DNA from: Frankia casuarinae
GTDB taxonomy: Bacteria > Actinomycetota > Actinomycetes > Frankiales > Frankiaceae
Direction of reading: 5' to 3'
Length of the DNA stretch: 64,000 nucleotides
Assembly: GCF_000013345.1 (NCBI RefSeq)
Contig: NC_007777.1
Coordinates: 4,960,001-5,024,000, forward strand
The notes below the pieces were generated by a model. That model had not been told where the DNA came from. It worked only from the letters and a program-made list of their open reading frames with translations, and did not search any database. A program made the translations under genes and the position numbers. Below, piece by piece: positions 1 to 64,000 of this stretch (position 1 is the first letter of the stretch; every line of letters begins with the position of its first letter).

Positions 1-794
1 AGGTCTTTCGCTGTTTCCGGACGGTTGTTCCGAGCTGCGGCGGCAGAGGCGCCGGTCAGCAGTCTCCCCCATACTGCAAGGTGTTCGGGGGTTGCTGACA
101 TGATGCTTGGCTCGATCTCGGTGGCCATGTCGACGGCCACCTTTTCGGCATCGTCGAATCGGCCTTGGCGGATGAATGCCCACCGGTAGTACACCACTCC
201 GCTTGCACGGAGAATCGGGTCTCCGGCTTGCTCCGCCGCTTCCATGCTCCGGCGTATGGCCTCGCAAGCCAAGTCCTCCCCGCTAAGCTGGATGAGAATC
301 GAGGCAGCCATAATGTAGGCGTGCGCCAGCAGGCGATATATACTCTTCTGGTCCTCCTCCTGGTGTATGCCCGTGGCGGCAGTGATGTCCTCGATCAGTT
401 CTGGAGCGGTCCGAACGGCCTGCGGATACCGCGCATAATGGTAGTCCTGGGTCAGCGCCACCAGACGTTGCCGCAACGGTTGGAGCGATAGGGCCGGTTC
501 GTCGGTTTGCCCGCTGGAAGGTCCAGGGAGCAACAGTTTCCGAAGCGGTATGAAGGCCTCATTATCGCTCACCGTCTCCTCCTGCTCCACCTCAAAGAAC
601 GTAGCGGTAGGAACGTCCAAGGCCCTAGCAAGGCTGTGCAACGTAGAGATGCGTATGCCGTCACGCTGGCCCTGCTCCAGCTTCGTAACCAGGTCGGTAG
701 ACACGCCTGCACGCTCGGCAAGCTCGGTCTGTGTCATCGAACGGCGTACACGTACTTGAGCGACCCGGTCGCCCAGAGCCCGGATCTCCGTCAC
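1..794 (-). CDS. XRE-family helix-turn-helix regulator (C-terminus off the window)
   Basis: The minus strand is open from a GTG at 794 to the window edge (about 264 codons seen). The N-terminus, from GDRVAQVRVRRSMTQTELA through STDLVTKLEQGQRDGIRIST, is a Cro/C1-type HTH at residues 8-60, followed by ALDVPTATFF. The rest is alpha-helical and TPR-like (LLAHAYIMAASILIQL, EAIRRSMEAAEQAGDP, YRWAFIRQGRFDDAEKVAVD), as in Streptomyces and Frankia regulators that often neighbour DUF397 genes. The start is chosen because GGGAGGAG lies 7 nt upstream. It is transcribed away from the small-gene operon beginning near 962 and is a likely regulator of it, by position only. Confidence 0.8.
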   Translation of the reverse strand, partial: MTEIRALGDRVAQVRVRRSMTQTELAERAGVSTDLVTKLEQGQRDGIRISTLHSLARALDVPTATFFEVEQEETVSDNEAFIPLRKLLLPGPSSGQTDEPALSLQPLRQRLVALTQDYHYARYPQAVRTAPELIEDITAATGIHQEEDQKSIYRLLAHAYIMAASILIQLSGEDLACEAIRRSMEAAEQAGDPILRASGVVYYRWAFIRQGRFDDAEKVAVDMATEIEPSIMSATPEHLAVWGRLLTGASAAAARNNRPETAKD

Positions 795-961
795 GCCGTG
801 ACTCCTCCCTAGGACGCTGCGTCCTACCTTTCACGTTCCGTAGCTCAATCCTACGTCTTCCCGTCGGTTCATCTGGTCCGCTCTTGCCGGAAGGATCACA
901 GCAAGACATCCGGAGTTAGGACGAGCGCCGGGAGCAGACCGACGGGTCTCCCTGGCTTCGG

Positions 962-1399
962 ATGCTGCGGCGGTCTCGGGTGGGGCTTCGTCAGGGCCAC
1001 ACCCCCTGTGCTCTGCCCGGGCTGCTGTGCCGTGATGACGTCGAAGGGGGAGCCGTGGGCCGCTGGGAGGACGAGCATTTTGCCCGGTTGGAGTGTGAGG
1101 TGCCGGTGCGGGGGCGGGATCGTCTGGCCTGGTGGCGGACGGCGCGGGCTGGCCTGGGGGCGGTGGAGGTGGCCGCGGTGCCGGTCGGCGTGCTCGGGCT
1201 GCTCGACACCCCGGGGATAGCGGTGCGGCATGGCCGGCTGCCGGTGACGGGAGCGGGGTTGCTGTTCGAAGCCGGGGAGTGGGCGCTGTTCCTGGCCGGG
1301 GTGGGTCGCGGTGAGTTCGGGTTCGCCCGGTTGGCGACGTTGACGGTTCCCCCGTTGCCGGTTCCCCCGGCTGCCGGTGCGGGGGCCGGTGATGGGTGA
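962..1399 (+). CDS. DUF397-like small protein
   Basis: 145 codons. The C-terminal part, VEVAAVP...GIAVRHGRLP...LLFEAGEWALFLAGV, matches the pattern of DUF397 proteins (VEVA, VRD, then AEWxxFLAGV), which commonly accompany XRE regulators in actinomycetes. The Ser-rich first strand of a canonical DUF397 is weak here, so the domain is divergent. The start is uncertain: 962 is the first ATG and no strong ribosome site precedes it. It overlaps the next gene and heads a run of five co-directional genes. Confidence 0.5.
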   Translation: MLRRSRVGLRQGHTPCALPGLLCRDDVEGGAVGRWEDEHFARLECEVPVRGRDRLAWWRTARAGLGAVEVAAVPVGVLGLLDTPGIAVRHGRLPVTGAGLLFEAGEWALFLAGVGRGEFGFARLATLTVPPLPVPPAAGAGAGDG

Positions 1400-1664
1400 G
1401 CGTGCCCGCGTCGGGGATGGGACGGGGTCGGGCTGGTCGGAGGCGTGGTCACGGATCCTGGCCAGCACGGGGGCGGATCAGGCGGCCACGGTGTGGGTGG
1501 TGGCGGTGGTCGACGGGCCGGAGCGGGACGTGGACGGGGTGGTGGGCTACTTCGCCACCCCCCGGGACGCGGACCGGCATGCCCGTGCCCACGGATACGG
1601 GGAGTGGCTGGTGGTGCCGGCGCTGGTGCTGCACCGGCCGGATGATCCGGTGGTGATCCTGTGA
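1392..1664 (+). CDS. Hypothetical protein, element operon
   Basis: 90 codons from an ATG inside the end of the preceding gene; the GTGA at 1661-1664 couples it to the next gene. The protein has a compact alpha/beta look (TVWVVAVVDGPE, VVGYFATPRDADRHARAHGYGEWLVVPALVL). It is not recognised. The YFATPRDADRHARAH stretch resembles small proteins that compute on or bind a partner, but no function can be assigned. Confidence 0.55.
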   Translation: MGERARVGDGTGSGWSEAWSRILASTGADQAATVWVVAVVDGPERDVDGVVGYFATPRDADRHARAHGYGEWLVVPALVLHRPDDPVVIL

Positions 1665-1942
1665 CCGGATGGCCGTTGCTGGTCCTGGACGGCGACGGCG
1701 TACTGATCACCAGCTTTCCGCGGGCGGAGTTCGACCGGGCGCACCGGTGGGCGCATGCCCGGGCCGGGGAACCGGTGGTGGAACTGCCCATTCTGGTGGA
1801 AGACCTGCTGGTACGGGTGACGTGGACGATCGGGCGGACCTCGTGCACGGCGACCCGCTGGGGGGTGCTGCCGGACGGGCCGGCACCACGGCTGGGCTGT
1901 CTGCTCCACGGTGGCGCCCGGTCGGGACGGGAGACACGGTGA
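1661..1942 (+). CDS. Hypothetical protein, element operon
   Basis: 93 codons from a GTG overlapping the previous stop by 4 bp; its own stop overlaps the next start in another GTGA. The N-terminus WPLLVLDGDGVLITSFPRAEF superficially resembles a HAD-type phosphatase motif (hhhDxDGV), but the protein is far too short for that fold and has no later motifs. It is best left as hypothetical. Confidence 0.5.
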   Translation: MTGWPLLVLDGDGVLITSFPRAEFDRAHRWAHARAGEPVVELPILVEDLLVRVTWTIGRTSCTATRWGVLPDGPAPRLGCLLHGGARSGRETR

Positions 1943-2412
1943 CCCGGCTGTGGGAGGTGCAGGCCGGCAACGTTCCGGACGTGGAGCTCCCCGGTGGCGA
2001 CGGGCTGCTTCTGGCCGGGCCGGTGCTGGACGTGGACTGTAACCGCGCTGTGCAGGTGAGGGTCCGGCCGGTGGAGGACGGGCCGTTGCTGCCCGCGGCG
2101 GTGGCGGCCACGGCACAGGACGGGGTGGCCACGGTGACGGCGCACCCCCGGACCTGCCCGCCGGGGAACACCCGGCTGGCGTTTCTGCTCGGCCGGTACA
2201 TCCACGGGGACCGGGTGGCGGCCGGGGTGGACATGCCGGTGGTCACGGTCGGCTGTGCGCTGCGACCCGAAGAGTTCGGGGGGGTCGGCATCATGCCGGT
2301 GTCGCATCGGGTTCGCCTGCTGGACGGCGGTGGCCGGTGGGTGGAACACACGATGTGGGAAGTGATGTCCCTGCCCCGGTACGCGGCCTTGGCCAGAGAG
2401 AACCGGCTATGA
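1939..2412 (+). CDS. Hypothetical protein, element operon
   Basis: 157 codons. The start is GTG 1939 (VTRLWEVQAGNVPDVELPGG), chosen over longer upstream options because it overlaps the preceding stop by 4 bp in the same style as its neighbours. The sequence is beta-rich, with hydrophobic strands (GLLLAGPVLDVDC, VQVRVRPV, MPVVTVGCAL, HRVRLLDGGGRW). No family is recognised. Confidence 0.55.
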   Translation: MTRLWEVQAGNVPDVELPGGDGLLLAGPVLDVDCNRAVQVRVRPVEDGPLLPAAVAATAQDGVATVTAHPRTCPPGNTRLAFLLGRYIHGDRVAAGVDMPVVTVGCALRPEEFGGVGIMPVSHRVRLLDGGGRWVEHTMWEVMSLPRYAALARENRL

Positions 2413-2936
2413 GCCCAGACGCGAGGAACGGCGATCCGCCAGGCCGGATGTGGACGATCAAGCAGGACAGGATTCCCCGGTGGGGCCGCTATCTCGGCGG
2501 CCGGACGGGCGACGGGTTTCTCATCGCCCGGCCGGTCCGTAGCTCTGCGGCGGGCAGCCGGCTGCGCATGGCGTTCTACCCGGCGGGATTGAAGCCGCTG
2601 GCGATGGAAGCGCTCGGGGCTGCGATCGCGGCGCCGGATGTGCGGGGCACGGTGACCATCCATACCCGGGGGTGTGCGGTAGAGGCCACGGGGTTGGCGG
2701 TGGTGACCGGTCTGCGGCTACGGGCACAGCACCCCAAGGATGATCTTGGGGTGATCACGATGGGGGGTGAGGTTCCCGACCGGTACGACGGGATGCCGGG
2801 CGAGTGGGTGCCGCATCGGGTCCGGGTGGTGGGCACGGAGGGCCGGGCGCGGCTGCGCACCGGGTGGGAACTCGTCCCCACCCGGAAGATCCGGGATCTT
2901 GCCGCCCGGGTGCGAAGGGACGGCATCCGCCTGTGA
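2409..2936 (+). CDS. Hypothetical protein, last gene of the element operon
   Basis: 175 codons from an ATG that overlaps the previous stop (ATGA). It contains MWTIKQDRIPRWGRYLGGR and a basic C-terminus (PTRKIRDLAARVRRDGIRL). The central part is beta-rich, and HRVRVVGTEGRARLRTGWEL resembles HRVRLLDGGGRWVEHTMWEV of the preceding gene, so the two may be distant paralogues. Function is unknown. The net positive charge near both ends would fit nucleic-acid contact, but that is speculation. Confidence 0.55.
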   Translation: MSPDARNGDPPGRMWTIKQDRIPRWGRYLGGRTGDGFLIARPVRSSAAGSRLRMAFYPAGLKPLAMEALGAAIAAPDVRGTVTIHTRGCAVEATGLAVVTGLRLRAQHPKDDLGVITMGGEVPDRYDGMPGEWVPHRVRVVGTEGRARLRTGWELVPTRKIRDLAARVRRDGIRL

Positions 2937-3599
2937 GCCCGTGACGGGTAGAGGTCCGCCTGCCTGTCACTGCGGGGAGGACCCTGCCCTGCCCCCAACC
3001 ACCGGGCGGGGTCCTCCCATCCTTCAAGCGACCCCGGGCCGCGCGCCGTCGTCCCCAACTGCCGCCGGTCCGGGGTCTTTCCCCGCCCCGATCGGGAACA
3101 TGTGTTCGATCCTGGTCGTTGGGACGGGTGGATGATCCGAGATGTTCCTTCGCCGGACCCGGGATGCGTCGCTTTGGTGCCGCGTGGTGTCGCCATCCCG
3201 ACGACGGCGAAACCGACGATCATCTACCGTGGATTGTTGTCCATCCGATGTGATTGGTTCTGGTTTCCGGGGCTGGGGGTCGGGGCAGAATACGGTTAAC
3301 CAGTGTACGAGATGGTTGAAAGTATACTTTCCCATCTGACGAGTAGTTACGCCACTTTTCGGGCCGCCCTTAGGCTGCTGGCTGCTTGGGTTAACAAGGT
3401 CCGCGGCGTCTTCGTATGTGCCATGCTGGCGCGTGGCTGAAGACTGCCGCTGCCCTTCTACGGAAGGGTGAGGACCAACCGCAGGAGTTCTGTAGTCGGG
3501 TGGCGGCGGTCTTTGTTCGACGGCTGATTGCTGTCGTGGGTCACGTGCCGGTTTTCTCCGTTGCTGTCGCGTGGCTGGCCGTCCCGGCGGGGTGTGGGG
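2937..3599. other. Non-coding stretch upstream of the replication initiator
   Basis: About 660 bp without a credible gene, since ORFs here lack actinomycete codon bias. It becomes visibly AT-richer between about 3220 and 3360 than anything around it and holds a perfect palindrome (3318-3331). Position directly upstream of a rolling-circle initiator suggests a promoter, a plasmid-type origin or a control region. No nick site was identified. Confidence 0.45.
3311..3336. promoter_or_regulatory. Extended inverted repeat, possible operator
   Basis: GAAAGTATACTTTC (3318-3331) is a perfect 14-bp palindrome. It is flanked by GATGG on the left and CCATC on the right, which also pair, with two unpaired T on the left. 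It sits in the AT-rich part of the control region between the small-gene operon and rep. It could bind the element's regulator or mark an origin; this is inferred from symmetry only. Confidence 0.4.
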
Positions 3600-5078
3600 A
3601 TGGCGGGCTGTGCGCTTTCGGAAGAAAGCGGGCTTCCCGTGAACCAGGAAACTCTTCCTCTGCCAGCGCCGTCCGCGAAGGTCGCCGGTGGCTGTTCCCG
3701 GCCGATCCGTCTCAAGGGCCATACGGATCATGTGGATGTCGGTACGGGTGAGATCCGCCGGGCGTTCACCAGCGCGGATCAACCGGGCGGGGTGTTGCAT
3801 GTGCGGTGCAACAACCGGCGGGAGAGCGCGTGCCCTGCCTGCTCGGCGGTGTACAAGCGCGACGCCCGGCGGCTGGTCCTGGCCGGGCTTGCCGGTGGCA
3901 AGGGCGTGCCGGAGACGGTGACCGGGCATCCGGCCTGGTTCGTCACGCTGACCGCGCCGTCGTTCGGTCCGGTGCACTCGCGGCGCCAACACGGCGGGAA
4001 AACAGGTCCGGTCCGGGCGTGTCATCCCCGGCGGGGGCTGTGCCCGCATGGGAAACCGGCGGGTTGCCATGAGCGGCACCGCGAGGATGATTCCCGGCTC
4101 GGCTCGCCGCTGTGTCCGGACTGCTATGCCTACGGCCGGTCGGTGGTCTGGAACGCGCTGGTGCCCCGGTTGTGGAAGGCCACGCGGGACGCGGCGGAAT
4201 CGGCGGTGGCGGCGGCGGCCGGGTTGACGGTGGCGGGGCTGCGCCGGGCGGCGCGGCTGTCGTTCGTCAAGGTCGCGGAGATGCAGGCACGGGGAGTGGT
4301 GCATCTGCATGTGGTGGTCCGGGTGGACGGTCCGGACGGTCCCGGCTCGGCTCCTCCGGGGTGGGCGGCTGGTGAACTGGTCGCGGACGCGCTGCGGGGC
4401 GTGGTCGGGTCGGTGGCGGTCCCTGCTCCCGACCCGGACGCGAGCACCCTCGACACCGGCACCGTTGCCGAGGACGGGTGGGCGGTGCGCTGGGGTGTGC
4501 AGGTCGATATCCGGCGTATCGCGCTCGACGGGCCCACCGATGTCGGGCGGGTCAGCAACTACCTGGCGAAGTACATCACGAAGTCGGCGGCGGCCGGCGG
4601 GGCGTTGGATCATCCGGTGCGGTCGCTGGCGGCGCTGGGCCGGCTGGTCCTGGCCCCGCATGCGCGCCGGTTGGTGGAGACCTGCTGGCGGCTCGGCCAG
4701 GATGCGGCGTTCACCGTGGCGTTGGATGCGGCGCTCGGCCGTGACTCCGGCGATGTCCCTCGGCTGCTGCGGTGGGCACACCAAATGGGGTTTGGTGGTC
4801 ACTGGCTGTCAAAATCGCGGGCGTACTCGACGACGTTCACCGCGTTGCGGACGGTACGGCGGGTGTGGTCGCGCACGATCGGCGCGGCGATGGCGGGGCG
4901 GCTGCCGACCGATGCGTTCGGCCGGGTCGACGGAGACGAGAACACGATCGTGCTCGGCACCTGGACCTATACCGGCCGTGGGCTGTATCTCGGGACCGGG
5001 TACGGTGCTGACCCGCCCGGCCTTCCGCCGTCTCGGGCGGCTGGTAGCCCGGTGGGCACCTGGCGGGCCGGACGATGA
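3600..5078 (+). CDS. RepSA-like replication initiator (HUH-type)
   Basis: 492 aa from ATG 3600; GTG 3639 is an alternative in-frame start. Cysteine pairs typical of actinomycete RepSA proteins occur early (CNNRRESACPACSAVYKRDA) and in the middle (SPLCPDCYAYGRSVVW). The HUH motif is GVVHLHVVVR, and the later VSNYLAKYITKSA supplies a Tyr and Lys as expected for the nicking motif. The family nicks and rejoins DNA to start rolling-circle replication of excised integrative elements such as pSAM2. The stop overlaps the next ATG by 4 bp. Confidence 0.85.
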   Translation: MAGCALSEESGLPVNQETLPLPAPSAKVAGGCSRPIRLKGHTDHVDVGTGEIRRAFTSADQPGGVLHVRCNNRRESACPACSAVYKRDARRLVLAGLAGGKGVPETVTGHPAWFVTLTAPSFGPVHSRRQHGGKTGPVRACHPRRGLCPHGKPAGCHERHREDDSRLGSPLCPDCYAYGRSVVWNALVPRLWKATRDAAESAVAAAAGLTVAGLRRAARLSFVKVAEMQARGVVHLHVVVRVDGPDGPGSAPPGWAAGELVADALRGVVGSVAVPAPDPDASTLDTGTVAEDGWAVRWGVQVDIRRIALDGPTDVGRVSNYLAKYITKSAAAGGALDHPVRSLAALGRLVLAPHARRLVETCWRLGQDAAFTVALDAALGRDSGDVPRLLRWAHQMGFGGHWLSKSRAYSTTFTALRTVRRVWSRTIGAAMAGRLPTDAFGRVDGDENTIVLGTWTYTGRGLYLGTGYGADPPGLPPSRAAGSPVGTWRAGR

Positions 5079-5581
5079 GCACCGGAGGTTCTGTTCAGCC
5101 GTCGCTGTTCGATGACCTCGACGATGCCGATTCGGGCGCGGTGGTGGTGGGTGGGCTGGTGGCTGGCCAGATGATGAGCACCGTAGGTTCCGATGTTCCT
5201 TCATCGGTGGTGGTGGCCACGATTCCGGCGGATACCGGGAAGACGGGACGCGCGGCGGTGTGGGTGGGTGGGCGGGCCGCCCGTCGACCGGCGTCGGCGC
5301 GGGGCGCTCGGCGTGGTCTCGGGGTGGATGCGGGGGCGGCCGGTGAGCGTGGGACGGGTGGGGATCCTGGGCCTGGTCGGCAGCGTGGCCGGTCGGCGGG
5401 GCGTTCTGCCGCTGCCTCGTCGGCCGGTGAGCCTGCCGTGTCAGACGTGGACGGTGAGGCGGCGGCGGACGCGCGGTGGATCGCCGCTCAGCTCACGCGG
5501 GCGCCGGAACCCTCGGCGTTGATGGCGGCGGCGATCGTGACCGCGCTCGCGCCGAAACCCACGCGGAACGGCGGTGGCTAG
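5075..5581 (+). CDS. Hypothetical protein downstream of rep
   Basis: 168 aa, translationally coupled to rep (ATGA). It begins MSTGGSVQPSLFDDLDD, has a low-complexity Gly/Ala/Arg middle and ends with a helical segment, DARWIAAQLTRAPEPSALMAAAIVTALAP. In pSAM2-like elements this place is usually held by an excisionase, but no winged-helix or MerR-like HTH can be seen, so xis is not claimed. Its last 4 bp overlap the convergent integrase gene. Confidence 0.6.
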   Translation: MSTGGSVQPSLFDDLDDADSGAVVVGGLVAGQMMSTVGSDVPSSVVVATIPADTGKTGRAAVWVGGRAARRPASARGARRGLGVDAGAAGERGTGGDPGPGRQRGRSAGRSAAASSAGEPAVSDVDGEAAADARWIAAQLTRAPEPSALMAAAIVTALAPKPTRNGGG

Positions 5582-7083
5582 GCAGGGCTGGGATTGCGCC
5601 ACTGGGGGTCCAACCGGTCACGCAACGGAAGATCCTTCCCGGGGATCGCGATGATCCGTTCAATGATCGTCGATAGGACGCGGCGTTTCTCCGTCAGGGT
5701 GCCGTTACGCCATAGCCGTAGTGCCTCCTGGCCGTCCAGGACGGTCACGAGACGCGCCCGGCGGGCCAACTCGGCGTCGATCTCCCGTAGCCGGGCCTCG
5801 ATCTGGGCTTCGACCTGGCCACCCAACCGCAGACTGATCTCTTTGGCCGTGATGGCGCGGGGGAGGTCGGCAAGCTCCTGTTCCTTCTCGGTCCGTTCGG
5901 CCTTCAACTCCTCGGCGTCGGCGACCTCACCCGCCTTCTCCCAGTCCCGGCGCACAAGGTAGGCGTCAACCAGGCGGGTCATCAGGTCGTCGGCATCGGC
6001 GGCGTTGATGTGGAACGACTGGTCACACTCGACATGCTCACGGCTCTTACCGAGACGATGCCGCCACAGCGCGTACGCGCGGGGAGAGTTCCTGATCAAT
6101 GATCGCTTGCACTTGTGGCACACATAGTAGCCGGCGAACACGTGTTTGACGGCCGTTCCGGTGCCTTTGCGGGTTTTCACGGCTTCCAACGCCGCACAGG
6201 TCTCCCGCCACTCCTCCTCCGTGAGGATGGCAGGGAAGTTCGCCATCGGACCGACCACGGTCCACCCGCGGTGGACGTTTCCCGTTGCGAACAGTCCAGC
6301 GATGCGCGGGTTACGCAGCATCGCTGTCAGACTGGCCCGTGTCAGGGTGCCGGTCTTCATGGTGTCGTCGGGCCTGGTCCGCCGGTGCGGAATGCGTAGA
6401 CCACGGTCATAGAAGTCGTCCGCGACCTTGAGTACGGCTTCACCTTCCCGGATCCGCTGCGATGCCTCGCGTAGCCAACGGGCCTGCTCCTCGTTGACCG
6501 ACCACTCGGTCACGATCTTCTTGCCCTTCCGGCTGATCGTCTGAGACCAGCCGAAGCCGACCGGGCCACCAAGGAACTCCCGGGCCTCCCGCTTGGCATC
6601 CAACTTCCGCTTTACCAGCTCCGACTTCAGCCCGGAATCGCTGACCGACTTCCCGACCGCGCCATGCCAGGCATCGCGGTCCCGCTGCCTGCGGAAGTCG
6701 TAGGTCGTGGCCTTCTCACCATCAGTGACGATTAGTCGGCCGCTGACCCGCTGCATGATCTTGCCGAACTCCGCGCCGACCACTGGGTCACGGGTAATCC
6801 GGCTCTCCTCCCACGCCACCACGACCCGGTGCTTCCCCGTTCGTAGCGTCGTAAGGAATCCTTCGAACTCCGGCCGGACCACATCCTCACGCCAGGCGGA
6901 AATCCCGTCATCGGCCCACGCCCGGGCTATCCAGTACTCACCCGTCAGCCGCGCGTAACGCTGACCTCGGGCGAACTGGTCCGGGATACGTGCGTCATTG
7001 TCGACATCGGACATCCGGCCGTACCACAGGGCCGGCTCGGCATCGGGCCATTCGGGCAAGGGGAGCAACGAAGGAAATTCCAT
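5578..7083 (-). CDS. Large serine recombinase (integrase)
   Basis: 501 aa. The resolvase-type catalytic domain starts with LWYGRMSDVDNDARIPDQF, where Arg23 and nucleophile Ser25 are present. The helix ESRITRDP matches the catalytic arginine region. It is followed by a recombinase domain (GGPVGFGWSQ, LTAMLRNPRIAGL), a zinc ribbon (YYVCHKCKRSLIR...HVECDQSFHI) and a coiled-coil arm rich in Glu/Arg (about residues 385-450). It integrates DNA by recombining att sites without homology. The gene reads inward from the right boundary, as is common for integrases next to att. Its presence beside a RepSA-type initiator, instead of a tyrosine integrase, is less usual. Confidence 0.9.
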   Translation of the reverse strand: MEFPSLLPLPEWPDAEPALWYGRMSDVDNDARIPDQFARGQRYARLTGEYWIARAWADDGISAWREDVVRPEFEGFLTTLRTGKHRVVVAWEESRITRDPVVGAEFGKIMQRVSGRLIVTDGEKATTYDFRRQRDRDAWHGAVGKSVSDSGLKSELVKRKLDAKREAREFLGGPVGFGWSQTISRKGKKIVTEWSVNEEQARWLREASQRIREGEAVLKVADDFYDRGLRIPHRRTRPDDTMKTGTLTRASLTAMLRNPRIAGLFATGNVHRGWTVVGPMANFPAILTEEEWRETCAALEAVKTRKGTGTAVKHVFAGYYVCHKCKRSLIRNSPRAYALWRHRLGKSREHVECDQSFHINAADADDLMTRLVDAYLVRRDWEKAGEVADAEELKAERTEKEQELADLPRAITAKEISLRLGGQVEAQIEARLREIDAELARRARLVTVLDGQEALRLWRNGTLTEKRRVLSTIIERIIAIPGKDLPLRDRLDPQWRNPSPA

Positions 7084-7114
7084 ACGATGATGCTACGACG
7101 TACTACACACGTAC
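7084..7114. other. Probable attachment-site junction
   Basis: Between the integrase start codon and the first recognisable reductase codons lie about 30 bp (TACGACGTACTACACACGTA and neighbours) with partial palindromy around GTACGT. Homologous reductases read continuously into YVFVTPEYNHS, so the crossover must be just upstream of codon 7112. The exact core cannot be set without the left end or an empty site. Confidence 0.4.
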
Positions 7115-7456
7115 GTGTTCGTCACCCCGGAGTACAACCATTCGACGTCGGGGGCGCTGAAGAACGCCATCGACTTCCTGTACGCCGAATGGCACAACAA
7201 GGCAGCGGGGTTCGTGAGCTACGGTGCGGCCGGCGGGACCCGCGCGGTCGAGCACCTGCGCCTCGTGCTGGGTGAGCTCCAGGTCGCCGATGTCCGCGAC
7301 CAGGTCGCCCTGTCCCTGTCGACAGATTTTGAGGGCTTCGTCGCGCTCAGGCCTGCGGCGCACCAGGAGGCAACGGTCACCGCGATGCTGGACCAGGTCA
7401 TCGCCTGGGGCGGGGCGCTACGGCGACTACGGCTGGAGGCTGCACCGCAGCAGTAG
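7094..7456 (+). pseudogene. NAD(P)H-dependent FMN reductase, C-terminal fragment
   Basis: The reading frame carries YVFVTPEYNHSTSGALKNAI, the FMN-binding loop of the NADPH-dependent FMN reductase family. It continues with AGFVSYGAAGGTRAVEHLRLV and ends normally at 7456. The N-terminal Rossmann part (GSxRxxS) is missing, cut off by the integrative element. A GTG at 7115 could be used, but the product would lack half of the flavodoxin fold. Confidence 0.75.
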
Positions 7457-7564
7457 GCGTGCACAGATACCACGCGGCCCAGGTAAGGCGGGCCGCTGGC
7501 CTGGGTCGAGCGCCAGCTCGGCCGGTGACCGCGTTGATCATCGGCCGAGCGAGGTGTCCCCCTC

Positions 7565-8395
7565 GGCACTGTTGCATCGGCGAAGTCCGCCATCGCGGCC
7601 ACCGATCAGTCATGATCGAGTCATGCGTCGACGTCGTGTCCGTCCGCTGGCTCCGCCATCGGAGTTCGCTGGGTTCCGGTTCCCTCCCGAGGTGATCGTG
7701 CTGGCGGTGCGGTGGTACCTGCGGTATGCGCTGTCGTACCGGGACGTCGAGGAGCTTCTCGCTGAACGCAGCCTCGAGGTCGATCACGTCACGATCGGGT
7801 CTGTTGCATTGCGGGATGGCAGGGCATGGTTGACCCTGTCGAGTGTGTGATCAGATCGCGAGGGTGAGCTCGGTGAACGCGGCTGTCAGCCGTGCGTGCG
7901 GGTCGGTGTCGGTCCCGAGTTCGTAGTGGCCGCGGCGGATGTTCTGGACCAACGCATGACCTGCGCTGATCGTCTGGGCGGAACGCAGCCGTTTCAGTCC
8001 GCGCATCGGGCGGAGCCGGGCTTTCAACCGGCTGTGATCGGATTCGATCCGATTGTTCTCCCGCGCGGCATCCACGTGGCAGGCCTCGGGTACCAACTCG
8101 TCAAGGATCCGCGGGTAGACCGGGGCCTTGTCGGTGGTGACCTCGACCGGCCGGCGCCCGTGGGACAGCGCGCTGGTGAAGAACCGGCGTGCCGCAGCCT
8201 GATCACGGCGGGTGCTGGCCAGGACGTCGATGACCTGCCCATGCTGGTCAACTGCCCGGTACAGGTACGTCCACCGGCCGGCGACCTTGACGTAGGTCTC
8301 GTCGACGAACCACCTGTCCCCAGGACGGTGCCGACACGGCCGGGCCGCGTCCACGAGCAGGGGCGTGAAGCGTTGGACCCACCGATAGATCGTGA
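7565..8395. pseudogene. Scrambled IS6-family element (5' part forward, 3' part inverted)
   Basis: A left-end-like sequence (GGCACTGTTGCATC at 7565) is followed by the first 58 codons of an IS6 transposase on the plus strand (7623-7796, [20 protein letters not shown] to EVDHVTI). At that point the sequence switches to an inverted segment. It starts with the other terminal repeat (GGTCTGTTGCATTG at 7798), and its minus strand (8393 down to 7851) encodes the remaining two thirds from TIYRWVQRF to ELTLAI, including the DDE residues. The flipped segment is bounded by inverted copies of TCACGATC (7789-7796 and 8388-8395), so one element probably underwent an internal inversion. No functional transposase can be made. 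Confidence 0.75.
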
Positions 8396-8574
8396 GACGC
8401 TGTTGCGTCCGGCGGAGGCTCCCCCAGGGTTGGGCACCGCGCCTCCCGCAGCATGTGGCCAGACACATCGGCCGAGGAAAGTCGCCGGAACCGCCGTCAG
8501 GATACCCGATCAGTGCTCTCCGCATCCGGCTTCTCACGCAGTCCGAACTCCAGGGCACCCGACGCAGCCGGGAC

Positions 8575-9400
8575 GGCTCTGTCGCATCAGCAGAGTCCGT
8601 TGTCCCGCAGCTCCCGACCGGTCATGATCGAGTGATGCGTCGACGTCGTGTCCGTCCACCGGTCCCGACATCGGAGTTCGCCGGGTTCCGGTTCCCACCC
8701 GAGGTGATCATCCTGGCAGTCCGCTGGTACCTGCGGTACGCCTTGTCGTACCGTGACGTCGAGGAACTCCTCGCCGAACGCGGCATCGACGTTGACCACG
8801 TCACGGTCTACCGGTGGGTGCGCCGGTTCACCCCGCTGCTTATCGACGCGGCCCGGCCATGCCGGCACACACCGGGTGATCGTTGGTTCGTCGACGAAAC
8901 GTATGTGAAGGTCGCTGGACGATGGACCTATCTGTACCGGGCCGTCGACCAGTCCGGCCAGGTCATCGACGTGCTGGCCTCCGAGAAGCGGGATCTCGCC
9001 GCGGCCCGCCGGTTCTTTACCCGCGCCCTGTCCCACGGCCGGCGGCCCGTCGAGGTGACCACCGACCGGGCAGCCTTCTACCCACGAGTCCTCGACGAAC
9101 AGCTCCCCGCCGCTCATCACGTCGACGACCAGTACGCGAACAATCCGATCGAAGCCGACCACGGCCGGTTCAAGGCACGACTACGGCCGATGCGCGGCCT
9201 GAAACGCCTCCGCTCCGCACAGATCATCGGCTCCGGGCACGCGTTCGTGCAGAACATCCGCCGCGGCCACTACGAACTGGGCGTCGATGCCGACCTCCGG
9301 AACCGGCTGACGGCTGCCTTCACCGAACTCACCCTGGCCATCTGACCGCCCACCCGAGACGGCTCCACCACGCCCCGCCTCCGCCCAATGCAACAGCGCC
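8575..9400 (+). mobile_element. IS6-family insertion sequence
   Basis: The ends are GGCTCTGTCGCATC (8575) and, inverted, GGCGCTGTTGCATT (ending 9400), imperfect terminal repeats of the IS6 type. The element is 826 bp with one transposase gene. The flanking 8-mers do not match, so no target duplication remains, which fits replicative rearrangement or deletion next to the element. The right end lies in the final codons of dnaE. Confidence 0.75.
8635..9345 (+). CDS. IS6-family transposase
   Basis: 236 aa, complete. The DDE catalytic core is visible: Asp in [16 protein letters not shown], Asp in [11 protein letters not shown], Glu in [20 protein letters not shown]. The N-terminal [20 protein letters not shown] followed by [14 protein letters not shown] is the usual IS6 HTH region. 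The start is chosen because the scrambled copy has the same MRRRRVRP opening. It catalyses replicative transposition of its own element. Confidence 0.9.
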
Positions 9401-12400
9401 CCCAGCAGGGCCTTGAGGTCCCCGAGCAGCGAACTACTCGCCTGCACCTGGAGTTCGAGCAGGAGCAGATGCGTGTTCTGCGGGCCTTCGAGACGCAGGT
9501 GCACCGGAGTTGTCCCGGGATGGGTCGTCAGGACGAGTTTGAGGTCATCGACCAGCGGTGGTGTGATCTTGTGTGACGGCAGAGTGATGACGACCGGCGG
9601 CCCGTTCACGTGCGTCGCGACATCGACCACCGTCAGGTCCTGGGCGAACAGCGAGACCGACCCCTCCCGCTCGTTGATCCTGCCCCGCACCGAGATGACC
9701 GCGTCGGTCGCGAGCGCGTACGAATGGACCTCGTAGGACTGGGGGAAGAACAGCACCTCGACGGAGGCATCGAGATCCTCGACGGTCACGATCGCCCACG
9801 CCTTGGCGGTGTTCTTGTTGATCCGCCGGTCGATCTTGCTGATGATACCGGCGATCTGTACGGTCGTCCCGTCGTTGGCCTCGGCGAGGTCGACGATCCG
9901 GGTGTCGCGGTGGCGATCCAGCGCCCGCTCGGCGCCTTCGAGCGGATGCGAGGACACGTACAGGCCGAGCATGTCGCGTTCCTGAGCCAGCAGCTCCTTC
10001 TTCGGCCATTCGGGGCCGGACAGGTCCAGGTCGAGTCCTAGCCCCGGGCTCTCCTCCTCCTCGCCGGCGCCCCCGTCGCCGAACAGGTCGAACTGGCCGA
10101 TGGCCTCGGCCCGCTTCGTGATGATCACCGCGTCGATCGCGTTCTCGTGTACGTTGACCAGCACCCGGCGGTGATGGCCCAGCGAGTCGAACGCCCCGGC
10201 CTTGATCAGCGAGTCGATGGTGCGCTTGTTGCACACCCCGATGTCGACCTTCTGCAGGAAGTCGGCGAACGACTCATACGCGCCCTTCCTCCGCCGGGCG
10301 GCGGCTATCGAGGCGACGACGTTCTCCCCCACATTACGGACGGCCCCCAGGCCGAAGCGGATCGAGTCCCCGACCGCACCGAACCGCAGGTCCGACTCGT
10401 TGACGTCGGGGGGCAGGACCTGGATACCCATCCGGCGGGTCTCCGCCAGGTACACCGCCATCTTGTCCTTGTCGTCACCGACGGACGTCAGCAGCGCCGC
10501 CATGAACTCGGCCGGGTAGTTGGCCTTGAGGTAGGCCGTCCAGAACGACACGACACCGTACCCAGCGGTGTGGGACTTGTTGAACCCGTAGCCGGAGAAC
10601 GGGACAAGCACGTCCCACAGCGCCTGGACCGCCGCGTCGGTGTAGCCCCTCTCCTTCATCCCGGCGGAGAACCGAGCGAACTCCTTGTCCAGGATCTCCT
10701 TCTTCTTCTTACCCATCGCGCGGCGCAGCAGGTCGGCGCCGCCGAGGCTGTAGCCGGCCAGCTCCCGGGCGATGGCCATGACCTGCTCCTGGTAGACCAC
10801 CAGGTGGTAGGTCTCGCCGAGGATGGGCTCCAGCGCCTCGGCGAGCTCGGGATGGATCGGGAGGATCTCCTTGCGGCCGTTCTTGCGGTCTGCGTACTCG
10901 ATGTGGCTGTTGGCCGCCATCGGGCCGGGCCGGTAGAGCGCGAGCACGGCGGCGATGTCGCCGAACTTCGTCGGTGCCATCAGGCGCAGCAGGTTACGCA
11001 TCGGTCCGCCGTCGAGCTGGAACACCCCGAGCGTGTCGCCGCGGGCGAGCAACTCGAAGGCCTTGGCGTCCTCCAAGGGGAGGGTGGACAGGTCGATGTC
11101 GACGTTGCGGTTACGCTTGACGGCCTCGATCGCGTCACCGATGACGGTGAGGTTCCGCAGCCCGAGGCAGTCCATCTTGAGCAGGCCCATCTCCTCGCAC
11201 TGAGGAAACGGGAACCCGGTGATGATCGCGCCGTCATTGTCGCGGCGATGGATCGGCAGGACATCCAGCAGCGGCTCCGAGCACAGGATGACCCCGGCGG
11301 CGTGGACACCAGTGCCGCGGGTGAGCCCCTCCAGCCCCCGCGCGGTGTCGATGACCTTCCGAACCTTGGTGTCGGTCTCGTACTGGGCCCGGACCTCGGC
11401 GGCCTCACCGTACCGCTCATGGTTCGGGTCGAAGATCCCGGCCAGCGGGATGCCCTGGCCCATCACATCCGGCGGCATCGCCTTCGAGATCTTGTCGCCG
11501 AGGGCGTAGTCGTAACCCAGCACCCGGCACGAGTCCTTGATCGCGGCCTTGGCCTTGATCGTGCCGAAGGTGTTGATCTGCGCGACGCGGTCCTCGCCGT
11601 ACTGCTCGGTGATGTAGCGGATCACCTCACCGCGTCGACGTTCGTCGAAGTCCAGGTCGATATCCGGCGGGCTGATCCGCTCCGGGTTGAGGAACCGCTC
11701 GAAGATCAGCGCGTGCTCGATCGGGTTCAGCTCGGTTATACCCAGGATGTAGGCGATCATCGACCCGGTCGCCGATCCACGCCCCGGACCCAGCCCGATG
11801 CCCCGATCTCTCGCGAACTTGCAGATGTCGGCGACGACCAGGAAGTAAGCCGGGAAACCCATCTTGTCGATCACGCCGACCTCGTAGTCGACGCGCTCGA
11901 CCACATCGGCGGGCACGCCCGCAGGGAAGCGCCACGTCAGTCCGCGGTCGATTTCCTTGCGCAGCCAGGACAGCTGCGTCTCACCCGCGGGGACAGGGTA
12001 CCGCGGCATCCGGTCCACAAACTTGAAAACATCGTCGTAGGACTCGACGCGCTCGGCGATAAGCAGAGAGCTGTCGCAGGCCCCGGGGACCTCACTGTCC
12101 CACAAGTTGCGCATTTCCTCCGAAGACTTGAGATAATATCCCGATCCGTCGAATTTGAAACGGGTCGGATCGTCGAGTTTTTTACCGGTGCCGACGCACA
12201 GCAGCACCTCGTGGCTTCCCGCCTGATCCTGGGTCACATAGTGCGAATCGTTCGTGGCCAGCGGGCGAAGCCCCAGCTTGTCGCCGATGTCGAGCAGCCC
12301 CTGGCGGACGCTGCGCTCGATCGGCAAACCGTGATCCATCAACTCCAGGAAGAAGTTGTCCGCGCCGAAGACCTCCTGGTAGGTGGCCGCTGCCGCGAGC

Positions 12401-12930
12401 GCCTTGTCGAACTGGCCCAGACGAAGCCGGGTCTGCACCTCACCTGACGGACAGCCCGTGGTCGCGATGATCCCTTCGGAGTACTGGGAGACCAGCTCGT
12501 GGTCCATCCGCGGCTTGCGGTAGTAGCCCTCGATCGACGCGATCGACGACAGCCGGAACAGGTTGCGCAGCCCGGCGGCGTTGGCTGCGAGCATCGTCAT
12601 GTGGGTGTAGGCGCCGCCACCGGACACGTCACCGCCCTCACCCGCAGGGTCGACGTCGCGCTGCGAGCGTTCCCCCCACAGGACAGGCCGCTTGTGGTGG
12701 CGCGACTCGGGCGCCAGGTACGCCTCGATCCCGATGATCGGCTTGACACCCGCGGACTTCGCACCCTGATAAAATTCGTAGGCACCGAACATGTTACCGT
12801 GGTCGGTCATCCCGACAGCCGGCATCCCCAACTTCGCCGCTTCCTTGAAAAGCAGGCCCGTTTTCGCCGCACCGTCCAGCATCGAATACTCAGTGTGCAC
12901 ATGGAGGTGAACAAAAGAATCCGTCGGCAT
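9181..12930 (-). CDS. dnaE: DNA polymerase III alpha subunit, 3' end fused into an IS6 element
   Basis: 1249 aa from ATG 12930 ([20 protein letters not shown]). Longer starts would add a tail not seen in the family. The N-terminal PHP domain is followed by the C-family polymerase core with the catalytic [12 protein letters not shown], then helix-hairpin-helix and OB-fold regions. It is the main replicative polymerase. The last native residues are about [10 protein letters not shown] near 9401. The frame then runs antisense through the IS6 right end and adds about 73 foreign residues ([12 protein letters not shown]... to AAHRP). Only a few native residues are lost, so the enzyme may still work. 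A second replicative alpha subunit elsewhere cannot be excluded. Confidence 0.9.
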
Positions 12931-13153
12931 CCCAGTCCCCTCTCGCCCACAACGGCCCGCCGGTCGGAGTCTAACCCCGCCACCCAGAGCCACCGGAGAG
13001 GCACGCGACACAACAGCCCCTAAGCGCGTTGATCCTCCAAAGACAATTCGTTGAGATCAATGGTGGACCCGTCGACATACCCGAGAACGCAGCGACGCGA
13101 TGAGGCGCGCCCTGCGTCGTGGTCAGCCACGTGCCGCGCGAGTACACCTCCTC

Positions 13154-13475
13154 GCTTTACGCCCTTGCTCGCCGACGCGGCCCGGCCCTGCCGGCACCAA
13201 CCGGGCGACAGGTGGTATGTCGACGACACCCACGTCAAGATCGCCAGCCGATGGACCTACCTGTACCGGGCGGTCGACCAGCACGGGCGGGTCATCGATG
13301 TTCTCACCAGTACCCCAGTACCCGCCGCGACCAGACGACTGCCCGCCGGTTCTTCGACCGGGCGCCGGCGTATGGGCGCCGGCGTATGGGCGCCGCCCGG
13401 TCGAGGTCACTACCGACAAAACCCCGGTCTACCCGCGGACCCTCGACGAGCCGCTCCCGAGGCCTGCCATTCCGG
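13154..13475 (+). pseudogene. IS6-family transposase remnant
   Basis: [20 protein letters not shown], then [20 protein letters not shown], is the middle of an IS6 transposase. After VIDVLTST the frame is lost, and the next block (RDQTTARRFF) continues in another frame, then PVEVTTDKTPVYPRTLDEPLP. Start, C-terminus and the catalytic Glu are missing. The region 13012-13153 upstream holds nothing recognisable. Confidence 0.75.
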
Positions 13476-13691
13476 CGCCGAAAACGCCGCGACCTCGGAT
13501 TTTGCGGCGCTGCGCGACATATCCCGGAACGGGCCGATACGTAACGTTTCGTCTGGTAATCGAGCGGTTAGGGGGCCGATCCGCCGTCCCACCCCGCGGA
13601 CACCGCGGCGAACCGGCGATCTCGCCGTCTGCCCGCTCCGCCGCATCAGCCCAGGTCACAGGCCCAGGACGACTTCTGGCATCCCACAGGC

Positions 13692-14630
13692 TCAGGCCGG
13701 GACGGGAGCGGTCCGGCATGCGTCGATAAAGGTGACCAGTTCATTCACCCGGTCGGACCGGGCGTTGACGGCGCGGTTCACGACCCGGATGAGGTGAGCG
13801 TAGGCATCTGTGTGGTCGTAGTGGGCGACTTCCCGGATCCGCAGTGCCCATCGCCAGTAGCCGCGGATGGTGTCGGCCAGTGGCATCCGGAAGGTCGCAA
13901 TGACCTCGCGGATTGGCTCCACCACGGCGTCGCCCTCCCGGCGCAGGTACCGCTCGACTACATCCGCCATGAACGCGAAGTGGCGCGACTCGTCGCGGGC
14001 GAGTCGGGTGAGGACGTCGGCCAGGACCGGATCGCCGGCCACGGTGCGTAGCTGCTGATAATAGAGCTGCGTCGCCTTCTCCTGCACGAGTGCGTAGGCG
14101 AACAACGAGACCGCGTGGTCAAGTGGCAGATCGAATTTCTTACGGCCCTCAGCCGCCAGTTCCCGACGCAGTTCCTCCGGTTCGGCGATACCGGCGGCGA
14201 CCTGGTAACGGAACAGGGCCCGGGCGTGGCTGTCCTCTTCCTGGGCCCACCGTACCGTGAAATGGTAGAGCTCACGGTTATGGATAAAGGTTTCCAGGTC
14301 AACGTCGGAGTTGAGCGGGAACGCACGCTCGTAGAGGTCGAAATAGCCGGGGAGATGGTCCTCGATCAGGGTGATGAAGCGGACCGCTGAGCGCTGGCCT
14401 TCGGTGAGCCGGTCGGCCTCGGCCTCGTCCCACCGGAAGGCCGATTCGACGTCCCAGCGGCGGGCGGCGGACCCGGCAGAGTGAAACGCGGTGACCGCCG
14501 CCGCCAGGTCGGAGGCGGGCAGCAGCGGCGGCAGCACCGGACGGGCAAAAGAGCGGTCGGACCGGGCAGGACGGCGTTGCCCCGCTTCCTGATCAGAGGT
14601 AGCTGACGTAACGGTGTTCGATACGGTCAC
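13692..14630 (-). CDS. Acyl-ACP desaturase-like diiron protein
   Basis: 312 aa. The ferritin-like four-helix bundle supplies the iron ligands seen in stearoyl-ACP desaturases: Glu in TLIEDHLPGYF, EExxH in WAQEEDSHARAL, Glu in YALVQEKATQLYY and ExxH in LARDESRHFAFM. The family (mycobacterial DesA type) inserts a double bond or hydroxyl into ACP-bound acyl chains using O2 and ferredoxin. It is the last gene of a minus-strand set with an ACP immediately upstream (16 bp), suggesting that carrier is its substrate platform. It starts with GTG 14630. Confidence 0.85.
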   Translation of the reverse strand: MTVSNTVTSATSDQEAGQRRPARSDRSFARPVLPPLLPASDLAAAVTAFHSAGSAARRWDVESAFRWDEAEADRLTEGQRSAVRFITLIEDHLPGYFDLYERAFPLNSDVDLETFIHNRELYHFTVRWAQEEDSHARALFRYQVAAGIAEPEELRRELAAEGRKKFDLPLDHAVSLFAYALVQEKATQLYYQQLRTVAGDPVLADVLTRLARDESRHFAFMADVVERYLRREGDAVVEPIREVIATFRMPLADTIRGYWRWALRIREVAHYDHTDAYAHLIRVVNRAVNARSDRVNELVTFIDACRTAPVPA

Positions 14631-14646
14631 GATGATTCTCCTGTTG

Positions 14647-14904
14647 TCAGACCGCCGTCTCGAGCGCCGCGAGCACGATACGGACGACGTCGTTGATGGA
14701 GCTCAGGGCGAAGACGTCCTCATCCTCGATCTCGATATCGTACGTGCGCTCTATGCGGGAGATCATGACCAGAACCTTCACCGAGTCCGCGCCTTCGACG
14801 GCCCGCAGGTCGAGGTCGGGAGTGAGCGCGTCGGCTGACATCCCGAGCTCGCGAGCGAGGATGGCGGTGACAGTACTGACAATCTCGGCGCGGGAGGGTG
14901 TCAT
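14647..14904 (-). CDS. Acyl carrier protein
   Basis: 85 aa from ATG 14904, with AAGGAG 5 nt upstream; ATG 14907 and 14922 are alternatives. The phosphopantetheine site is EGADSVKVL, with Ser41 in place of the common DSL. The helix pattern (AEIVSTVTAILAREL, SSINDVVRIVLAAL) is typical of ACPs. It lies between a thioesterase and a diiron desaturase, so it is likely a dedicated carrier for this cassette, not the housekeeping ACP. Confidence 0.85.
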   Translation of the reverse strand: MTPSRAEIVSTVTAILARELGMSADALTPDLDLRAVEGADSVKVLVMISRIERTYDIEIEDEDVFALSSINDVVRIVLAALETAV

Positions 14905-14957
14905 CATGACTCCTTCGGTCATTCGCCGTGTCGGTTGAGGCGCGTGAGAGGGACTAT

Positions 14958-15611
14958 TCAGCCCTGACCGCCGACGGCCTGGGCCGCGTTAGCAGCCTGG
15001 ACAGCGTTAGCAGCCTGGGCGGCCTGGGCCGCGGTGATGGCTTCCGCGACACGGTCGAACTCGTCCGGTCGCAGGTCCAGGCGTTGCCGCGCGATGTTCA
15101 TCGATGTCGGACGGTAGGTCGCGCTCGCCGCAGCCACCAGACTGCCCGCGGCGTCGAGGATCTCGGCCTCGGCACGCACCAGGCCGCCCGCGCCCGTCGG
15201 ACCGCCCGTCGGACCGCCCGTCGGGTTGGAGACCGGCTCAGCCGTGCCGGCCTGTAGGCGGGCGACGCACTGGTAGTCGGTGTTCACCCGCATCGCGGTG
15301 ACGTACCGCAGCCGCATCCCGGTGGTGAAGGAGGTGAGGCCTGTTCGCAGAACGATCAGGTTTCCCATGGTTTCGTCGCAGATGACTCCGATGAGACCGC
15401 CGTGCACGACCCCCGGGTACGACTCGTGAGTGCGGTCCAGCCTGAAGCGGGTGGCGATCCCGTCGGGACGGAAGGCGAAGCGGAGGCGCAGGCCGTTTGC
15501 GTTGTGCGGTGAGCAGCCGAAGCAGCGGTAGCTCTCCAGGACCGCCCAAGGCACCGGCAGGTATTCCTCGTCGGCCGAGGATTGGGAGGGAGCGGTCGGG
15601 TGAATGTGCAT
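14958..15611 (-). CDS. PaaI-like hotdog thioesterase
   Basis: 217 aa from ATG 15611, preceded by GGAGG at 5 nt. The hotdog core shows SYRCFGCSPHNANGLRLRF and the HGG active-site segment YPGVVHGGLIGVICDETMGN, as in PaaI/acyl-CoA or acyl-ACP thioesterases. An insertion of GGPT repeats (VSNPTGGPTGGPTGAGG) and an Ala/Gln-rich C-terminal tail (AQAAQAANAVQAANAAQ) are unusual and probably unstructured. Position beside the ACP suggests it releases the modified acyl chain. Confidence 0.8.
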   Translation of the reverse strand: MHIHPTAPSQSSADEEYLPVPWAVLESYRCFGCSPHNANGLRLRFAFRPDGIATRFRLDRTHESYPGVVHGGLIGVICDETMGNLIVLRTGLTSFTTGMRLRYVTAMRVNTDYQCVARLQAGTAEPVSNPTGGPTGGPTGAGGLVRAEAEILDAAGSLVAAASATYRPTSMNIARQRLDLRPDEFDRVAEAITAAQAAQAANAVQAANAAQAVGGQG

Positions 15612-15744
15612 CGGTTCCTCCGGCAGAGAATTGGTCACGGCGCGCCCTGCCGACGGCGTCGCACGTGATCCGGGGCGCCGCCGTCGTCGCGCGTCGCCCC
15701 CGCATCCGATCGGGTCTGGGAACGACGTTCTCAGATTCGATGCC

Positions 15745-16557
15745 TCAGGCCACTATTTCGGCCATCGCGTGGCGGATGCCGGAGTTTCGGCTCAAGTCCC
15801 GGCCGACCGCCGTTCCGAGCATGCGCCGGAGCTTGGCCTGGAGCTTTTCCAGCGCATCCGGCGGAGAGAACTGGAGATAGACATCGATCACGTCGTCGAC
15901 GGTCTCGTGCCCCTGCATCTCCTCGACGCGCTGATGCTTGTAGACACCGACCGGGTGGTTGAGCCGCGGGCTCGTAACGTAGAAATGAATCCTTTCCAGG
16001 ACTGACCTCAGCTCGTGCGGGTGGAGTTCCAGACGACGCTTCAAGTAGAAGAGGAACTCGCGGGCGTGCCCTGCTTCGTCGCGGCTTGCGCGGAGAAACA
16101 GGTCGGCCAGCACGGGCTCCTCCACCCACTCCGACATCGCCCGGTAGACCGTGTTGACGATGATCTCAGAGATCACGTTCGTGGTCAGGGTCGCACTCGG
16201 CGTGATACCGGCTTCGTACGGCTCACGCAGAGCCTCGATCTTGTCCTGGTCGATGTGGACACCCACCGCCTTGAGCCAGGCCCGGAAGGCGTAGTGATGC
16301 TGAAGCTCCTGGTAGGCCCAGATGGCCACGAAGGCCGAGCAGTCGTAGTCGTCGTGGAACTCGCTGAGAAAACCGTGCAGCCCGGGGAGAGACGTCGCCT
16401 CGCCCATGACAACGCCCTTGACAAGCGAGATGTAGACGGGATGAACGAGGTCACTCCGGACGTTTTCCAGCCCGAGGTCGGAAACCTTCCACTGGAGGCG
16501 CTCGTAGTGCTGGAAAACATCGAAGCTATGGGACTTGTCAGCGGTGGCGGTCGGCAT
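15745..16557 (-). CDS. Second diiron acyl-ACP-desaturase-like protein
   Basis: 270 aa. Ligand motifs ExxH in AYQELQHHYAFRAW and DExxH in LRASRDEAGHAREF, plus Glu in ISEIIVNTVYRAMSEW, place it in the ferritin-like acyl-ACP desaturase group. It is clearly a different subfamily from the protein at 13692-14630. It is the first gene of the minus-strand lipid cassette, separated by about 130 bp from the thioesterase. Substrate is unknown. Two distinct diiron enzymes with one ACP could introduce successive unsaturations. Confidence 0.8.
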   Translation of the reverse strand: MPTATADKSHSFDVFQHYERLQWKVSDLGLENVRSDLVHPVYISLVKGVVMGEATSLPGLHGFLSEFHDDYDCSAFVAIWAYQELQHHYAFRAWLKAVGVHIDQDKIEALREPYEAGITPSATLTTNVISEIIVNTVYRAMSEWVEEPVLADLFLRASRDEAGHAREFLFYLKRRLELHPHELRSVLERIHFYVTSPRLNHPVGVYKHQRVEEMQGHETVDDVIDVYLQFSPPDALEKLQAKLRRMLGTAVGRDLSRNSGIRHAMAEIVA

Positions 16558-16776
16558 GGATGGACTCCTTCTGAGCTTCCCTCGCAGGCCTTTGCCGCTC
16601 TACCATGGGTTGCCTGGCCGATCATTACAACCCTGATATCACACGCCAATCGAACCATTCCGATCAGCTATCACGGAAGCGCTTACCGCCTCCGTGCGGG
16701 ACGGTCCACGCACCGGGCGGACGATCCACGTACCGCCGCCCAGCGTTCACCAGCCCTTCATCGTTCACGAGTCCCT
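16558..16776. other. Intergenic region before the diiron gene
   Basis: About 220 bp between the end of the copper gene and the start of the minus-strand lipid cassette. It is AT-richer around 16610-16680 than its surroundings, as expected of a promoter for the gene starting at 16557. No clear -10/-35 pair or hairpin is claimed. Confidence 0.3.
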
Positions 16777-18456
16777 TCATCGGACCTGGTAGAACACGGT
16801 TGTCACGTACTGGTCGAAGTCGTTCACTCGGAGCGTGAGCCGAAGTTGCCATTCACCGGGCAACGGCGCCCGGATCCCGTCGCTCCGCGCATGGCCCGGC
16901 GCGGCCAGGCTCAGCGGAACAGTGAAGGGGCCGAGATCGGCGGCCGGCAACGACAACGCCACACTGGCCTCCACCAGTTTCTGCGGTTTGCCGCTCGGGT
17001 CCGTGGCCTGGACGTCCAGGGTCTGGGCGCCCACCCGCGTCGGCGAGACCCTCACCTTCACCGTCATCGGACCCGCGAAGGTGGTGTCGGAGAACGGCGG
17101 TGAATAGCTGGTACGTCCCGGTACCATGTTCACCAACCCAGCCGTGATCCCCAGCACGACAGCCCCGAGCACGATTTCCGCCATGACACCCCGGCGCAGC
17201 CCGGCAAGCAGAACGGCATGCGACGAGCGGTCCGGCCGGCCGGCCGGCTGATTTCTGTTCGTTCTGTACTGCCGGCGGACCCACCGCCGCGCCAGAGCGC
17301 CGAGAGCGATCATTCCAAGGACCAACCACACCTTGTACACCAGCAGTCGACCATAGCTGGTATCAATCAGGGCCCGTGGCGGGCCGACCTCACGCCAGCC
17401 CTGGAAGACCCCGCTGACCATCACGGCGACAACGGCCACAACCGCGATCTTCGACCACCGGGGAAGGATCTCCGCCAGCTCGGTGGCCGATGCGCGGCGC
17501 ACCAGGAAACCGGCAATCATCACCAGACCACCGATCCACACCGACATGGCGATCACATGCACCGTCGTGCTGGTGGTAGCCAGCCAAGCCAGATCGCCGA
17601 CGCTGGCATGACCGATCATGGCAAGCGTCACGGCCACCACGACACCGAGACCGGCGAGCTCCCCGTTTCCCCGCGGATCCACCGACCCGGTTCGCAACAG
17701 CCGCCGCACGAGAGGCACCATCAAAGCCAGAGCGAGCAGACGGATCAGCAGCAGGTGACCGAACCGATCCGCCAGGGTGGTCGACAGAACCGACCACTGC
17801 CCGAGTCCCCCGAGGCCGAGCCCGGCAGCGTAGGGGCCCTGCAGCAGCAGCTGCGCGAATGCCGCAAAAACGGATAATCCCCACGCTGCCATCAACAGCC
17901 GGCCGGGACCGGCCGCACGAAGACCTGTCGGCCAGAGCACGATCAGAAAGAAACAGACGCCCAGCAACAGGGCCGTCGCGGCGTATCCGAGAAATCTCGC
18001 CATGGCGAAGACGACGCCCACCGTCGAGGAGCCCGATGTGCCGGAGGCCGCCGCGGCGGCGGCATCCGGCGGCCCGCCCACACCGAAGGCGAGCGCACCG
18101 GAAACAGGATGACTATCCGCCGAGATGACACGCCAGCTCGCCACGTACGTGCCGTTCGGCAGCCCCGGCCGGAGCGCGACCGTCGCCTGCGACGCCTTGG
18201 GACCAGATCCGGCACGACCATCATCGACCCGCCTACCCGCGGAATCGAGCACCCGGATCGAATCGCGCGAGACCCGTACTGACTCGCTGTAGTCAAGGGT
18301 TACCCGTGTGGGTGCGACGTCAAGTGCCGCGCCGTCCACGGGGTCGCTACCCGTCAAAAGGGCATGCGCCGACGCCGGCGGGACCCCGAGGCCAAAACCG
18401 ATGGAGGTGGTGGCCATGACCAGGAACGTCACGGCCACCACCAGGATGCGGCGCAC
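16777..18456 (-). CDS. CopC-CopD fusion copper protein (YcnJ-like)
   Basis: 559 aa. A signal/anchor helix and the mature N-terminal His of CopC (PPASAHALLTGSDPVDGAAL) are followed by the CopC beta-sandwich, with the second copper motif in ISADSHPVSGALAFGVGG. A CopD-type block of about eight membrane helices follows, and a periplasmic tail ends at VFYQVR. The family binds copper outside the membrane and imports or tolerates it. It lies 5 bp after the YcnI-like gene, and the pairing is conserved in Gram-positive bacteria. Confidence 0.88.
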   Translation of the reverse strand: MRRILVVAVTFLVMATTSIGFGLGVPPASAHALLTGSDPVDGAALDVAPTRVTLDYSESVRVSRDSIRVLDSAGRRVDDGRAGSGPKASQATVALRPGLPNGTYVASWRVISADSHPVSGALAFGVGGPPDAAAAAASGTSGSSTVGVVFAMARFLGYAATALLLGVCFFLIVLWPTGLRAAGPGRLLMAAWGLSVFAAFAQLLLQGPYAAGLGLGGLGQWSVLSTTLADRFGHLLLIRLLALALMVPLVRRLLRTGSVDPRGNGELAGLGVVVAVTLAMIGHASVGDLAWLATTSTTVHVIAMSVWIGGLVMIAGFLVRRASATELAEILPRWSKIAVVAVVAVMVSGVFQGWREVGPPRALIDTSYGRLLVYKVWLVLGMIALGALARRWVRRQYRTNRNQPAGRPDRSSHAVLLAGLRRGVMAEIVLGAVVLGITAGLVNMVPGRTSYSPPFSDTTFAGPMTVKVRVSPTRVGAQTLDVQATDPSGKPQKLVEASVALSLPAADLGPFTVPLSLAAPGHARSDGIRAPLPGEWQLRLTLRVNDFDQYVTTVFYQVR

Positions 18457-18461
18457 GACGG

Positions 18462-19175
18462 TTAGGCGCGCCGTCGCAAAGAGATCAGCGCGAATCCACC
18501 GGCCAACAACCCGAGTGCGCCAAGGACAAGGCCAGCAATCCCCAGGCCACGCGCCGTCCCGTCGGAATCGTCGGAGGCCGATGCGGCTTCGTCCGACCGC
18601 GCCGCGGCCGCGCCAGGCCCACCGGACCCCGGGGAGGATGCCGTCAGCGTGAGGACCGGCGCCGGCTTCTCAGGCTCCTGGGCGCCTGGGGCGGCGACAT
18701 CGACCCACCGCACGACCGAACCATCGGAGTAGGTCTGCAATGCCTTGAACACAATGTGGTCGGTGTTTTCGGGCAGCGGCCCGGCGGAGACGGTGAAGGT
18801 GTCGAACTCCCCGGGCTTGATCCCGCCATCCCCCTGCGCCGTCCAGGCAATCCTGGTAACGATCTCCTTGACCTCTCCGTCGTCCGTCATGAGCGGCTTC
18901 GACGGGGCCGCTTTGGTGATCTTGTATGTCCACCCCGCCTTGGGCTGGACCGACACGGACGCGATCGGGGTGTCGGTAGGAAGCTGGACGTCCAACCCGG
19001 TCGTGGACGCGGTGTCCTTCTCCGTGGGGACCTTGAACGACAAGGTGGCGTAGCTGCCCGCGGCAGCCGTCGGCGGCTGCACCGTGACATGGGCGGACGC
19101 CGGTCCAGCTAGGAGGAACATCGCTGCCGCGGCAGTGCCGGCAAGCATGCCGGCACGCCGAACGTTGCGGTACAT
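18462..19175 (-). CDS. YcnI-like copper-binding membrane-anchored protein (DUF1775)
   Basis: 237 aa. The signal peptide is cleaved before the copper-binding histidine (PASAHVTVQPPTAAAGSYAT). The DUF1775 domain includes TTGLDVQLPTDTPIASVSV and PKAGWTYKI. A Ser/Ala-rich linker leads to a C-terminal helix (LGIAGLVLGALGLLAGGFAL) and RRR anchor. It probably works as a copper chaperone for the CopC-CopD protein encoded directly downstream in the same operon. Confidence 0.88.
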   Translation of the reverse strand: MYRNVRRAGMLAGTAAAAMFLLAGPASAHVTVQPPTAAAGSYATLSFKVPTEKDTASTTGLDVQLPTDTPIASVSVQPKAGWTYKITKAAPSKPLMTDDGEVKEIVTRIAWTAQGDGGIKPGEFDTFTVSAGPLPENTDHIVFKALQTYSDGSVVRWVDVAAPGAQEPEKPAPVLTLTASSPGSGGPGAAAARSDEAASASDDSDGTARGLGIAGLVLGALGLLAGGFALISLRRRA

Positions 19176-19281
19176 AAGATCCCTTCGAACGTCCCACGGC
19201 GCGTGGGACCACCTGAAGATGCCTTGCCTTGCTCGCGCCGGGGTCGTTCGTCGGGCAGATGAGCCCGCCAGCGGAACTCGT

Positions 19282-19920
19282 CTACCAGGCTCGCCGTGAC
19301 ATCAACGCTCGCCGTGACGTCAACCCCGGAAAAGGGGAAGCGGGTGGTCCCCGGCGCCGTGCGCCACGGCCAAGGGGGCGAGCGTGCGGTCTCGGCACCC
19401 GCTTCCGAAGGTTGATCTTCACGGTGGGTGGGACAGGCGGAACGACGGCGACGGTCACCGGATACAGCAACAGGGCCACGACGGTGCGCGGCCTCAGTCC
19501 GGCCGCGCACCACACAGCCCGCTCGGAGTGACGAAGCATCAACCCCACACAGCCCACGGCAATGCCATGGGCCGCCGTCATCGGAACATCCAGGCTCGGA
19601 CCGCTGGCCAGGTGGGTGTGCGGATGCGCAAGTACGAAGGTGACATGGAGGGCGATCTGCGTCGCCCCCAGACCCGCGAGCAGCGCAGCGACTCCTCGCT
19701 CGCGGTCCGCGAGCCCGAACGCCACCCGGGTGAGGAGGAGGACCGCAACCAGCATGATCCCAGCGGCTGGCCGCGGCGCCCCGCCAGAGACGTGCGCGGC
19801 CCAGGCCAGACACACCGAGGACGAGGCGAACACGACGGCTCGGCCCAACCGGGCCGTCCCGCTGTCCACCTCGCACTCTGCTGCCACAGCGAGCAAGCTT
19901 GCCATGCCCGCCGCGGTCAT
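19282..19920 (-). CDS. Hypothetical polytopic membrane protein of the copper operon
   Basis: 212 aa from ATG 19920; GTG 19926 is possible, but GGGGGG lies about 7 nt before the ATG. Four to five hydrophobic helices are visible (VVFASSSVCLAWAAHVSG, PAAGIMLVAVLLLTRVAF, LLAGLGATQIALHVTFVLA, VVALLLYPVTVAVVPPV) with a His-rich loop AHPHTHLASGP that could bind metal. The tail is Arg-rich. It precedes the YcnI gene in the same direction, and such membrane proteins are often found there. The exact function is unknown. Confidence 0.65.
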   Translation of the reverse strand: MTAAGMASLLAVAAECEVDSGTARLGRAVVFASSSVCLAWAAHVSGGAPRPAAGIMLVAVLLLTRVAFGLADRERGVAALLAGLGATQIALHVTFVLAHPHTHLASGPSLDVPMTAAHGIAVGCVGLMLRHSERAVWCAAGLRPRTVVALLLYPVTVAVVPPVPPTVKINLRKRVPRPHARPLGRGARRRGPPASPFPGLTSRRALMSRRAW

Positions 19921-20148
19921 GGCCACACCCCCCGGAACCGTGCGATTGGGGTTGATGATCTGGCTGGCGGTCCTGGGCGTCTCGTGGGCAGGGTGACCAT
20001 GAACTTCGCCCCGGGGGTACGCCGCGGGTCGTAATAGGCCTTATGGAGAGCTCGCTCAGTCGCTTCTCGGCGCCAGCCATGGCCGGCCGAGAGCGGAGAC
20101 GCCGATCGCTTCGATCAATGACGGTCGGGCCGGGGTGGTCGGGCCGGG

Positions 20149-21045
20149 TTAGTCGACCTGGGCCTGCTGGCCCGGCGGACGGGCAGGGCCTGGGATCGTC
20201 GCGGACCGGGCGTTGCCGCTCGCGGTATTACTTCCGGTGTTGCTTCGCTGCATACCAGGAACGAGGAGGTCGGCGGACCGAATTGTATTGGGCTGGACGT
20301 CCCTGCGGGTAACGGCCAGGTAGGCGACCAATATAACGATCATGATAGTGGCGCCACCACTGACCGGTCCGTCGCCGAAGCCGACACCGCTGTGCGAGTG
20401 AGGCTTACCGAGCCAGTCGGCGAAGGACGCACCGAGCGGCCGCGTGACGATGTAGGCGAGCCAGAAGGCGACGACCTCGTTCAACCCGAACCGCCACCAG
20501 GCAACCGCGGGCACCGCGATGATCGCCGTGAACACGATGCCCGAGGCCAGAAAGCCCAGGTGCATGGTGGTCGCGGTCACATCGCCGGCCGCGGTGCCCA
20601 GGGCGAAGGTCGCGAGCACCGCCAGCCAGTAGTAAGTCTCCCGGCGGCGGGTCACGATGCTGTGAATCGACAGCGTTCCCTCAGCGCGACGCCAGAGAAA
20701 GAAGACGGTTGCGAGGAGCATGGTATAGAAGATCGCCGAGCCGACATGGCCGATGGGCGGGCCGTCGGCGGCCATGGTGCCGAAGACCGCCACCATCATC
20801 ACGGCGAACCAGTAGACGGGGGCGAAATAGCGCCGGGCGCGGAACTGCAGCCATAGCGCGACCGTGAACCCGACGGTACCGATGACAGCTGCGAGTACCA
20901 AGTTGACATGCGCAAGGTAGTCTGCGGTCGCCTCACCCATGCCGGTGGTCAGAATCTTCACCACCCAGAACAGAGCCGTGATTTCCGGCACTTTAGGCGC
21001 AAGGGGCTCCCGCGCGCGGGTCCGACTGTGCGATGAAGGCGGCAT
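20149..21045 (-). CDS. COG4705-like membrane protein
   Basis: 298 aa from ATG 21045 (MPPSSHSRTRAREPLAPKVP); an upstream ATG at 21210 would add 55 residues with no family look. KVPEITALFWVVKILTTGMG and ATADYL match the internal-repeat pattern of COG4705 membrane proteins, with about seven helices and a later related repeat (FGLNEVVAFWLAYIVTRPLG, SFADWLGKP). The role is not established. A Ser/Asn-rich cytoplasmic tail ends the protein. The gap 19921-20148 contains only a short frame that stops at 19917, overlapping the next start. Confidence 0.7.
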   Translation of the reverse strand: MPPSSHSRTRAREPLAPKVPEITALFWVVKILTTGMGEATADYLAHVNLVLAAVIGTVGFTVALWLQFRARRYFAPVYWFAVMMVAVFGTMAADGPPIGHVGSAIFYTMLLATVFFLWRRAEGTLSIHSIVTRRRETYYWLAVLATFALGTAAGDVTATTMHLGFLASGIVFTAIIAVPAVAWWRFGLNEVVAFWLAYIVTRPLGASFADWLGKPHSHSGVGFGDGPVSGGATIMIVILVAYLAVTRRDVQPNTIRSADLLVPGMQRSNTGSNTASGNARSATIPGPARPPGQQAQVD

Positions 21046-21530
21046 CGATATGCTTTCTGACTCGATGGGTGCCGGATCGAGGAAGTTTAGAGCAGGCACG
21101 GTGGACACGGGGCTCCCGGCTACACGTCGGGGACCTGCGTCGAGCCCACGCTGCCATCCCGCCGATGTGAAGAGGGTGTGAGGCAGTGTCCCGACGTCGA
21201 GCGGCCTCACTTAGCACAGAAAAAGCCACTATATCCCGCCAGGAACCCGCCACCGGCACACGGGATCGATCCCACTGCTCCAACCAGACCCGCCCGGCTG
21301 GACAGGGGCCGGCCGGCCCGGGTCCATGATCATCTTCATGGTTACCGGCAGACGGAGATGACCCGCTTCTGCGCGTGCCGCTGCGAGTGGTGGAGGGCTT
21401 CCTCAACTCCGACGTCGCGGAACCGGCAATGCCGTGGACGCGCATCTTTCCTGCCGGGGCGGCATTCCACGCCCGGGACCTCCCTCGCCTGTTACGATTC
21501 CTAATCGAAAGATCGGGAGTGGAGGTAGGA
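21046..21530. other. Divergent intergenic region
   Basis: About 485 bp between a minus-strand membrane-protein gene and a plus-strand flavoprotein gene. ORFs inside lack coding bias. The only clear element is the strong ribosome site GGAGGTAGGA directly before ATG 21531. Promoters for both genes must be here, but none can be pointed to with confidence. Confidence 0.3.
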
Positions 21531-23207
21531 ATGCCTGTACAGCGGGACCATGCCGTCATCGTCGGCGGAGGTATTGCGGGACTCACCGCGGCGCGCGTGC
21601 TGAGCGAACACTTCGCCGCGGTCACCATTCTCGACCGAGACGCCCTGCCGACAACCGTCGAAGAACGGCGCAACGTCCCGCAGGCGCCTCATCTGCACGG
21701 CCTGCTGTTCGGCGGCGCATCGGCGCTCGACGAACTCTACGGCGGCTTCACGGTCGCGATGACCGACCAGGGCGCGCCGCCGTATGACCCGCAACGCGAC
21801 GTCGCCTACTTCTTTCCCGAAGGCTGGATCCGGCGTGCGCCATCCGACATGCGGTCCGTGTTCGGCACGCGGGCCCTGACCGAGCACACCATCCGGACGC
21901 TGACCCGCCGGCTACCGAACGTCCGGTTCCGCCACGCCGAGACCATCGGCCTGCGCAGGGCCGGCGGCGACCGGGTAGACGCGGTCGTGTGCGACGACCT
22001 CGACGGTCTGGGCGGACTGATCGAGGCCGAGCTTGTGGTGGACGCCGGCGGCCGCGCATCTCGCTCCCCGCACTGGCTCGCCGACGCCGGGTTCGACGCC
22101 CCGCCGGAGTCGACGGTGCAACCGTTCCTCGGTTACGCCACCGTGCACTGCCACTTGCCCGAGGATGCCCTACCGGGAGACCTACGGGCAGTGTGCGCGC
22201 CACCGGCACCGCACAACACCAGAGGTGCGTTCCTCCTGCCGGAGGAGAACAACCTCTATGGCCTCATGGCCGTCGGGACCAGCCGTGACTTCCCGCCCGG
22301 CGACCCGGCGGGCTTCGACGAGTTTCTCCGGACCGCCGTCACCCCCGTCCTGCACGAGATGTGGCAACGTGCCGAGCCCGTCACCGACATCAGGACGACG
22401 AGGATGTCAGTGAATCGGCTCCGCCGCTGGAACGAGCTGGCTCGGCGGCCACAGGGGTTCATCGCGGTCGGCGACGCGGTGGCCGTATACAACCCGGTGT
22501 ACGGCCAAGGCATGACCGCGGCCGTCCTGCAGGCGGTGGCCTTGCGCGACCGCCTGCGTCAGGCGGACGATCTGGACACGGCCGTCGAGCGTCTCCACGA
22601 CGACGTCATGGCCGTCACCTCGTTCGCCTGGCAGGCCGCGACCGCATCCGACCTGGTCTTTCCCGTGACGGAAAGCCGTAATATGCCCGCCCCGACACCC
22701 GAAGAGCGGGCGGGCGCACAATACCTGGGCATGGTGCGCGCCACCGCCGTCGACGACGCTTACGTCGCGGGCGAATTCTACCGGGCGCTGGGCTTGATCC
22801 GGCCCGAGTTCCTCCTCGCTGACGAGGTCCGCACCCGAGTCGAACGGTGGGTGGCGGACCCGCCGGCTCCGACCGACGACCTGTCGCGCCCGCCTGCGTG
22901 GGCCGATGCCGATCCACCGACACGGAGTCGGCCGCCGTCGGGCACTGCCGCCGTCGGGCACTGCCGCCGTCGGGCACTGAGGAATGACGGGCGGCGGATC
23001 CCGGGTAGGAAAGCACCCCCAGCCACTCGAAGGCGCCTTCGAGTACTCCTCTACCGCGGACATCCCGAGGGTGGGGTGCTTTCCATCGTTGGACGGCGCC
23101 CCACCCTCCGGTCTGCCTCGGCGGCTACGCCCCGGCGAACGGCTGCTGCCCGCCGAACCGCTGCCCGGCCTGCTCCGCCCCGGCCTGCTCCGCTTGGCCC
23201 GCGGTAA
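21531..23207 (+). CDS. FAD-dependent monooxygenase / geranylgeranyl-reductase-like flavoprotein
   Basis: 558 aa as read. The FAD-binding GxGxxG is in HAVIVGGGIAGLTAARVL. RNVPQAPHLHGLL is typical of actinomycete FAD oxidoreductases that lie near polyketide or terpenoid genes. The second FAD motif is FIAVGDAVAVYNPVYGQGM. The catalytic fold ends at about residue 465. The remaining 90 residues are low-complexity and arise because three 16-bp repeats (22931-22978) shift the frame past a stop. They also overlap the convergent neighbour's end and a hairpin, so they are probably not native. Substrate unknown. Confidence 0.75.
   Translation: MPVQRDHAVIVGGGIAGLTAARVLSEHFAAVTILDRDALPTTVEERRNVPQAPHLHGLLFGGASALDELYGGFTVAMTDQGAPPYDPQRDVAYFFPEGWIRRAPSDMRSVFGTRALTEHTIRTLTRRLPNVRFRHAETIGLRRAGGDRVDAVVCDDLDGLGGLIEAELVVDAGGRASRSPHWLADAGFDAPPESTVQPFLGYATVHCHLPEDALPGDLRAVCAPPAPHNTRGAFLLPEENNLYGLMAVGTSRDFPPGDPAGFDEFLRTAVTPVLHEMWQRAEPVTDIRTTRMSVNRLRRWNELARRPQGFIAVGDAVAVYNPVYGQGMTAAVLQAVALRDRLRQADDLDTAVERLHDDVMAVTSFAWQAATASDLVFPVTESRNMPAPTPEERAGAQYLGMVRATAVDDAYVAGEFYRALGLIRPEFLLADEVRTRVERWVADPPAPTDDLSRPPAWADADPPTRSRPPSGTAAVGHCRRRALRNDGRRIPGRKAPPATRRRLRVLLYRGHPEGGVLSIVGRRPTLRSASAATPRRTAAARRTAARPAPPRPAPLGPR
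22931..22978 (+). repeat. Three perfect 16-bp tandem repeats
   Basis: GCCGCCGTCGGGCACT is repeated three times without change. Because 16 is not a multiple of three, copy number decides the reading frame of the flavoprotein. Three copies read through; with two copies the frame meets TGA right after the array, and with one copy it meets TGA a few codons later. Confidence 0.9.
23008..23084. terminator. Large nested inverted repeat, probable bidirectional terminator
   Basis: The outer arms GGAAAGCACCCC (23008-23019) and GGGGTGCTTTCC (23073-23084) are exact complements. Inside lies the perfect 18-bp palindrome CTCGAAGGCGCCTTCGAG (23026-23043). It sits between two convergent genes, the natural place for a shared terminator. 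No U-tract follows, so a structural RNA or a small mobile-element relic is also possible. Confidence 0.6.
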
Positions 23208-23619
23208 ACGGCTGCTGCCCGCCGAACCGCTGCCCGGCCTGCTCCGCCCCGGCCTGCTCCGCCCCGGCCTGCTCGGCCACGGACTGCTCCGCTTGGCCCC
23301 CGGCCCCCGGCTGCTCGGCCGCGGCTGGCGCTGGGGCCTGCTCGGCTGTGGCCGCCGCCGCGGCGGTGGGTTGCGCCGCCGGACCGGTGCCGGCGCCCGC
23401 CGCAACACCCACCAGCTCGCGTATCCTGCTTTCTACATACCTGTCGCTGTAGTGCGACCTGTCGGCGATGCGCTGAACAAGGTCGTCAACGCTCGAGGCT
23501 GCGTCCAGGTCCGACGAGTTTACCTCGGCGAACTGGTCAAGGATCTGGTATCGGATCTGCTGCCAGTTCTGCCGCAGCACGCGCTCCACCTGCTGCGCTT
23601 CCTGCTGATTCATTATCAT
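23125..23619 (-). CDS. CsbD-like N-terminal domain with Gln/Ala/Gly repeat tail
   Basis: 164 aa; the start is taken at ATG 23619, and ATG 23613 is equally possible. The N-terminal 70 residues (VLRQNWQQIRYQILDQF, VDDLVQRIADRSHYS, YVESRIRELVGVA) resemble CsbD-type stress proteins in spacing of Trp, Ile and Leu. The rest is disordered, with AEQAGAEQAGQRFGGQQPF repeated twice. It is convergent with the flavoprotein. A stress role is a weak inference. Confidence 0.55.
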   Translation of the reverse strand: MIMNQQEAQQVERVLRQNWQQIRYQILDQFAEVNSSDLDAASSVDDLVQRIADRSHYSDRYVESRIRELVGVAAGAGTGPAAQPTAAAAATAEQAPAPAAAEQPGAGGQAEQSVAEQAGAEQAGAEQAGQRFGGQQPFTAGQAEQAGAEQAGQRFGGQQPFAGA

Positions 23620-23820
23620 CACTCTACCCCGGTCGGGCATCCGTCCCACGGCTGAGCCTATGACGCGGGCAGAGACTGTCAACCGCAGAAACCACCATCC
23701 GCGGCCAGGGCCACGCGGCAGGACAAGCGACGACGAAAGCGCCGGCTGACGGATATTTCTTATCAACGGGGAAGAAAGGAAATATCCCGGCCGTTGAGGT
23801 GGGTCCTGGTTGATTCTTGG

Positions 23821-25797
23821 TCAGGTCGAAGAGTTGAGGGCATCTCGGACTTTGGCGAGCAGGACCCGTTCGGAGAAGGGCTTTTCGAGCAGGATGACAC
23901 CGGGATCAAGTTTCCCCTGGGTGGCGAGGACCGGGTGGGCGTAGCCGGACATGTAGAGCACCCGGATTTCGGGGCGGGTGGAGCGGATCCGGCTGGCGAG
24001 TTCCTTGCCCTGCAGGCGCGGCATGATGACGTCGGTCAGCAGCAGGTGGATGGGGCCGGGGTGGTCGGCTGCGAGGGGGAGGGCCTCGTCGGCGGAGGTA
24101 GCGGTGAGGACCTGGTAGCCGTTGCGGGCAAGCAGGCGGCGGGTGACCTCGAGGATGGCGGGCTGGTCCTCGACGAGCAGGACGGTCTCGCCCGCGTGTG
24201 CTGGAGTGCCGGTCGTGGTGTCCGGCTGACCGGCGGCGTCCGTGGTGATGGCGGCGGTGGCGGGGAGCAGGCAGCGAATGGTGGTGCCAACCCCGGGTTC
24301 GGAGTAGATGTCGGTGTTTCCGCCGGCCTGGCTGATGATCCCGTAGACGGTGGCGAGGCCGAGGCCGGAGCCTTCCCCCTTGGGTTTCGTGGTGAAGAAC
24401 GGTTCGAAGACCCGGGCAAGGACCTCCGGGGGCATGCCGGTGCCGCTGTCGGAGACGCGGATCCGGGCATGCGGGCCGGCTTTCACGCCCGGGCGTTCGC
24501 CCGCGTAGTCCGGATCGATCGTGATGTTGGCGGTGTCGATGGTCAGCACGCCGCCGTCGGGCATGGCGTCGCGGGCGTTGACGGCAAGGTTGGTCAGGAC
24601 CTGTTCGATCTGGCCGGGGTCGGCCAGGATGGGCCACAGCTCGGGTTGCAGATGAATGTGCAGCTCGATGTGTTCGCCCAGGGTGCGGTGCAGCAGGTTC
24701 TCCAGGTCGGTGACGACCTGGTTGAGGTCGAGTACCCGGGGCTGCACGGTTTCGCGGCGGCCGAAGGTGAGGAGCTGGTGGGTGAGGGCGGTGGCGCGGT
24801 CGGCGGCGCGTTGGATCTGTTCGATGTCGCGCAGCACGTCGCTCCACCGTCCGCCCGCGGTCTGTGTGGCGGCAGCCTGGGCGACCTCCTCGGCGACGAA
24901 CGAGGCATAGTTGATGACGACGCCGAGGAGGTTGTTGAAGTCGTGCGCCACCCCGCCGGCGAGCTGGCCGAGGCTTTCCAACCGCTGGGACTGGTGGAGC
25001 TGGGCCTCGAAGTTGCGGCGTTGCGCCTCGACGCGCAACCGTTCCCCCTCGGCCTGGGCTTCGAGGCGGTCGGTGACGTCCCGGACCGCCGCGGAGACGA
25101 GTATTCCCTCCTCGGTCTCCAGCGGGCTGAGACTGATTTCCACGGGGAACTCGCTGCCGTTGCGGCGGCGGGCGGCGAGCTGGAGGCCGGCACCCATCGG
25201 CCGGGGGCGGGGGGCGGCGAAGTAGCGGTTCCGATGATCAGGATGGACGGCGCGGACACCGACCGGGATGAGGATCTCGACCGGTTGGCCGACCAGCTCG
25301 TCGCGGGTGTAGCCGAACAGCCGCTCGGCCTGCGCGTTGACCAGGACGATCTGTCCATCGGGGCGGACTCCGATGATCGCGTCGGGCGCGGCTTCCAGCA
25401 GGCCGCGGAACTTCGCCTCCGCCCGTTTGCGGTCGGTCACGTCACGCACGGCCGCGGAGACAATCGTTCCCTCCTCGGTCTCCAACGGGCTGAGACTGAT
25501 CTCGGCGGGGAACTCGCTGCCGTCGCGGCGGCGCCCGGCCAGTTCCATGCCGGCACCCATCGGGCGCGGCCGGGGATCGGCGAAGTAGCGGTTCCGATGA
25601 TCAGGATGGACGGCGCGGACACCGACCGGGATGAGGATCTCGACCGGTTGGCCGACCAGCTCGTCGCGGGTGTAGCCGAACAGCCGCTCGGCCTGCGTAT
25701 TGACCAGGACGATGGCCCCGTCGTCCCGGACGGCGACGATCGCGTCCGGTGCCGCCTCCAACAGACCGCTGGCCAGGTCTGAGGAACCCTTCACCAC
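23821..25797 (-). CDS. Hybrid sensor histidine kinase, PAS-PAS-HK-receiver
   Basis: 658 aa, no membrane segment. There are two almost identical PAS domains (LLEAAPDAI...[15 protein letters not shown]...RDVTDR), a HisKA box with the phosphorylated His ([17 protein letters not shown]), a HATPase domain (N box [11 protein letters not shown] boxes [11 protein letters not shown] and [13 protein letters not shown]) and a C-terminal receiver with the acceptor Asp in [13 protein letters not shown]. It is a soluble signal-sensing kinase with built-in phosphotransfer. No partner regulator gene is adjacent. Confidence 0.92.
25215..25697 (-). repeat. Recent PAS-domain tandem duplication (120-bp perfect copies)
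   Basis: Positions 25215-25334 and 25578-25697 are identical over 120 bp, with a period of 363 bp (121 codons, one PAS domain). Flanking parts of the two PAS units are also very similar but carry substitutions. The pattern shows a recent in-frame duplication or gene conversion within the kinase gene. Confidence 0.85.
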
Positions 25798-26082
25798 ATC
25801 ACCACGATCGGTAATCGGACCGACTCTTTAAGTGAGGCGGAGTGGACCGTAGCACAGATGCCGACCCCCCGTGCCGACCCGTGCCAACCCGCCACCGTGG
25901 TTCACCGCTTATGCGTGCCTTCTCCCGGAGGACCGACCTGATCGGCTTGGTGGGATCCCGGCGGGTGGTTTTGAGGCTCAGGTGGGTGGTTTTGAGGCGC
26001 CGGTGGATCGGGAAGCCATCTGATGGCGTAACACTCGGCCTCGGCGGCACGTTCTCGGCGGCGGCGCCCCGGGCCGATCCCG

Positions 26083-26253
26083 GGCGCCGACCAGGAAGCC
26101 GAGGTCAGCGTGGCAGTGCCGCCGAGGCCGACCGACCGGGAGCGGGCGCTGTTCGGAGAACTGGCGGCCACCTGGACCTTCGACCCGAGGAACTCCGACC
26201 TGAGGAACTCCGACCCCAGAAAGTCCGATCCGAGCAAGGGATCCCGGCGATGA
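26083..26253 (+). pseudogene. DnaJ/CbpA C-terminal remnant
   Basis: The frame ending at TGA 26251 reads DQEAEVSVAVPPRPTDRERA, then LFGELAATWTFDPR, the usual end of actinomycete DnaJ-like co-chaperones. It is followed by a short repeat (NSDLRNSDPRKSDPSK). No J domain or zinc/peptide-binding domain is found upstream (25800-26080), so most of the gene is gone. The stop overlaps the next ATG, showing the original translational coupling. Confidence 0.6.
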
Positions 26254-26480
26254 CCACTCCATTCCCGTCGCGGCAGCGGACGGCGCCGTCGACCACCCGG
26301 CCGCGTTACCCGCTGGCACCAGCCCGGAAGCTGACCGTGGAGACGGTCGCCAGCCGCGGCGGGCTGCATCCCGACCTGGTCCACCGGTTCGTGGCACTCG
26401 GCCTGCTGGAGGCCTCCCGCGACGCCGAACTGGTCGTCAGCTGTCAGGCAGCGGACGCACGGCACGGGCTCGCCGCCTGA
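26250..26480 (+). CDS. CbpM/MerR-like chaperone modulator
   Basis: 76 aa, start ATG 26250 coupled to the DnaJ remnant by ATGA. TVETVASRGGLHPDLVHRFVALGLLEAS matches the MerR-like HTH of CbpM-type modulators that sit next to dnaJ/cbpA genes. With its partner truncated it may be a leftover. The region 25800-26080 before it shows no gene. Confidence 0.6.
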   Translation: MTTPFPSRQRTAPSTTRPRYPLAPARKLTVETVASRGGLHPDLVHRFVALGLLEASRDAELVVSCQAADARHGLAA

Positions 26481-26484
26481 ACCC

Positions 26485-26575
26485 CGACCCCGGGGGCCGG
26501 CCGGCCCCCTCCAGGCCGGCCGGCCCCCTCCAGGCCGGCCGGGGCCCTCCTGGCCTGCCGGGGCCCTCCTGGGAC
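26485..26575. terminator. GC-rich imperfect repeats between convergent genes
   Basis: GGCCGGCCGGCCCCCTCCA occurs twice in tandem, followed by two related GGGGCCCTCCTGG blocks. The sequence is highly self-complementary (GGCCGGCC) and lies between the ends of two convergent genes, so it probably terminates both transcripts. Confidence 0.45.
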
Positions 26576-26584
26576 ACCTACCGG

Positions 26585-27550
26585 TCAGCGACGAACCGAC
26601 GGCGCCACGCTAGCGCCGAGACCGGTGCCGCCCGGCCCGGCGGCCGCACCCACACCCGCGCTCGGCCCCACCCCGACGCCAAGACCCGCACCACCCGGCC
26701 CCGCGGTCGTACCCACGCCCGCACCCGGAACCTGCGCGCCGGCACCCGTGCCGCCCGGCCCGGCGGCCGCACCCACACCCGCACTCGGCCCCACCCCGAC
26801 GCCAAGACCCGCACCACCCGGCCCCGCGGCCGCACCCACACCCGCACTCGGCCCCACCCCGACGCCAAGACCCGCACCACCCGGCCCGGCACCCACACCC
26901 ACGCCCGCACCCGGAACCCGCGCGCCGGCACCCGTGCCGCCCGGCCCGGCGGCCGCACCCACCCCGGCGCTGGCCTCGGCCCGCAGGGCCTTCGCGCAGA
27001 AGGCGCCGACCTGGTCACTGCCGCCAGCGGCAGTGACCAGCGCGTTCAGGTCCGGGGAACTGAGAGCCGCGCCGGCGTCGGCCGTGTAGGTATGGCACAG
27101 CGCGAGCAGGGACGCCGAGACGGACGCACCGGCGCTCGGCACTGAGACCCGCGGCGCGGTCACCTCGGCGGAGGGCGTAGCCACCGGGGACACAGCGGCG
27201 CTGCCACCTACACCGGGGACGGGCAGTACTCCTGTGCCGGCGGCGGCGGCGACGCCTCCGACGGCCGTGGCCGCGACCGCCACGGCGGCGACCTTCGCGG
27301 TCAGGAACTTCGCGAGCAACAACTTGGACATGGGCTCTCTCCGCGGCTGGGTGACGTGAGCGAGACGCGCCTCCCGGAAAGCGGCCACAGCCGCTTCCTC
27401 ACCGTCGAGCTCGCCCTCGCGGGCCGGAGCGGCCACGGCGGCGAGCAGATCGGCAAGGGGATCCGCACCGGCCCCCGCATTGACCGGGCCGCCGCGAAGC
27501 ATCCGCTCCGCGGCGCCCCGGCCGATCCGACGGGGTCGGTGTGTGCTCAT
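26585..27550 (-). CDS. Putative anti-sigma-type partner with one membrane helix and Gly-rich repeats
   Basis: 321 aa. The cytoplasmic N-terminus (DPLADLLAAVAAPAREGELD, then EEAAVAAFREARLA) is a pattern often encoded after actinomycete ECF sigma genes. A hydrophobic segment (FLTAKVAAVAVAATAVGGVA) follows. The outer part has CHTYTADAG and AFCAKALRAEA, then a Gly/Ala/Val/Pro repeat tail with a 21-residue unit (GAGLGVGVGPSAGVGAAAGPG, 63 bp) in several copies. It is downstream of the sigma gene by 87 bp. Anti-sigma activity is inferred from context only. Confidence 0.6.
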   Translation of the reverse strand: MSTHRPRRIGRGAAERMLRGGPVNAGAGADPLADLLAAVAAPAREGELDGEEAAVAAFREARLAHVTQPRREPMSKLLLAKFLTAKVAAVAVAATAVGGVAAAAGTGVLPVPGVGGSAAVSPVATPSAEVTAPRVSVPSAGASVSASLLALCHTYTADAGAALSSPDLNALVTAAGGSDQVGAFCAKALRAEASAGVGAAAGPGGTGAGARVPGAGVGVGAGPGGAGLGVGVGPSAGVGAAAGPGGAGLGVGVGPSAGVGAAAGPGGTGAGAQVPGAGVGTTAGPGGAGLGVGVGPSAGVGAAAGPGGTGLGASVAPSVRR

Positions 27551-27581
27551 CTCACGTCCTTCAGCGTCGAAGCCCTCACCG

Positions 27582-27626
27582 GTGTTACACCTGGCCGTGT
27601 TACACCTGGCCGTGTTGCACTTGGCC
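27582..27626. repeat. Three 15-bp direct repeats between sigma gene and partner
   Basis: GTGTTACACCTGGCC occurs twice exactly and once with two changes (GTGTTGCACTTGGCC), head to tail, in the 87-bp gap between the sigma factor gene and its downstream partner. It may be a binding site array or simple slippage product. Confidence 0.6.
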
Positions 27627-27637
27627 GGAGCCCATGG

Positions 27638-28534
27638 TCATCGCCGCGCGCCGCCACCCCGACCATGTTCACCTGGTTCACCTGCCTCCGGTCGACCAAC
27701 CCCGGTGCCCCCACCATCACCGAGCTGTTCGGCAAGCCTGCGTAGCCCCCGGTGCGCCGCGGTGCGGACCGCGCCGGCGCGCTTGCCCAGAACCCGCCCC
27801 GCGGTCTTCGCGTCCAGCCCCATGACCACCCGCAGGAGCACCGCCTCCGCCTGGTCCAACGGCAGGCCCGCGATCAGGCGCATGGCGGCCTCGGTGGACA
27901 TCGCCTCCAACGCCTCGCCGGCGGTGTCATCGGGCGCGGCCATCTCCGTCATCACCGTCTCGACCGGTACGTCACCGCGCGGGCGGCGAGATCGCCGGCG
28001 CAGCTGGTCGAGCGCGCGATGACGCGCGATCGTGGCTACCCAGCCGCGAAACCCGTCGAAGTCCCCACGGAACGACGGCAGGTCCCGGGCTATCTGCAGC
28101 CATGCCTCGGACGCGACATCCTCGGCCTCGTCACCGACGAGTACCCGCAGGTACCGCAACAGACCCGGCTGGATCGTCCGGTAGAGCAGCCTGAAGGCCG
28201 CCTCGTCACCGCGGCGTGCCCCGCTCACCGCCGAGGAAAGATCCGACTCCTCGACGGACGGTTCCTTGACGGACGGCTCCTTGGGGGACGGCTCCCCAAC
28301 GGACGGCCTGCCGACCCCGGCGCGGGTTTGGTGGCCGGCCGCCGGCGCCGGCACCAGCGCCGCCGGGCCGCCAGGCGCGGAGGCCGGCCCCGCCGAGGCC
28401 GGCCTCACCGAGGAAGATGATCGTCGCGGGATGCCCTCAGTGGCGACCGCATCTGCGCTCAGCTCCGCGCTCTCGCTCACCGCGCAGATGATGCGACCTC
28501 GCCCGGAACGGCCGGACATGGGGGGCTTGCTCAT
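27638..28534 (-). CDS. ECF-type RNA polymerase sigma factor
   Basis: 298 aa from ATG 28534. The N-terminal 90 residues are Pro/Ser-rich, with an EPS(P/V)KEPS repeat. Region 2 follows (DEAAFRLLYRTIQPGLLRYL, DEAEDVASEAWLQIARDL, FRGWVATIARHRALDQLRRR), then a linker and region 4 (LPLDQAEAVLLRVVMGLDAK, AGRVLGKRAGAVRTAAHRGL). It directs transcription in response to a signal probably relayed by the downstream membrane protein. It is divergent from the STAND gene at 28683, with 148 bp between them. Confidence 0.88.
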   Translation of the reverse strand: MSKPPMSGRSGRGRIICAVSESAELSADAVATEGIPRRSSSSVRPASAGPASAPGGPAALVPAPAAGHQTRAGVGRPSVGEPSPKEPSVKEPSVEESDLSSAVSGARRGDEAAFRLLYRTIQPGLLRYLRVLVGDEAEDVASEAWLQIARDLPSFRGDFDGFRGWVATIARHRALDQLRRRSRRPRGDVPVETVMTEMAAPDDTAGEALEAMSTEAAMRLIAGLPLDQAEAVLLRVVMGLDAKTAGRVLGKRAGAVRTAAHRGLRRLAEQLGDGGGTGVGRPEAGEPGEHGRGGGARR

Positions 28535-28682
28535 AGCACAGCGACAACGCACTGGCACGGTCAGACTCAGCCGCGCCCCGAGGATAACGTTCGGGTTCCG
28601 CGGCATTCCGCCCGGGCGCCGTCGGATTGATCTATGGTTGATGCGCCAGCTGGATGACCTGGTCGGGGGCATCTGGCCGCTT

Positions 28683-31600
28683 ATGTCGGGCACGGGGGGC
28701 AGGGCGAGAGCTGTGGCTCGTTCATCGACGTCGCGGACGTCGCGGTTGGTTCTGGGATCCGCCGGTGCGCGGGTTCTCGTCGTCGGCACGGGCGGGCTCG
28801 GTGGGCCCGGCGTCGACCGGGCGGGCGAGGTCGGCGCCGTGGTAGCGCGGGCCGTGGCCGCGGTCGGCGGCGTGTTCGTGGAGCGCTGCGGGCTGGCCGA
28901 GGAAAGCCTGCGCACGGTCGTCGACCCGGCGACCCCGCTCGATCTCGGCGAGGCTCTCGCGGCGGCCGTCGAGCAGGCCACCGAGGCTCTCCTCGTCTAC
29001 TACGCCGGCATCGTCCTCGTCGACGCCGACGGGATGATCCATCTGGCGACGGCCGTGTCGGACAGCCGTCCCCATCGCCTGGCCTACACGGCCCTGCCGT
29101 TGTCGTCGGTCCTGGCGACGATGGCGACGAGCCGGGCCGCCACCCGGCTCATCGCCGTCGACGGTCTGTGGGTGCGGACCACGGTCGCCAACTCCACCGT
29201 CCCGCCGGTGCCACCTCGCGTTCCCGGTCTTCGCGAGGATGTTCCCGGTCCTCGTGAAGATGCGGGGGGCGGCGTCAACGCGGCCGGCGACGGCGTGGAG
29301 CTGCTCGTGCTGACCTCGCCGCTGGCCGCGCACACCGGGCCGGCCGCGGATGACGGACCGCCGCTGTCCGCCGGCCTGGTCCGGCTCCTCGTCAACGGCG
29401 ACCCGGACGGCCCGGTCGAGCTGAGCGTCGGGCAGGTGACCCGGCGGCTCGCCCAACGTCTCACCGCGGCCGGGAACGCAGTGCTGCATTCCGCCGCCGC
29501 CTGGTCGGATGGGGTGATCCTCGCCGGCAACGCCGCGCACACCCCGCCGATCGCCGACCTGGAGCCGGCGCCGACCACCGTGCTCACCGACGGCCCCGGC
29601 CCGGTGGTGACTCCAACCCCGCGACAGCCGGCGGGGCTTCCCAGCGCACCGGACGGCGGGGGGACCACCGGTGAGGCCGCCTGCCCCTATCCCGGTCTCG
29701 CCTCGTTCGACGCCGGCACGCAGCGCTGGTTCTTCGGGCGGGAGCGAGCGACGGCCGAGGCGCTGTCGCGGCTGGAGGAACGGCTGGACGGCGCGGGTCC
29801 GCTGGTGCTCGTCGGTGCCTCCGGCTCGGGAAAGTCGTCGCTGCTGGGCGCCGGGCTGCTCCCGGCGCTCGCCCGGGGCGCAGTGGCGGGCGCCCGCGGT
29901 TGGCCGCAGGTCCTGATGACACCCACGGATCACCCGGCCCGCGAGCTGGCCCGCACGGTGGCGCAGGCGGCCGGGCTGTCCGTGCTCGCGGCGGCACGGC
30001 TCGACGTCGTCTCGCAACCCGCCCGTTTCGTCGGGGCGCTGTCGGATCTGCTCGCCCTGGGTCCGGCCGCCGCCGGCGGCGGGACCACCCCGCCGACCCG
30101 GCGGGTGGTGATCGTCGTCGACCAGTTCGAGGAGACGTTCACCCTGTGCGCGGATGAGGAGGAGCGCGGCGCGTTCATCCGCGCGCTGGTCGCCGCGTGC
30201 CGCGGGGACGGGGCCACCCGTCCACCGGCGGTCGTCGTCATCGGCGTCCGCGCCGACTTCTATGGCTGGTGCGCGGCCTATCCGGAGCTGGTGGACGCGC
30301 TCCAGACGGGGCAGGTCGTGGTCGGGCCGATGACCGCGGCGGAGGTGCGCGACGCCATCGTGAAGCCGGCCGAGGCGGTAGGGCTCACGGTGGAGCCGGG
30401 CCTGGTCGATCTGATGCTGCACGACATCGGCGCCGACGAGCACGGCGTCGTCGCCGACCCCGGATCGTTGCCCCTGCTCGCGCACGCGCTGCGCGCCACC
30501 TGGCGGGAACGCGAGAACGGCACTCTGACGGTGGCCGGTTACCTGCGGGCCGGGGGTCTACGGGGGGCCATCGCCCGGACGGCGGAGGAGACCTTCGGCA
30601 CGCTGGACGCGGCCGGCCAGGATGCGGCCTGGCAGATCCTGCTACAGATGATCCAGTTCGGGGATGGGACGGACGACACCCGCCGCCGCGTCTCACGCAC
30701 CGAGCTGCTGTCCACGTCGGCGTCAGCCCAGAACTCGGCGTCAGCCCAGAACTCGGCGTCAGCCCAGAACTCGGCGTCAGCCCAGAACTCGGCGTCAGCC
30801 CAGAACGTCTCCGCCGTCCTCGACGCGCTGGTCGCCGCCCGACTCGTCACCGTGGACGCCGACACCGTCGAGATCTCCCACGAGGCGCTGCTGCGCTCGT
30901 GGCCGCGGCTGCGCGAGTGGATCGAGGTCGATCGTGCCGCGGCGGTGACCCGACAGCGGCTCACCGACGCCGCGGCCACCTGGGACGACGGCGGGCGGGA
31001 CCCGTCCTACCTGTTCGCCGGCAGTCGGCTGGCGACCGTCCGGGAGTGGGCGCAGGCCGGGCAGCGGCAGACGGCACTGAGCCCGGTCGCGCGGGACTTT
31101 CTGGCGGCCTCCCTCGCGGCCGAGCAGGCGGCGCGGCGGGCCGAGGTCCGGCGGACCAGGCGGCTGCACCAGCTCGTCGCCGCTCTCACGGTGCTGACCC
31201 TGATCGCCGGTGGAGCGATGGCGTTCGCCTTCCGGCAACGGGCCCAGATCGCCGGCGAGCGGGACCGGGCGCTGTCGGTGGCGATCGGCCGGCAGGCCGA
31301 CCAGCTACGCAGGTCCGACCCGCTGGCCGCCGCCCAGCTCGGCGCCGTCGCCTACCGCCTGGCGCCGACGGCGGAGGCGCGCAGCGCCGTGCTGTCGACG
31401 TTCGCGAGCGACTACGGCTTCGCCACCCGTCACCTCGGCACGCAGACCCGTCCGATCGGCGCGGTCGCCTACAGCCGGGACGGCAGGCTGGTGGCGACGG
31501 CGAGCGACGACTGGACGGTCGCCCTGTGGTCCGCGTCAGACCCCACCCGCCGCACCCCGCTCAGCACGATCAGGGGCCACCGGCTGGCGGTGAAATCCGT

Positions 31601-33413
31601 GGCGTTCAGCCCGGACGGCCGGTTCGTCGCCACCGGGAGCGACGACCGGACGGTCCGGCTGTGGACCATCACCGATCCCACTCACCCGGTGCTCGCGGCG
31701 ACGTTACCCGGCGCCTCCGACTCGATCCACGGGCTGGCCTTCCGCTCCGACAGCCGGGTCCTTGCCACCGGCGGGTACGGATCACAGGTGCGGCTGTGGG
31801 ACGTCTCCGACGTGAGCGCGATCCGGCCGGCCGGCGCGATCACCGCCCACACCGCGAACGTCCGTGCCGTCGCGTTCAGTCCCGACGGCACCGAGCTGCT
31901 GACCGGTGGCGACGACGGCCGGGCCCTGCTGTGGGACGTGCGGGACCTCGCCGCCCCGGCGGAGCTGAGCGAGCTGAAGGGCGAGGCGGGCCCGAATGTC
32001 GTGCTCAGCGCGAACACGGCCGTCCGTGCGGTCGCCATCAGCCCGGACGGGAAGACGGCGGTGACCGGCAGCGACGACACCACCGCGCGGGTCTTCGATC
32101 TCACCGACCCGCGACGGCCGACCACCCTCCAGGTCATCGACGAGGTGCGATCGGTCGAGGCGGTGGCGGTCAACGTGGACGGCCTCGTGGCCGTGGGGGT
32201 GAACAGCGCGGTCGAGATCTACGATCCGTCCCGCCATTTCGACGCCATCGCGGTCCTGCCGCACGCGTCGAAGCCGTGGGCGTTGGCCTTCAGCCCGGAC
32301 GGGCGAACCCTCGCCTCCGGTGCCGACGACCGCACCCTGCGCCTGTGGGACGTGCCGGGGCCGGTGCTGGTCGGGCACCACCGCTTCCTGTGGTCGACGG
32401 CGGTCCATCCGAACGGGCGGGTCCTAGCCACCGGGGACTACGGGCAGACCGTCCGGCTGTGGGATGCGCATGACCCCGATCGGCCGCTACCGGCCGCCAC
32501 GTTGACCGGATTCAACGCCGCGGTCGGCAGCGTCCGGTTCACCCCGAACGGCAGGGTCCTCATCGCCGGCAGCCTCGACTACGCCACCGACTTCGACGGC
32601 ATGGTCACGCTGTGGGACGTCGCCGACATCCACCGTCCCAGGCTGCTGTCCACCATCCATCCCGGCATCGGCGGGATCAAGGACCTGGAGGTCAGCCCGG
32701 ACGGCCGGACCCTCGCGCTGGCCGGCACGAGCGCCCGGCTGGCCCTGGTGGACATCTCCGCCCCGGCCACGCCCCGGGGGCGGTCCGTCCTCGCAGGGCA
32801 CCGCTACGACGTCGCCACCGTCAGTTTCAGCCCGGACGGGCGCACCCTGGCGTCCGGAAGCAGCGACCGGACCATCCGGTTGTGGGACATCACGACACCG
32901 GACCGACCGGCGGGCATCAGCACGATCACGGGCTTCACCAGCGCCCTGATCACCATCGCCTTCAGCCGGGACGGAAGGACCCTCGCCGTCGGCAGCTTCG
33001 ACACGAAGGTCGCCCTGTGGGACGTCACGGACCGCCGGGCCCCCCGCGCGCTGCCCTCGATCATCGGGTTGGGGGCCGGCGTCAACTCCATCGAATTCAG
33101 CTCCGACGGCCGGCTCATGGCGGCGGGCGTCGGCGGCGCGAACGGCGTGGTGCGGCTGTGGGACATGTCCGATCCGGCCGACCCGGTGCCGTACGCCACC
33201 TTCAGCGGCCGCTACAACGGCTTCGCTGCGGTCGCCTTCGCCCCGGACACCGCCTTCATCGTCGGAGCGCCCTACCAGGTGATCGGATTCGTCTGGGACC
33301 TCGACCCGGCGAGCGTCGTCACGCGGCTGTGCGCGCGGGCCGGCGACCCGCTCACCCGCGAGGAATGGAAACAGTACCTGCCGGGCCTCGACTACGATCC
33401 GCCGTGCGGCTGA
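28683..33413 (+). CDS. Pseudocaspase - STAND NTPase - WD40 protein
   Basis: 1576 aa from ATG 28683 (other in-frame ATGs lie just upstream). Residues 28-165 follow the caspase-like domain of actinomycete caspase-STAND proteins (ARVLVVGTGG, TPLDLGEALAAAVEQATEAL, LVYYAGIVLVDADG, YTALPLSSV). However, the catalytic His of YYAGHG is Ile110, and the expected DCCxSG is VDGLWV. The STAND module follows: CPYPGLASFDAGTQRWFFGR, P-loop GASGSGKSSLL near residue 380, Walker B VVIVVDQFEETF. A helix near LHQLVAALTVLTLIAGGAMA may anchor it. The rest is about a dozen WD40 blades (SPDG...GSDDxTVRLW). Five SAQNSA units occur at 30723-30806. It overlaps the kinase gene by 10 bp. Confidence 0.85.
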   Translation: MSGTGGRARAVARSSTSRTSRLVLGSAGARVLVVGTGGLGGPGVDRAGEVGAVVARAVAAVGGVFVERCGLAEESLRTVVDPATPLDLGEALAAAVEQATEALLVYYAGIVLVDADGMIHLATAVSDSRPHRLAYTALPLSSVLATMATSRAATRLIAVDGLWVRTTVANSTVPPVPPRVPGLREDVPGPREDAGGGVNAAGDGVELLVLTSPLAAHTGPAADDGPPLSAGLVRLLVNGDPDGPVELSVGQVTRRLAQRLTAAGNAVLHSAAAWSDGVILAGNAAHTPPIADLEPAPTTVLTDGPGPVVTPTPRQPAGLPSAPDGGGTTGEAACPYPGLASFDAGTQRWFFGRERATAEALSRLEERLDGAGPLVLVGASGSGKSSLLGAGLLPALARGAVAGARGWPQVLMTPTDHPARELARTVAQAAGLSVLAAARLDVVSQPARFVGALSDLLALGPAAAGGGTTPPTRRVVIVVDQFEETFTLCADEEERGAFIRALVAACRGDGATRPPAVVVIGVRADFYGWCAAYPELVDALQTGQVVVGPMTAAEVRDAIVKPAEAVGLTVEPGLVDLMLHDIGADEHGVVADPGSLPLLAHALRATWRERENGTLTVAGYLRAGGLRGAIARTAEETFGTLDAAGQDAAWQILLQMIQFGDGTDDTRRRVSRTELLSTSASAQNSASAQNSASAQNSASAQNSASAQNVSAVLDALVAARLVTVDADTVEISHEALLRSWPRLREWIEVDRAAAVTRQRLTDAAATWDDGGRDPSYLFAGSRLATVREWAQAGQRQTALSPVARDFLAASLAAEQAARRAEVRRTRRLHQLVAALTVLTLIAGGAMAFAFRQRAQIAGERDRALSVAIGRQADQLRRSDPLAAAQLGAVAYRLAPTAEARSAVLSTFASDYGFATRHLGTQTRPIGAVAYSRDGRLVATASDDWTVALWSASDPTRRTPLSTIRGHRLAVKSVAFSPDGRFVATGSDDRTVRLWTITDPTHPVLAATLPGASDSIHGLAFRSDSRVLATGGYGSQVRLWDVSDVSAIRPAGAITAHTANVRAVAFSPDGTELLTGGDDGRALLWDVRDLAAPAELSELKGEAGPNVVLSANTAVRAVAISPDGKTAVTGSDDTTARVFDLTDPRRPTTLQVIDEVRSVEAVAVNVDGLVAVGVNSAVEIYDPSRHFDAIAVLPHASKPWALAFSPDGRTLASGADDRTLRLWDVPGPVLVGHHRFLWSTAVHPNGRVLATGDYGQTVRLWDAHDPDRPLPAATLTGFNAAVGSVRFTPNGRVLIAGSLDYATDFDGMVTLWDVADIHRPRLLSTIHPGIGGIKDLEVSPDGRTLALAGTSARLALVDISAPATPRGRSVLAGHRYDVATVSFSPDGRTLASGSSDRTIRLWDITTPDRPAGISTITGFTSALITIAFSRDGRTLAVGSFDTKVALWDVTDRRAPRALPSIIGLGAGVNSIEFSSDGRLMAAGVGGANGVVRLWDMSDPADPVPYATFSGRYNGFAAVAFAPDTAFIVGAPYQVIGFVWDLDPASVVTRLCARAGDPLTREEWKQYLPGLDYDPPCG
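30723..30806 (+). repeat. 18-bp tandem repeat in the STAND gene
   Basis: TCAGCCCAGAACTCGGCG is repeated four times perfectly plus a partial fifth copy, encoding repeated SAQNSA units. It lies between the STAND module and the helical domain before the WD40 blades. The exact identity of copies shows recent expansion. Confidence 0.9.
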
Positions 33414-35563
33414 CCGGACCGGAGCCGGAACGGTTCATCACCGACCGGGTGGCCGAGGCGCTCCCCGCCTATGAGGTGACCGCCATGCTCGGGCACGGCG
33501 GTCACGCCGTCGTCCTCGCGGGTCGCCACCGCCGGCTCGGTCGAACCGTTGCGATCAAGGTCCTGTCGACCAGCGCGGCGGACGGCGGCGCCCACGGTCG
33601 GTTCCTGGCGGAGGCGCGCCTGCTGGCCGGACTCGACCATCCCCACGTAGTCCGCATCTACGACTACGTCGAATCCGGGGACCTGTGCCTGCTCGTCATG
33701 GAACGACTGGCGGGCGGCACCGTGCGGGCCCGCGCGGCGAACGGGCTGACCGTCGACGTCGTCTGCGCGATCGGGTTGGCGACCGCCGCCGCGCTGGAAT
33801 GCGCGCACGCGGGCGGGATCCTGCACCGCGACATCAAACCGGACAACATTCTCTTCAGCGCCGACGGCCTGCTGAAGGTCACCGACTTCGGGATCGCCAA
33901 GCTCATCGGCGCTTCCGGCGCGGCCCCGAGCACGCTCGTCGGTACCCCCGTCTACATGGCGCCGGAACAGTTCGACGGCCGGCCGCCGGGACCGGCGTGC
34001 GACCTGTACGCACTCGGGATCGTCCTCTACGAACTGCTCAGCGGCCGCCCACCGTTCGTCCGGGCGCTATCGATGGCGCAGCTGATGGACCATCATCTGC
34101 GCGTCGCGCCGCAACCACTGGACGCCGCGCCGCCGGCAATCGCCGCGGTGGTGGACCGGGCGCTGCGCAAGGAGCCCGGTGCACGCCCGCCGTCGGCCCG
34201 CGCGTTCGCCCTGGATCTCGCCGCCGCGACGGCCCATGCGCTCGGTGCGGGCTGGCTCACCCGCTGCCCGCTGCCGCTGCGGCTCGACGACGATGTGCGC
34301 GACGCGGCGCGCGGCAGTCCACCAGCCCGCACACCACCAGCCCGCACACCACCAGCCCGCACACCACCAGCCCGCACACCACCAGCCCGCACACCACCAG
34401 CCCGCACACCACCAGCCCGCACACCACCAGCCCGCACACCACCAGCCCGCACACCACCAGCCCGCACACCACCAGCCCGCACACCACCAGCCCGCACACC
34501 ACCAGCCCGCACACCGCCGGACACTCCGCCGTCAGCCGTCCCGCCACCAGCCACCGCCTCACCACGCCGATGGTCAGCCGGCGTGATCCGGCGCCGGTCC
34601 CTGAACCGGACCGCGCGGCGCGACCTCCGCCCGGCCGACATCACGTCCGCGCCGTTGCGGGTGGACTACCCGTACAGCGTGGTCGCCGCGCCGGATGGTG
34701 CGGTATACGTGTCCCAACGGCTACGCCACCGGGTGCTCCGGATCGAACGCGACGGCCGGACGGTTCACGTGGCCGGCTCCGGCAAGAGCGGCCCGCACGG
34801 TGACGGGGGGCCGGCCGTCAACGCCGAGCTGGACAACCCGTGCGGGCTGGCCCTGGGCCCCGACGGTTCCCTGTTCATCGCGGACAGCTTCAATAATCGG
34901 ATCCGCCGGGTCGCGCCGGACGGTCGGATCGTCACCGTCGCCGGCTCCGGCCGTCACGGCCCGCCGGCCGGCCCCGCCGCCCGGCACGCCGCCTCGCTCA
35001 ACCTGGCGCATCCGCACGGCGTCTACGTCGACGCGGCGGGCCTGGTGTACGTCGCGAACACCGGCGGCCACCAGGTGATCCGGATCGACCCGGATCTGCG
35101 GGCGGCACCGCTGGCGGGGGCGGGTGTCCCCGGCCTGTCCGGAGATCACGGACCCGCCCAGTTCGCCCAGCTCCGGCGCCCGCACGACGTCACGGCCCCG
35201 CCCGGACGGAATGTCTACCTCGCCGACACCGACAATCACCTGCTGCGGGCTGTCGACGCCGACGGGATCATCTCCACGGCCGCCGGGATGTTCTACGGCG
35301 CGTCCCCCGACGACGGAGCCCCGGCCCGGATCGCGGACGTCGGTCGACCCCACTCGCTGGCGCCCACCCCCTCGGGCGGTCTGCTGGTCACCGACCCCGA
35401 TCGGGGACGGGTCCGCCTCGTCACCCACGATCGACTCGTCCGCATCTTCGCGGATGCCCGAACAGGTCTGCGGCGGCCGCTCGGTGTCACCGTCCACAGC
35501 GACGGCACCGCCTTCGTCGTCGACACCGCCCAGCACCTCATCCACCGTCTCCCGGTCGCATAG
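33404..35563 (+). CDS. Serine/threonine kinase with PPART repeat linker and NHL/propeller domain
   Basis: 719 aa from GTG 33404, overlapping the STAND gene stop. The Hanks-type kinase is complete: Gly loop LGHGGHAVVLAGRH, Lys in VAIKVLS, catalytic loop LHRDIKPDNILF, DFG in VTDFGIAKL, APE in VYMAPEQFDG. At about residues 306-371 come thirteen PPART repeats, then a C-terminal six-bladed NHL-type propeller (DGAVYVSQRLRHRVLRI, GPDGSLFIADSFNNRIRRV, AGLVYVANTGGHQVIRI, NVYLADTDNHLLRAV). There is no membrane helix. The overlap implies co-translation and perhaps phosphorylation of the STAND protein; this is inference. Confidence 0.88.
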   Translation: MRLTGPEPERFITDRVAEALPAYEVTAMLGHGGHAVVLAGRHRRLGRTVAIKVLSTSAADGGAHGRFLAEARLLAGLDHPHVVRIYDYVESGDLCLLVMERLAGGTVRARAANGLTVDVVCAIGLATAAALECAHAGGILHRDIKPDNILFSADGLLKVTDFGIAKLIGASGAAPSTLVGTPVYMAPEQFDGRPPGPACDLYALGIVLYELLSGRPPFVRALSMAQLMDHHLRVAPQPLDAAPPAIAAVVDRALRKEPGARPPSARAFALDLAAATAHALGAGWLTRCPLPLRLDDDVRDAARGSPPARTPPARTPPARTPPARTPPARTPPARTPPARTPPARTPPARTPPARTPPARTPPARTPPARTPPDTPPSAVPPPATASPRRWSAGVIRRRSLNRTARRDLRPADITSAPLRVDYPYSVVAAPDGAVYVSQRLRHRVLRIERDGRTVHVAGSGKSGPHGDGGPAVNAELDNPCGLALGPDGSLFIADSFNNRIRRVAPDGRIVTVAGSGRHGPPAGPAARHAASLNLAHPHGVYVDAAGLVYVANTGGHQVIRIDPDLRAAPLAGAGVPGLSGDHGPAQFAQLRRPHDVTAPPGRNVYLADTDNHLLRAVDADGIISTAAGMFYGASPDDGAPARIADVGRPHSLAPTPSGGLLVTDPDRGRVRLVTHDRLVRIFADARTGLRRPLGVTVHSDGTAFVVDTAQHLIHRLPVA
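34321..34515 (+). repeat. Thirteen perfect 15-bp tandem repeats
   Basis: ACCAGCCCGCACACC is repeated 13 times without a mismatch (195 bp), encoding PPART in the kinase gene. All three plus frames and the minus frames stay open across it, which creates several spurious ORFs. Confidence 0.95.
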
Positions 35564-35602
35564 ACCGGTCACCCGGCAAAGCATAGAAGACCCGGACGAT
35601 GG

Positions 35603-38494
35603 TCAGTCCCCGGCACCATCAGCGGCGTCGGCACCATCAGCGGCGTCGGCATTCGTGCGTCCGGCGGCCCGGTAGGCGTTGGCGAGGTTTCCCTGCGAGG
35701 TCAGGGTGTCGCGGTGATCCGGTCCGAGGACACGCCGCTGGTCGGCCAGTACCCGCTCGTACAGGTCGATCGCCTCCGCGAGGCGCCCCGCGGCCGCAAC
35801 GGCGCAGGCCAGGTTGTTCCAGGTGATCAGGATGTGTGGATGGTCAGCGCCGAGAACACCGCGGGCATCGGAGAGAACCCGCTCGTACAGATCGATCGCC
35901 TCGGGCAGACGTCCGAGCGCCTGGTAGGCGTCGGCGAGATTGCTGCGGGAGAGCAGGGTGTCGGGATGGTTGTCGCCGAGAACGCCTTCCCGGCCGGTCA
36001 GTACCTGCTCGTACAGGTCGAGGGCCTCAGTCGTCCGTCCGCTGGCCTGATAGGAGCTGGCGAGATTGTTGCGCACGAGGAAGGTCGTGAGATGCTCCTG
36101 GCCGAGAACCCGGACGACGTCGACGAGAACCTCTTCGTGCAGCCTGATCGCCTCCGCCAAGCGCCCCGCCGTCTGGTATGCGTTGGCCAGGTTGCTCCGG
36201 GCCAGCAGGGTGTCGCGATGGTCCGGGCCACGGATCCGTCCAGCGTCGTCGACAACCTGCTCGAGCAGTTCGACGGCCTCCGCGATGCGTCCGGCGGCCC
36301 AATAGGCGCTGGCGAGATTGTTACGGCTGATCCCCAGATTGGGATCATCGGATTCGAGGATGCGGCTGGCCCGCGCCAGGATCCGCTCGTACAACCCGAT
36401 GGCCTCGGAAATGCGTCCGGCCTTCTGCAGGGCGAGGGCGAGGTTGTTCCGGAGAACCAGGGTGTTGGGGTGGTCGGTTCCCACGACCTGCTCGGTTCGA
36501 GCCAGCACCCAGGTGTGCAGGTCCACGGCGGCGGCGAGCTGTCCGGTTTCCTGGAGATAGAGCGCCGCCAGATTGCCCAGCCCCAGCATGCCCGCCGCGT
36601 TCGCGTCCGCCGGGGACGGCTCGGCTTCGATCTGGGCCTGAAGGTGTGGGAGCAGCGCGGCCCAGCGCGGCCAGGCCGCCGGATTACCCTGGATCGCGGT
36701 GGGCAGGGCCCTGATCATCAACCAGCCGACGGTGGCCCGGAACTCCAGGTGCCGCGACGTCGGAACCCGGTCCCGCAGCACCGCCTGCACCAGCCGATGC
36801 AAGGTGATGGTTCCCTGTTCGACCTTGCCCAGCCCGAGAGCACGGAGGCGGGCGACCACGTCCCCCCAGCGCAGCGGGGAGGAACAGGCCGCGCTCAGCG
36901 CCGACCAGAGCGTCCCCTCCCCGTTGCTCTCCCCCAGCTCCCCGTTGCTCTCCCCCAGCACCACCAGCGCGGGAAACAGGTCGAGCGGGATGGGCTCCGG
37001 GCCGAAGAATCCGGCCAGCTGCAGCAGCTCGACGACGGCCGGTTCGTCCGGTCCGATCTCGTCCAGGGCCAGGTTCCACGCCGCGGCGACAATGAACGGA
37101 TAGCGGTCCGGTTTTCCGCGGGTAAGGAGTTCCCGAGTCTCCACGCGCAACGCAGCCAGGTAGTCCGAAACGGTCATGCCGCTGGCGGCGAGCCAGGCTC
37201 CGGCCTGTTCCGCCGCCAGCGGCAGGTCCCCGACCGCGGCCGCGAGCCGCTCAGCCTCGGCGTCCTCCAGCGCGGCTCGGTGCCTCCTCAGCAGATCGAT
37301 CGTGTCCCTCCGGGGCAGCACCGCGACCTCGGTTGCGGTAGCCCGACCGGCCCAGTCGGGGTTGCGCGAGGTAATCACGAGATGTCCGAACTCGGCGGTC
37401 TCCGCGGCCTGCAGAAGCCTGGACAGGTAGGGGTTGGTGGCGGTAGCACCGGCGTTGTTGCCCATGACGGCATTGCCAATAACGGCATTGCCAATAACGG
37501 CATTGCCAATAACGGCATTGTCGACGACCAACAGCCACCGGCGATGAGGTCGACCGGCGCGCAACGCCTCGGCCGCCGCGGCGGCCGCTGCCTCGTCCCC
37601 CTCCACGTGGGCGAGTCCCAGCTGGGCCGCGAGGGCGGCGAGGCCGGCGACGACCTCCGTCATCTTGTCGCCGCGGATCCACCAGACCAGGTCGTAGGCG
37701 TGGCTGTACCGGTAGGCGAACTCCACGACGAGCTCCGTCTTGCCGACCCCGCCCAGGCCATGCACCACCTGGGCCCGCACCCCCGGCACAGGGGAACCGG
37801 GGCCGGGCACGGCCCGGTCGAAGCCCGTCAGTCGCGCGCGCAGCTCGGCGAGTTCGGATGCACGCCCGACAAAGCGGGGGTTACGCACCAGTTCCGGCGG
37901 CAGCCCCCACACGAGCGGGGGCCGACCCGGATACCGCGCTGCCCGTTCGGACTCGTCCGCCGCCGCGGGCACGTCGCGGGTGTCGCGGGTGGGGAGCGGC
38001 GTGGGATTGACCGACCGCACCTGCCCTGTCACGGCGGCACGTATCCCGTCCAGCAGCCGGGCGCGAGCGGCTGCGGCGGCGCCCGGCCCGGCCAGGTCGG
38101 TCAGGTCGGTCAGGTCGATCCAGGTGAGGCTGCCGAGCAGGCCGAGCGTGTCGGGCTCGCACGGCTCGACCTGCACCGGAATCAGCCGGCGTCCCCGCCC
38201 GCCCATGTCCGCCGCCCAGATCGCCTGCCACTGCGCCGCCGCGCCGACCGAGGCGAGATAGGCCGGGGTCAGCACCGCCAGGAGCCGGCCTGCGGTGGTC
38301 AGTCCCGCCTGGACGAGCGCAGGCCAGTTCGACCCGGGGACGAAGTCCCATGCCTCGAGCAGCACGCGGCGGCCAGCCCTCTCCAGGGTGTCCGCGATCC
38401 ACTCCGCCCACGCCTGGTCGACGCCGGCGTAGGAGACGAAGAAGTCCACCGTCTTCCCGGCGTCGTGGGTGGTATCCGTGCCAGCCGGGTTCAT
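35603..38494 (-). CDS. TIR - NB-ARC - TPR protein (FxsT-like)
   Basis: 963 aa. The TIR domain (residues 16-110: KTVDFFVSYAGVDQAWAEWI, LLAVLTPAYLASVGAAAQWQ) is followed by NB-ARC with P-loop VHGLGGVGKTE (about 244-254), Walker B RRWLLVVDNA and sensor LVITSRNPDW. The C-terminal third has tetratricopeptide repeats of the NB-ARC type (DHPDTLLSRSNLADAYQALG). This architecture is that of the TPR protein of the FxSxx-COOH system and of related actinomycete STAND proteins. No FxSxx peptide or radical SAM enzyme is next to it. Where relatives usually have a Glu before Trp (AEW), this protein has Gln88. Tandem repeats interrupt the nucleotide-binding part (IGNAV) and the ends. Confidence 0.88.
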   Translation of the reverse strand: MNPAGTDTTHDAGKTVDFFVSYAGVDQAWAEWIADTLERAGRRVLLEAWDFVPGSNWPALVQAGLTTAGRLLAVLTPAYLASVGAAAQWQAIWAADMGGRGRRLIPVQVEPCEPDTLGLLGSLTWIDLTDLTDLAGPGAAAAARARLLDGIRAAVTGQVRSVNPTPLPTRDTRDVPAAADESERAARYPGRPPLVWGLPPELVRNPRFVGRASELAELRARLTGFDRAVPGPGSPVPGVRAQVVHGLGGVGKTELVVEFAYRYSHAYDLVWWIRGDKMTEVVAGLAALAAQLGLAHVEGDEAAAAAAAEALRAGRPHRRWLLVVDNAVIGNAVIGNAVIGNAVMGNNAGATATNPYLSRLLQAAETAEFGHLVITSRNPDWAGRATATEVAVLPRRDTIDLLRRHRAALEDAEAERLAAAVGDLPLAAEQAGAWLAASGMTVSDYLAALRVETRELLTRGKPDRYPFIVAAAWNLALDEIGPDEPAVVELLQLAGFFGPEPIPLDLFPALVVLGESNGELGESNGEGTLWSALSAACSSPLRWGDVVARLRALGLGKVEQGTITLHRLVQAVLRDRVPTSRHLEFRATVGWLMIRALPTAIQGNPAAWPRWAALLPHLQAQIEAEPSPADANAAGMLGLGNLAALYLQETGQLAAAVDLHTWVLARTEQVVGTDHPNTLVLRNNLALALQKAGRISEAIGLYERILARASRILESDDPNLGISRNNLASAYWAAGRIAEAVELLEQVVDDAGRIRGPDHRDTLLARSNLANAYQTAGRLAEAIRLHEEVLVDVVRVLGQEHLTTFLVRNNLASSYQASGRTTEALDLYEQVLTGREGVLGDNHPDTLLSRSNLADAYQALGRLPEAIDLYERVLSDARGVLGADHPHILITWNNLACAVAAAGRLAEAIDLYERVLADQRRVLGPDHRDTLTSQGNLANAYRAAGRTNADAADGADAADGAGD
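37460..37519 (-). repeat. 15-bp tandem repeat in the TIR-NB-ARC gene
   Basis: GCCAATAACGGCATT occurs three times perfectly, preceded by one variant copy (GCCCATGACGGCATT). On the coding strand it inserts IGNAV units immediately after the Walker B aspartate (VVDNAVIGNAVIGNAVIGN), an odd place for an expansion. Two smaller repeats lie in the same gene, GESNGEL near 36925-36960 and DGADAA near 35607-35645. Confidence 0.9.
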
Positions 38495-38541
38495 CGGCTG
38501 GCCACCCGGACGCCCCGCCAGTCGAGAGGTGAAGGCCGGGA

Positions 38542-39633
38542 TCAGGCGTTGGGCGGCAGGTCGGTGCCGGCACCGCGCTGACGTAGCGCGACCCGCTCCA
38601 GGCCCGCGCCCATGGCCAGCGCCGCCTCGGCGTCGGTGTTGAGGCCTTCCACCGTGAATCCCGCCTCGGCGATCATCTTCAGGTCCTGGTGGCCCTCCTG
38701 ACCCTCACTGGTCAGGTAGTCACCAAGGAAGATGGAGTTCACCACCGAGAGGGCGAGGGGCTGCATCGAGCCGAGATGAATCTCCCGGCCGCCCGAGAGC
38801 CGCACCTCGGCCGTGGGGTTGACGAACCGGACCATGGCGAGAATGCGCAGGCACTGCCGGGGGTTGAGGTTCCATTCCGCCCCCAGGGGCGTGCCCTCGA
38901 ATGGCATGAGGAAGTTGACCGGGATGGAGTCCGGGGCGAGCTCGCGCAGCGCGAAGGCGACGTCGACGAGGTCCTCGTCGCTCTCCCCCATGCCGGCGAT
39001 GATACCCGAGCAGGGTGAGAGGCCGGCGTGCCTGGCTTCCTGCACCGTGTCGACCCGGTCGTTGTAGGTGTGCGTCGTGCAGATGTCTGCGTACTTCTCA
39101 CCGGCCGTGTTCAGGTTGTGGTTGTAGGCGTCCGCACCGGCCGCCCGCAGCTGTGCGGCCTGCCCGTCGGACAGCAGGCCGAGGCACGCGCACACCTCCA
39201 CGTCCGGATGCGCGGTCTTGATCGCGCCGATCGTGTCCGCCACGCGGTCGACGTCCCGGTCCGTCGGCCCGCGGCCGCTCGCGACCAGGCACACCCGGCG
39301 GGCACCGCCCGAGATGCCGGCGCCGGCCGTCGCGGCGGCCTCCTCGGGCTTGAGCCAGGTGTACTTCAGGATTCCCGTGTTCGAACCGAGCCGCTGCGAG
39401 CAATAGGAACAGTCCTCCGGACAGAGTCCGCTCTTGAGGTTCACCAGAAAGTTCAGCTTGACACGCCTGCCGAAGTACCTCCGCCGGAGCCGGTAGGCGG
39501 CGGCGACGACGTCCAAGAGATCGTCGTCGTCACTGCGCAGGACGGCCAGGGCCTCGTCCCGGGTCGGAGCCTGACCACTCACCCCCTTGCTGACAAGGCT
39601 GTTCAGAGTGGCTGACAGGTCCATGTCCGTCAT
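38542..39633 (-). CDS. bioB: Biotin synthase
   Basis: 363 aa (ATG 39633; ATG 39624 is an alternative). It is a radical SAM enzyme with the CxxxCxxC cluster in [14 protein letters not shown]. Further biotin-synthase motifs are [69 protein letters not shown] and [16 protein letters not shown]. It inserts sulfur into dethiobiotin using its [2Fe-2S] cluster. No other bio genes are adjacent. The length is normal, with a slightly extended tail. Confidence 0.95.
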
Positions 39634-39975
39634 CCTCGATCCTCTGCTGGCACGGCGGGCACTGGCGGGCGGCGGAAACCTGCGGGTGATCGTCCTTCCG
39701 CCGCGTCCACACTCTCATCGTTGCCTTGATCGGAACCAGCGATCGCCCACGTCGGGGCGGGGGTACGGCCGGGGTTGCCCGGACGTGGACGTGGCCAACC
39801 GGCGCCGGCGGGCAGGAAGGGGAGGATGGGTATGTGGCGACTGGATCCCGGGTGGAGGAGAACGACGCGTGCGTGTCGGGCGACAGCGTCGCCGGCGCCC
39901 ACCCCACACCGACCGAACCAGCGACTGGACCTTCGAGTGGAAACTGGACCTTCGACCGGAAAGTGAGGCCCACGA
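39634..39975. other. Divergent intergenic region bioB/idi
   Basis: About 340 bp with no supported gene; ORFs inside are mutual shadows. It must contain promoters for both genes. GGAAACTGGACCTTCGACCGG and a similar GACCTTCGAGTGGAAACTGG form a short duplicated block around 39928-39960. No BirA operator was recognised. Confidence 0.3.
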
Positions 39976-40635
39976 GTGAGCCCGCAAGGATCCGACTCCG
40001 ACGTCGTGACGGTGCCGCGTGACGCGGCGTCACCACAGACGGTGTCGCGTGACACCGCGTCGGTCCCGCCCGCCGACGAGGTCGTGCTCCTCGACGCCGA
40101 ACGCCGCCCCTGCGGGACGGCGCCGCGGATCGCCGTGCACGGCCTCGACACCCCCCTGCACCTGGCGTTCTCGTCCTACCTTTTCGACCCGTCCGGCAGG
40201 CTGCTCGTCACCCGCCGGGCGCTCGACAAGCGGACCTGGCCGGGGGTGTGGACGAACAGCTGCTGTGGGCATCCCCGCCCAGGCGAGGATCTGGCGCGGG
40301 CCGTCGAGCGCCGGGTAGGCCAGGAACTCCGCCTGGAGTTGACCGACCTGCACTGCGCGCTGCCGGACTTCGCCTACCGCGCCACCGCCGCCGACGGTCT
40401 CGTGGAGAACGAGGTCTGCCCGGTCTACGTGGCGCGGGCGCTCGGGGACCCGGATCCGGACCCGGCCGAGGTGGTCGAGTGGCGCTGGGTCGAGTGGGAC
40501 GACTACCGCCGGGTGGCCGCCGCCGCGCCCTGGGCGCTAAGCCCCTGGTCGGTCGACCAGATGGCGGCGTTCAGCGCGGCGGCCCATCCGCTGACCGCCG
40601 CGCTCTCCCTCGTCTCCGGCGGAACCCACGCCTGA
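39976..40635 (+). CDS. idi: Isopentenyl-diphosphate delta-isomerase, type I
   Basis: 219 aa from GTG 39976. The Nudix-like isomerase shows the catalytic Cys in GVWTNSCCGHPRPGE, the metal-binding His, and FAYRATAADGLVENEVCPVY, in which the active Glu lies, then WRWVEWDD and LSPW near the end. It interconverts IPP and DMAPP for isoprenoid synthesis. The N-terminal 35 residues are low-complexity, containing two similar VSRDTAS/VPRDAAS segments. Confidence 0.93.
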   Translation: MSPQGSDSDVVTVPRDAASPQTVSRDTASVPPADEVVLLDAERRPCGTAPRIAVHGLDTPLHLAFSSYLFDPSGRLLVTRRALDKRTWPGVWTNSCCGHPRPGEDLARAVERRVGQELRLELTDLHCALPDFAYRATAADGLVENEVCPVYVARALGDPDPDPAEVVEWRWVEWDDYRRVAAAAPWALSPWSVDQMAAFSAAAHPLTAALSLVSGGTHA

Positions 40636-40663
40636 GCCGGCCATCCGGCGAGCCGACCCTCCG

Positions 40664-40731
40664 TCCTGTTCCGGAGGGCATCCTGTTCCGGAGGGCATCC
40701 TGTTCCGGAGGGCATCCTGTTCCGGAGGGGT
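40664..40731 (+). repeat. 17-bp tandem repeat downstream of idi
   Basis: TCCTGTTCCGGAGGGCA is repeated three times exactly and a fourth time with the end altered (GGGGT). It starts 29 bp after the idi stop. Each unit contains the palindromic TCCGGA, so the array could form small hairpins. It does not continue a coding frame that can be supported. Confidence 0.9.
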
Positions 40732-40987
40732 TGCCGTGCCGGCGCTGACGCCCGGGGCCACCGAACCGCGGATGGTCCCGGACGCCGCGCGACCGTCCGC
40801 CGCCGGCCCCGACCCGGGGGTCCGTGGCGACGACGACACCGCGACGCGGGTGGCAGGAGCACGGCGTCAGTCCACGGCACCCCGCCGCGTCACGGCATCC
40901 CGGACATGGTCGATGACCGAGGCGATCGGACCTACCGTCCACTGCTTGGCGGTCGAACCGGCGGCTGACGGGTGCACCCAACCAGCA
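40732..40987. other. Short region with a possible truncated gene before the IS5 element
   Basis: A plus frame from GTG 40736 (MPALTPGATEPRMVPDAARP) stays open to the IS5 insertion and could be the start of an interrupted gene, but no family is recognisable and the codon bias is equivocal. Confidence 0.25.
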
Positions 40988-40991
40988 CTAG

Positions 40992-42076
40992 GGCCTGTTC
41001 TGGGTTCGGATCATGGGGTCGGGAGGCTGCGTAGCCAGAGGATGGATCCGCGTAGGTGGAGTCCCGCGGCGTAGCTTTCGGGTGTCTTGTCGTAGCGGGT
41101 GGCCAGACCCCGCCATTCCTTGATCTTGTTGATGCTGCGCTCCACGGTGTTGCGGTCCTTGTAAAGCGTGGCGTCGTGGCTGACCGGGCGGCCACCGAGG
41201 CTGCCGCGTTTCTTGCGGTTGGCCTTCTGGTCGGCCTTCTCCGGGATCACCGCCTGGATCTTCCGGGCGCGCAGGTGGGCGCGGTTGGCGCGGGAGGAGT
41301 ACGCCTTGTCGCCGGCGACCGCGTCCGGCCGGGTCCTGGGGCGCCCGACCGGGCACCTTGATTTTCTTCAGGACCAGGAGGAAACGCGGGCTGTCCGCGG
41401 CCTGTCCGGGGGTCAGGACGATGGACAGCGGGCGGCAGCGCCGGTCGGTCGCGAGGTGCACCTTGCTGGTCAGCCCGCCCCGGAAACGTCCCAGCTCGGC
41501 GGCGGTCAGCCGAGCCCTGCGGCGTCGGCGTACCGCGCGGCGCCGTGCCCGTTCGGCTTCCTCACCACCCTCGGGCGCCTCGGTCACACAGTCGTTTTGC
41601 CCGGTTTCTGAAGCCCCTTTTCCTCCGTCAGGGCCTTCTCCAGGTCGACCAGGAGATCCGGGTCGACCACCATGCCCGCCGCGTGGTGATGCGCGCGGGC
41701 GACGGTGGAGTCCACGCTGGCCAGGCTGAGATCGACATCGTCGCGCGCCGCCGCCTCGGTGATCATCGCGTCCATGAGGGTCTGGAAGACCCCGTCCTGC
41801 GCCCACAGCCGGAACCGGTCGTAGATCGTCGACCAGGAGCCGTAGCGTTCGGGCACGTCCCGCCAGGGACTGCCGGTCCGGAACCTCCACATCACCGCGT
41901 TGACGTAGCTGCGCAGGTCAGGGATCAGCCCGGAGGCCCCCAGCGGGAGGTACGGCTCGATCAGCTCCCACTCACCGTCGGTCAGGTCGCCACGAGTCAT
42001 ACAACCGTGCTACCAGCCGGAGCACCCGAACACGAAAGGCGATCATCCCGCCTGTGATCCGAACCCGGAACAGGCT
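40992..42076 (-). mobile_element. IS5-family (IS427-type) insertion sequence
   Basis: The ends GGCCTGTTCTGGGTTCGGAT (40992) and, inverted, AGCCTGTTCCGGGTTCGGAT (ending 42076) are nearly identical. A CTAG target duplication flanks it (40988-40991 and 42077-42080), the preferred target of the IS427 group. The element is 1085 bp. Confidence 0.88.
41011..42000 (-). pseudogene. IS5-family transposase, frameshifted
   Basis: OrfA runs from 42000 to 41584 (MTRGDLTDGEWELIEPYLPL; first catalytic Asp in LASVDSTVARAHHHAAG). The continuation (LTAAELGRFRGGLTSKVHLA) is in another frame, which could be the programmed frameshift of this IS group. A second shift at about 41340 is needed to reach the rest (DAVAGDKAYSS with the second Asp, NTVERSINKIKEWRG with the Glu). 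The second break is not programmed in the family, so the copy is probably dead. Confidence 0.75.
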
Positions 42077-42080
42077 CTAG

Positions 42081-43010
42081 GTCCAGGCCGGGGTTTCTCT
42101 TTGCCCGGACAAGGTGGGGGCGGCGCGCGCGACCAGGCGGCGCGCGGCGGGCACGCAGTGGATCGCGACCTGCGGTTTCGTCGGGAACCGGTAGTTCTTG
42201 GACGGTGCCGCCAACGAGGATCAGATCGGGACTGGATGCCGCCCACGCTCGGCACCTGGTCGGTCCACCGTCGCCGGGTAGCGGCCGGCGTGAGCAACCA
42301 GGCTGGCGAGTCGCCGATCCGGGCGTCAGCCGAGCGAAACACCCAGAGCAGCCGGCCGGTTTGGACGCCGGATCAGGTTGGTAACCCGTAGATCGCGATC
42401 AGCGACGGGCGAACCAGCAGCCGCGGACGAACACTGCCGAGCCAGCAGCCGTCTGCCTCCGTCGTCGCACCGCGGTCGGCCGCCGTCCGGATCAGCCGGC
42501 GGAACGGGCCCGCTCCGGACCGGTCAACGGGAGCCTCTACTCCGGATCAGCAGTGGAGAGGATCTGCGTCCTCCCGGCCCGGCCATCCGGCCACCCATAC
42601 GAGCAAGGCGTCGAAACAGTGGCTGGCAATTGTCCAAATCACACATTCCCAATTCACAAGGTGAGGAAAGTTCAGTGGGAACTTTCACGACCCGAGCGTT
42701 CAGCGGAAGCACCTTACTCGCCAGACGAGGGCGACGCCCAAGGTTGACGCCGACCGAAGGCAGAGCCCTTCGAACTTCATTGCTTACTACTGGTGACATC
42801 ACAGGTCCCCGGAGCCCGCAGGCAGCTACAGGAAGCTCTCATCTATACGCCATCGATGAGAGGGGGCGCGACGATCAGACCTAGATCCGCCAGTAGCTGG
42901 TGATGTTGGGAGTTCGTAGATCGTTGGAACGTGAGCGGGTGCCTGCCGTGCAGGAAGAATCGGGGTTACCACCACCAACCGATGACGTCCTGACGAGAGG
43001 CACCCACCGG
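42081..43010. other. Gene-poor region between IS remnants
   Basis: About 930 bp without a supported gene. Several ORFs are open by GC bias alone and none resembles a protein. An AT-richer patch lies at 42620-42700. It probably represents decayed sequence between two insertions. Confidence 0.3.
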
Positions 43011-44617
43011 GTGAAGAGACTACGCAGATCTGACCTTGGGGTTGTCCTTCCGCACCTGGCGGGTCTCGTTGTCGATCGGGTGGACCGGTCTGGTGATCGG
43101 CTGCGGTTACGGGCTCGTGTTCGAGGAGCTGCTGCTGCGTGCCCCGGGTGCGGAGTGCTCTCGGAGCGGGTCCACGGGCGGTATCGCCGCCGGTTGGTCG
43201 ACGCGGCGATCGCGGGTGCTCACGTCGAGATCGACCTGCTGATCCGGCGGTTCCGCTGCCTGGCGGTGAGCTGTCCACGGGTGACGTTCGCGGAGCAGGT
43301 CGTGGGCCTGACACATCCGCATGCCCGGTTCACCCCGCTCGCCGACCGGTTGATCGAAGCGATCGGGTTGGCGTTGGCGGGCAGAGCCGGAGCACGCCTG
43401 GCCGGCAGGATGGGGCTTCCGGCTGGTCGGAACACGCTGCTGCGCCGGGTCCGGGCACTGCCCGACCCGCAGGTCGGGGCGGTGACGGTCCTCGGGGTGG
43501 ACGACTTCGCGTTGCGCCGGGGTCGGGTTTACGGGACGGTCCTGGTCGATCTCGACAGCCGCTGGCCGGTGGACCTGCTGCCTGACCGGGAAGCGGCGAC
43601 GTTCGCCGGCTGGCTGGGCATCCCGGTGCGCGGGTGATCTGCCGGGACCGGGCCGGTGCCTACGCCGATGGCGCCCGTACCAGCGCTCCGGACGCGGTGC
43701 AGGTGGCGGACCGCTTCCACCTGTGGAGCAACCTCGCCGGATATGTCGAGACGACGGTGGCCCGGCACCGTTCCTGCCTGGCGGAACCGCCGTCCACCGA
43801 GCAGGCTGTGGACGGCCCGCGGGCGGACCTCGACGGCGCGGTGGCCGCGGCGCGGGACGCGCAGTTCGAGCAGCGGGCGTTCGTGCGACATGCCCGTGAG
43901 CGGTACGCCGCCGTCCAGGAGCTCAAGGCCGCGGGCGTGGGCATCAAACCGATCGCCGCCCGACTCGGTCTGGCCCGAGGAACGGTCCGTAAGTACTACC
44001 GCGCGACCAGCGTTGACGACGTTCTGGCGAAGGCCCGCGACGAGCGCGGCTCGATTCTGCGGCCGTGGGAGCCTTACCTCACCGGGCGGGTCAACGCCGG
44101 GATCACCAACGGCAGCCAGCTGTTCGGGGAGATCCGAGCCCAGGGCTACCCCGGGAGCAGAGCCGTCGTTCTGGCCTACCTGCGCCCACTACGCGCCGGC
44201 GGTGGCACCGCCGCACCCGCGGCACGGTAGGCTCCCAAGGTCCGCACCGTGACCCGGTGGATCCTCACCCACCCCGAGCACCTCAACGAGGACGAGACTC
44301 TGGCGTCGAAGACGATTCTCACGCGCTGCCCGGACCTCCAGAAGACCGCCGACCGCGTCACGGCGTTCGCGCAGATGCTCACCGGTCGTCACGGGGACCG
44401 GCTCAATGGTTGGGTCGACGCCGACGACCTGTCCGAACTGCACCGTTTCACCCGCGGTCTCCTGCGTGACCACGACGCCGTCCTCAACGGGCTTACCCTG
44501 CCGCACAGTTCCGGTCAGGTCGAAGGAGCCGTGAACCGCATCAAAATGATCAAGAGGCAGATGTACGGCCGCGCGAGCTTCGACCTCCTCCGCAAACGAG
44601 TCCTCCTCGCGACCTGA
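43011..44617 (+). pseudogene. ISL3-family transposase, broken
   Basis: The N-terminal zinc-finger and HTH part ([20 protein letters not shown], then [20 protein letters not shown] with the first catalytic Asp) ends at a frameshift near 43630. The next block ([34 protein letters not shown]) continues in another frame to an amber codon at 44228. After that the same frame resumes with VRTVTRWILTHPEHL and the C-terminal HSSGQVEGAVNRIKMIKRQM carrying the catalytic Glu. One frameshift plus one in-frame TAG show it is inactive. The element ends were not found. Confidence 0.85.
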
Positions 44618-44857
44618 CAGCGCCCGGGTCTACTTCGATCACAAGATCAGGGACAGATCCCGTTTTCGGAGACCGTTGACATCGGCGTTGGTGATCTTCC
44701 AAATCTCCGGCCTTCCGAGCCTGGGTCGGATGTCGATCCGGTCCATGTCGAAGGATTTGCCGTTGATGAGTTGCTGACCCGTGGCAGGGTGGAATTTATG
44801 CTGATGCTCCGTTGACGGCCCGCAGGCCATGTGATCGGGACGGCGGGTTGCGCAGCT

Positions 44858-45493
44858 TCACAGCCTCGTCAAAGCCGCCAGCCATGCCTGGGCGGCCCCC
44901 GGATTGAATGTCACGGCGATGCGCGAAGGAGCGAGTAGGTCGATGCGCCAGCCACCGGCGAAGCTCTCCCGCAACTCCCGCTCCGAGACCCGGTGCGGAC
45001 CCCAGGTGCCTTGCTGCCGGTCGCTGAAGCACATCAGGAAGCAGCGTCCACCCGGACGCAGGGCCGCGCCGAGAGAGGCCACCAGCGCCACACGGTCCTG
45101 CGGTGCGAAGCAATGGAACAGCCCGCAGTCGAGCAGCGTGTCGAACTGCTCGCCGAGGCCTTCGAGCTCGAGGACGTCCTGGACCAGGAACCGAGCCTCC
45201 AAGCCGCGTTCTGCCGCCTTCTGCCGCGCCAGCGCGATACCGCTGGGAGCGGCGTCCACACCCGTGGTGTCCAGCCCGAGCTCGGCCGTCATGAGGGCGT
45301 TATCGCCACTGCCGCAGCCGACATCCAGCACCCGGCCCGTGAAGGCTCCTCGATGGGCGAGTTCCACGAACACGGGCTGAGGCCGCCCGATCTCCCAGCC
45401 GGCTCCCGGGGCTCCGGCATAGTGGGCCTCGAAGACATCGACACCGCTGTCCGGGCGTGTGCGCGCCGTGCCGGGCTCCTGTGTGGCTGACAT
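44858..45493 (-). CDS. Class I SAM-dependent methyltransferase
   Basis: 211 aa. Motif I GRVLDVGCGSGDNALMTAEL, the acidic loop in TTGVDAAPSGIALARQKA and post-I DVLEL are clear. LDCGLFHCFAPQDR and LRPGGRCFLMCFS complete the fold. Substrate unknown. It is divergent from the RiPP operon by 255 bp, so it may be a tailoring enzyme (N-, O- or ester methylation) or unrelated. It does not look like a SPOUT-type rRNA resistance methylase. Confidence 0.8.
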   Translation of the reverse strand: MSATQEPGTARTRPDSGVDVFEAHYAGAPGAGWEIGRPQPVFVELAHRGAFTGRVLDVGCGSGDNALMTAELGLDTTGVDAAPSGIALARQKAAERGLEARFLVQDVLELEGLGEQFDTLLDCGLFHCFAPQDRVALVASLGAALRPGGRCFLMCFSDRQQGTWGPHRVSERELRESFAGGWRIDLLAPSRIAVTFNPGAAQAWLAALTRL

Positions 45494-45571
45494 CTCGGCT
45501 CCTGTCCGCTGCTGTCTCGTCCGCTACTTCACTCGGTGCGCCGCGGGAGCAGCCAGAGCCTTCTGATCCAT

Positions 45572-45588
45572 GTCACGCACATCGTGAC
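45572..45588. promoter_or_regulatory. Short inverted repeat in the divergent promoter region
   Basis: GTCACG-cacat-CGTGAC is a perfect 6-bp inverted repeat in the 255-bp gap between the methyltransferase gene and the first gene of the RiPP operon. It could be an operator. No regulator gene lies in the visible cluster. Confidence 0.3.
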
Positions 45589-45748
45589 TCTTGTCAGGGC
45601 TGGGCGATGACGCGTTGTCGCAGGCCCTGGGGATCCGCAGGATCGTCGGTAGGTGGCTCGGAGGTCGGAGTTCCGGCTGGAGGCCGCAGCCGTTCGAGCC
45701 GGTCGGTGACGACCGCGCAGCCCTACAAGTCCGAACAGGTGTCGCAGC

Positions 45749-46873
45749 GTGACTGTCAAGACAGCAGAACCCAAGGTCCCGCCGTCGGACGACACGGTGA
45801 CCGGTCTACGCCTCTTCACCCGCGGAACGGTCAACCCGCGATGGCTGGTGCGGACGGTCGTGCCGGCTGCACGAGAGCTGCGGGAGACCCACGGTGCCTC
45901 AATGGTCTATCTCCGACGCGGCTGGCTACACGGCCCGCATGTCGACCTCGTGGCGCGCGTGGACCAGGGCGGCAGCCCCCCGCCGTGGGACGAAATGGCC
46001 CACCGTCTCGATGCCGGCCCGCTCGACCCGTCAAGCGCGATCAGCGAGGAAACCTACCTGGAAAAGGCACGTGAGTTCGGCCGCCTGGAGCGGGTCCCCC
46101 CTCCCTACCTGCCGATGCGAGCGCACGGCACGGTCGAACGGCTCGGCCCAAGCGACACCGCGCGCTGGCCCGTGGCCCTCAACGCGCTCCGCGAGGTCGC
46201 CCTCGGCCGCCTGGACCTCCCCCTGATCGACACACTGGAGGACGTCGCCGAGCATGGGGCGCAGGCCGAAACCCGCGTACTGGAAGCCTTCGTGGCCCTC
46301 GCCGATGCGCACCACGCCGGCGTCGCCTACGGTGTGTTCTCGCTGCGCTCGCACGTGGAGGCTTTCCTGAGCTGGGCATCGGCCCGCAAGGATCCGCGTC
46401 CCGCCTTCCGGGCCAGGCTGGCGTCGGACGCGCCGCGGCTGCGCTCGCTGGTCGAGTCCGCCCTCAAAGGCGACATGAATCGCCACTACACCGCCTGGCA
46501 GACGGCGTTCGCCTACACGATGGGCGTCTTCGATCACGCCGTGCTCACCGGAGCACTGACCCTGGACGGGCTTGACGAACTCGACGGCGGCTTCGACCCC
46601 GCCACCATGGGCCCACCGGGACGGCCGTCGATGGCTGATACCGGGCCCAGCGACTTCCACCGGGTCATGAACGACTCAGGTGTGATCGCCGAGCCGCCGC
46701 AGTGGTTCGCCTCGTACCGCCTGCTCGTGAATCTCTTCTACCAGCAGCTGCCCCTGCTGAGCGTCTCCCCGCTGCACCGCTACTACGTCTGCTACGCCGT
46801 CGCCGAGACGGTCGACGAGGTGCTGGGGGAGTCCTGGCAGGAGCGGTTGGAGCGGAGGGCCAGCCGGGCATGA
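45749..46873 (+). CDS. LanB C-domain / thiopeptide pyridine-synthase-like protein
   Basis: 374 aa, first gene of the RiPP operon. MVYLRRGWLHGPHVDLVARV has the shape of the fiRy..GpHlrlR signature of the thiopeptide-type bacteriocin family (SpaB C-terminal superfamily). The C-terminal segment LLVNLFYQQLPLLSVSPLHR, followed by YYVCYAVAETVDEVLG, resembles what I recall of TbtD/TclM/NosO-type proteins that form the central pyridine by formal [4+2] cycloaddition. Because a canonical elimination-domain protein is also present (54658-55668), this one is the best candidate for the macrocyclising enzyme. The assignment needs a profile search. The stop overlaps the next ATG. Confidence 0.55.
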   Translation: MTVKTAEPKVPPSDDTVTGLRLFTRGTVNPRWLVRTVVPAARELRETHGASMVYLRRGWLHGPHVDLVARVDQGGSPPPWDEMAHRLDAGPLDPSSAISEETYLEKAREFGRLERVPPPYLPMRAHGTVERLGPSDTARWPVALNALREVALGRLDLPLIDTLEDVAEHGAQAETRVLEAFVALADAHHAGVAYGVFSLRSHVEAFLSWASARKDPRPAFRARLASDAPRLRSLVESALKGDMNRHYTAWQTAFAYTMGVFDHAVLTGALTLDGLDELDGGFDPATMGPPGRPSMADTGPSDFHRVMNDSGVIAEPPQWFASYRLLVNLFYQQLPLLSVSPLHRYYVCYAVAETVDEVLGESWQERLERRASRA

Positions 46874-49431
46874 CCGTACAGCAGGCGGAGTCGACCGCCA
46901 CGTCCCCTGCCACACCCGCGGCAGGAGCCCTCGAGCCCCTGTGGGTGCTGCGCGTCAACCTGCTGCGCCGCACCCGGCTGAGCGACCCCGCGCTGGCCGC
47001 AGTGCTTGGTGACCTCCTTACCGCCGAAGCGACACTCGCGGCAGCGGCGCAGAAGTGCTCCGACGAGCTGCACGAGCTGATTGGCGCCACTACCGACCGC
47101 GAGGCACGCGGCCGGCTCATCGCATTGCGCCGAGACGTTCACAACGACCGCCGGCCGCGTAGCGGCACGGCCGTTACGCCAGCGGTGGACCAGTGGGCGG
47201 CGGCGCGGGACCGGCGCGACGCACTGCGGGCACGGATCGCGGACACCTATCCACAGGCCATCGCCCGGGAGCGGGAGGGGCTGGGTGCCCTGCTCGCCGA
47301 CGACGACCTGCGCCGCGCACTGGCCCTGGTGGCGCCCGAGGTGTCGGACGGCGCCGATCGGTATCGCGCCGCACTGGCGGATTCACGTCCGCTGCCCGCG
47401 CGACTGCGCAAGTCGGAGCGTGGTCTGGTGCAGTACGTCACCCGGGCCATGATTCGCACCAGCCCGCTCTCCCGCTTTACCGCCGTAGGCGTGGCGGTGC
47501 CCGATGACCGGGGTCGGGCCCCCGACGAGATCCGCTTCGCGAGCGCCGTCCCCTTCATGGGGCTGGACCGGGTGATGCTCGGGTATGTTGCTGCCGGGCT
47601 GACCGCCCCGAGGGACGGCGTCGGGCTGGACCACTGGGTCCAGCTCCCACCGACGGCCGAGGTCGACGAGTCCTCCGCCCGGCTGTACTTCATGCGCCCC
47701 ACGGCGAAGGGCATCCAGCGGCTGTCCACACCGGTGACAGGCCTTGTGCAGTCGGTCCTGGAAGCCACGGCCATGGGCCCCCGCCGTGTCGGCGCCATCG
47801 CCGGCCACATCGCAGAGCGGACGGAAGTCCACTACGACCAGGCGGTGCGAGCCATAGCACAGGCCGTGGGCGCGGGTATCCTGTGCACGTGCGACGGGCC
47901 GGAGGACGGGGACGCGCCCTACTCAGCGCTTCTCCACCGGCCCGACAGCCCGGTCGTCCGTCTTGACGATGTGGCCCGGCGGTTGAAAGTCATCGCCGAC
48001 GCCCCGCCGGAGGACCGCGTGGCCGAACTGAGCCGACTGAGGAGCGCGCTGGCGGACGTCAGCCGTCATGCGGGTCGACCCGCGCAGATCCTCGTCGAGG
48101 AGGACTACGTCCTGCCGCCCCGGACAGTGGCCACCGTTGCCTGGCGCGACCGGCTCAATGACCTTGCCGCCGGCGTCGAACTGCTGTCAGTCTTCGACCG
48201 GCTCCACGATGTCCGTGCCCTGTTGTCCGCCGTGTTCGTGGAACGGTTCGGCCGCGGAGCCGTCGTTCCTCTGGCGGAGCACGCGGCGTACCTGGTCGCC
48301 GAGGTCTACCGGCACAACGGAGCCGTCGACGGCAAGGTACCCCCTGGTATCGGCCCGGCCGACGGCTCGCTCGACGAACTCCAGGTTCTGCGTCGACACG
48401 TCCTGGACAAGCTCTACGCTGACATCTCCCGAAGCGATACCGAGGAGGTGGTCTGGAGCCCCGGGCACGTGCGTGCACTGGCCACCGGACTGCCCGCACG
48501 GTTCCGTGCCGCACCACTGGCGCACAGCGTGCTCGTGCAATCCTGGAACGGGCACTTGGTGTTCAACGACGCATACGCCGGGCACGGCATGCTCTATGGC
48601 CGGTTCCTCGGCCCGGACCGGGACCTGGGCGGTGCCGCACTGCCCCATCTTGCCGAGCGGCTGCGACGGCAGTACGGCACGGACGGCCACCGGCTCGTTG
48701 AGGACCTCGGTCTGCACCGTCTCAACGTCAACGCCCACGCACCCGTCCTGTCCGACGGCCTGGTCCCGGACGACTGGTTCACCTTCCGGCTCGCCCATGA
48801 CCCGGACACCGACGGTCTCACCGTGCTCGACGCGGAAGAACGGCCCACCCGTGTCCTCACCCTCGGCGCCGGGCACCCCGAACTGTTCCCGCCACCCGTA
48901 CGGGTGGCTACCTGGCTCGTCAGCGGTGGACGGCTGATGGAGGACCTAATCGGTGGCTGGCACTCGACGACCGGATGGGACGGCGACTCGAGCCGGCCCT
49001 GTCCCCGGCTGCGCGTCGGTTCCGCCGTACTCTCCCGGCGCCGGTGGTACGGCGGCCGGGAAATGGCTGATGCCGTCGCGGCCGGGCCCGCCGAACATGA
49101 CCGCCTGCTGGCCCTCACCAAGTGGCGTGCCCGCCACTGCATTCCGGCGGAGATCGTCCTGAAGACCCCCCTGGACGACGGCTACCGCCGCGAGGCCATC
49201 GCCTCGGGCGAGGACGCCCAGGCCCACCGGCAACGGCAGAAGCCGCAGTACGTGGACTTGCAGAGCGCCCTGAGCGTGCGGGTGCTGCCCAGGCTCATGG
49301 AACGGCGCAGCCCCGGATACCTGGAGGAGGCCCTGCCGGGCGTCGGGGACGGCCCGCACGCCGCCGAGTGGGTCATCGAGATCGGGCGCCCAGCGGGCGG
49401 AACGTTCCAGTACGGAGGAATGCCGGAATGA
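46870..49431 (+). CDS. Lantibiotic dehydratase N-terminal (tRNA-Glu-dependent glutamylation) protein
   Basis: 853 aa, ATG 46870 in ATGA overlap. The LanB N-domain features are present: LWVLRVNLLRRTRLSD near the start, SERGLVQYVTRAMIRTSPLS with FTAVGVAV, then HYDQAVRAIAQAVGAGIL and LGAGHPELFPPPVRVATWL toward the end. Split LanB proteins of this size (TbtB, NosE type) transfer glutamate from Glu-tRNA to Ser/Thr of the core peptide before elimination to dehydroamino acids. A separate elimination protein is encoded at 54658-55668. Many serines in the precursor core give it ample substrate. Confidence 0.85.
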   Translation: MTVQQAESTATSPATPAAGALEPLWVLRVNLLRRTRLSDPALAAVLGDLLTAEATLAAAAQKCSDELHELIGATTDREARGRLIALRRDVHNDRRPRSGTAVTPAVDQWAAARDRRDALRARIADTYPQAIAREREGLGALLADDDLRRALALVAPEVSDGADRYRAALADSRPLPARLRKSERGLVQYVTRAMIRTSPLSRFTAVGVAVPDDRGRAPDEIRFASAVPFMGLDRVMLGYVAAGLTAPRDGVGLDHWVQLPPTAEVDESSARLYFMRPTAKGIQRLSTPVTGLVQSVLEATAMGPRRVGAIAGHIAERTEVHYDQAVRAIAQAVGAGILCTCDGPEDGDAPYSALLHRPDSPVVRLDDVARRLKVIADAPPEDRVAELSRLRSALADVSRHAGRPAQILVEEDYVLPPRTVATVAWRDRLNDLAAGVELLSVFDRLHDVRALLSAVFVERFGRGAVVPLAEHAAYLVAEVYRHNGAVDGKVPPGIGPADGSLDELQVLRRHVLDKLYADISRSDTEEVVWSPGHVRALATGLPARFRAAPLAHSVLVQSWNGHLVFNDAYAGHGMLYGRFLGPDRDLGGAALPHLAERLRRQYGTDGHRLVEDLGLHRLNVNAHAPVLSDGLVPDDWFTFRLAHDPDTDGLTVLDAEERPTRVLTLGAGHPELFPPPVRVATWLVSGGRLMEDLIGGWHSTTGWDGDSSRPCPRLRVGSAVLSRRRWYGGREMADAVAAGPAEHDRLLALTKWRARHCIPAEIVLKTPLDDGYRREAIASGEDAQAHRQRQKPQYVDLQSALSVRVLPRLMERRSPGYLEEALPGVGDGPHAAEWVIEIGRPAGGTFQYGGMPE

Positions 49432-51167
49432 AGATAAAGTCGCGTACCTACCTGCATTACGCACCGGTCCCCGGCGGCGTGTACTTCAGTGGCCCGACAA
49501 GCCAGTTCGTCATGCGCGGGCCGGAGTTACTGTTCACCATCGCCGACCTCTGCGTTCCGCTGTTGGAGGAGGGCACAACCGAGGACGATCTCGTGCGTGC
49601 CCTGGGCACCGAGAAGGCCCGACCGGCGGTACGCAAGGTAGTCGACGGGTTGCTCAGCCACGACATGCTCCTGGACACCGCAGGGTTCACTGTGGCTGAA
49701 ACCGGTATCGCCGAACGGGATCGCTTCCCCGAGGCGCTCGCCCACCTGGAGGCGTTTACTGACGATCCCTACGCGGCCTTCGCCGCCCTGCGGACCGCAC
49801 ATGTGGTGCTCTATGGCCCGGCGGCCGTGGTGTCCCCAGCCGCCCGGGGACTGGCCCGGGCAGGCGCCGGGCACCTGGCTTTGGCTACTCCCGATGGGGA
49901 CCTCGACCCCGTGCGGGCGGTGGGGGAGCGCCTGGGAGCGCGGCTCCTCAGTGACCAGGAAGAACTCAAAGAAGCACTTGCCGAAGCCGACGCGGTGCTC
50001 TGGTGTCCCGGGGAAGACGGCGAGCCCGCCCCCCGGGTCTCCCTGCGGCCGGCCGGATGGCTGGTACCGGTGAGCCTGGGCGAGGCCACGGTCGTCGGAC
50101 CAGTTCTCGACGCGACGGCAGCATCCGGGCAGTGGCCCGCGTCGGCGGAAAGAGCGCTGTCGTGGGCCCACAGGCACTCCGGCGGACCAGTCGCCCGGCC
50201 GGGGGCGGACAGGCTCGCGGGAGCGCTCGCTGGTCAGCTGTTGTTTGATGCCCTCACTAATTGTGCCGCTTCCGCCGAAGCGCATGTCGTCCATGGCGAC
50301 GACCTAGCCGCCGACCGCGTCACCGTGCCCGGCGCCCAGTCCTCGGCTGGCCCAGCCACCTGGTGCTCTCTCGACTCTGTCGCGCAGCAGCCCGCCCCCG
50401 ACGAGGAGGAGGCCCTGGAGCGGATCTACCAGGTCACCGCCCCGTGGACCGGGCTGTTCCAGCTCGTCACGGACGACGCCCTGCCTCAGATGCCCTTGGC
50501 CCTGCGGCAGATCGAGTACCGGCTCGGGCGAACCGGCTCCGTCGTCGGGTGGGGGGCCGGACAGCGGGCGGCAACCGTCGCCGTCGTACTGGACGCACTG
50601 CGCGCTCTGCGCGCGGACGAGGGAGTGGGTGCCGCCGGATTCACGCCGCAGCAGTGGCTGCTGGACGGCGCACTGCGGCTGCTCGTGGAGCGGGCACGGA
50701 CTGGTGGTGCCGTCAACAGGGCAGAACTGCCCGCCGACGACCGCATGGTGCTCCGGCTGCTGACGGACGAATCGGCGCAGCTCGTCGTTCTGCTCGATCT
50801 GGAGGTGGCGGGCCTGGACTGGCGGTTGGCCCGCGTCGAGGGCGAGCACGGCAAGGTCCTCGGTGTTGGCTGGGGCCGCGACCAGGCCGAGGCCCGGCAC
50901 GCCGCGCTGGGCACCGCACTCGCCCACGAGCAGGCCCGGCGGCTCCTGCCGGACGTGGGGATCGCACATGTGAACACCGCTGCCCTCCTCGTCGCGTCCG
51001 CCGCCGAACTCGCCGCCCTGAGCGCCGACGTCGTCGGGCAGGGGACCGCCGAGGGGATCGGCTACCTCGGGCTGGCGCACCGCTCGGACCCGGTGCTCGG
51101 CGATCTTCCGTACTGGTCCGGGACGGTCGAAGCGCGGCGCAGGGACCCGGAGGACGGCAATGCCTGA
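49428..51167 (+). CDS. Ocin-ThiF-like cyclodehydratase partner (leader-binding F protein)
   Basis: 579 aa, coupled start at 49428. The N-terminal 85 residues look like a RiPP recognition element (TYLHYAPVPGGVYFSGPTSQ, then a winged-helix pattern LEEGTTEDDLVRAL). A degenerate ThiF/E1-like Rossmann part follows (ALRTAHVVLYGPAAVVSPAA), then a long C-terminal domain (VAVVLDALRALRADEG, VGWGRDQAEARHAALGTALA). In thiopeptide and TOMM clusters such proteins bind the leader and present the peptide to the YcaO enzyme encoded immediately downstream. Its end overlaps the YcaO gene by 8 bp. Confidence 0.75.
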   Translation: MKIKSRTYLHYAPVPGGVYFSGPTSQFVMRGPELLFTIADLCVPLLEEGTTEDDLVRALGTEKARPAVRKVVDGLLSHDMLLDTAGFTVAETGIAERDRFPEALAHLEAFTDDPYAAFAALRTAHVVLYGPAAVVSPAARGLARAGAGHLALATPDGDLDPVRAVGERLGARLLSDQEELKEALAEADAVLWCPGEDGEPAPRVSLRPAGWLVPVSLGEATVVGPVLDATAASGQWPASAERALSWAHRHSGGPVARPGADRLAGALAGQLLFDALTNCAASAEAHVVHGDDLAADRVTVPGAQSSAGPATWCSLDSVAQQPAPDEEEALERIYQVTAPWTGLFQLVTDDALPQMPLALRQIEYRLGRTGSVVGWGAGQRAATVAVVLDALRALRADEGVGAAGFTPQQWLLDGALRLLVERARTGGAVNRAELPADDRMVLRLLTDESAQLVVLLDLEVAGLDWRLARVEGEHGKVLGVGWGRDQAEARHAALGTALAHEQARRLLPDVGIAHVNTAALLVASAAELAALSADVVGQGTAEGIGYLGLAHRSDPVLGDLPYWSGTVEARRRDPEDGNA

Positions 51168-53094
51168 GCCCTCCAAGGTCGCCTTCGCCCTTCCCATACC
51201 GGCTCTTGTGCGGGTGCGCGGAGCGATCGACGAGGCCTGGCACGAGGCGCTCGCCGACCTTCCGGACGCTGTGGGCAGCACCGTGTCCCTGGGCATCGGG
51301 TGGGACCTCGCCTGGGAGCGCGAGCAGTGGCGATCGGCTGTCGAGGACAGGCGCAGCCACCTCTCCGTGCGCCTGTACGCGGACGAGACTCTGATCGGCC
51401 CCCTGTGGGCGCCCGCGACCGATGCCGGATGCAGCGGATGCGCCGAGGTCCGCTCCCGGGTGGTTCGCGCCCACCCGATGGTCGAGGCACTGCAAGTGCC
51501 CACCGAGGTCCCGCTTCCTCGGTCTCCCCTGCTGCCAGAGCTGCTGGCGGCCGCCGTACAACACCTCACCGCCCAGCCTCTCGGGCCCGGTGAGCTCTAC
51601 GCGGTCGGCACCGGGTCAACCCGCCGCCACCGGGTTCCACGCAGCTCCGGCTGCCCTCTGTGCGGCGCCCGCACCACTGGCACCGCAACCGCTCCCCCGC
51701 CCGGCAGGCTGGTGCTGCACGACCACCCGGCGGACCCTCACGACCCCACCCGGGGCCTCACGGGCCGCCGGTTGCTCGCCCCCGGCGCCCTGCGCCGTCG
51801 TACCGTCGACCCGCGGTTCGGCCCAGTACGGGAAGTCGTCCGCGAGTCGCGCGCCCCCTACGCGATGAGCATGGCGGCACTGCCCAACGCACCCGCCATG
51901 GGATACGCGCGGGCCGTCGACTTCGAAACGGCCGAACCGGTCGCGGTCCTGGAGGCTTACGAGCGGCTGGGAGGCTTTCCGTACGAGGCTTCGGTGATCG
52001 AGGACGTGGCCTACCAGGAGGTCGCAGAACACGCCGTGGATCCCGCCTCACTCGGCGGGTACACCGCGCAGCAACTGGCCCATCCGAGCACTCGCGTGAC
52101 CCCGAGCTTCCCGTCCACGCCCATGGACTGGGTCTGGGGCCACGACCTCGCCACCGGCAGACCCCTGCTTGTCCCCGCGGACATCGGCTTCTACCAGTAC
52201 GACCACCGCTTCAAACGCTCGCACCATGCCGCGCAGCGAGCCGCCCCGCACGACCGTCGCCGCTATTTCCACGACTCGTCGAGTGGCTGCGCGCTGGGCG
52301 GAAGCCTGGAAGAGGCGGCACTGCACTCACTGTTCGAACTGGCCGAACGCGATGCCTTCCTCATTGCCTGGCACTGTGCCGTCCCGCTGCCCGCCATCGA
52401 CCCGGCCTCCATCACCGACCCGGCCAGCCGTCGGTTGCTCGACCTGATCGACTCGCGGGGGTTCGACGCCCATCTGCTGGTCGCCACCCAGGACATCGAC
52501 CTACCCGTGGTGTGGGCGCTCGCCATGAACCGTGAGCGGCACTTCCCGGCCACCTTCTCGGCCGCCGGGTCTGGCTGCAATCCGGCGTCCGTGGTGCGCA
52601 GTGCCCTGTGGGAGCTCGGCCAGATCGTCACCGACCCGGTCACCTGGACCAGAGCCGACATCGAGCCCATGCTCGCAGACCCCTGGCTGGTCGAGGAACT
52701 CGACGACCACCTGCGGCTCTACACCCTTCCTCAGACGCTCGGACGGGTCACCCCGGTGCTTGGTGGTCTGCGGGTCCCTCTCGACGAAGCGTTTCCCGGA
52801 TGGCCCGACCGGCTGCGCGAGGAGGCGAAGGGCAGCGTGCTCAGGGCGCTGCGAGCCATGCAAGAACGTTTCGCCCGCGCCGGTCTGGACCGGATCGTGC
52901 TGGTCGACCAGTCCACCCGGGAACACCGGGACCTTCAGGTCGCCGTCGCCAAGGCGGTGGTGCCGGGAATCATCCCCATGTGCTTCGGCCACGCGCAGCA
53001 GCGGCTGCTGGGCCTGCCCCGGCTGACCGCAGCGCTCGCGGGCACGCCAACGGCCGACCGGCCCTGCCCTTATGACCCTCATCCGTTCCCGTGA
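51160..53094 (+). CDS. YcaO-domain azoline cyclodehydratase
   Basis: 644 aa. The N-terminal part has two CxxC pairs (Cys91/94 in GCSGCAEVR and Cys165/168 in GCPLCGAR), a likely zinc site as in TOMM leader-binding and YcaO fusions. The YcaO domain carries the ATP/Mg helix GGSLEEAALHSLFELAERDA and SAAGSGCNPASVVRSALWEL. The protein ends PCPYDPHPFP, the proline-rich C-terminus needed for cyclodehydratase activity. It converts Cys (and possibly Ser) of the core to thiazolines/oxazolines using ATP. Confidence 0.88.
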   Translation: MPEPSKVAFALPIPALVRVRGAIDEAWHEALADLPDAVGSTVSLGIGWDLAWEREQWRSAVEDRRSHLSVRLYADETLIGPLWAPATDAGCSGCAEVRSRVVRAHPMVEALQVPTEVPLPRSPLLPELLAAAVQHLTAQPLGPGELYAVGTGSTRRHRVPRSSGCPLCGARTTGTATAPPPGRLVLHDHPADPHDPTRGLTGRRLLAPGALRRRTVDPRFGPVREVVRESRAPYAMSMAALPNAPAMGYARAVDFETAEPVAVLEAYERLGGFPYEASVIEDVAYQEVAEHAVDPASLGGYTAQQLAHPSTRVTPSFPSTPMDWVWGHDLATGRPLLVPADIGFYQYDHRFKRSHHAAQRAAPHDRRRYFHDSSSGCALGGSLEEAALHSLFELAERDAFLIAWHCAVPLPAIDPASITDPASRRLLDLIDSRGFDAHLLVATQDIDLPVVWALAMNRERHFPATFSAAGSGCNPASVVRSALWELGQIVTDPVTWTRADIEPMLADPWLVEELDDHLRLYTLPQTLGRVTPVLGGLRVPLDEAFPGWPDRLREEAKGSVLRALRAMQERFARAGLDRIVLVDQSTREHRDLQVAVAKAVVPGIIPMCFGHAQQRLLGLPRLTAALAGTPTADRPCPYDPHPFP

Positions 53095-53110
53095 GGTGTG
53101 GGAGACGCAC

Positions 53111-54646
53111 ATGGACCCTCATCCCGACCAGCTCCTGCGCGACCGTGCGGGCGGACCGATACCGGACGACGTCGAGACCATGGCCCGCGATGTCATGTGG
53201 TACGCCTACGCGCTGGGTGACGACCGGCCGGCGGTGCCAGGCGTTTACGGCGAGCAGGCAGGCTTCGCGGCCCCCGACGCCCCCGAGGAGGTCGCACCGC
53301 GGCTGCCGGTCACCGAGCCCGGCGCACCGGCCACCCCGCTTCCCCTGGGCACGGTGGAACTGCTGGAGCGCATGCCCTACCCGTGCGGCAGGGCACCCGA
53401 GGCCGGCACATCCGCCGAAGCCCTCGGGCACGCCTTGGTCACCGCCTTCGGCCCGCACCGGCGCGAGCCGGAGAATCCGATCAACGACCACCGCGGCTAT
53501 GCGTCCGTGCGCAGCAAGTTCCCCGTGCACGCCTTCGTAGCCGACCGCGAACGACGGCAGGTCCTGGATGTCCACCGCAACGCGCTGGTGGACCTCGCCG
53601 GCGCCAACCCCCCGCAGGACCCCTCGGCCGACGGCTGCGAGATCCTTCTGATCGGGCGGTACACGCGGCTGCCCGCGAGCTACCGGTGGTTCCGCGGCGC
53701 GCTGGTCCACCTGGAGATGGGCATCGCACTGCGGTCCCTGTGCCTGGCGTTGGAGTTGTTCGGCCTGTCCGGCCGGCTCCGGCTGCCGAACAGCGGCCAG
53801 GGGCGGCTGCGCGAGTTCGGCCTGCGCCCTGCCTGGGAGTGGACGCTGCCGCTGACCGTCGAACTGGCCGAACGACCGGCACCGGTGCAGACCACCGGGC
53901 GGGGCGCCGATACCGTTCCCGACCCCGTGCTCGCCGACGTCCTCGCCATGAACCGGGCCCAGACCTTCACCGAAGCGCCGGCCACCCTGGGACCCGCGGC
54001 GCCCAGCCAGGATGACGTGACCGCGGCAGCGGAACGGTCCTGGGCCGAACTGCTGTGGTCACGCACGTCCGGACGTATGCCCCGAGGCCTGTATGGCATG
54101 AACGGTCGGCGGCGGGTACTCCCGGCTGCCGTGCTCCAGGACGCGGTGCGCTGGCTGGGCGTGCCCCCGCCCGGAGACGTCCTGCGGGGCGTGTCCAACG
54201 CGATCAGAACGACCGTCGTGATCCAGGGCATCGAGGGCCACCGCGACGGGGTGTACGAGGTCGCGGACGGCCACACCGTGCTGAAAGCGGCGGACACGAC
54301 GGCTGCGGCCCGTCTCGAAGAGGTCTACGGCTACACTCTGGCACCGGGCAACGGTTGCGACGTTCGGCACGCCTCGATGATCTGGTTTCTCACGGTCGAC
54401 CCCCGAGTCGTGGTCGACCGCTACGGTCCGGGCGGCTGGACCACGATCCAGTACGTGTGCGGCTGGGCGGCCCACGGACTGACGCTCGCGGCAGCCGGGT
54501 CGGGCCTGTACGCCAGGCCCGTACGGGCCTTTTATGAGGCAGCGGCACGGCGCGTCCTGGGTCTCGGTTCCGAGGAGATGGTCGTGCTGGCGGTGATCGG
54601 CGGAACTCCCGGATACCGGGGCCTGATGCTCGACCTGCGAAGCTGA
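53111..54646 (+). CDS. FMN-dependent azoline dehydrogenase (SagB/nitroreductase type)
   Basis: 511 aa from ATG 53111, preceded by GGGAGA at 5 nt. Two nitroreductase-like halves are seen: LIGRYTRLPASYRWFRGALV with HLEMGIALRSLCLALELFGL in the first, and RTSGRMPRGLYGMNGRRRVL with FYEAAARRVLGLGSEEMVVL in the second. This layout is typical of thiopeptide dehydrogenases (TbtE type) that oxidise azolines to azoles. It lies 16 bp after the YcaO gene. Confidence 0.82.
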   Translation: MDPHPDQLLRDRAGGPIPDDVETMARDVMWYAYALGDDRPAVPGVYGEQAGFAAPDAPEEVAPRLPVTEPGAPATPLPLGTVELLERMPYPCGRAPEAGTSAEALGHALVTAFGPHRREPENPINDHRGYASVRSKFPVHAFVADRERRQVLDVHRNALVDLAGANPPQDPSADGCEILLIGRYTRLPASYRWFRGALVHLEMGIALRSLCLALELFGLSGRLRLPNSGQGRLREFGLRPAWEWTLPLTVELAERPAPVQTTGRGADTVPDPVLADVLAMNRAQTFTEAPATLGPAAPSQDDVTAAAERSWAELLWSRTSGRMPRGLYGMNGRRRVLPAAVLQDAVRWLGVPPPGDVLRGVSNAIRTTVVIQGIEGHRDGVYEVADGHTVLKAADTTAAARLEEVYGYTLAPGNGCDVRHASMIWFLTVDPRVVVDRYGPGGWTTIQYVCGWAAHGLTLAAAGSGLYARPVRAFYEAAARRVLGLGSEEMVVLAVIGGTPGYRGLMLDLRS

Positions 54647-54657
54647 GGGAGACACAC

Positions 54658-55668
54658 GTGAACCGTACGATCGCTCCCGGCAGCCCTGTCCGAGCCGGAG
54701 ACGTCCCGACAACCTGGCGGTCGTGGCATCTGCACCTGGGGTCCGTGGCCGGATCCCTTCATGACCGCGTACTCGGCGAGGTGATCGGCCCCACCGTCGA
54801 CGACGTACCTGGCAAACCGTGGTTCTTCATCCGCTACTGGCAGGCTGGTCCACATCTCCGGTTCAGAGTCGGCGACTTGGACGACGACGAGGCGCAACAG
54901 GTCGAACAGTCCCTGCGGGAGCGGCTCGCGCGTGCCGGGACGCTGCGCGATGGCGAGGAGCCTCTCGACGCGGAGAGCCACCGGACCGCCGCTCGGCGTC
55001 TGGCTGCCACCGGCGGCGAGGCTGAGGACACGGCTGGGGGGCCGCTGCCGCCGGGAGTCCACCGCGCGGTGTTCGTGCCCGAGACCGAGCGGTACGGCGG
55101 GGCAGCGCTGATGCCTGGTGCGGAACGGCTCTTCCAGGTCTCCAGCGAGCTGGTCAGAACACATCTGCCGAGCCTGCCAGGCACCCGGGAGCGGTCGGCC
55201 GTCGCACTCCGGGCCACGGTGTCGGCGGGCGCTGCGCTGGGCGGACGTGGCGAGCAGGCCGACTACTACCACCAGGCGCTGCACGCCTGGCGCGGCATGG
55301 TGGCGGCCGGATTCGGCTACTCCGAGCAGCAGTTGGATCGACTCACCGGTGCGGACCGCCCGGCGCTGTCCACGGCGGGGGCATCGCGACGCGGGAGCAT
55401 CGACCCCGAGCGCCACGGTGCTTTCGCCCTGTGGCACCGCCTCCTGACCGAACTCGCCGACACGGTACGCGCAACCGGCACGACCCACCCGGGCCGCATC
55501 GTGCTCTCCCACGTCCACATGTTCCACAACCGTCTCGGCCTGAGTCTGGTCGACGAACTGCAGACGTACGCGCGGCTCGTCCGGCTCTTCCCCCTGGACG
55601 CTCCCGTCGGCGGCCCGTCCGGCACGCCTGCCGCCCCCGACCCGCATCGCAGCGCACACGAGGGGTGA
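54658..55668 (+). CDS. Thiopeptide-type LanB C-terminal (glutamate elimination) protein
   Basis: 336 aa from GTG 54658. The signature PWFFIRYWQAGPHLRFRVGD at residues 57-76 and VFVPETERYGGAALM are hallmarks of the Lant_dehydr_C / thiopeptide-type bacteriocin biosynthesis domain. LSHVHMFHNRLGLSLVDEL closes the fold. Stand-alone members (TbtC, NosD type) remove glutamate from the activated Ser/Thr to leave dehydroalanine/dehydrobutyrine. It is 11 bp after the dehydrogenase and 2 bp before the ABC transporter gene, clearly one operon. Confidence 0.88.
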   Translation: MNRTIAPGSPVRAGDVPTTWRSWHLHLGSVAGSLHDRVLGEVIGPTVDDVPGKPWFFIRYWQAGPHLRFRVGDLDDDEAQQVEQSLRERLARAGTLRDGEEPLDAESHRTAARRLAATGGEAEDTAGGPLPPGVHRAVFVPETERYGGAALMPGAERLFQVSSELVRTHLPSLPGTRERSAVALRATVSAGAALGGRGEQADYYHQALHAWRGMVAAGFGYSEQQLDRLTGADRPALSTAGASRRGSIDPERHGAFALWHRLLTELADTVRATGTTHPGRIVLSHVHMFHNRLGLSLVDELQTYARLVRLFPLDAPVGGPSGTPAAPDPHRSAHEG

Positions 55669-55670
55669 TC

Positions 55671-56588
55671 ATGGTCAACCAGCCGCTGGCTGTGCCAGCG
55701 CGGACCCCCGCGCCGCAGGCCGCCGAGGTGGTCGCTCGGGCCGTTGGCGTCACCCGGTGCTACGGCGGCACGACGGCCCTCGACGGCCTCGACCTCGAGG
55801 TGCGGGCCGGCGAGCTGGTGGGCCTTCTGGGGCCCAACGGAGCGGGCAAGTCCACCCTGATCCACGTCCTCACCGGTCTGCGTCGCCCGAACCGGGGTCG
55901 TTGTGAACTGTTCGGGCGGGATCCTCGGACCCCGGCGGGCCGGCGGTACATCGGAGTCACCCCGCAGGAGACCGGACTGCCCGAGACACTGCGCGCGCGC
56001 GAGGTGGTCGACTTTGTCGCGGCCCACTACCCGGCTCCGGAGGACCGCGATGCGCTGCTCGACCGCTTCGGGCTGACCGATCTGGCGCACCGTCAGACCG
56101 GTGGTCTCTCCGGCGGTCAGAAGCGCCGACTGGCCGTGGCCCTCGCCTTCGTCGGCCGGCCCCGCCTCGTCTTCCTCGACGAACCGACGACCGGCCTCGA
56201 CGTGGAGGCCCGCCGGGTGCTGTGGGACCACATCCGCGCGTTCCACCAGGAAGGCGGCACGGTGGTGCTGACCAGTCACTACCTCGACGAGGTGGAGGCG
56301 CTCGCAGAACGGATCGTGGTCGTCTCCGGCGGGCGGGTGCTCGCCGACGGCTCCGTCACCGCGATCCGCGGGATGGTCGACGTCCAGCGCGTCAGCCTGG
56401 TGACCGCTTCGTTGCCGTCGCTTCCGGGCGTCATCAAGGTCGAGGAGATCGACGGACGCACCCACGTGCTGACCAGGGACGCTGACCAGTTCGTACGCGA
56501 CCTGGTGGGCAGCGGCGCGCCCTTTTCGGGGCTGGAGATCCGGCCGACGACGCTCGAGGAGGCCTTCATGGCCATCTCGTCCGCCTGA
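55671..56588 (+). CDS. ABC transporter ATP-binding protein
   Basis: 305 aa. Walker A LLGPNGAGKST, signature TGGLSGGQKRRLAVAL, Walker B PRLVFLDEPTTGLD and H-loop VVLTSHYLDEVEAL are complete. It belongs to the DrrA-like two-component exporters, with a C-terminal extension ending TLEEAFMAISS. With the permease encoded next it should export the peptide and give self-protection. It is part of the RiPP operon. Confidence 0.93.
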   Translation: MVNQPLAVPARTPAPQAAEVVARAVGVTRCYGGTTALDGLDLEVRAGELVGLLGPNGAGKSTLIHVLTGLRRPNRGRCELFGRDPRTPAGRRYIGVTPQETGLPETLRAREVVDFVAAHYPAPEDRDALLDRFGLTDLAHRQTGGLSGGQKRRLAVALAFVGRPRLVFLDEPTTGLDVEARRVLWDHIRAFHQEGGTVVLTSHYLDEVEALAERIVVVSGGRVLADGSVTAIRGMVDVQRVSLVTASLPSLPGVIKVEEIDGRTHVLTRDADQFVRDLVGSGAPFSGLEIRPTTLEEAFMAISSA

Positions 56589-56638
56589 CGCCCCCGGCAC
56601 CGCCGCGCCGTCCACCGTACGCGGAAGGAAAAGACTCC

Positions 56639-57376
56639 GTGTCCATGACCCTCCTGCATGCCCGTTACCAGATCCTTCAGACCATCCGCATCCCCATCGC
56701 GGTGATCGGCTCCGCGTTCTTCCCTGCGGCCTCGATGCTCTTCTTCGTGGTTCCGGCGACCGGCGACGACCCGGCAGGTGCGACCTACGCGACCGCTTCG
56801 ATGGTCGTCTTTGCCGTCATGATCAGCAATCTCTTCGGGCACGGCGTCGGCGTTGCCGAGGACCGCGCCCAGCCCTGGGACCCTTACACCCGGACTCTTC
56901 CCGTCGGCCCGTGGCCGAAGTTCGGGGGCAGACTGATCTCCGGCCTGGTGATGATGCTGGTCTCTCTTGCCCCGGTGGTCGTCATCGCTGCCGTGGCCAC
57001 GCCGGCCCGCATCTCGGCGGTCGGGTTCGCCGCGGCTGTGGGTGTCGTCGTCCTGGTCTCGCTGCCCTTCAGCCTGATGGGACTGGCCATCGGCTACCTG
57101 CTGCCTACCAAAGCGGCCCTCGCCGTAGTGCAGGTCGTCTTCTTCCCAATCGCCTTCGCCGGAGGCCTGCTCTCCGCCCCCGGCAAGGCTCCCGGCTTCA
57201 TCGAGACCATCGCTCCGTACGTGCCGAGCCGTGGCGCGGTCGAACTCATGTGGGCGGCCGTCGGCGACTTCAGGCCGAGTACCACATCCCTCATCGTGTT
57301 CGTCCTGTGGTCGGTGGTCCTCGCGGCCCTCGCGGTCTTCGCGTATCGCAGGGACGAGGGCAGGCGGTTCCGCTGA
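56639..57376 (+). CDS. ABC-2 type transporter permease
   Basis: 245 aa from GTG 56639, with GGAAGGAAAAG upstream. Six hydrophobic helices are visible (IAVIGSAFFPAASMLFFVV, YATASMVVFAVMISNLFGHG, LISGLVMMLVSLAPVVVIAA, FAAAVGVVVLVSLPFSLMGL, LAVVQVVFFPIAFAGGLL, LIVFVLWSVVLAALAVFAYR). It is the membrane partner of the preceding ATPase and the last gene of the plus-strand operon, followed by a hairpin terminator. Confidence 0.9.
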   Translation: MSMTLLHARYQILQTIRIPIAVIGSAFFPAASMLFFVVPATGDDPAGATYATASMVVFAVMISNLFGHGVGVAEDRAQPWDPYTRTLPVGPWPKFGGRLISGLVMMLVSLAPVVVIAAVATPARISAVGFAAAVGVVVLVSLPFSLMGLAIGYLLPTKAALAVVQVVFFPIAFAGGLLSAPGKAPGFIETIAPYVPSRGAVELMWAAVGDFRPSTTSLIVFVLWSVVLAALAVFAYRRDEGRRFR

Positions 57377-57388
57377 CCGGGCAGATCG

Positions 57389-57418
57389 AGGGGCGTCCAC
57401 CCAAAGGCGGACGCCCCT
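57389..57418. terminator. Bidirectional hairpin terminator
   Basis: AGGGGCGTCC (57389-57398) pairs with GGACGCCCCT (57409-57418) around a 10-nt loop. It lies 12 bp after the permease stop and 27 bp from the end of the convergent flavin monooxygenase gene. This symmetrical GC-rich hairpin is well placed to end both transcripts. Confidence 0.8.
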
Positions 57419-57445
57419 TCGCGTACCGGATCCAACCAGCCGCCG

Positions 57446-59113
57446 TCAGAGGGCGCCGGCGTGCGGGACTCGGACACGCTCCAGCAGTTCACGGACGACC
57501 TCCGAGGTCTCCGCTCGGTCACTGCCGACGCCGAACACCTGGAAGTCGGGGCGGATCAGCGCGGCCCGCGCGCCCATGCCGTCCAGCCAGGCCCGCAGGA
57601 ATCCTCCGGCGTCGGCGACGGACTCCCACTCCTTGCTGACGGTTGGGGCCGCGCCCGCCGGCAGGACCTGTACCAGGCGGACACTCCGGTCCCGAAGTCG
57701 CTCGGCCAGCCCCGCCTCCAGCAGTGCCTCCGGCACGCCGAGGGCCAGCAGGACGAAGTCCTGGCCCAGGATTTCCATGCGCGGCTCCGGAGAGCCGACA
57801 GCGCCCAGCCGCACCTCGGGGACACGTCGTCCGGTGCCTCGCCCCGGAGCGCCGTCGGACAGGTGGTGCGCGAACCGTCCGTCCATAGCCTGGCCTGGCA
57901 CAGCGTCGGTGCCGTGTCCCGACGTCGACTTCCCGGATGTCGCCGGCGTCGCGCGGGCCAGCAGTGCGCGGTCCCGTTCGGCGGCCGCCGCCGGATCGGT
58001 CACGCAGATGATCCGGCCCAGCTGGGTGGACATCTCGACGGTCTGCCGGGCCTGCGGCGCGCGCTCCGCCTCGTAACTGTCCATCAGGTTCTCGTCCGCG
58101 CAGCCCGCCAGGATCAGGTCGAGTTTCCATGCGAGATTGGCCGCGTCACCGATGCCCGAGCACATGCCCTGCCCTGCGAACGGCGGCATCTGGTGGGCAG
58201 CGTCGCCGGCGAGCAGGACGCGCCCGCGACGCCAGCGGTTCGCGACACGCGCCGCAAACGTGTACACGGCATGCCGCACGAGCGTGGCGTTGGCAGGCGT
58301 GACACCGAAGAGGGACAGCAGGTCCCACGCCTTCGCCACCCCGGCGAACTCCTCGGCGGACTCGCCGGCCAGCCGCATGAACTCCCAGCGCCTGCGGCCA
58401 GGGCCCGCCGAGACGGCGACGCGCGGCCGGGCTGGATCGGCGTACTGGACGTTGCACGCGGGGAACTCCTCCGGATGGTGCGGTACGACGTCGCAGGCCA
58501 TCCAGTCGTGCGAGAAGCCGTAGTCGGTCAGCGACGCGCCCATGGCCGTACGGACGAAGCTGCCGGCACCGTCGCACCCCACGACCCAGCGCGCCCGAAC
58601 CGTACGGCCGGCACCGGACCCGGTGTCCCGCAGCCCTACTTCGACGTGGGACGCGCGCGCCACGAGCCGGAGGGCCTCCTGTCCCCGCAGCACTCGCAAG
58701 GAGGCACACCGCTCCCCGTGTTCGGTCAACGCCGCCTCCAGCCGCGGCTGGTACATCGATGTCGAGTCCGGCCAGCGATGCTCGTCTCCGGGGCTTAGGC
58801 CGATGCGCAGGAGTGTCCGACCGGTGCCGTTCACAACCATGTAGTCCGGTGACGGCTCTCCGATGGCACCGAGTTCCGCGCGCAGTCCGGCCGCTGCCAG
58901 AACGCGGGCCGCCTGTGCGTCGAAGGCCACGGCGCGTGGGAGGGGGTAGGGGTGCGGCTGCCTCTCGGTCACCGTGACCCGCCAGCCTCGCCGGGCCAGC
59001 AACAGGGACAGAAACTGGCCGACGGGCCCGTAGCCGACCACGAGCACGTGGCAGTCGTCGGCGGATCCGCCGGACTCCATACCTGTTCGGGTGGACGGCA
59101 GTGCGCCGTTCAT
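57446..59113 (-). CDS. FAD-dependent aromatic monooxygenase (MhpA-like)
   Basis: 555 aa from ATG 59113, preceded by GGAGG at 8 nt. FAD motifs are HVLVVGYGPVGQFLSLLLAR, WVVGCDGAGSFVRTAMG (DG motif) and RVLLAGDAAHQMPPFAGQGM. The C-terminal thioredoxin-like domain (RLVQVLPAG, ALIRPDFQVFGVG) is that of 3-(3-hydroxyphenyl)propionate-hydroxylase and polyketide hydroxylases. It probably hydroxylates an aromatic ring, perhaps the aminobenzoate unit or the peptide-bound product. It is divergent from the precursor gene and shares its promoter region. Confidence 0.85.
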   Translation of the reverse strand: MNGALPSTRTGMESGGSADDCHVLVVGYGPVGQFLSLLLARRGWRVTVTERQPHPYPLPRAVAFDAQAARVLAAAGLRAELGAIGEPSPDYMVVNGTGRTLLRIGLSPGDEHRWPDSTSMYQPRLEAALTEHGERCASLRVLRGQEALRLVARASHVEVGLRDTGSGAGRTVRARWVVGCDGAGSFVRTAMGASLTDYGFSHDWMACDVVPHHPEEFPACNVQYADPARPRVAVSAGPGRRRWEFMRLAGESAEEFAGVAKAWDLLSLFGVTPANATLVRHAVYTFAARVANRWRRGRVLLAGDAAHQMPPFAGQGMCSGIGDAANLAWKLDLILAGCADENLMDSYEAERAPQARQTVEMSTQLGRIICVTDPAAAAERDRALLARATPATSGKSTSGHGTDAVPGQAMDGRFAHHLSDGAPGRGTGRRVPEVRLGAVGSPEPRMEILGQDFVLLALGVPEALLEAGLAERLRDRSVRLVQVLPAGAAPTVSKEWESVADAGGFLRAWLDGMGARAALIRPDFQVFGVGSDRAETSEVVRELLERVRVPHAGAL

Positions 59114-59236
59114 CTATCGGTCCTCCGTATCTGGCCCACGATCGCACACCGAAGGCAGGCCAGATTCATGCTAACTACCTGGACTTCTCTCTGCCCTTTT
59201 CTGCGACACGACAAGTGATCGGCGTAAGGTCAGGAG

Positions 59237-59248
59237 TGACAAATGTCA
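59237..59248. promoter_or_regulatory. Inverted repeat upstream of the precursor gene
   Basis: TGACA-AA-TGTCA is a perfect short inverted repeat about 100 bp before the precursor start, in the 233-bp divergent gap. The surrounding DNA (59160-59340) is AT-richer than the cluster genes, as expected of a promoter. Operator role is a guess. Confidence 0.3.
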
Positions 59249-59346
59249 GCACCCCATACGGCTGCGGTTGCGTTCCGTACCGATCAGACCGCAGAATCAC
59301 ATTGTCGGCCTACAGGCTGACGCAATCCATGATGAAGGAGAGAACA

Positions 59347-59526
59347 ATGAGCGCTCTCGCCAGCGAGAAGCCCATGGACGACAAGCTGTTCGCCGGCTTC
59401 GACATCGAGGAGCTGGAGGTGCTGGAGGTCTCCGACAGCGTCGCGCTACCGGAGATGGGTGCGTCGTCTGGCTCAGGCATACTCTGCTGCTCCTCGTCGT
59501 CGTCGTCGTCATCCTCCTGCTGCTGA
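59347..59526 (+). CDS. Thiopeptide-type RiPP precursor peptide with poly-serine core
   Basis: 59 aa from ATG 59347, with AAGGAG 6 nt upstream. The acidic leader (MSALASEKPMDDKLFAGFDI, EELEVLEVSDSVALPEMGA) has the DLxVLEVSD...LPExGAS pattern of thiopeptide leaders, with the usual cleavage region after Gly-Ala. The core after Ser40 is SGSGILCCSSSSSSSSSCC: Cys47-48, nine serines (49-57) and Cys58-59 at the end. Four Cys and up to twelve Ser are modifiable by the YcaO, LanB and pyridine-synthase-like enzymes encoded nearby. Five consecutive TCG codons make the serine run prone to length change. The gene is followed by a strong hairpin. Confidence 0.9.
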   Translation: MSALASEKPMDDKLFAGFDIEELEVLEVSDSVALPEMGASSGSGILCCSSSSSSSSSCC

Positions 59527-59540
59527 CCTCAGTAGTGAGC

Positions 59541-59579
59541 GGTGCGCCTGTCCGGACCATCTGCCCGGACAGGCGCACC
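59541..59579 (+). terminator. Hairpin after the precursor gene (terminator/attenuator)
   Basis: GGTGCGCCTGTCCGG (59541-59555) and CCGGACAGGCGCACC (59565-59579) are perfect 15-bp complementary arms with a 9-nt loop, starting 14 bp after the precursor stop. No T-run follows. Such partial terminators often let the short precursor mRNA accumulate above the downstream enzyme mRNA. The ligase gene begins 27 bp later. Confidence 0.8.
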
Positions 59580-59606
59580 GTCGTCAAGACCCGGACGGGT
59601 GGAACC

Positions 59607-61232
59607 ATGACCAGTTACACCGGCGCCTTCTCTTTGGAAATCCCGGATTTATGGAAAAACCATGAGAACTGCGCTTTCCGTATTCTTTACGGACTGGTCC
59701 AGAGGCCGAACTCGCTCGTGGTGCGCTGGCGTGACAGAGAAATCACGGCCGAGCTTCTCGCCGAGCTGATCCTGAATGCTGCAGAAACCTTCCTGCAATG
59801 CGGTGCCGGCCCACGCGAAGCCATTGCCGTCCTTGCATCGTCCAATCATCCGGCGATGCTCGTCTGCCGATATGCGGCACACCTCATCGGGGCATCCGTC
59901 GTCTACGTCCGGGCCGCCAACCCCCGCACCGACGCCGAAATGCTGTCGCGCCAGGTGCAGTCCCGGATCCTCGAGGAGGTCGGGGCCCGCGTCCTGGTCG
60001 TCGACGCATCACACATCGACCGGGGACGAGCTCTCGTGGCGTCCGCCACGACGCTGCTCACCCTCGTGACGGAAACGTACCCCGCGGTGCCGCTCGACAC
60101 AGGTCGTACGCCCCGGCTGCCTGATCTTCCCCCGTACGACGGCGACGCGCGTGCTCTGGTCACGTTCACCAGCGGAAGCACGGGACAACCCAAGAGCTTG
60201 TCTCAGTCGTACCGCACCTGGAACGCGACCGTCCGCGGGTTCTCCGGCCGGACCGATACCCACCTACCGTCGCGGATCCTGGCCGTGACGCCGGTCAGCC
60301 ACACTGTCGGCTTCATGGTCGACTCCGTCCTCGCCGCCGGTGGCAGCGCGGTCCTGCATGAAGGCTTTGACGCCGGCACCGTGCTCAGCGATGTCGCCAG
60401 GCACCGGATCACCGATACCTATCTGGCCGTTCCGCACCTGTACCGCCTGGTTGAGCATGAGGACCTTCCCCGCACCGATGTGTCGTCCCTGCGTCGGCTC
60501 ATCTACAGCGGCACCCCGGCCGCGCCACGTCGGATCGCGCAGGCGGTCCCCTGCTTCCGCGACGCCATCGTCCAGCTCTACGGCACGACGGAAGCGGGCG
60601 GCATCTCCAGCCTCACGCCGCTGGACCACCAGGAGCCCGAACTCCTGCCGACGGTCGGGCGGCCCTTCCCCTGGGTGCAGGTCCGCATGTGTGACCCGGA
60701 CACCGGCGCTGAGGTGGAGCGAGGCCACGTGGGGGAGGTGTGGACGTACTCGACAACAGTGATGGACGGCTACCTGGAGACCGGCGTCCCCACGCACAGC
60801 ACTCTGCGAGACGGCTGGCTGCGCACGGGTGACCTCGGCTACTGGGACCAGTACGGCTATCTGCGGCTGGTCGGCCGGGTCGGCCAGGTGATCAAGGCCG
60901 GCGGACAGAAGGTTTACCCGACGGCCGTCGAGTCGGCGCTCCAGGAGCATCCCGACGTGCGGCATGCCGTTGTCTTCGGCGTCCACGACCGGGACCGGAT
61001 CGAGCACGTGCACGCCGCAGTCGTCCTGGCACCCGGTTCCTCGGTCACAGACGAGGAGCTGAGTCGCCATGTGGCCGCCACGCTCGACTCGGCCCATGCA
61101 CCTGCGCACTTCAGCCGATGGGCCGAGATCCCGCTCACCGCGTACGGGAAACCGGACCGAGCGTCACTGCGTTCCCGAGCGGAGCGGGAAGCGCTGGGCG
61201 GCGGGACAGTGCAGAGAGGAAGGGCACTGTGA
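59607..61232 (+). CDS. Acyl-adenylating ligase (AMP-dependent synthetase), probable aminobenzoate ligase
   Basis: 541 aa from ATG 59607. ANL motifs: A3 LVTFTSGSTGQPKSLSQSYR, A5 IVQLYGTTEAGGISSLTPLD, A7 WLRTGDLGYWDQYGYL, A8 RVGQVIKAGGQKVYPTAVES, and the catalytic Lys in TAYGKPDRASL. The family activates carboxylic acids as adenylates for CoA, a carrier protein or an amine. Co-transcription with GriI/GriH-like genes suggests an aminohydroxybenzoate substrate, comparable in role to acid-activating enzymes in side-ring-bearing thiopeptide pathways. No carrier protein gene is seen before the window ends. The stop overlaps the next GTG. Confidence 0.82.
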   Translation: MTSYTGAFSLEIPDLWKNHENCAFRILYGLVQRPNSLVVRWRDREITAELLAELILNAAETFLQCGAGPREAIAVLASSNHPAMLVCRYAAHLIGASVVYVRAANPRTDAEMLSRQVQSRILEEVGARVLVVDASHIDRGRALVASATTLLTLVTETYPAVPLDTGRTPRLPDLPPYDGDARALVTFTSGSTGQPKSLSQSYRTWNATVRGFSGRTDTHLPSRILAVTPVSHTVGFMVDSVLAAGGSAVLHEGFDAGTVLSDVARHRITDTYLAVPHLYRLVEHEDLPRTDVSSLRRLIYSGTPAAPRRIAQAVPCFRDAIVQLYGTTEAGGISSLTPLDHQEPELLPTVGRPFPWVQVRMCDPDTGAEVERGHVGEVWTYSTTVMDGYLETGVPTHSTLRDGWLRTGDLGYWDQYGYLRLVGRVGQVIKAGGQKVYPTAVESALQEHPDVRHAVVFGVHDRDRIEHVHAAVVLAPGSSVTDEELSRHVAATLDSAHAPAHFSRWAEIPLTAYGKPDRASLRSRAEREALGGGTVQRGRAL

Positions 61233-62065
61233 CAGAACAGCACTTCGCCCGTGCGCTGAGGATGGCCCGGCTCCACCGCTGGCACCCCGCCAGGCTGGCG
61301 ATCACACCGCTCGACCACTCGATCAGCGACGGACCCGTGGTGCCGCGCGGCACCACCATCGACGGCCTCGCAGGTCAGCTGGTGGAGGCCGGCGTGGACG
61401 CCATCGTCGTCCACAAGGGCAGCCTCCGGCACCTTCGTCCCGCCCGTCTCACCGGCATGTCGGTGATCGTCCATCTCAACGCAAGCACCGCTCACGCACC
61501 CGATCCGGATGCCAAGTACCTGGTCACCGGAGTGGAGGAAGCGCTCAGGCTGGGTGCGGACGCAGTCAGTCTGCACGTCAACCTCGGCTCCCTCGACGAA
61601 CGCCAGCAGATCGGGGACCTCGGCCGGGTCGCGGAGCGCTGCGAGCAGTGGAACCTGCCGCTGCTCGCGATGATGTACCCGCGCGGGCCGCGGATCAGCG
61701 ACCCGCATGATCCGGAGCTGATCGCGCACGCGGTCACACTCGCCGTGGACCTGGGCGCGGACCTGGTCAAGGCCCCCTTCCCCGGGTCCGTCCCGGCCCT
61801 GCGCGACCTGACGGACGCCTGCCCCGTCCCCCTGCTGTGCGCCGGCGGACCCCGCCGCAGTGAGGACGACGTTCTGGCGTACGTACGCGACGTGCTGCAC
61901 GGCGGGGCCGCCGGCGTGGCCATGGGCCGCAGCATCTTCCAGGCCGACGACCCGCGGCGGATGGCTGCGGCGGTGGCCCAACTGGTCCATGCGGAATCCG
62001 AGCCTCGTCTCGAACCGACTGCAGAAGGGCAGCGAAGTGAACGCAAGGAAGCTGTGCTGGCTTGA
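61229..62065 (+). CDS. GriI-like aldolase (C7 aminobenzoate precursor synthase)
   Basis: 278 aa from GTG 61229 (GTGA overlap). It belongs to the DeoC/FbaB-type TIM barrels of the 2-amino-3,7-dideoxy-D-threo-hept-6-ulosonate synthase family: ITPLDHSISDGPVVPRG, VSLHVNLGS, MYPRGPRISDPHD, the Schiff-base Lys in DLGADLVKAPFPG, and LLCAGGPRRSEDD with GVAMGRSIFQ. GriI in grixazone biosynthesis condenses aspartate semialdehyde and dihydroxyacetone phosphate. Being paired with a GriH homologue makes 3-amino-4-hydroxybenzoate the expected product. The end overlaps the next gene by 29 bp. Confidence 0.85.
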   Translation: MTEQHFARALRMARLHRWHPARLAITPLDHSISDGPVVPRGTTIDGLAGQLVEAGVDAIVVHKGSLRHLRPARLTGMSVIVHLNASTAHAPDPDAKYLVTGVEEALRLGADAVSLHVNLGSLDERQQIGDLGRVAERCEQWNLPLLAMMYPRGPRISDPHDPELIAHAVTLAVDLGADLVKAPFPGSVPALRDLTDACPVPLLCAGGPRRSEDDVLAYVRDVLHGGAAGVAMGRSIFQADDPRRMAAAVAQLVHAESEPRLEPTAEGQRSERKEAVLA

Positions 62066-63158
62066 CATCCGCGAGGCCGGCGAAGCCCGGGCCGCAGTCC
62101 TCGATGAGGCTGTGCACCAGCGGATCGACGGCATCGTGAGCGACGATCCGGCGGACCTCGGCGGGCTGCCGCCCACGGTCCGCAAGATACTTCTCTATGA
62201 CGGCCCCACAGCCGAAGCACCAGAGACTCCTGACCTCTCGGCGGCGGACATCGTGATCCTGCCGTCCGGTCTCACGGGGCGCCGCGCACTGGAGGAGCGC
62301 CATCCCGCCGTCCAGTTCGGGCGCCGCGTCGAGATCGTTGACGCCCCGAGTCTGGAGGAGGCGTGCGACGCGGCCCATACCGAGCCGTGGAGCCTGCTCG
62401 ACTTCCGGGACCCGACCAAGATACCGCTGGAGATTGTGATCGCTGCAGCCGTGGGAGCCGAGGGTTCCATTGTCACTCGCGCCGACGACGCGGTGGAGGC
62501 GCAGATCGTCTTCGGGGTCCTGGAACTGGGATCCGACGGAGTCATGATGCCGGGACGGGCAGTGGGGGACGCGACTGCCCTGAAACGCGCCACGGAGGCC
62601 GCCACCGGCGAACTGGAGCTGGTCGAACTGGAGATCACGGCCACCACCCACATCGGCATCGGTGAACGGGCGTGTGTGGACACCTGCGCCTACCTGCGCG
62701 AGGACGAAGGAATCCTCGTCGGCTCGTACTCCAAGGGCATGATTCTCTGCGTCAGCGAAACCCATCCCCTGCCCTACATGCCGACCCGTCCGTTCCGCGT
62801 GAACGCCGGCGCGATCCACTCCTACACGGTTTCGGCCGGCGGCAGGACCCAGTACCTCAGCGAACTCCACTCGGGCAGCAAGGTCCTGGCCGTCGACGTG
62901 AAGGGCCGGACGCGGATCGTCCCGGTCGGCCGGGTCAAGATCGAGAAGCGCCCGCTCATCTCCGTGGACGCCGTGGCCGGAAACGGCCGAGAAGTCAATC
63001 TGATTCTTCAGGACGACTGGCATGTCCGTGTTCTCGGCCCCGGAGGCGCCGTGCTCAACAGCACCGAACTCAAGCCCGGCGACCGGGTGCTGGGGCATCT
63101 ACCGACGGCGGACCGGCACGTCGGCTACCCGATCGACGAGTTCTGCCGCGAGCAGTGA
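62037..63158 (+). CDS. GriH-like / dehydroquinate synthase II family enzyme
   Basis: 373 aa from GTG 62037. It matches the archaeal-type dehydroquinate synthase II fold: KLCWLDIREAGEARAAVLDE, VGAEGSIVTRADDAVEAQIV, FGVLELGSDGVMM, ATTHIGIGERACVDTCAYLR, EGILVGSYSKGMILCVSETH, NAGAIHSYTVSAGGRTQYLS. In actinomycetes this family (GriH) turns the C7 product of GriI into 3-amino-4-hydroxybenzoic acid. Gene order ligase-griI-griH with overlaps supports one pathway. A role in ordinary shikimate synthesis is unlikely given the neighbours. Confidence 0.85.
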   Translation: MNARKLCWLDIREAGEARAAVLDEAVHQRIDGIVSDDPADLGGLPPTVRKILLYDGPTAEAPETPDLSAADIVILPSGLTGRRALEERHPAVQFGRRVEIVDAPSLEEACDAAHTEPWSLLDFRDPTKIPLEIVIAAAVGAEGSIVTRADDAVEAQIVFGVLELGSDGVMMPGRAVGDATALKRATEAATGELELVELEITATTHIGIGERACVDTCAYLREDEGILVGSYSKGMILCVSETHPLPYMPTRPFRVNAGAIHSYTVSAGGRTQYLSELHSGSKVLAVDVKGRTRIVPVGRVKIEKRPLISVDAVAGNGREVNLILQDDWHVRVLGPGGAVLNSTELKPGDRVLGHLPTADRHVGYPIDEFCREQ

Positions 63159-63180
63159 CGGGCGGGTCTGGAGGCAGAAG

Positions 63181-64000
63181 ATGGTCCAGGGAAGAAACAC
63201 GCCCGCTGTCGCGGTGATCGGGGCCGGCATCGGCGGCCTGACCCTGGCGCTGGCCCTGGCGAGGGCCGGCGTTCCGTGCCGGGTGTACGAACAGGCGGAG
63301 AACCTCTCGGAGGTCGGGGCCGGGATCCAGCTCGCGCCGAACGCGGTGCGGCTGCTGAACCGGCTCGGCCTGACGGACAGCCTGCGCGTGATTGCGGTCG
63401 CGCCCCAGGCCATAGAAATCCGGCGCTGGCACGACGACCAGTTGCTGTCCCTGACCAGTCTGGGATCCCTGTGCCAGGAGTTGTACCGCGCGCCCTACTA
63501 CACGCTGCACCGCGCCCATCTGCACGATGTGCTGAAGCGGGCCGTCGGCATGGAAAGGGTGTCGCTGGGGAGTCGGCTTGTCCGCGTGGTTGAACAGGAG
63601 CACGGTGTCGAGCTTCACTTCGCGGACAGTACCGTCCGAACGGCCGACCTGGTGATCGGCGCGGACGGAATCCATTCGGCGGTACGAGACGCGTTGATCC
63701 GCGATGAGCAGGTGTACTCGGGTAACGTGGTCTACCGTGGCCTGATACCAGCGGAGCGGCTCTCCGGACTGGGCCGAATCCCCAAGGTGCGCATATGGAT
63801 CGGACCGGGCAAGCACTGCGTGTCCTACCCCGTGGCAGGCGGGCGACTGATCAGCTTCGCTGCGACCGCACCGCGTCCCCACGTGTCGGAATCATGGTCA
63901 GCCGACGGGGATCAAGAAGAACTGCTCGCTGAGTATGCGGGCTGGAACGGCACCACACGACGGATCCTGGAGGCTGGGGACAGCGTTCGGTGCTGGGCAC
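63181..64000 (+). CDS. FAD-dependent aromatic hydroxylase (salicylate-hydroxylase-like), 3' end outside window
   Basis: 273 codons seen from ATG 63181, with GGAGG 6 nt upstream. FAD motifs are AVAVIGAGIGGLTLALALAR, EVGAGIQLAPNAVRLLNRLG and DLVIGADGIHSAVRDALI, followed by VVYRGLIPAERL. It is of the salicylate 1-monooxygenase / 3-hydroxybenzoate 6-hydroxylase group. It lies 22 bp after the GriH-like gene, so it probably hydroxylates the aminohydroxybenzoate. Platensimycin-type pathways use a comparable flavin enzyme on 3-amino-4-hydroxybenzoate. The C-terminal third is missing. Confidence 0.82.
   Translation, partial: MVQGRNTPAVAVIGAGIGGLTLALALARAGVPCRVYEQAENLSEVGAGIQLAPNAVRLLNRLGLTDSLRVIAVAPQAIEIRRWHDDQLLSLTSLGSLCQELYRAPYYTLHRAHLHDVLKRAVGMERVSLGSRLVRVVEQEHGVELHFADSTVRTADLVIGADGIHSAVRDALIRDEQVYSGNVVYRGLIPAERLSGLGRIPKVRIWIGPGKHCVSYPVAGGRLISFAATAPRPHVSESWSADGDQEELLAEYAGWNGTTRRILEAGDSVRCWA

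Follow-up and report, generated by a model that had tools for sequence, protein, structure and literature searches.

A gene cluster at positions 44858-64401 of the stretch of Frankia casuarinae DNA analysed here (64,000 nucleotides, hereafter the window) joins thiopeptide genes to genes for an aromatic acid. The thiopeptide part, with a precursor, a split LanB, a TbtD/PbtD-type cyclase, an RRE/ThiF-like F protein, a YcaO, a dehydrogenase and an ABC exporter, continues directly into ligase-griI-griH-FMO2, and this last gene, for a flavin hydroxylase, ends 401 bases beyond the window end. We give a probability of about two in three to the reading that this is one cluster, its acid genes kept as a unit, for a predicted pyridine-type thiopeptide that is likely capped with 3-amino-4-hydroxybenzoate (3,4-AHBA) from its own GriI and GriH. 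Four things were directly observed: the gene set, its conserved linkage, the grouping of thiopeptide-linked GriH in one clade, and the presence of FMO2 together with griI/griH.

Thiopeptides are potent ribosome-targeting antibiotics, and to our knowledge their known added acids are all derived from tryptophan. A subfamily that supplies its own aromatic acid by another route would reveal a second way of decorating RiPPs; the cluster would offer a ligase and a hydroxylase working on a ribosomal peptide, and griH beside PyrD would be a gene handle for finding further members. No description of an AHBA thiopeptide was found among the literature matches listed (subscription journals and MIBiG being outside their scope), in line with the original prediction, whose author knew of none.

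Gene content of the cluster

All components claimed earlier (precursor, split LanB, cyclase, YcaO/F pair, dehydrogenase, exporter, GriI, GriH, ligase and two flavin hydroxylases) were recovered. The fifteen genes are the following:

44858..45493, minus strand: MT, SAM-dependent class I methyltransferase (Methyltransf_25 2.2e-19)
45797..46873, plus strand: PyrD, TbtD/PbtD-type [4+2] cyclase, pyridine synthase (NF045556 1.4e-34; PDB 5w98 PbtD 4e-13)
46870..49431, plus strand: LanB N-terminal (glutamylation) half, TbtB-like (PF04738 Lant_dehydr_N 3.2e-17; PDB 6ec7 4e-12)
49428..51167, plus strand: F protein, N-terminal RRE and E1/ThiF-like domain (family profile; AF2 model)
51160..53094, plus strand: YcaO cyclodehydratase, SagD type (PF02624 4.6e-67; TIGR03604; TIGR03882)
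53111..54646, plus strand: azoline dehydrogenase candidate, nitroreductase-like (PF00881 1.3e-4; syntenic relatives)
54658..55668, plus strand: LanB C-terminal (elimination) half, TbtC-like (PF14028 2.9e-33; TIGR03891 3.5e-24)
55671..56588, plus strand: ABC exporter ATPase, DrrA-like (PF00005 7e-30; TIGR01188 7.7e-63, below cut-off)
56639..57376, plus strand: ABC-2 type permease (PF01061 1.6e-8)
57446..59113, minus strand: FMO1, MhpA-type FAD hydroxylase (PF01494 6.6e-64; NF004829 1.8e-184, above cut-off)
59347..59526, plus strand: thiopeptide precursor, 59 aa (PF19409 Thiopep_pre 3.4e-11; TIGR03892 3.2e-9)
59718..61232, plus strand: acyl-adenylating (ANL) ligase (PF00501 1.6e-50; PDB 6sq8/6h1b)
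61229..62065, plus strand: GriI-like DhnA-type aldolase (NF041223 BagB/FevI 3.6e-107; NF005556)
62037..63158, plus strand: GriH-like 3,4-AHBA synthase (NF002625 613 bits; NF041224 582 bits)
63181..64401 (window part 63181..64000), plus strand: FMO2, salicylate-hydroxylase-type FAD monooxygenase (PF01494 1.7e-26)

Peptide-modifying enzymes and precursor

The TbtD/PbtD-type cyclase of a pyridine-type thiopeptide is represented by PyrD, which matched the NCBIfam model TbtD_PbtD_pyrid (NF045556) with 119.9 bits (E 1.4e-34), although the cut-off of 325 was not reached. Its Tyr315 aligns with the PbtD Tyr whose place is taken by Phe in 8ejz and is invariant in the 22 rows of alignment A3 (window included). 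The split LanB dehydratase of thiopeptides was found on two genes (PF04738; PF14028/TIGR03891), the N-terminal half matching PDB 6ec7, which we take to be TbtB. YcaO, RRE/F protein and dehydrogenase were likewise found together, the first two clearly and the last marginally. YcaO matched TIGR03604 (7.4e-66) and TIGR03882 (6.7e-27), both above cut-off, bears a leader-binding-type domain at its N-terminus and ends in PHPFP; the nitroreductase match of the dehydrogenase (PF00881, 1.3e-4) fell just below the Pfam cut-off. Alone, the F protein matched no Pfam or NCBIfam family; its family profile matched the PbtF RRE 8t19 (E 3.9e-6) and ThiF (E 0.005), and its AF2 model (mean pLDDT 81.6) retrieved MccB (1.6e-11), PaaA (7e-8) and ThiF (2e-6) with Foldseek.

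The precursor has the acidic leader and the Ser/Cys/Thr-rich core of a thiopeptide, with PF19409 and TIGR03892 matches above cut-off and NF033400 just below; the leader ends ...DSVALPEMGA and the translated core is SSGSGILCCSSSSSSSSSCC. Because its cyclase is of TbtD type and its precursor matches PF19409 and TIGR03892, the cluster was grouped with thiopeptides and not with linear azole peptides, so that only the first half of the "thiopeptide or linear azole peptide" proposed originally was retained. Every one of the 48 precursors recovered has Cys as its last residue, and the cores carry a poly-Ser tail. Thiopeptide cores usually, not universally, begin with Ser-Cys; in this family no Cys follows core Ser1, the residue there being S, G, T, K, N, H or A among 20 distinct cores. 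Under the ring rule for thiopeptides, the predicted macrocycle would be 23- or 26-membered, mostly 23, the smallest thiopeptide macrocycle known to us having 26 atoms. Two cores, from loci L007 and L041, would need an 18-residue spacing for cyclisation.

The cluster resembles those of thiomuracin and GE2270 (tbt, pbt) in its TbtB/TbtC-like split LanB, its TbtD/PbtD-type cyclase with the Tyr, its PbtF-type RRE and its YcaO, and its core shares with that of GE2270 a CC-S ahead of the second cyclising Ser. In contrast to both, its cyclase is divergent (119.9 bits vs. a cut-off of 325), core position 2 is not Cys, the predicted ring is 23- or 26-membered, the poly-Ser tail ends in Cys, and an AHBA module is present. 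Pyritides have a pyridine macrocycle that is not known to need an azole next to core Ser1. The predicted product would be similar to pyritides (PMC9247985) in having a pyridine macrocycle, whereas the cluster contains full azole machinery.

The acid module

GriI matched NF041223 (BagB/FevI) at 3.6e-107, below its cut-off, and NF005556 above cut-off; its Lys181, presumably the Schiff-base Lys of DhnA-type aldolases, is conserved in every one of the 41 rows compared, a number in which certain genes are counted twice. GriH matched NF002625 with 613 bits, above cut-off, and NF041224 (BagC/FevH) with 582 bits, below the cut-off of 750. The adjacent DhnA-type aldolase with its Lys and DHQS-II-like AHBA synthase of a 3,4-AHBA pathway are thus both present, although the exception-model cut-offs were missed. 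The same two enzymes (GriI/GriH, BagB/BagC) are adjacent in the grixazone, bagremycin and ferroverdin pathways, from which the cluster differs by its thiopeptide, its own GriH clade and the absence of a GriF-type tyrosinase from the Pfam matches of the cluster proteins.

The nearest PDB structures of the ligase were 6sq8 and 6h1b (1.5e-69 and 1.3e-68), which we take to be the amide-bond synthetase McbA, likewise an ANL adenylating enzyme; several aryl-acid ligases were also among its solved relatives. Unlike McbA, the ligase lacks the Asp expected of an amide-bond synthetase: its His195, invariant in the 19 rows of alignment A2, aligns with the Asp of 6sq8/6h1b taken as McbA D201. This Asp is reported as important for amidation in PMC6282839 and PMC10804368, and because His195 replaces it the ligase may yield a CoA ester instead. 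ClxA, as described in PMC12519233, sets a precedent of carrier-free ANL adenylation with 3,4-AHBA: it joins one 3,4-AHBA, via the adenylate, to another through the amine of the latter. A relative of the ligase is retained without linked GriI/GriH in locus L023 and in the genome of locus L032, and the ligase is therefore independent of AHBA.

The nearest solved relative of FMO2 was tropone 2-monooxygenase, followed by vanillate 1-hydroxylase and 4-hydroxybenzoate decarboxylase. A second AHBA locus in this genome likewise has a relative of FMO2 immediately following GriH; no cluster peptide genes were found there.

Proposed product and mode of attachment

Judging from their families, the F protein and YcaO would convert core Cys (and some Ser/Thr) to azolines, the dehydrogenase would oxidise these and the split LanB would dehydrate Ser. 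PyrD would then form a pyridine from two dehydroalanines, that of core Ser1 and that of the Ser following the CC (or TS) pair, and the leader would be lost. The substrates from which GriI and GriH produce 3,4-AHBA would be aspartate semialdehyde and DHAP. We infer that AHBA is attached to the peptide, and also the site: the ligase would preferably activate the C-terminal thiazole carboxylate, a target chosen because Cys is the last residue of all 48 precursors, and couple it to the AHBA amine. In the main variant the direction would be reversed, AHBA-AMP acylating a peptide hydroxyl. A hydroxyl group may then be added to the AHBA ring by FMO2, and the finished compound would leave the cell through the ABC pair. 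The new structural subclass suggested in the original prediction hinges on this attachment.

In a rather speculative and unlikely extension, the family would be a redox-active RiPP class in which the C-terminal thiazole acid is coupled to the 3,4-AHBA amine, the macrocycle has 23 atoms in most members and FMO2 attacks the carboxylate-bearing carbon, in the manner of several of its relatives, to give an aminohydroquinone or dearomatised quinol cap. In loci with a multicopper oxidase next to the operon, the aminohydroquinone would be oxidised further to the quinone.

A tentative alternative, somewhat unlikely, is that the ligase activates AHBA at the carboxylate and attaches it, through an ester or thioester bond, to a core Ser, Thr or Cys, in the style of the nosiheptide indolic acid. 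ANL aryl-acid ligases, several of which are solved relatives of this one, normally activate small acids, and the cores are rich in Ser/Thr. The nosiheptide and thiostrepton clusters also carry, besides the thiopeptide genes, those for an additional aromatic acid and for an acyl-adenylating enzyme, but their side-ring acid is derived from tryptophan by radical SAM chemistry and loaded via a carrier protein. Here GriI/GriH are found, and the Pfam matches of the 15 cluster proteins (short uncalled ORFs being outside the scan) included no radical SAM, carrier protein or acyltransferase family, NosK-like or other; the persistence of a ligase relative in the two cases without linked GriI/GriH also argues against such loading.

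Conservation of the linkage

The block is preserved in thirty other actinobacterial genomes: the acid genes were physically linked to thiopeptide genes in 30 of 37 related loci, 10 with the acid genes inside the fetched locus (one, L020, completed from adjoining sequence) and 20 with them in an exactly overlapping stretch; in the other seven they were on another contig (three) or absent (four). FMO2 was present in 30/37 loci. None of the four loci that lack the acid genes had it, although contig ends truncate two of these. In type A loci the precursor gene lies directly upstream of ligase-GriI-GriH on the same strand, with a gap of 191 bases in the window, and the ligase-GriI-GriH-FMO2 order is identical in the nine others. 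All nine have an FMO1 relative (50-62%) at the equivalent position, and seven a relative of MT (66-68%), the other two (L024, L033) beginning downstream of that position. In locus L040 the ligase lies more than 11 kb from GriI/GriH.

Of 396 Actinomycetota genomes sampled from the whole phylum, just 4 gave a GriH match, one being the window's own and one marginal (E 7e-4); compared with linkage in 30/37 loci, this shows that the gene arrangement is not due to chance. In the GriH tree, the thiopeptide-linked sequences formed one clade (100/99), apart from five unlinked GriH. In the YcaO tree, a branch (93/96) sets the AHBA-bearing sequences apart from the others, its support falling slightly below the level that the tool marks with a star; no branch does so for type A plus the window. 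Therefore, given the linkage, the single GriH clade and the FMO2 co-occurrence, the cluster family is a subfamily of the thiopeptides that carries an AHBA module and probably arose once. This agrees with the original prediction of one cluster joining thiopeptide machinery to GriI/GriH, with the ligase-griI-griH trio co-occurring with thiopeptide genes in other genomes. A separate griI/griH cluster to the right was rejected in view of the conserved linkage; beyond FMO2 there are about 2.3 kb with one 74-aa ORF (outside the family scan), and then insertion sequences.

It is improbable that the AHBA genes serve a separate small molecule, a grixazone-, bagremycin- or ahbamycin-like pigment or chelator, with no more than co-regulation or co-selection tying it to the thiopeptide. 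Stand-alone AHBA products of other streptomycetes (PMC6692506 and PMC10179220) and a multicopper oxidase adjoining the acid genes or the cluster in 19/37 loci would fit such a product, but the position of the type A precursor, the linkage and the single GriH clade argue against it.

Several observations count against the preferred reading, an AHBA-capped thiopeptide: for PyrD, GriI and GriH the nearest equivalog or exception models have curated cut-offs that the scores do not reach, and there are the marginal dehydrogenase match, the L040 spacing, the weakness in the YcaO tree, the non-Cys core position 2 and the L007/L041 spacing, as well as His195 of the ligase and its relatives without linked GriI/GriH.

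Host and mobile surroundings

The cluster looks acquired by Frankia casuarinae. GriH was not found in 34 family relatives of the host, insertion sequences flank the cluster on both sides, and identical IS copies bracket 38.5 kb. That the window copy is a decaying import making nothing, with the family active elsewhere, is quite unlikely; the insertion sequences, and the lack, within the 110 kb scanned around the window copy, of the multicopper oxidase and small membrane protein that flank some relatives' loci, would fit it, but the fifteen genes are all open and F protein, ligase and PyrD align with relatives over their full length. The host is a nitrogen-fixing nodule symbiont, and since the cluster looks acquired, its role in the plant-soil setting is testable. 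Carriers include S. sulphureus DSM 40104, S. tanashiensis JCM 4086, S. olivaceus NRRL B-3009 and S. massasporeus JCM 4139, which are culture-collection strains, and therefore a search for the compound could begin immediately.

Acid genes within the thiopeptide locus

The window covers bases 4,960,001-5,024,000 of a genome that consists of one contig of 5,433,628 bases. Genes were called on the window and its right flank, and the proteins were scanned against Pfam and NCBIfam, revealing a compact block of fifteen genes (44858-64401). These are, in order, a methyltransferase (minus strand), PyrD (a [4+2] cyclase of the TbtD/PbtD type), LanB-N, an F protein, YcaO, a dehydrogenase, LanB-C (with LanB-N, the split dehydratase), an ABC ATPase, an ABC permease, the flavin hydroxylase FMO1 (minus strand), the precursor, an acyl-adenylating ligase, GriI, GriH and a second flavin hydroxylase, FMO2, whose end at 64401 lies beyond the window edge. 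Genes overlap or nearly touch from PyrD through LanB-C and from the ligase through GriH. The precursor translates as MSALASEKPMDDKLFAGFDIEELEVLEVSDSVALPEMGASSGSGILCCSSSSSSSSSCC. Thus, every component listed in the original prediction, which joined thiopeptide machinery to a GriI/GriH route to 3-amino-4-hydroxybenzoate (AHBA), was present.

The possibility that griI and griH form a separate cluster to the right was dropped given the content of the flank: FMO2 is followed by about 2.3 kb containing a single 74-aa ORF (unscanned) and then by IS30, ISAs1, ISL3 and IS5 transposases. About 26 kb to the right of the window end, a different YcaO pair (window coordinates 89782-94922, L005:11782-16922) is accompanied by genes of the nitroreductase and S15 peptidase families, next to a terpene synthase, and is probably a second azole-type RiPP locus.

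The co-occurrence of thiopeptide genes with the ligase-griI-griH trio, proposed as a check on the cluster, was sought in 37 related loci from 37 genomes, obtained by a YcaO scan of GTDB genomes (L-numbers denote fetched loci or stretches). The carriers are Streptomyces, plus single loci in Actinacidiphila, Micromonospora and Longimycelium. The acid genes were physically linked to the thiopeptide genes in 30/37 loci, lying within the fetched locus in 10 and, in 20 further loci, in stretches past the locus end that overlap it exactly. For L014, L016 and L031, GriI and GriH are on another contig with no demonstrable overlap, and the ligase accompanies them in two of the three fetched stretches. 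No acid genes were found by the cluster in the remaining four (L023, L032, L037 and L039); GriH is absent from the whole genome in three of these, and the genome of L032 has one elsewhere (L069), with a GriI only 45% identical. In 29 of the 30 linked loci the genes of the trio are direct neighbours; in the other, L040, the ligase is more than 11 kb away. As a base rate, any GriH match was obtained in 4 of 396 Actinomycetota genomes, among them the window's genome and a single case at E 7e-4; GriH had no match in the PDB. Judged by gene order and linkage, the acid genes are assigned to the thiopeptide cluster.

Architectures, phylogeny and mobility

Three architectures were distinguished. Type A is the window's arrangement (nine other loci); type B comprises eight loci, seven with precursors ending ...TSSSSSTCSSSTC and one (L009) whose precursor was not found; type C comprises 16 loci with precursors ending ...TSSSSSSTCSAC, often as two nearly identical copies. 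In the YcaO tree, one branch (93/96, just under the tool's star) separates the 34 AHBA-bearing rows from the four AHBA-less rows. Support is 100/100 for type C but only 66/66 for type B; type A plus the window does not form one side of any branch, and the window row sits on a long branch with unsure placement. The GriH tree splits 35 thiopeptide-linked rows, in which one gene is represented twice, from five unlinked GriH at 100/99, two of the five being long-branched. The three architectures probably have a single origin; most simply, the acid genes would have entered the thiopeptide lineage once and then been retained.

Within the host's family, GriH was found in the window's genome only among 35 genomes searched (27 with completeness of 90% or more and contamination of 5% or less). 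Two IS4/5-type copies of 1,093 bases, 100% identical and oriented alike, flank a 38.5-kb segment that holds the cluster:

40988-42080, IS4/5-type copy in the window
80626-81718, identical copy past the window end

No further full-length identical copy was found in the genome, where a third copy is 92% identical and a fourth partial; no target-site repeat was seen around the pair by eye. The available part of PMC3188489 describes the Frankia casuarinae CcI3 genome as about 5.4 Mbp with more than 200 transposase genes or remnants, and that of PMC9760358 tabulates a single thiopeptide cluster for CcI3, against none for 10 other listed strains, without describing it there. The cluster was likely acquired by transfer.

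No AHBA thiopeptide appeared among the matches listed in the open-licence PubMed Central literature, and a described product may still exist in subscription papers or MIBiG. PMC11213898, in the part available, concerns other products, and the ThioFinder paper has no mention of three names looked up in it.

Peptide-modifying enzymes

In a PDB search PyrD matched PbtD structures (5w98, E 4e-13), and it keeps Tyr315, invariant in 22 aligned rows including the window's, where entry 8ejz has Phe. The TbtD/PbtD model scores PyrD at 119.9 bits, far under the cut-off of 325, so PyrD represents a divergent branch. At E <=1e-20 this type was found in 1/396 Actinomycetota genomes, namely the window's own, with few first-look candidates scored per genome.

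The 579-aa protein encoded between LanB-N and YcaO has no Pfam or NCBIfam match. A 25-row profile aligned its N-terminus with the PbtF RRE (3.9e-6) and its middle with ThiF (0.005), and its AlphaFold2 model (mean pLDDT 81.6) matches MccB, PaaA and ThiF; on this modelling it is assigned as the F protein. By NCBIfam, YcaO is of the SagD type with a leader-binding-type domain at its N-terminus, and it ends in PHPFP, a Pro-rich C-terminus being typical of azoline-forming YcaO proteins. The dehydrogenase is a candidate, assigned from a marginal nitroreductase match and the position of the gene.

Among other product classes, a linear azole peptide or lanthipeptide was dropped given the TbtD-type cyclase and the thiopeptide precursor models, and a dehydrazole because the dehydratase of that class is a different one. 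With the radical SAM and carrier families absent from the Pfam matches, a nosiheptide-like acid was dropped as well.

Two variants were seen among the related loci. In Micromonospora musae, a second PyrD-like gene (L047:7521-8546, 49%) lies between GriI/GriH and the ligase, together with ABC matches and distant matches to YcaO, possibly reflecting two thiopeptide clusters side by side. In the AHBA-less L032, L037 and L039, a JmjC/cupin oxygenase follows LanB-C; AHBA-bearing loci have a flavin hydroxylase, exporter or other genes there.

Core peptides and ring size

By analogy with the TbtA and PbtA leaders, which serve as the model for the core start, core position 1 was set at the Ser following 'PEMGA'. 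The analysis included 48 precursors from 31 loci plus the window, with 20 distinct cores. A script search of the loci found no precursor in L008, L009, L014, L016, L032 and L042; tblastn nonetheless gives a 30-residue precursor match in L008, and the precursor of the L032 genome, present in L082, was left out of the 48.

The distance from Ser1 to the Ser after the CC/TS pair is 8 residues in 43/48 precursors (16/20 distinct cores), 9 in three, including the window's, and 18 in two identical ones. As a distance of 9 corresponds to 26 atoms, most rings would be 23-membered. The two identical precursors (L007:18358-18552 and L041:18393-18587) carry a ten-residue insert, and their ring would be very large, 53 atoms, if the same two Ser were used. 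Cys is found at core position 2 in none of the 20 distinct cores and is the C-terminal residue of all of them (48/48 precursors).

Proposed assembly and the ligase

The predicted steps are formation of the azoles, dehydration of Ser and cyclisation with loss of the leader. As the pyridine-type product would have no free N-terminus, an AHBA amide is most simply placed at the peptide C-terminus, where the carboxylate of the terminal thiazole would be coupled to the AHBA amine.

The top PDB matches of the ligase are 6sq8 and 6h1b, which we take to be the amide-bond synthetase McbA. Neither code appears in the main text of the papers on McbA and ShABS (PMC6282839, PMC10804368). Both papers report a role of McbA Asp201 in amidation; His195 of the ligase aligns to it, and the amide-bond synthetase label was dropped for the ligase. 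According to PMC12519233, the adenylating ligase ClxA needs only ATP to use the amine of 3,4-AHBA in vitro. Relatives of the ligase with no linked GriI/GriH occur in L023, adjoining an aminotransferase-family gene, and in the L032 genome; speculatively, an amine partner of other origin would fit them.

FMO2, other oxidases and sugar genes

FMO2 is present in 30/37 loci: all nine of type A, directly after GriH, and 21/24 of types B and C. The three that lack it (L014, L016 and L029) are all truncated by a contig end. None was found in the four loci without AHBA genes, two of which (L023 and L032) are incomplete. From this distribution, FMO2 is grouped with the acid genes.

The window's genome has a second AHBA locus, L070 (C1:2424000-2443500), where these lie in a row:

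10950-11684, GriI
9798-10898, GriH
8615-9739, FMO2 relative, 48% identical

Also encoded there are a member of the amino-acid-kinase family, to which aspartokinase belongs, two class III aminotransferases, one halogenase-family protein and an ATP-grasp, along with IS66; no counterpart of the cluster's peptide genes was found in L070.

The nearest solved relative of FMO2 is tropone 2-monooxygenase, followed by vanillate 1-hydroxylase and 4-hydroxybenzoate decarboxylase, 6-hydroxynicotinate 3-monooxygenase and salicylate hydroxylase. In most of these enzymes, though not in tropone 2-monooxygenase, hydroxylation takes place at the carboxylate-bearing carbon. The top NCBIfam model, under its cut-off, is 3-hydroxybenzoate 6-monooxygenase; decarboxylation by FMO2 is therefore only a possibility.

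In 19/37 loci (three of type A, 14 of type C, L009 and L040), a gene for a CueO-like multicopper oxidase lies next to the cluster or to its AHBA operon. Examples, which also include L055 and L058 among others, are:

L007:1796-3313, multicopper oxidase
L044:3835-5139, multicopper oxidase

This enzyme could oxidise an aminophenol or hydroquinone. It may or may not be a phenoxazinone synthase: the top NCBIfam model is CueO and PhsA scores lower, both far under cut-off.

Members of a sugar aminotransferase family (four loci) and a glycosyltransferase family (three loci) lie next to type A clusters:

L020:1-2487, sugar genes
L022:38-2586, sugar genes
L025:185-2686, sugar genes
L027:3-968, sugar genes

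The L020 pair alone was family-scanned and the rest group with it. The adjoining families suggest glycosylated members among type A.
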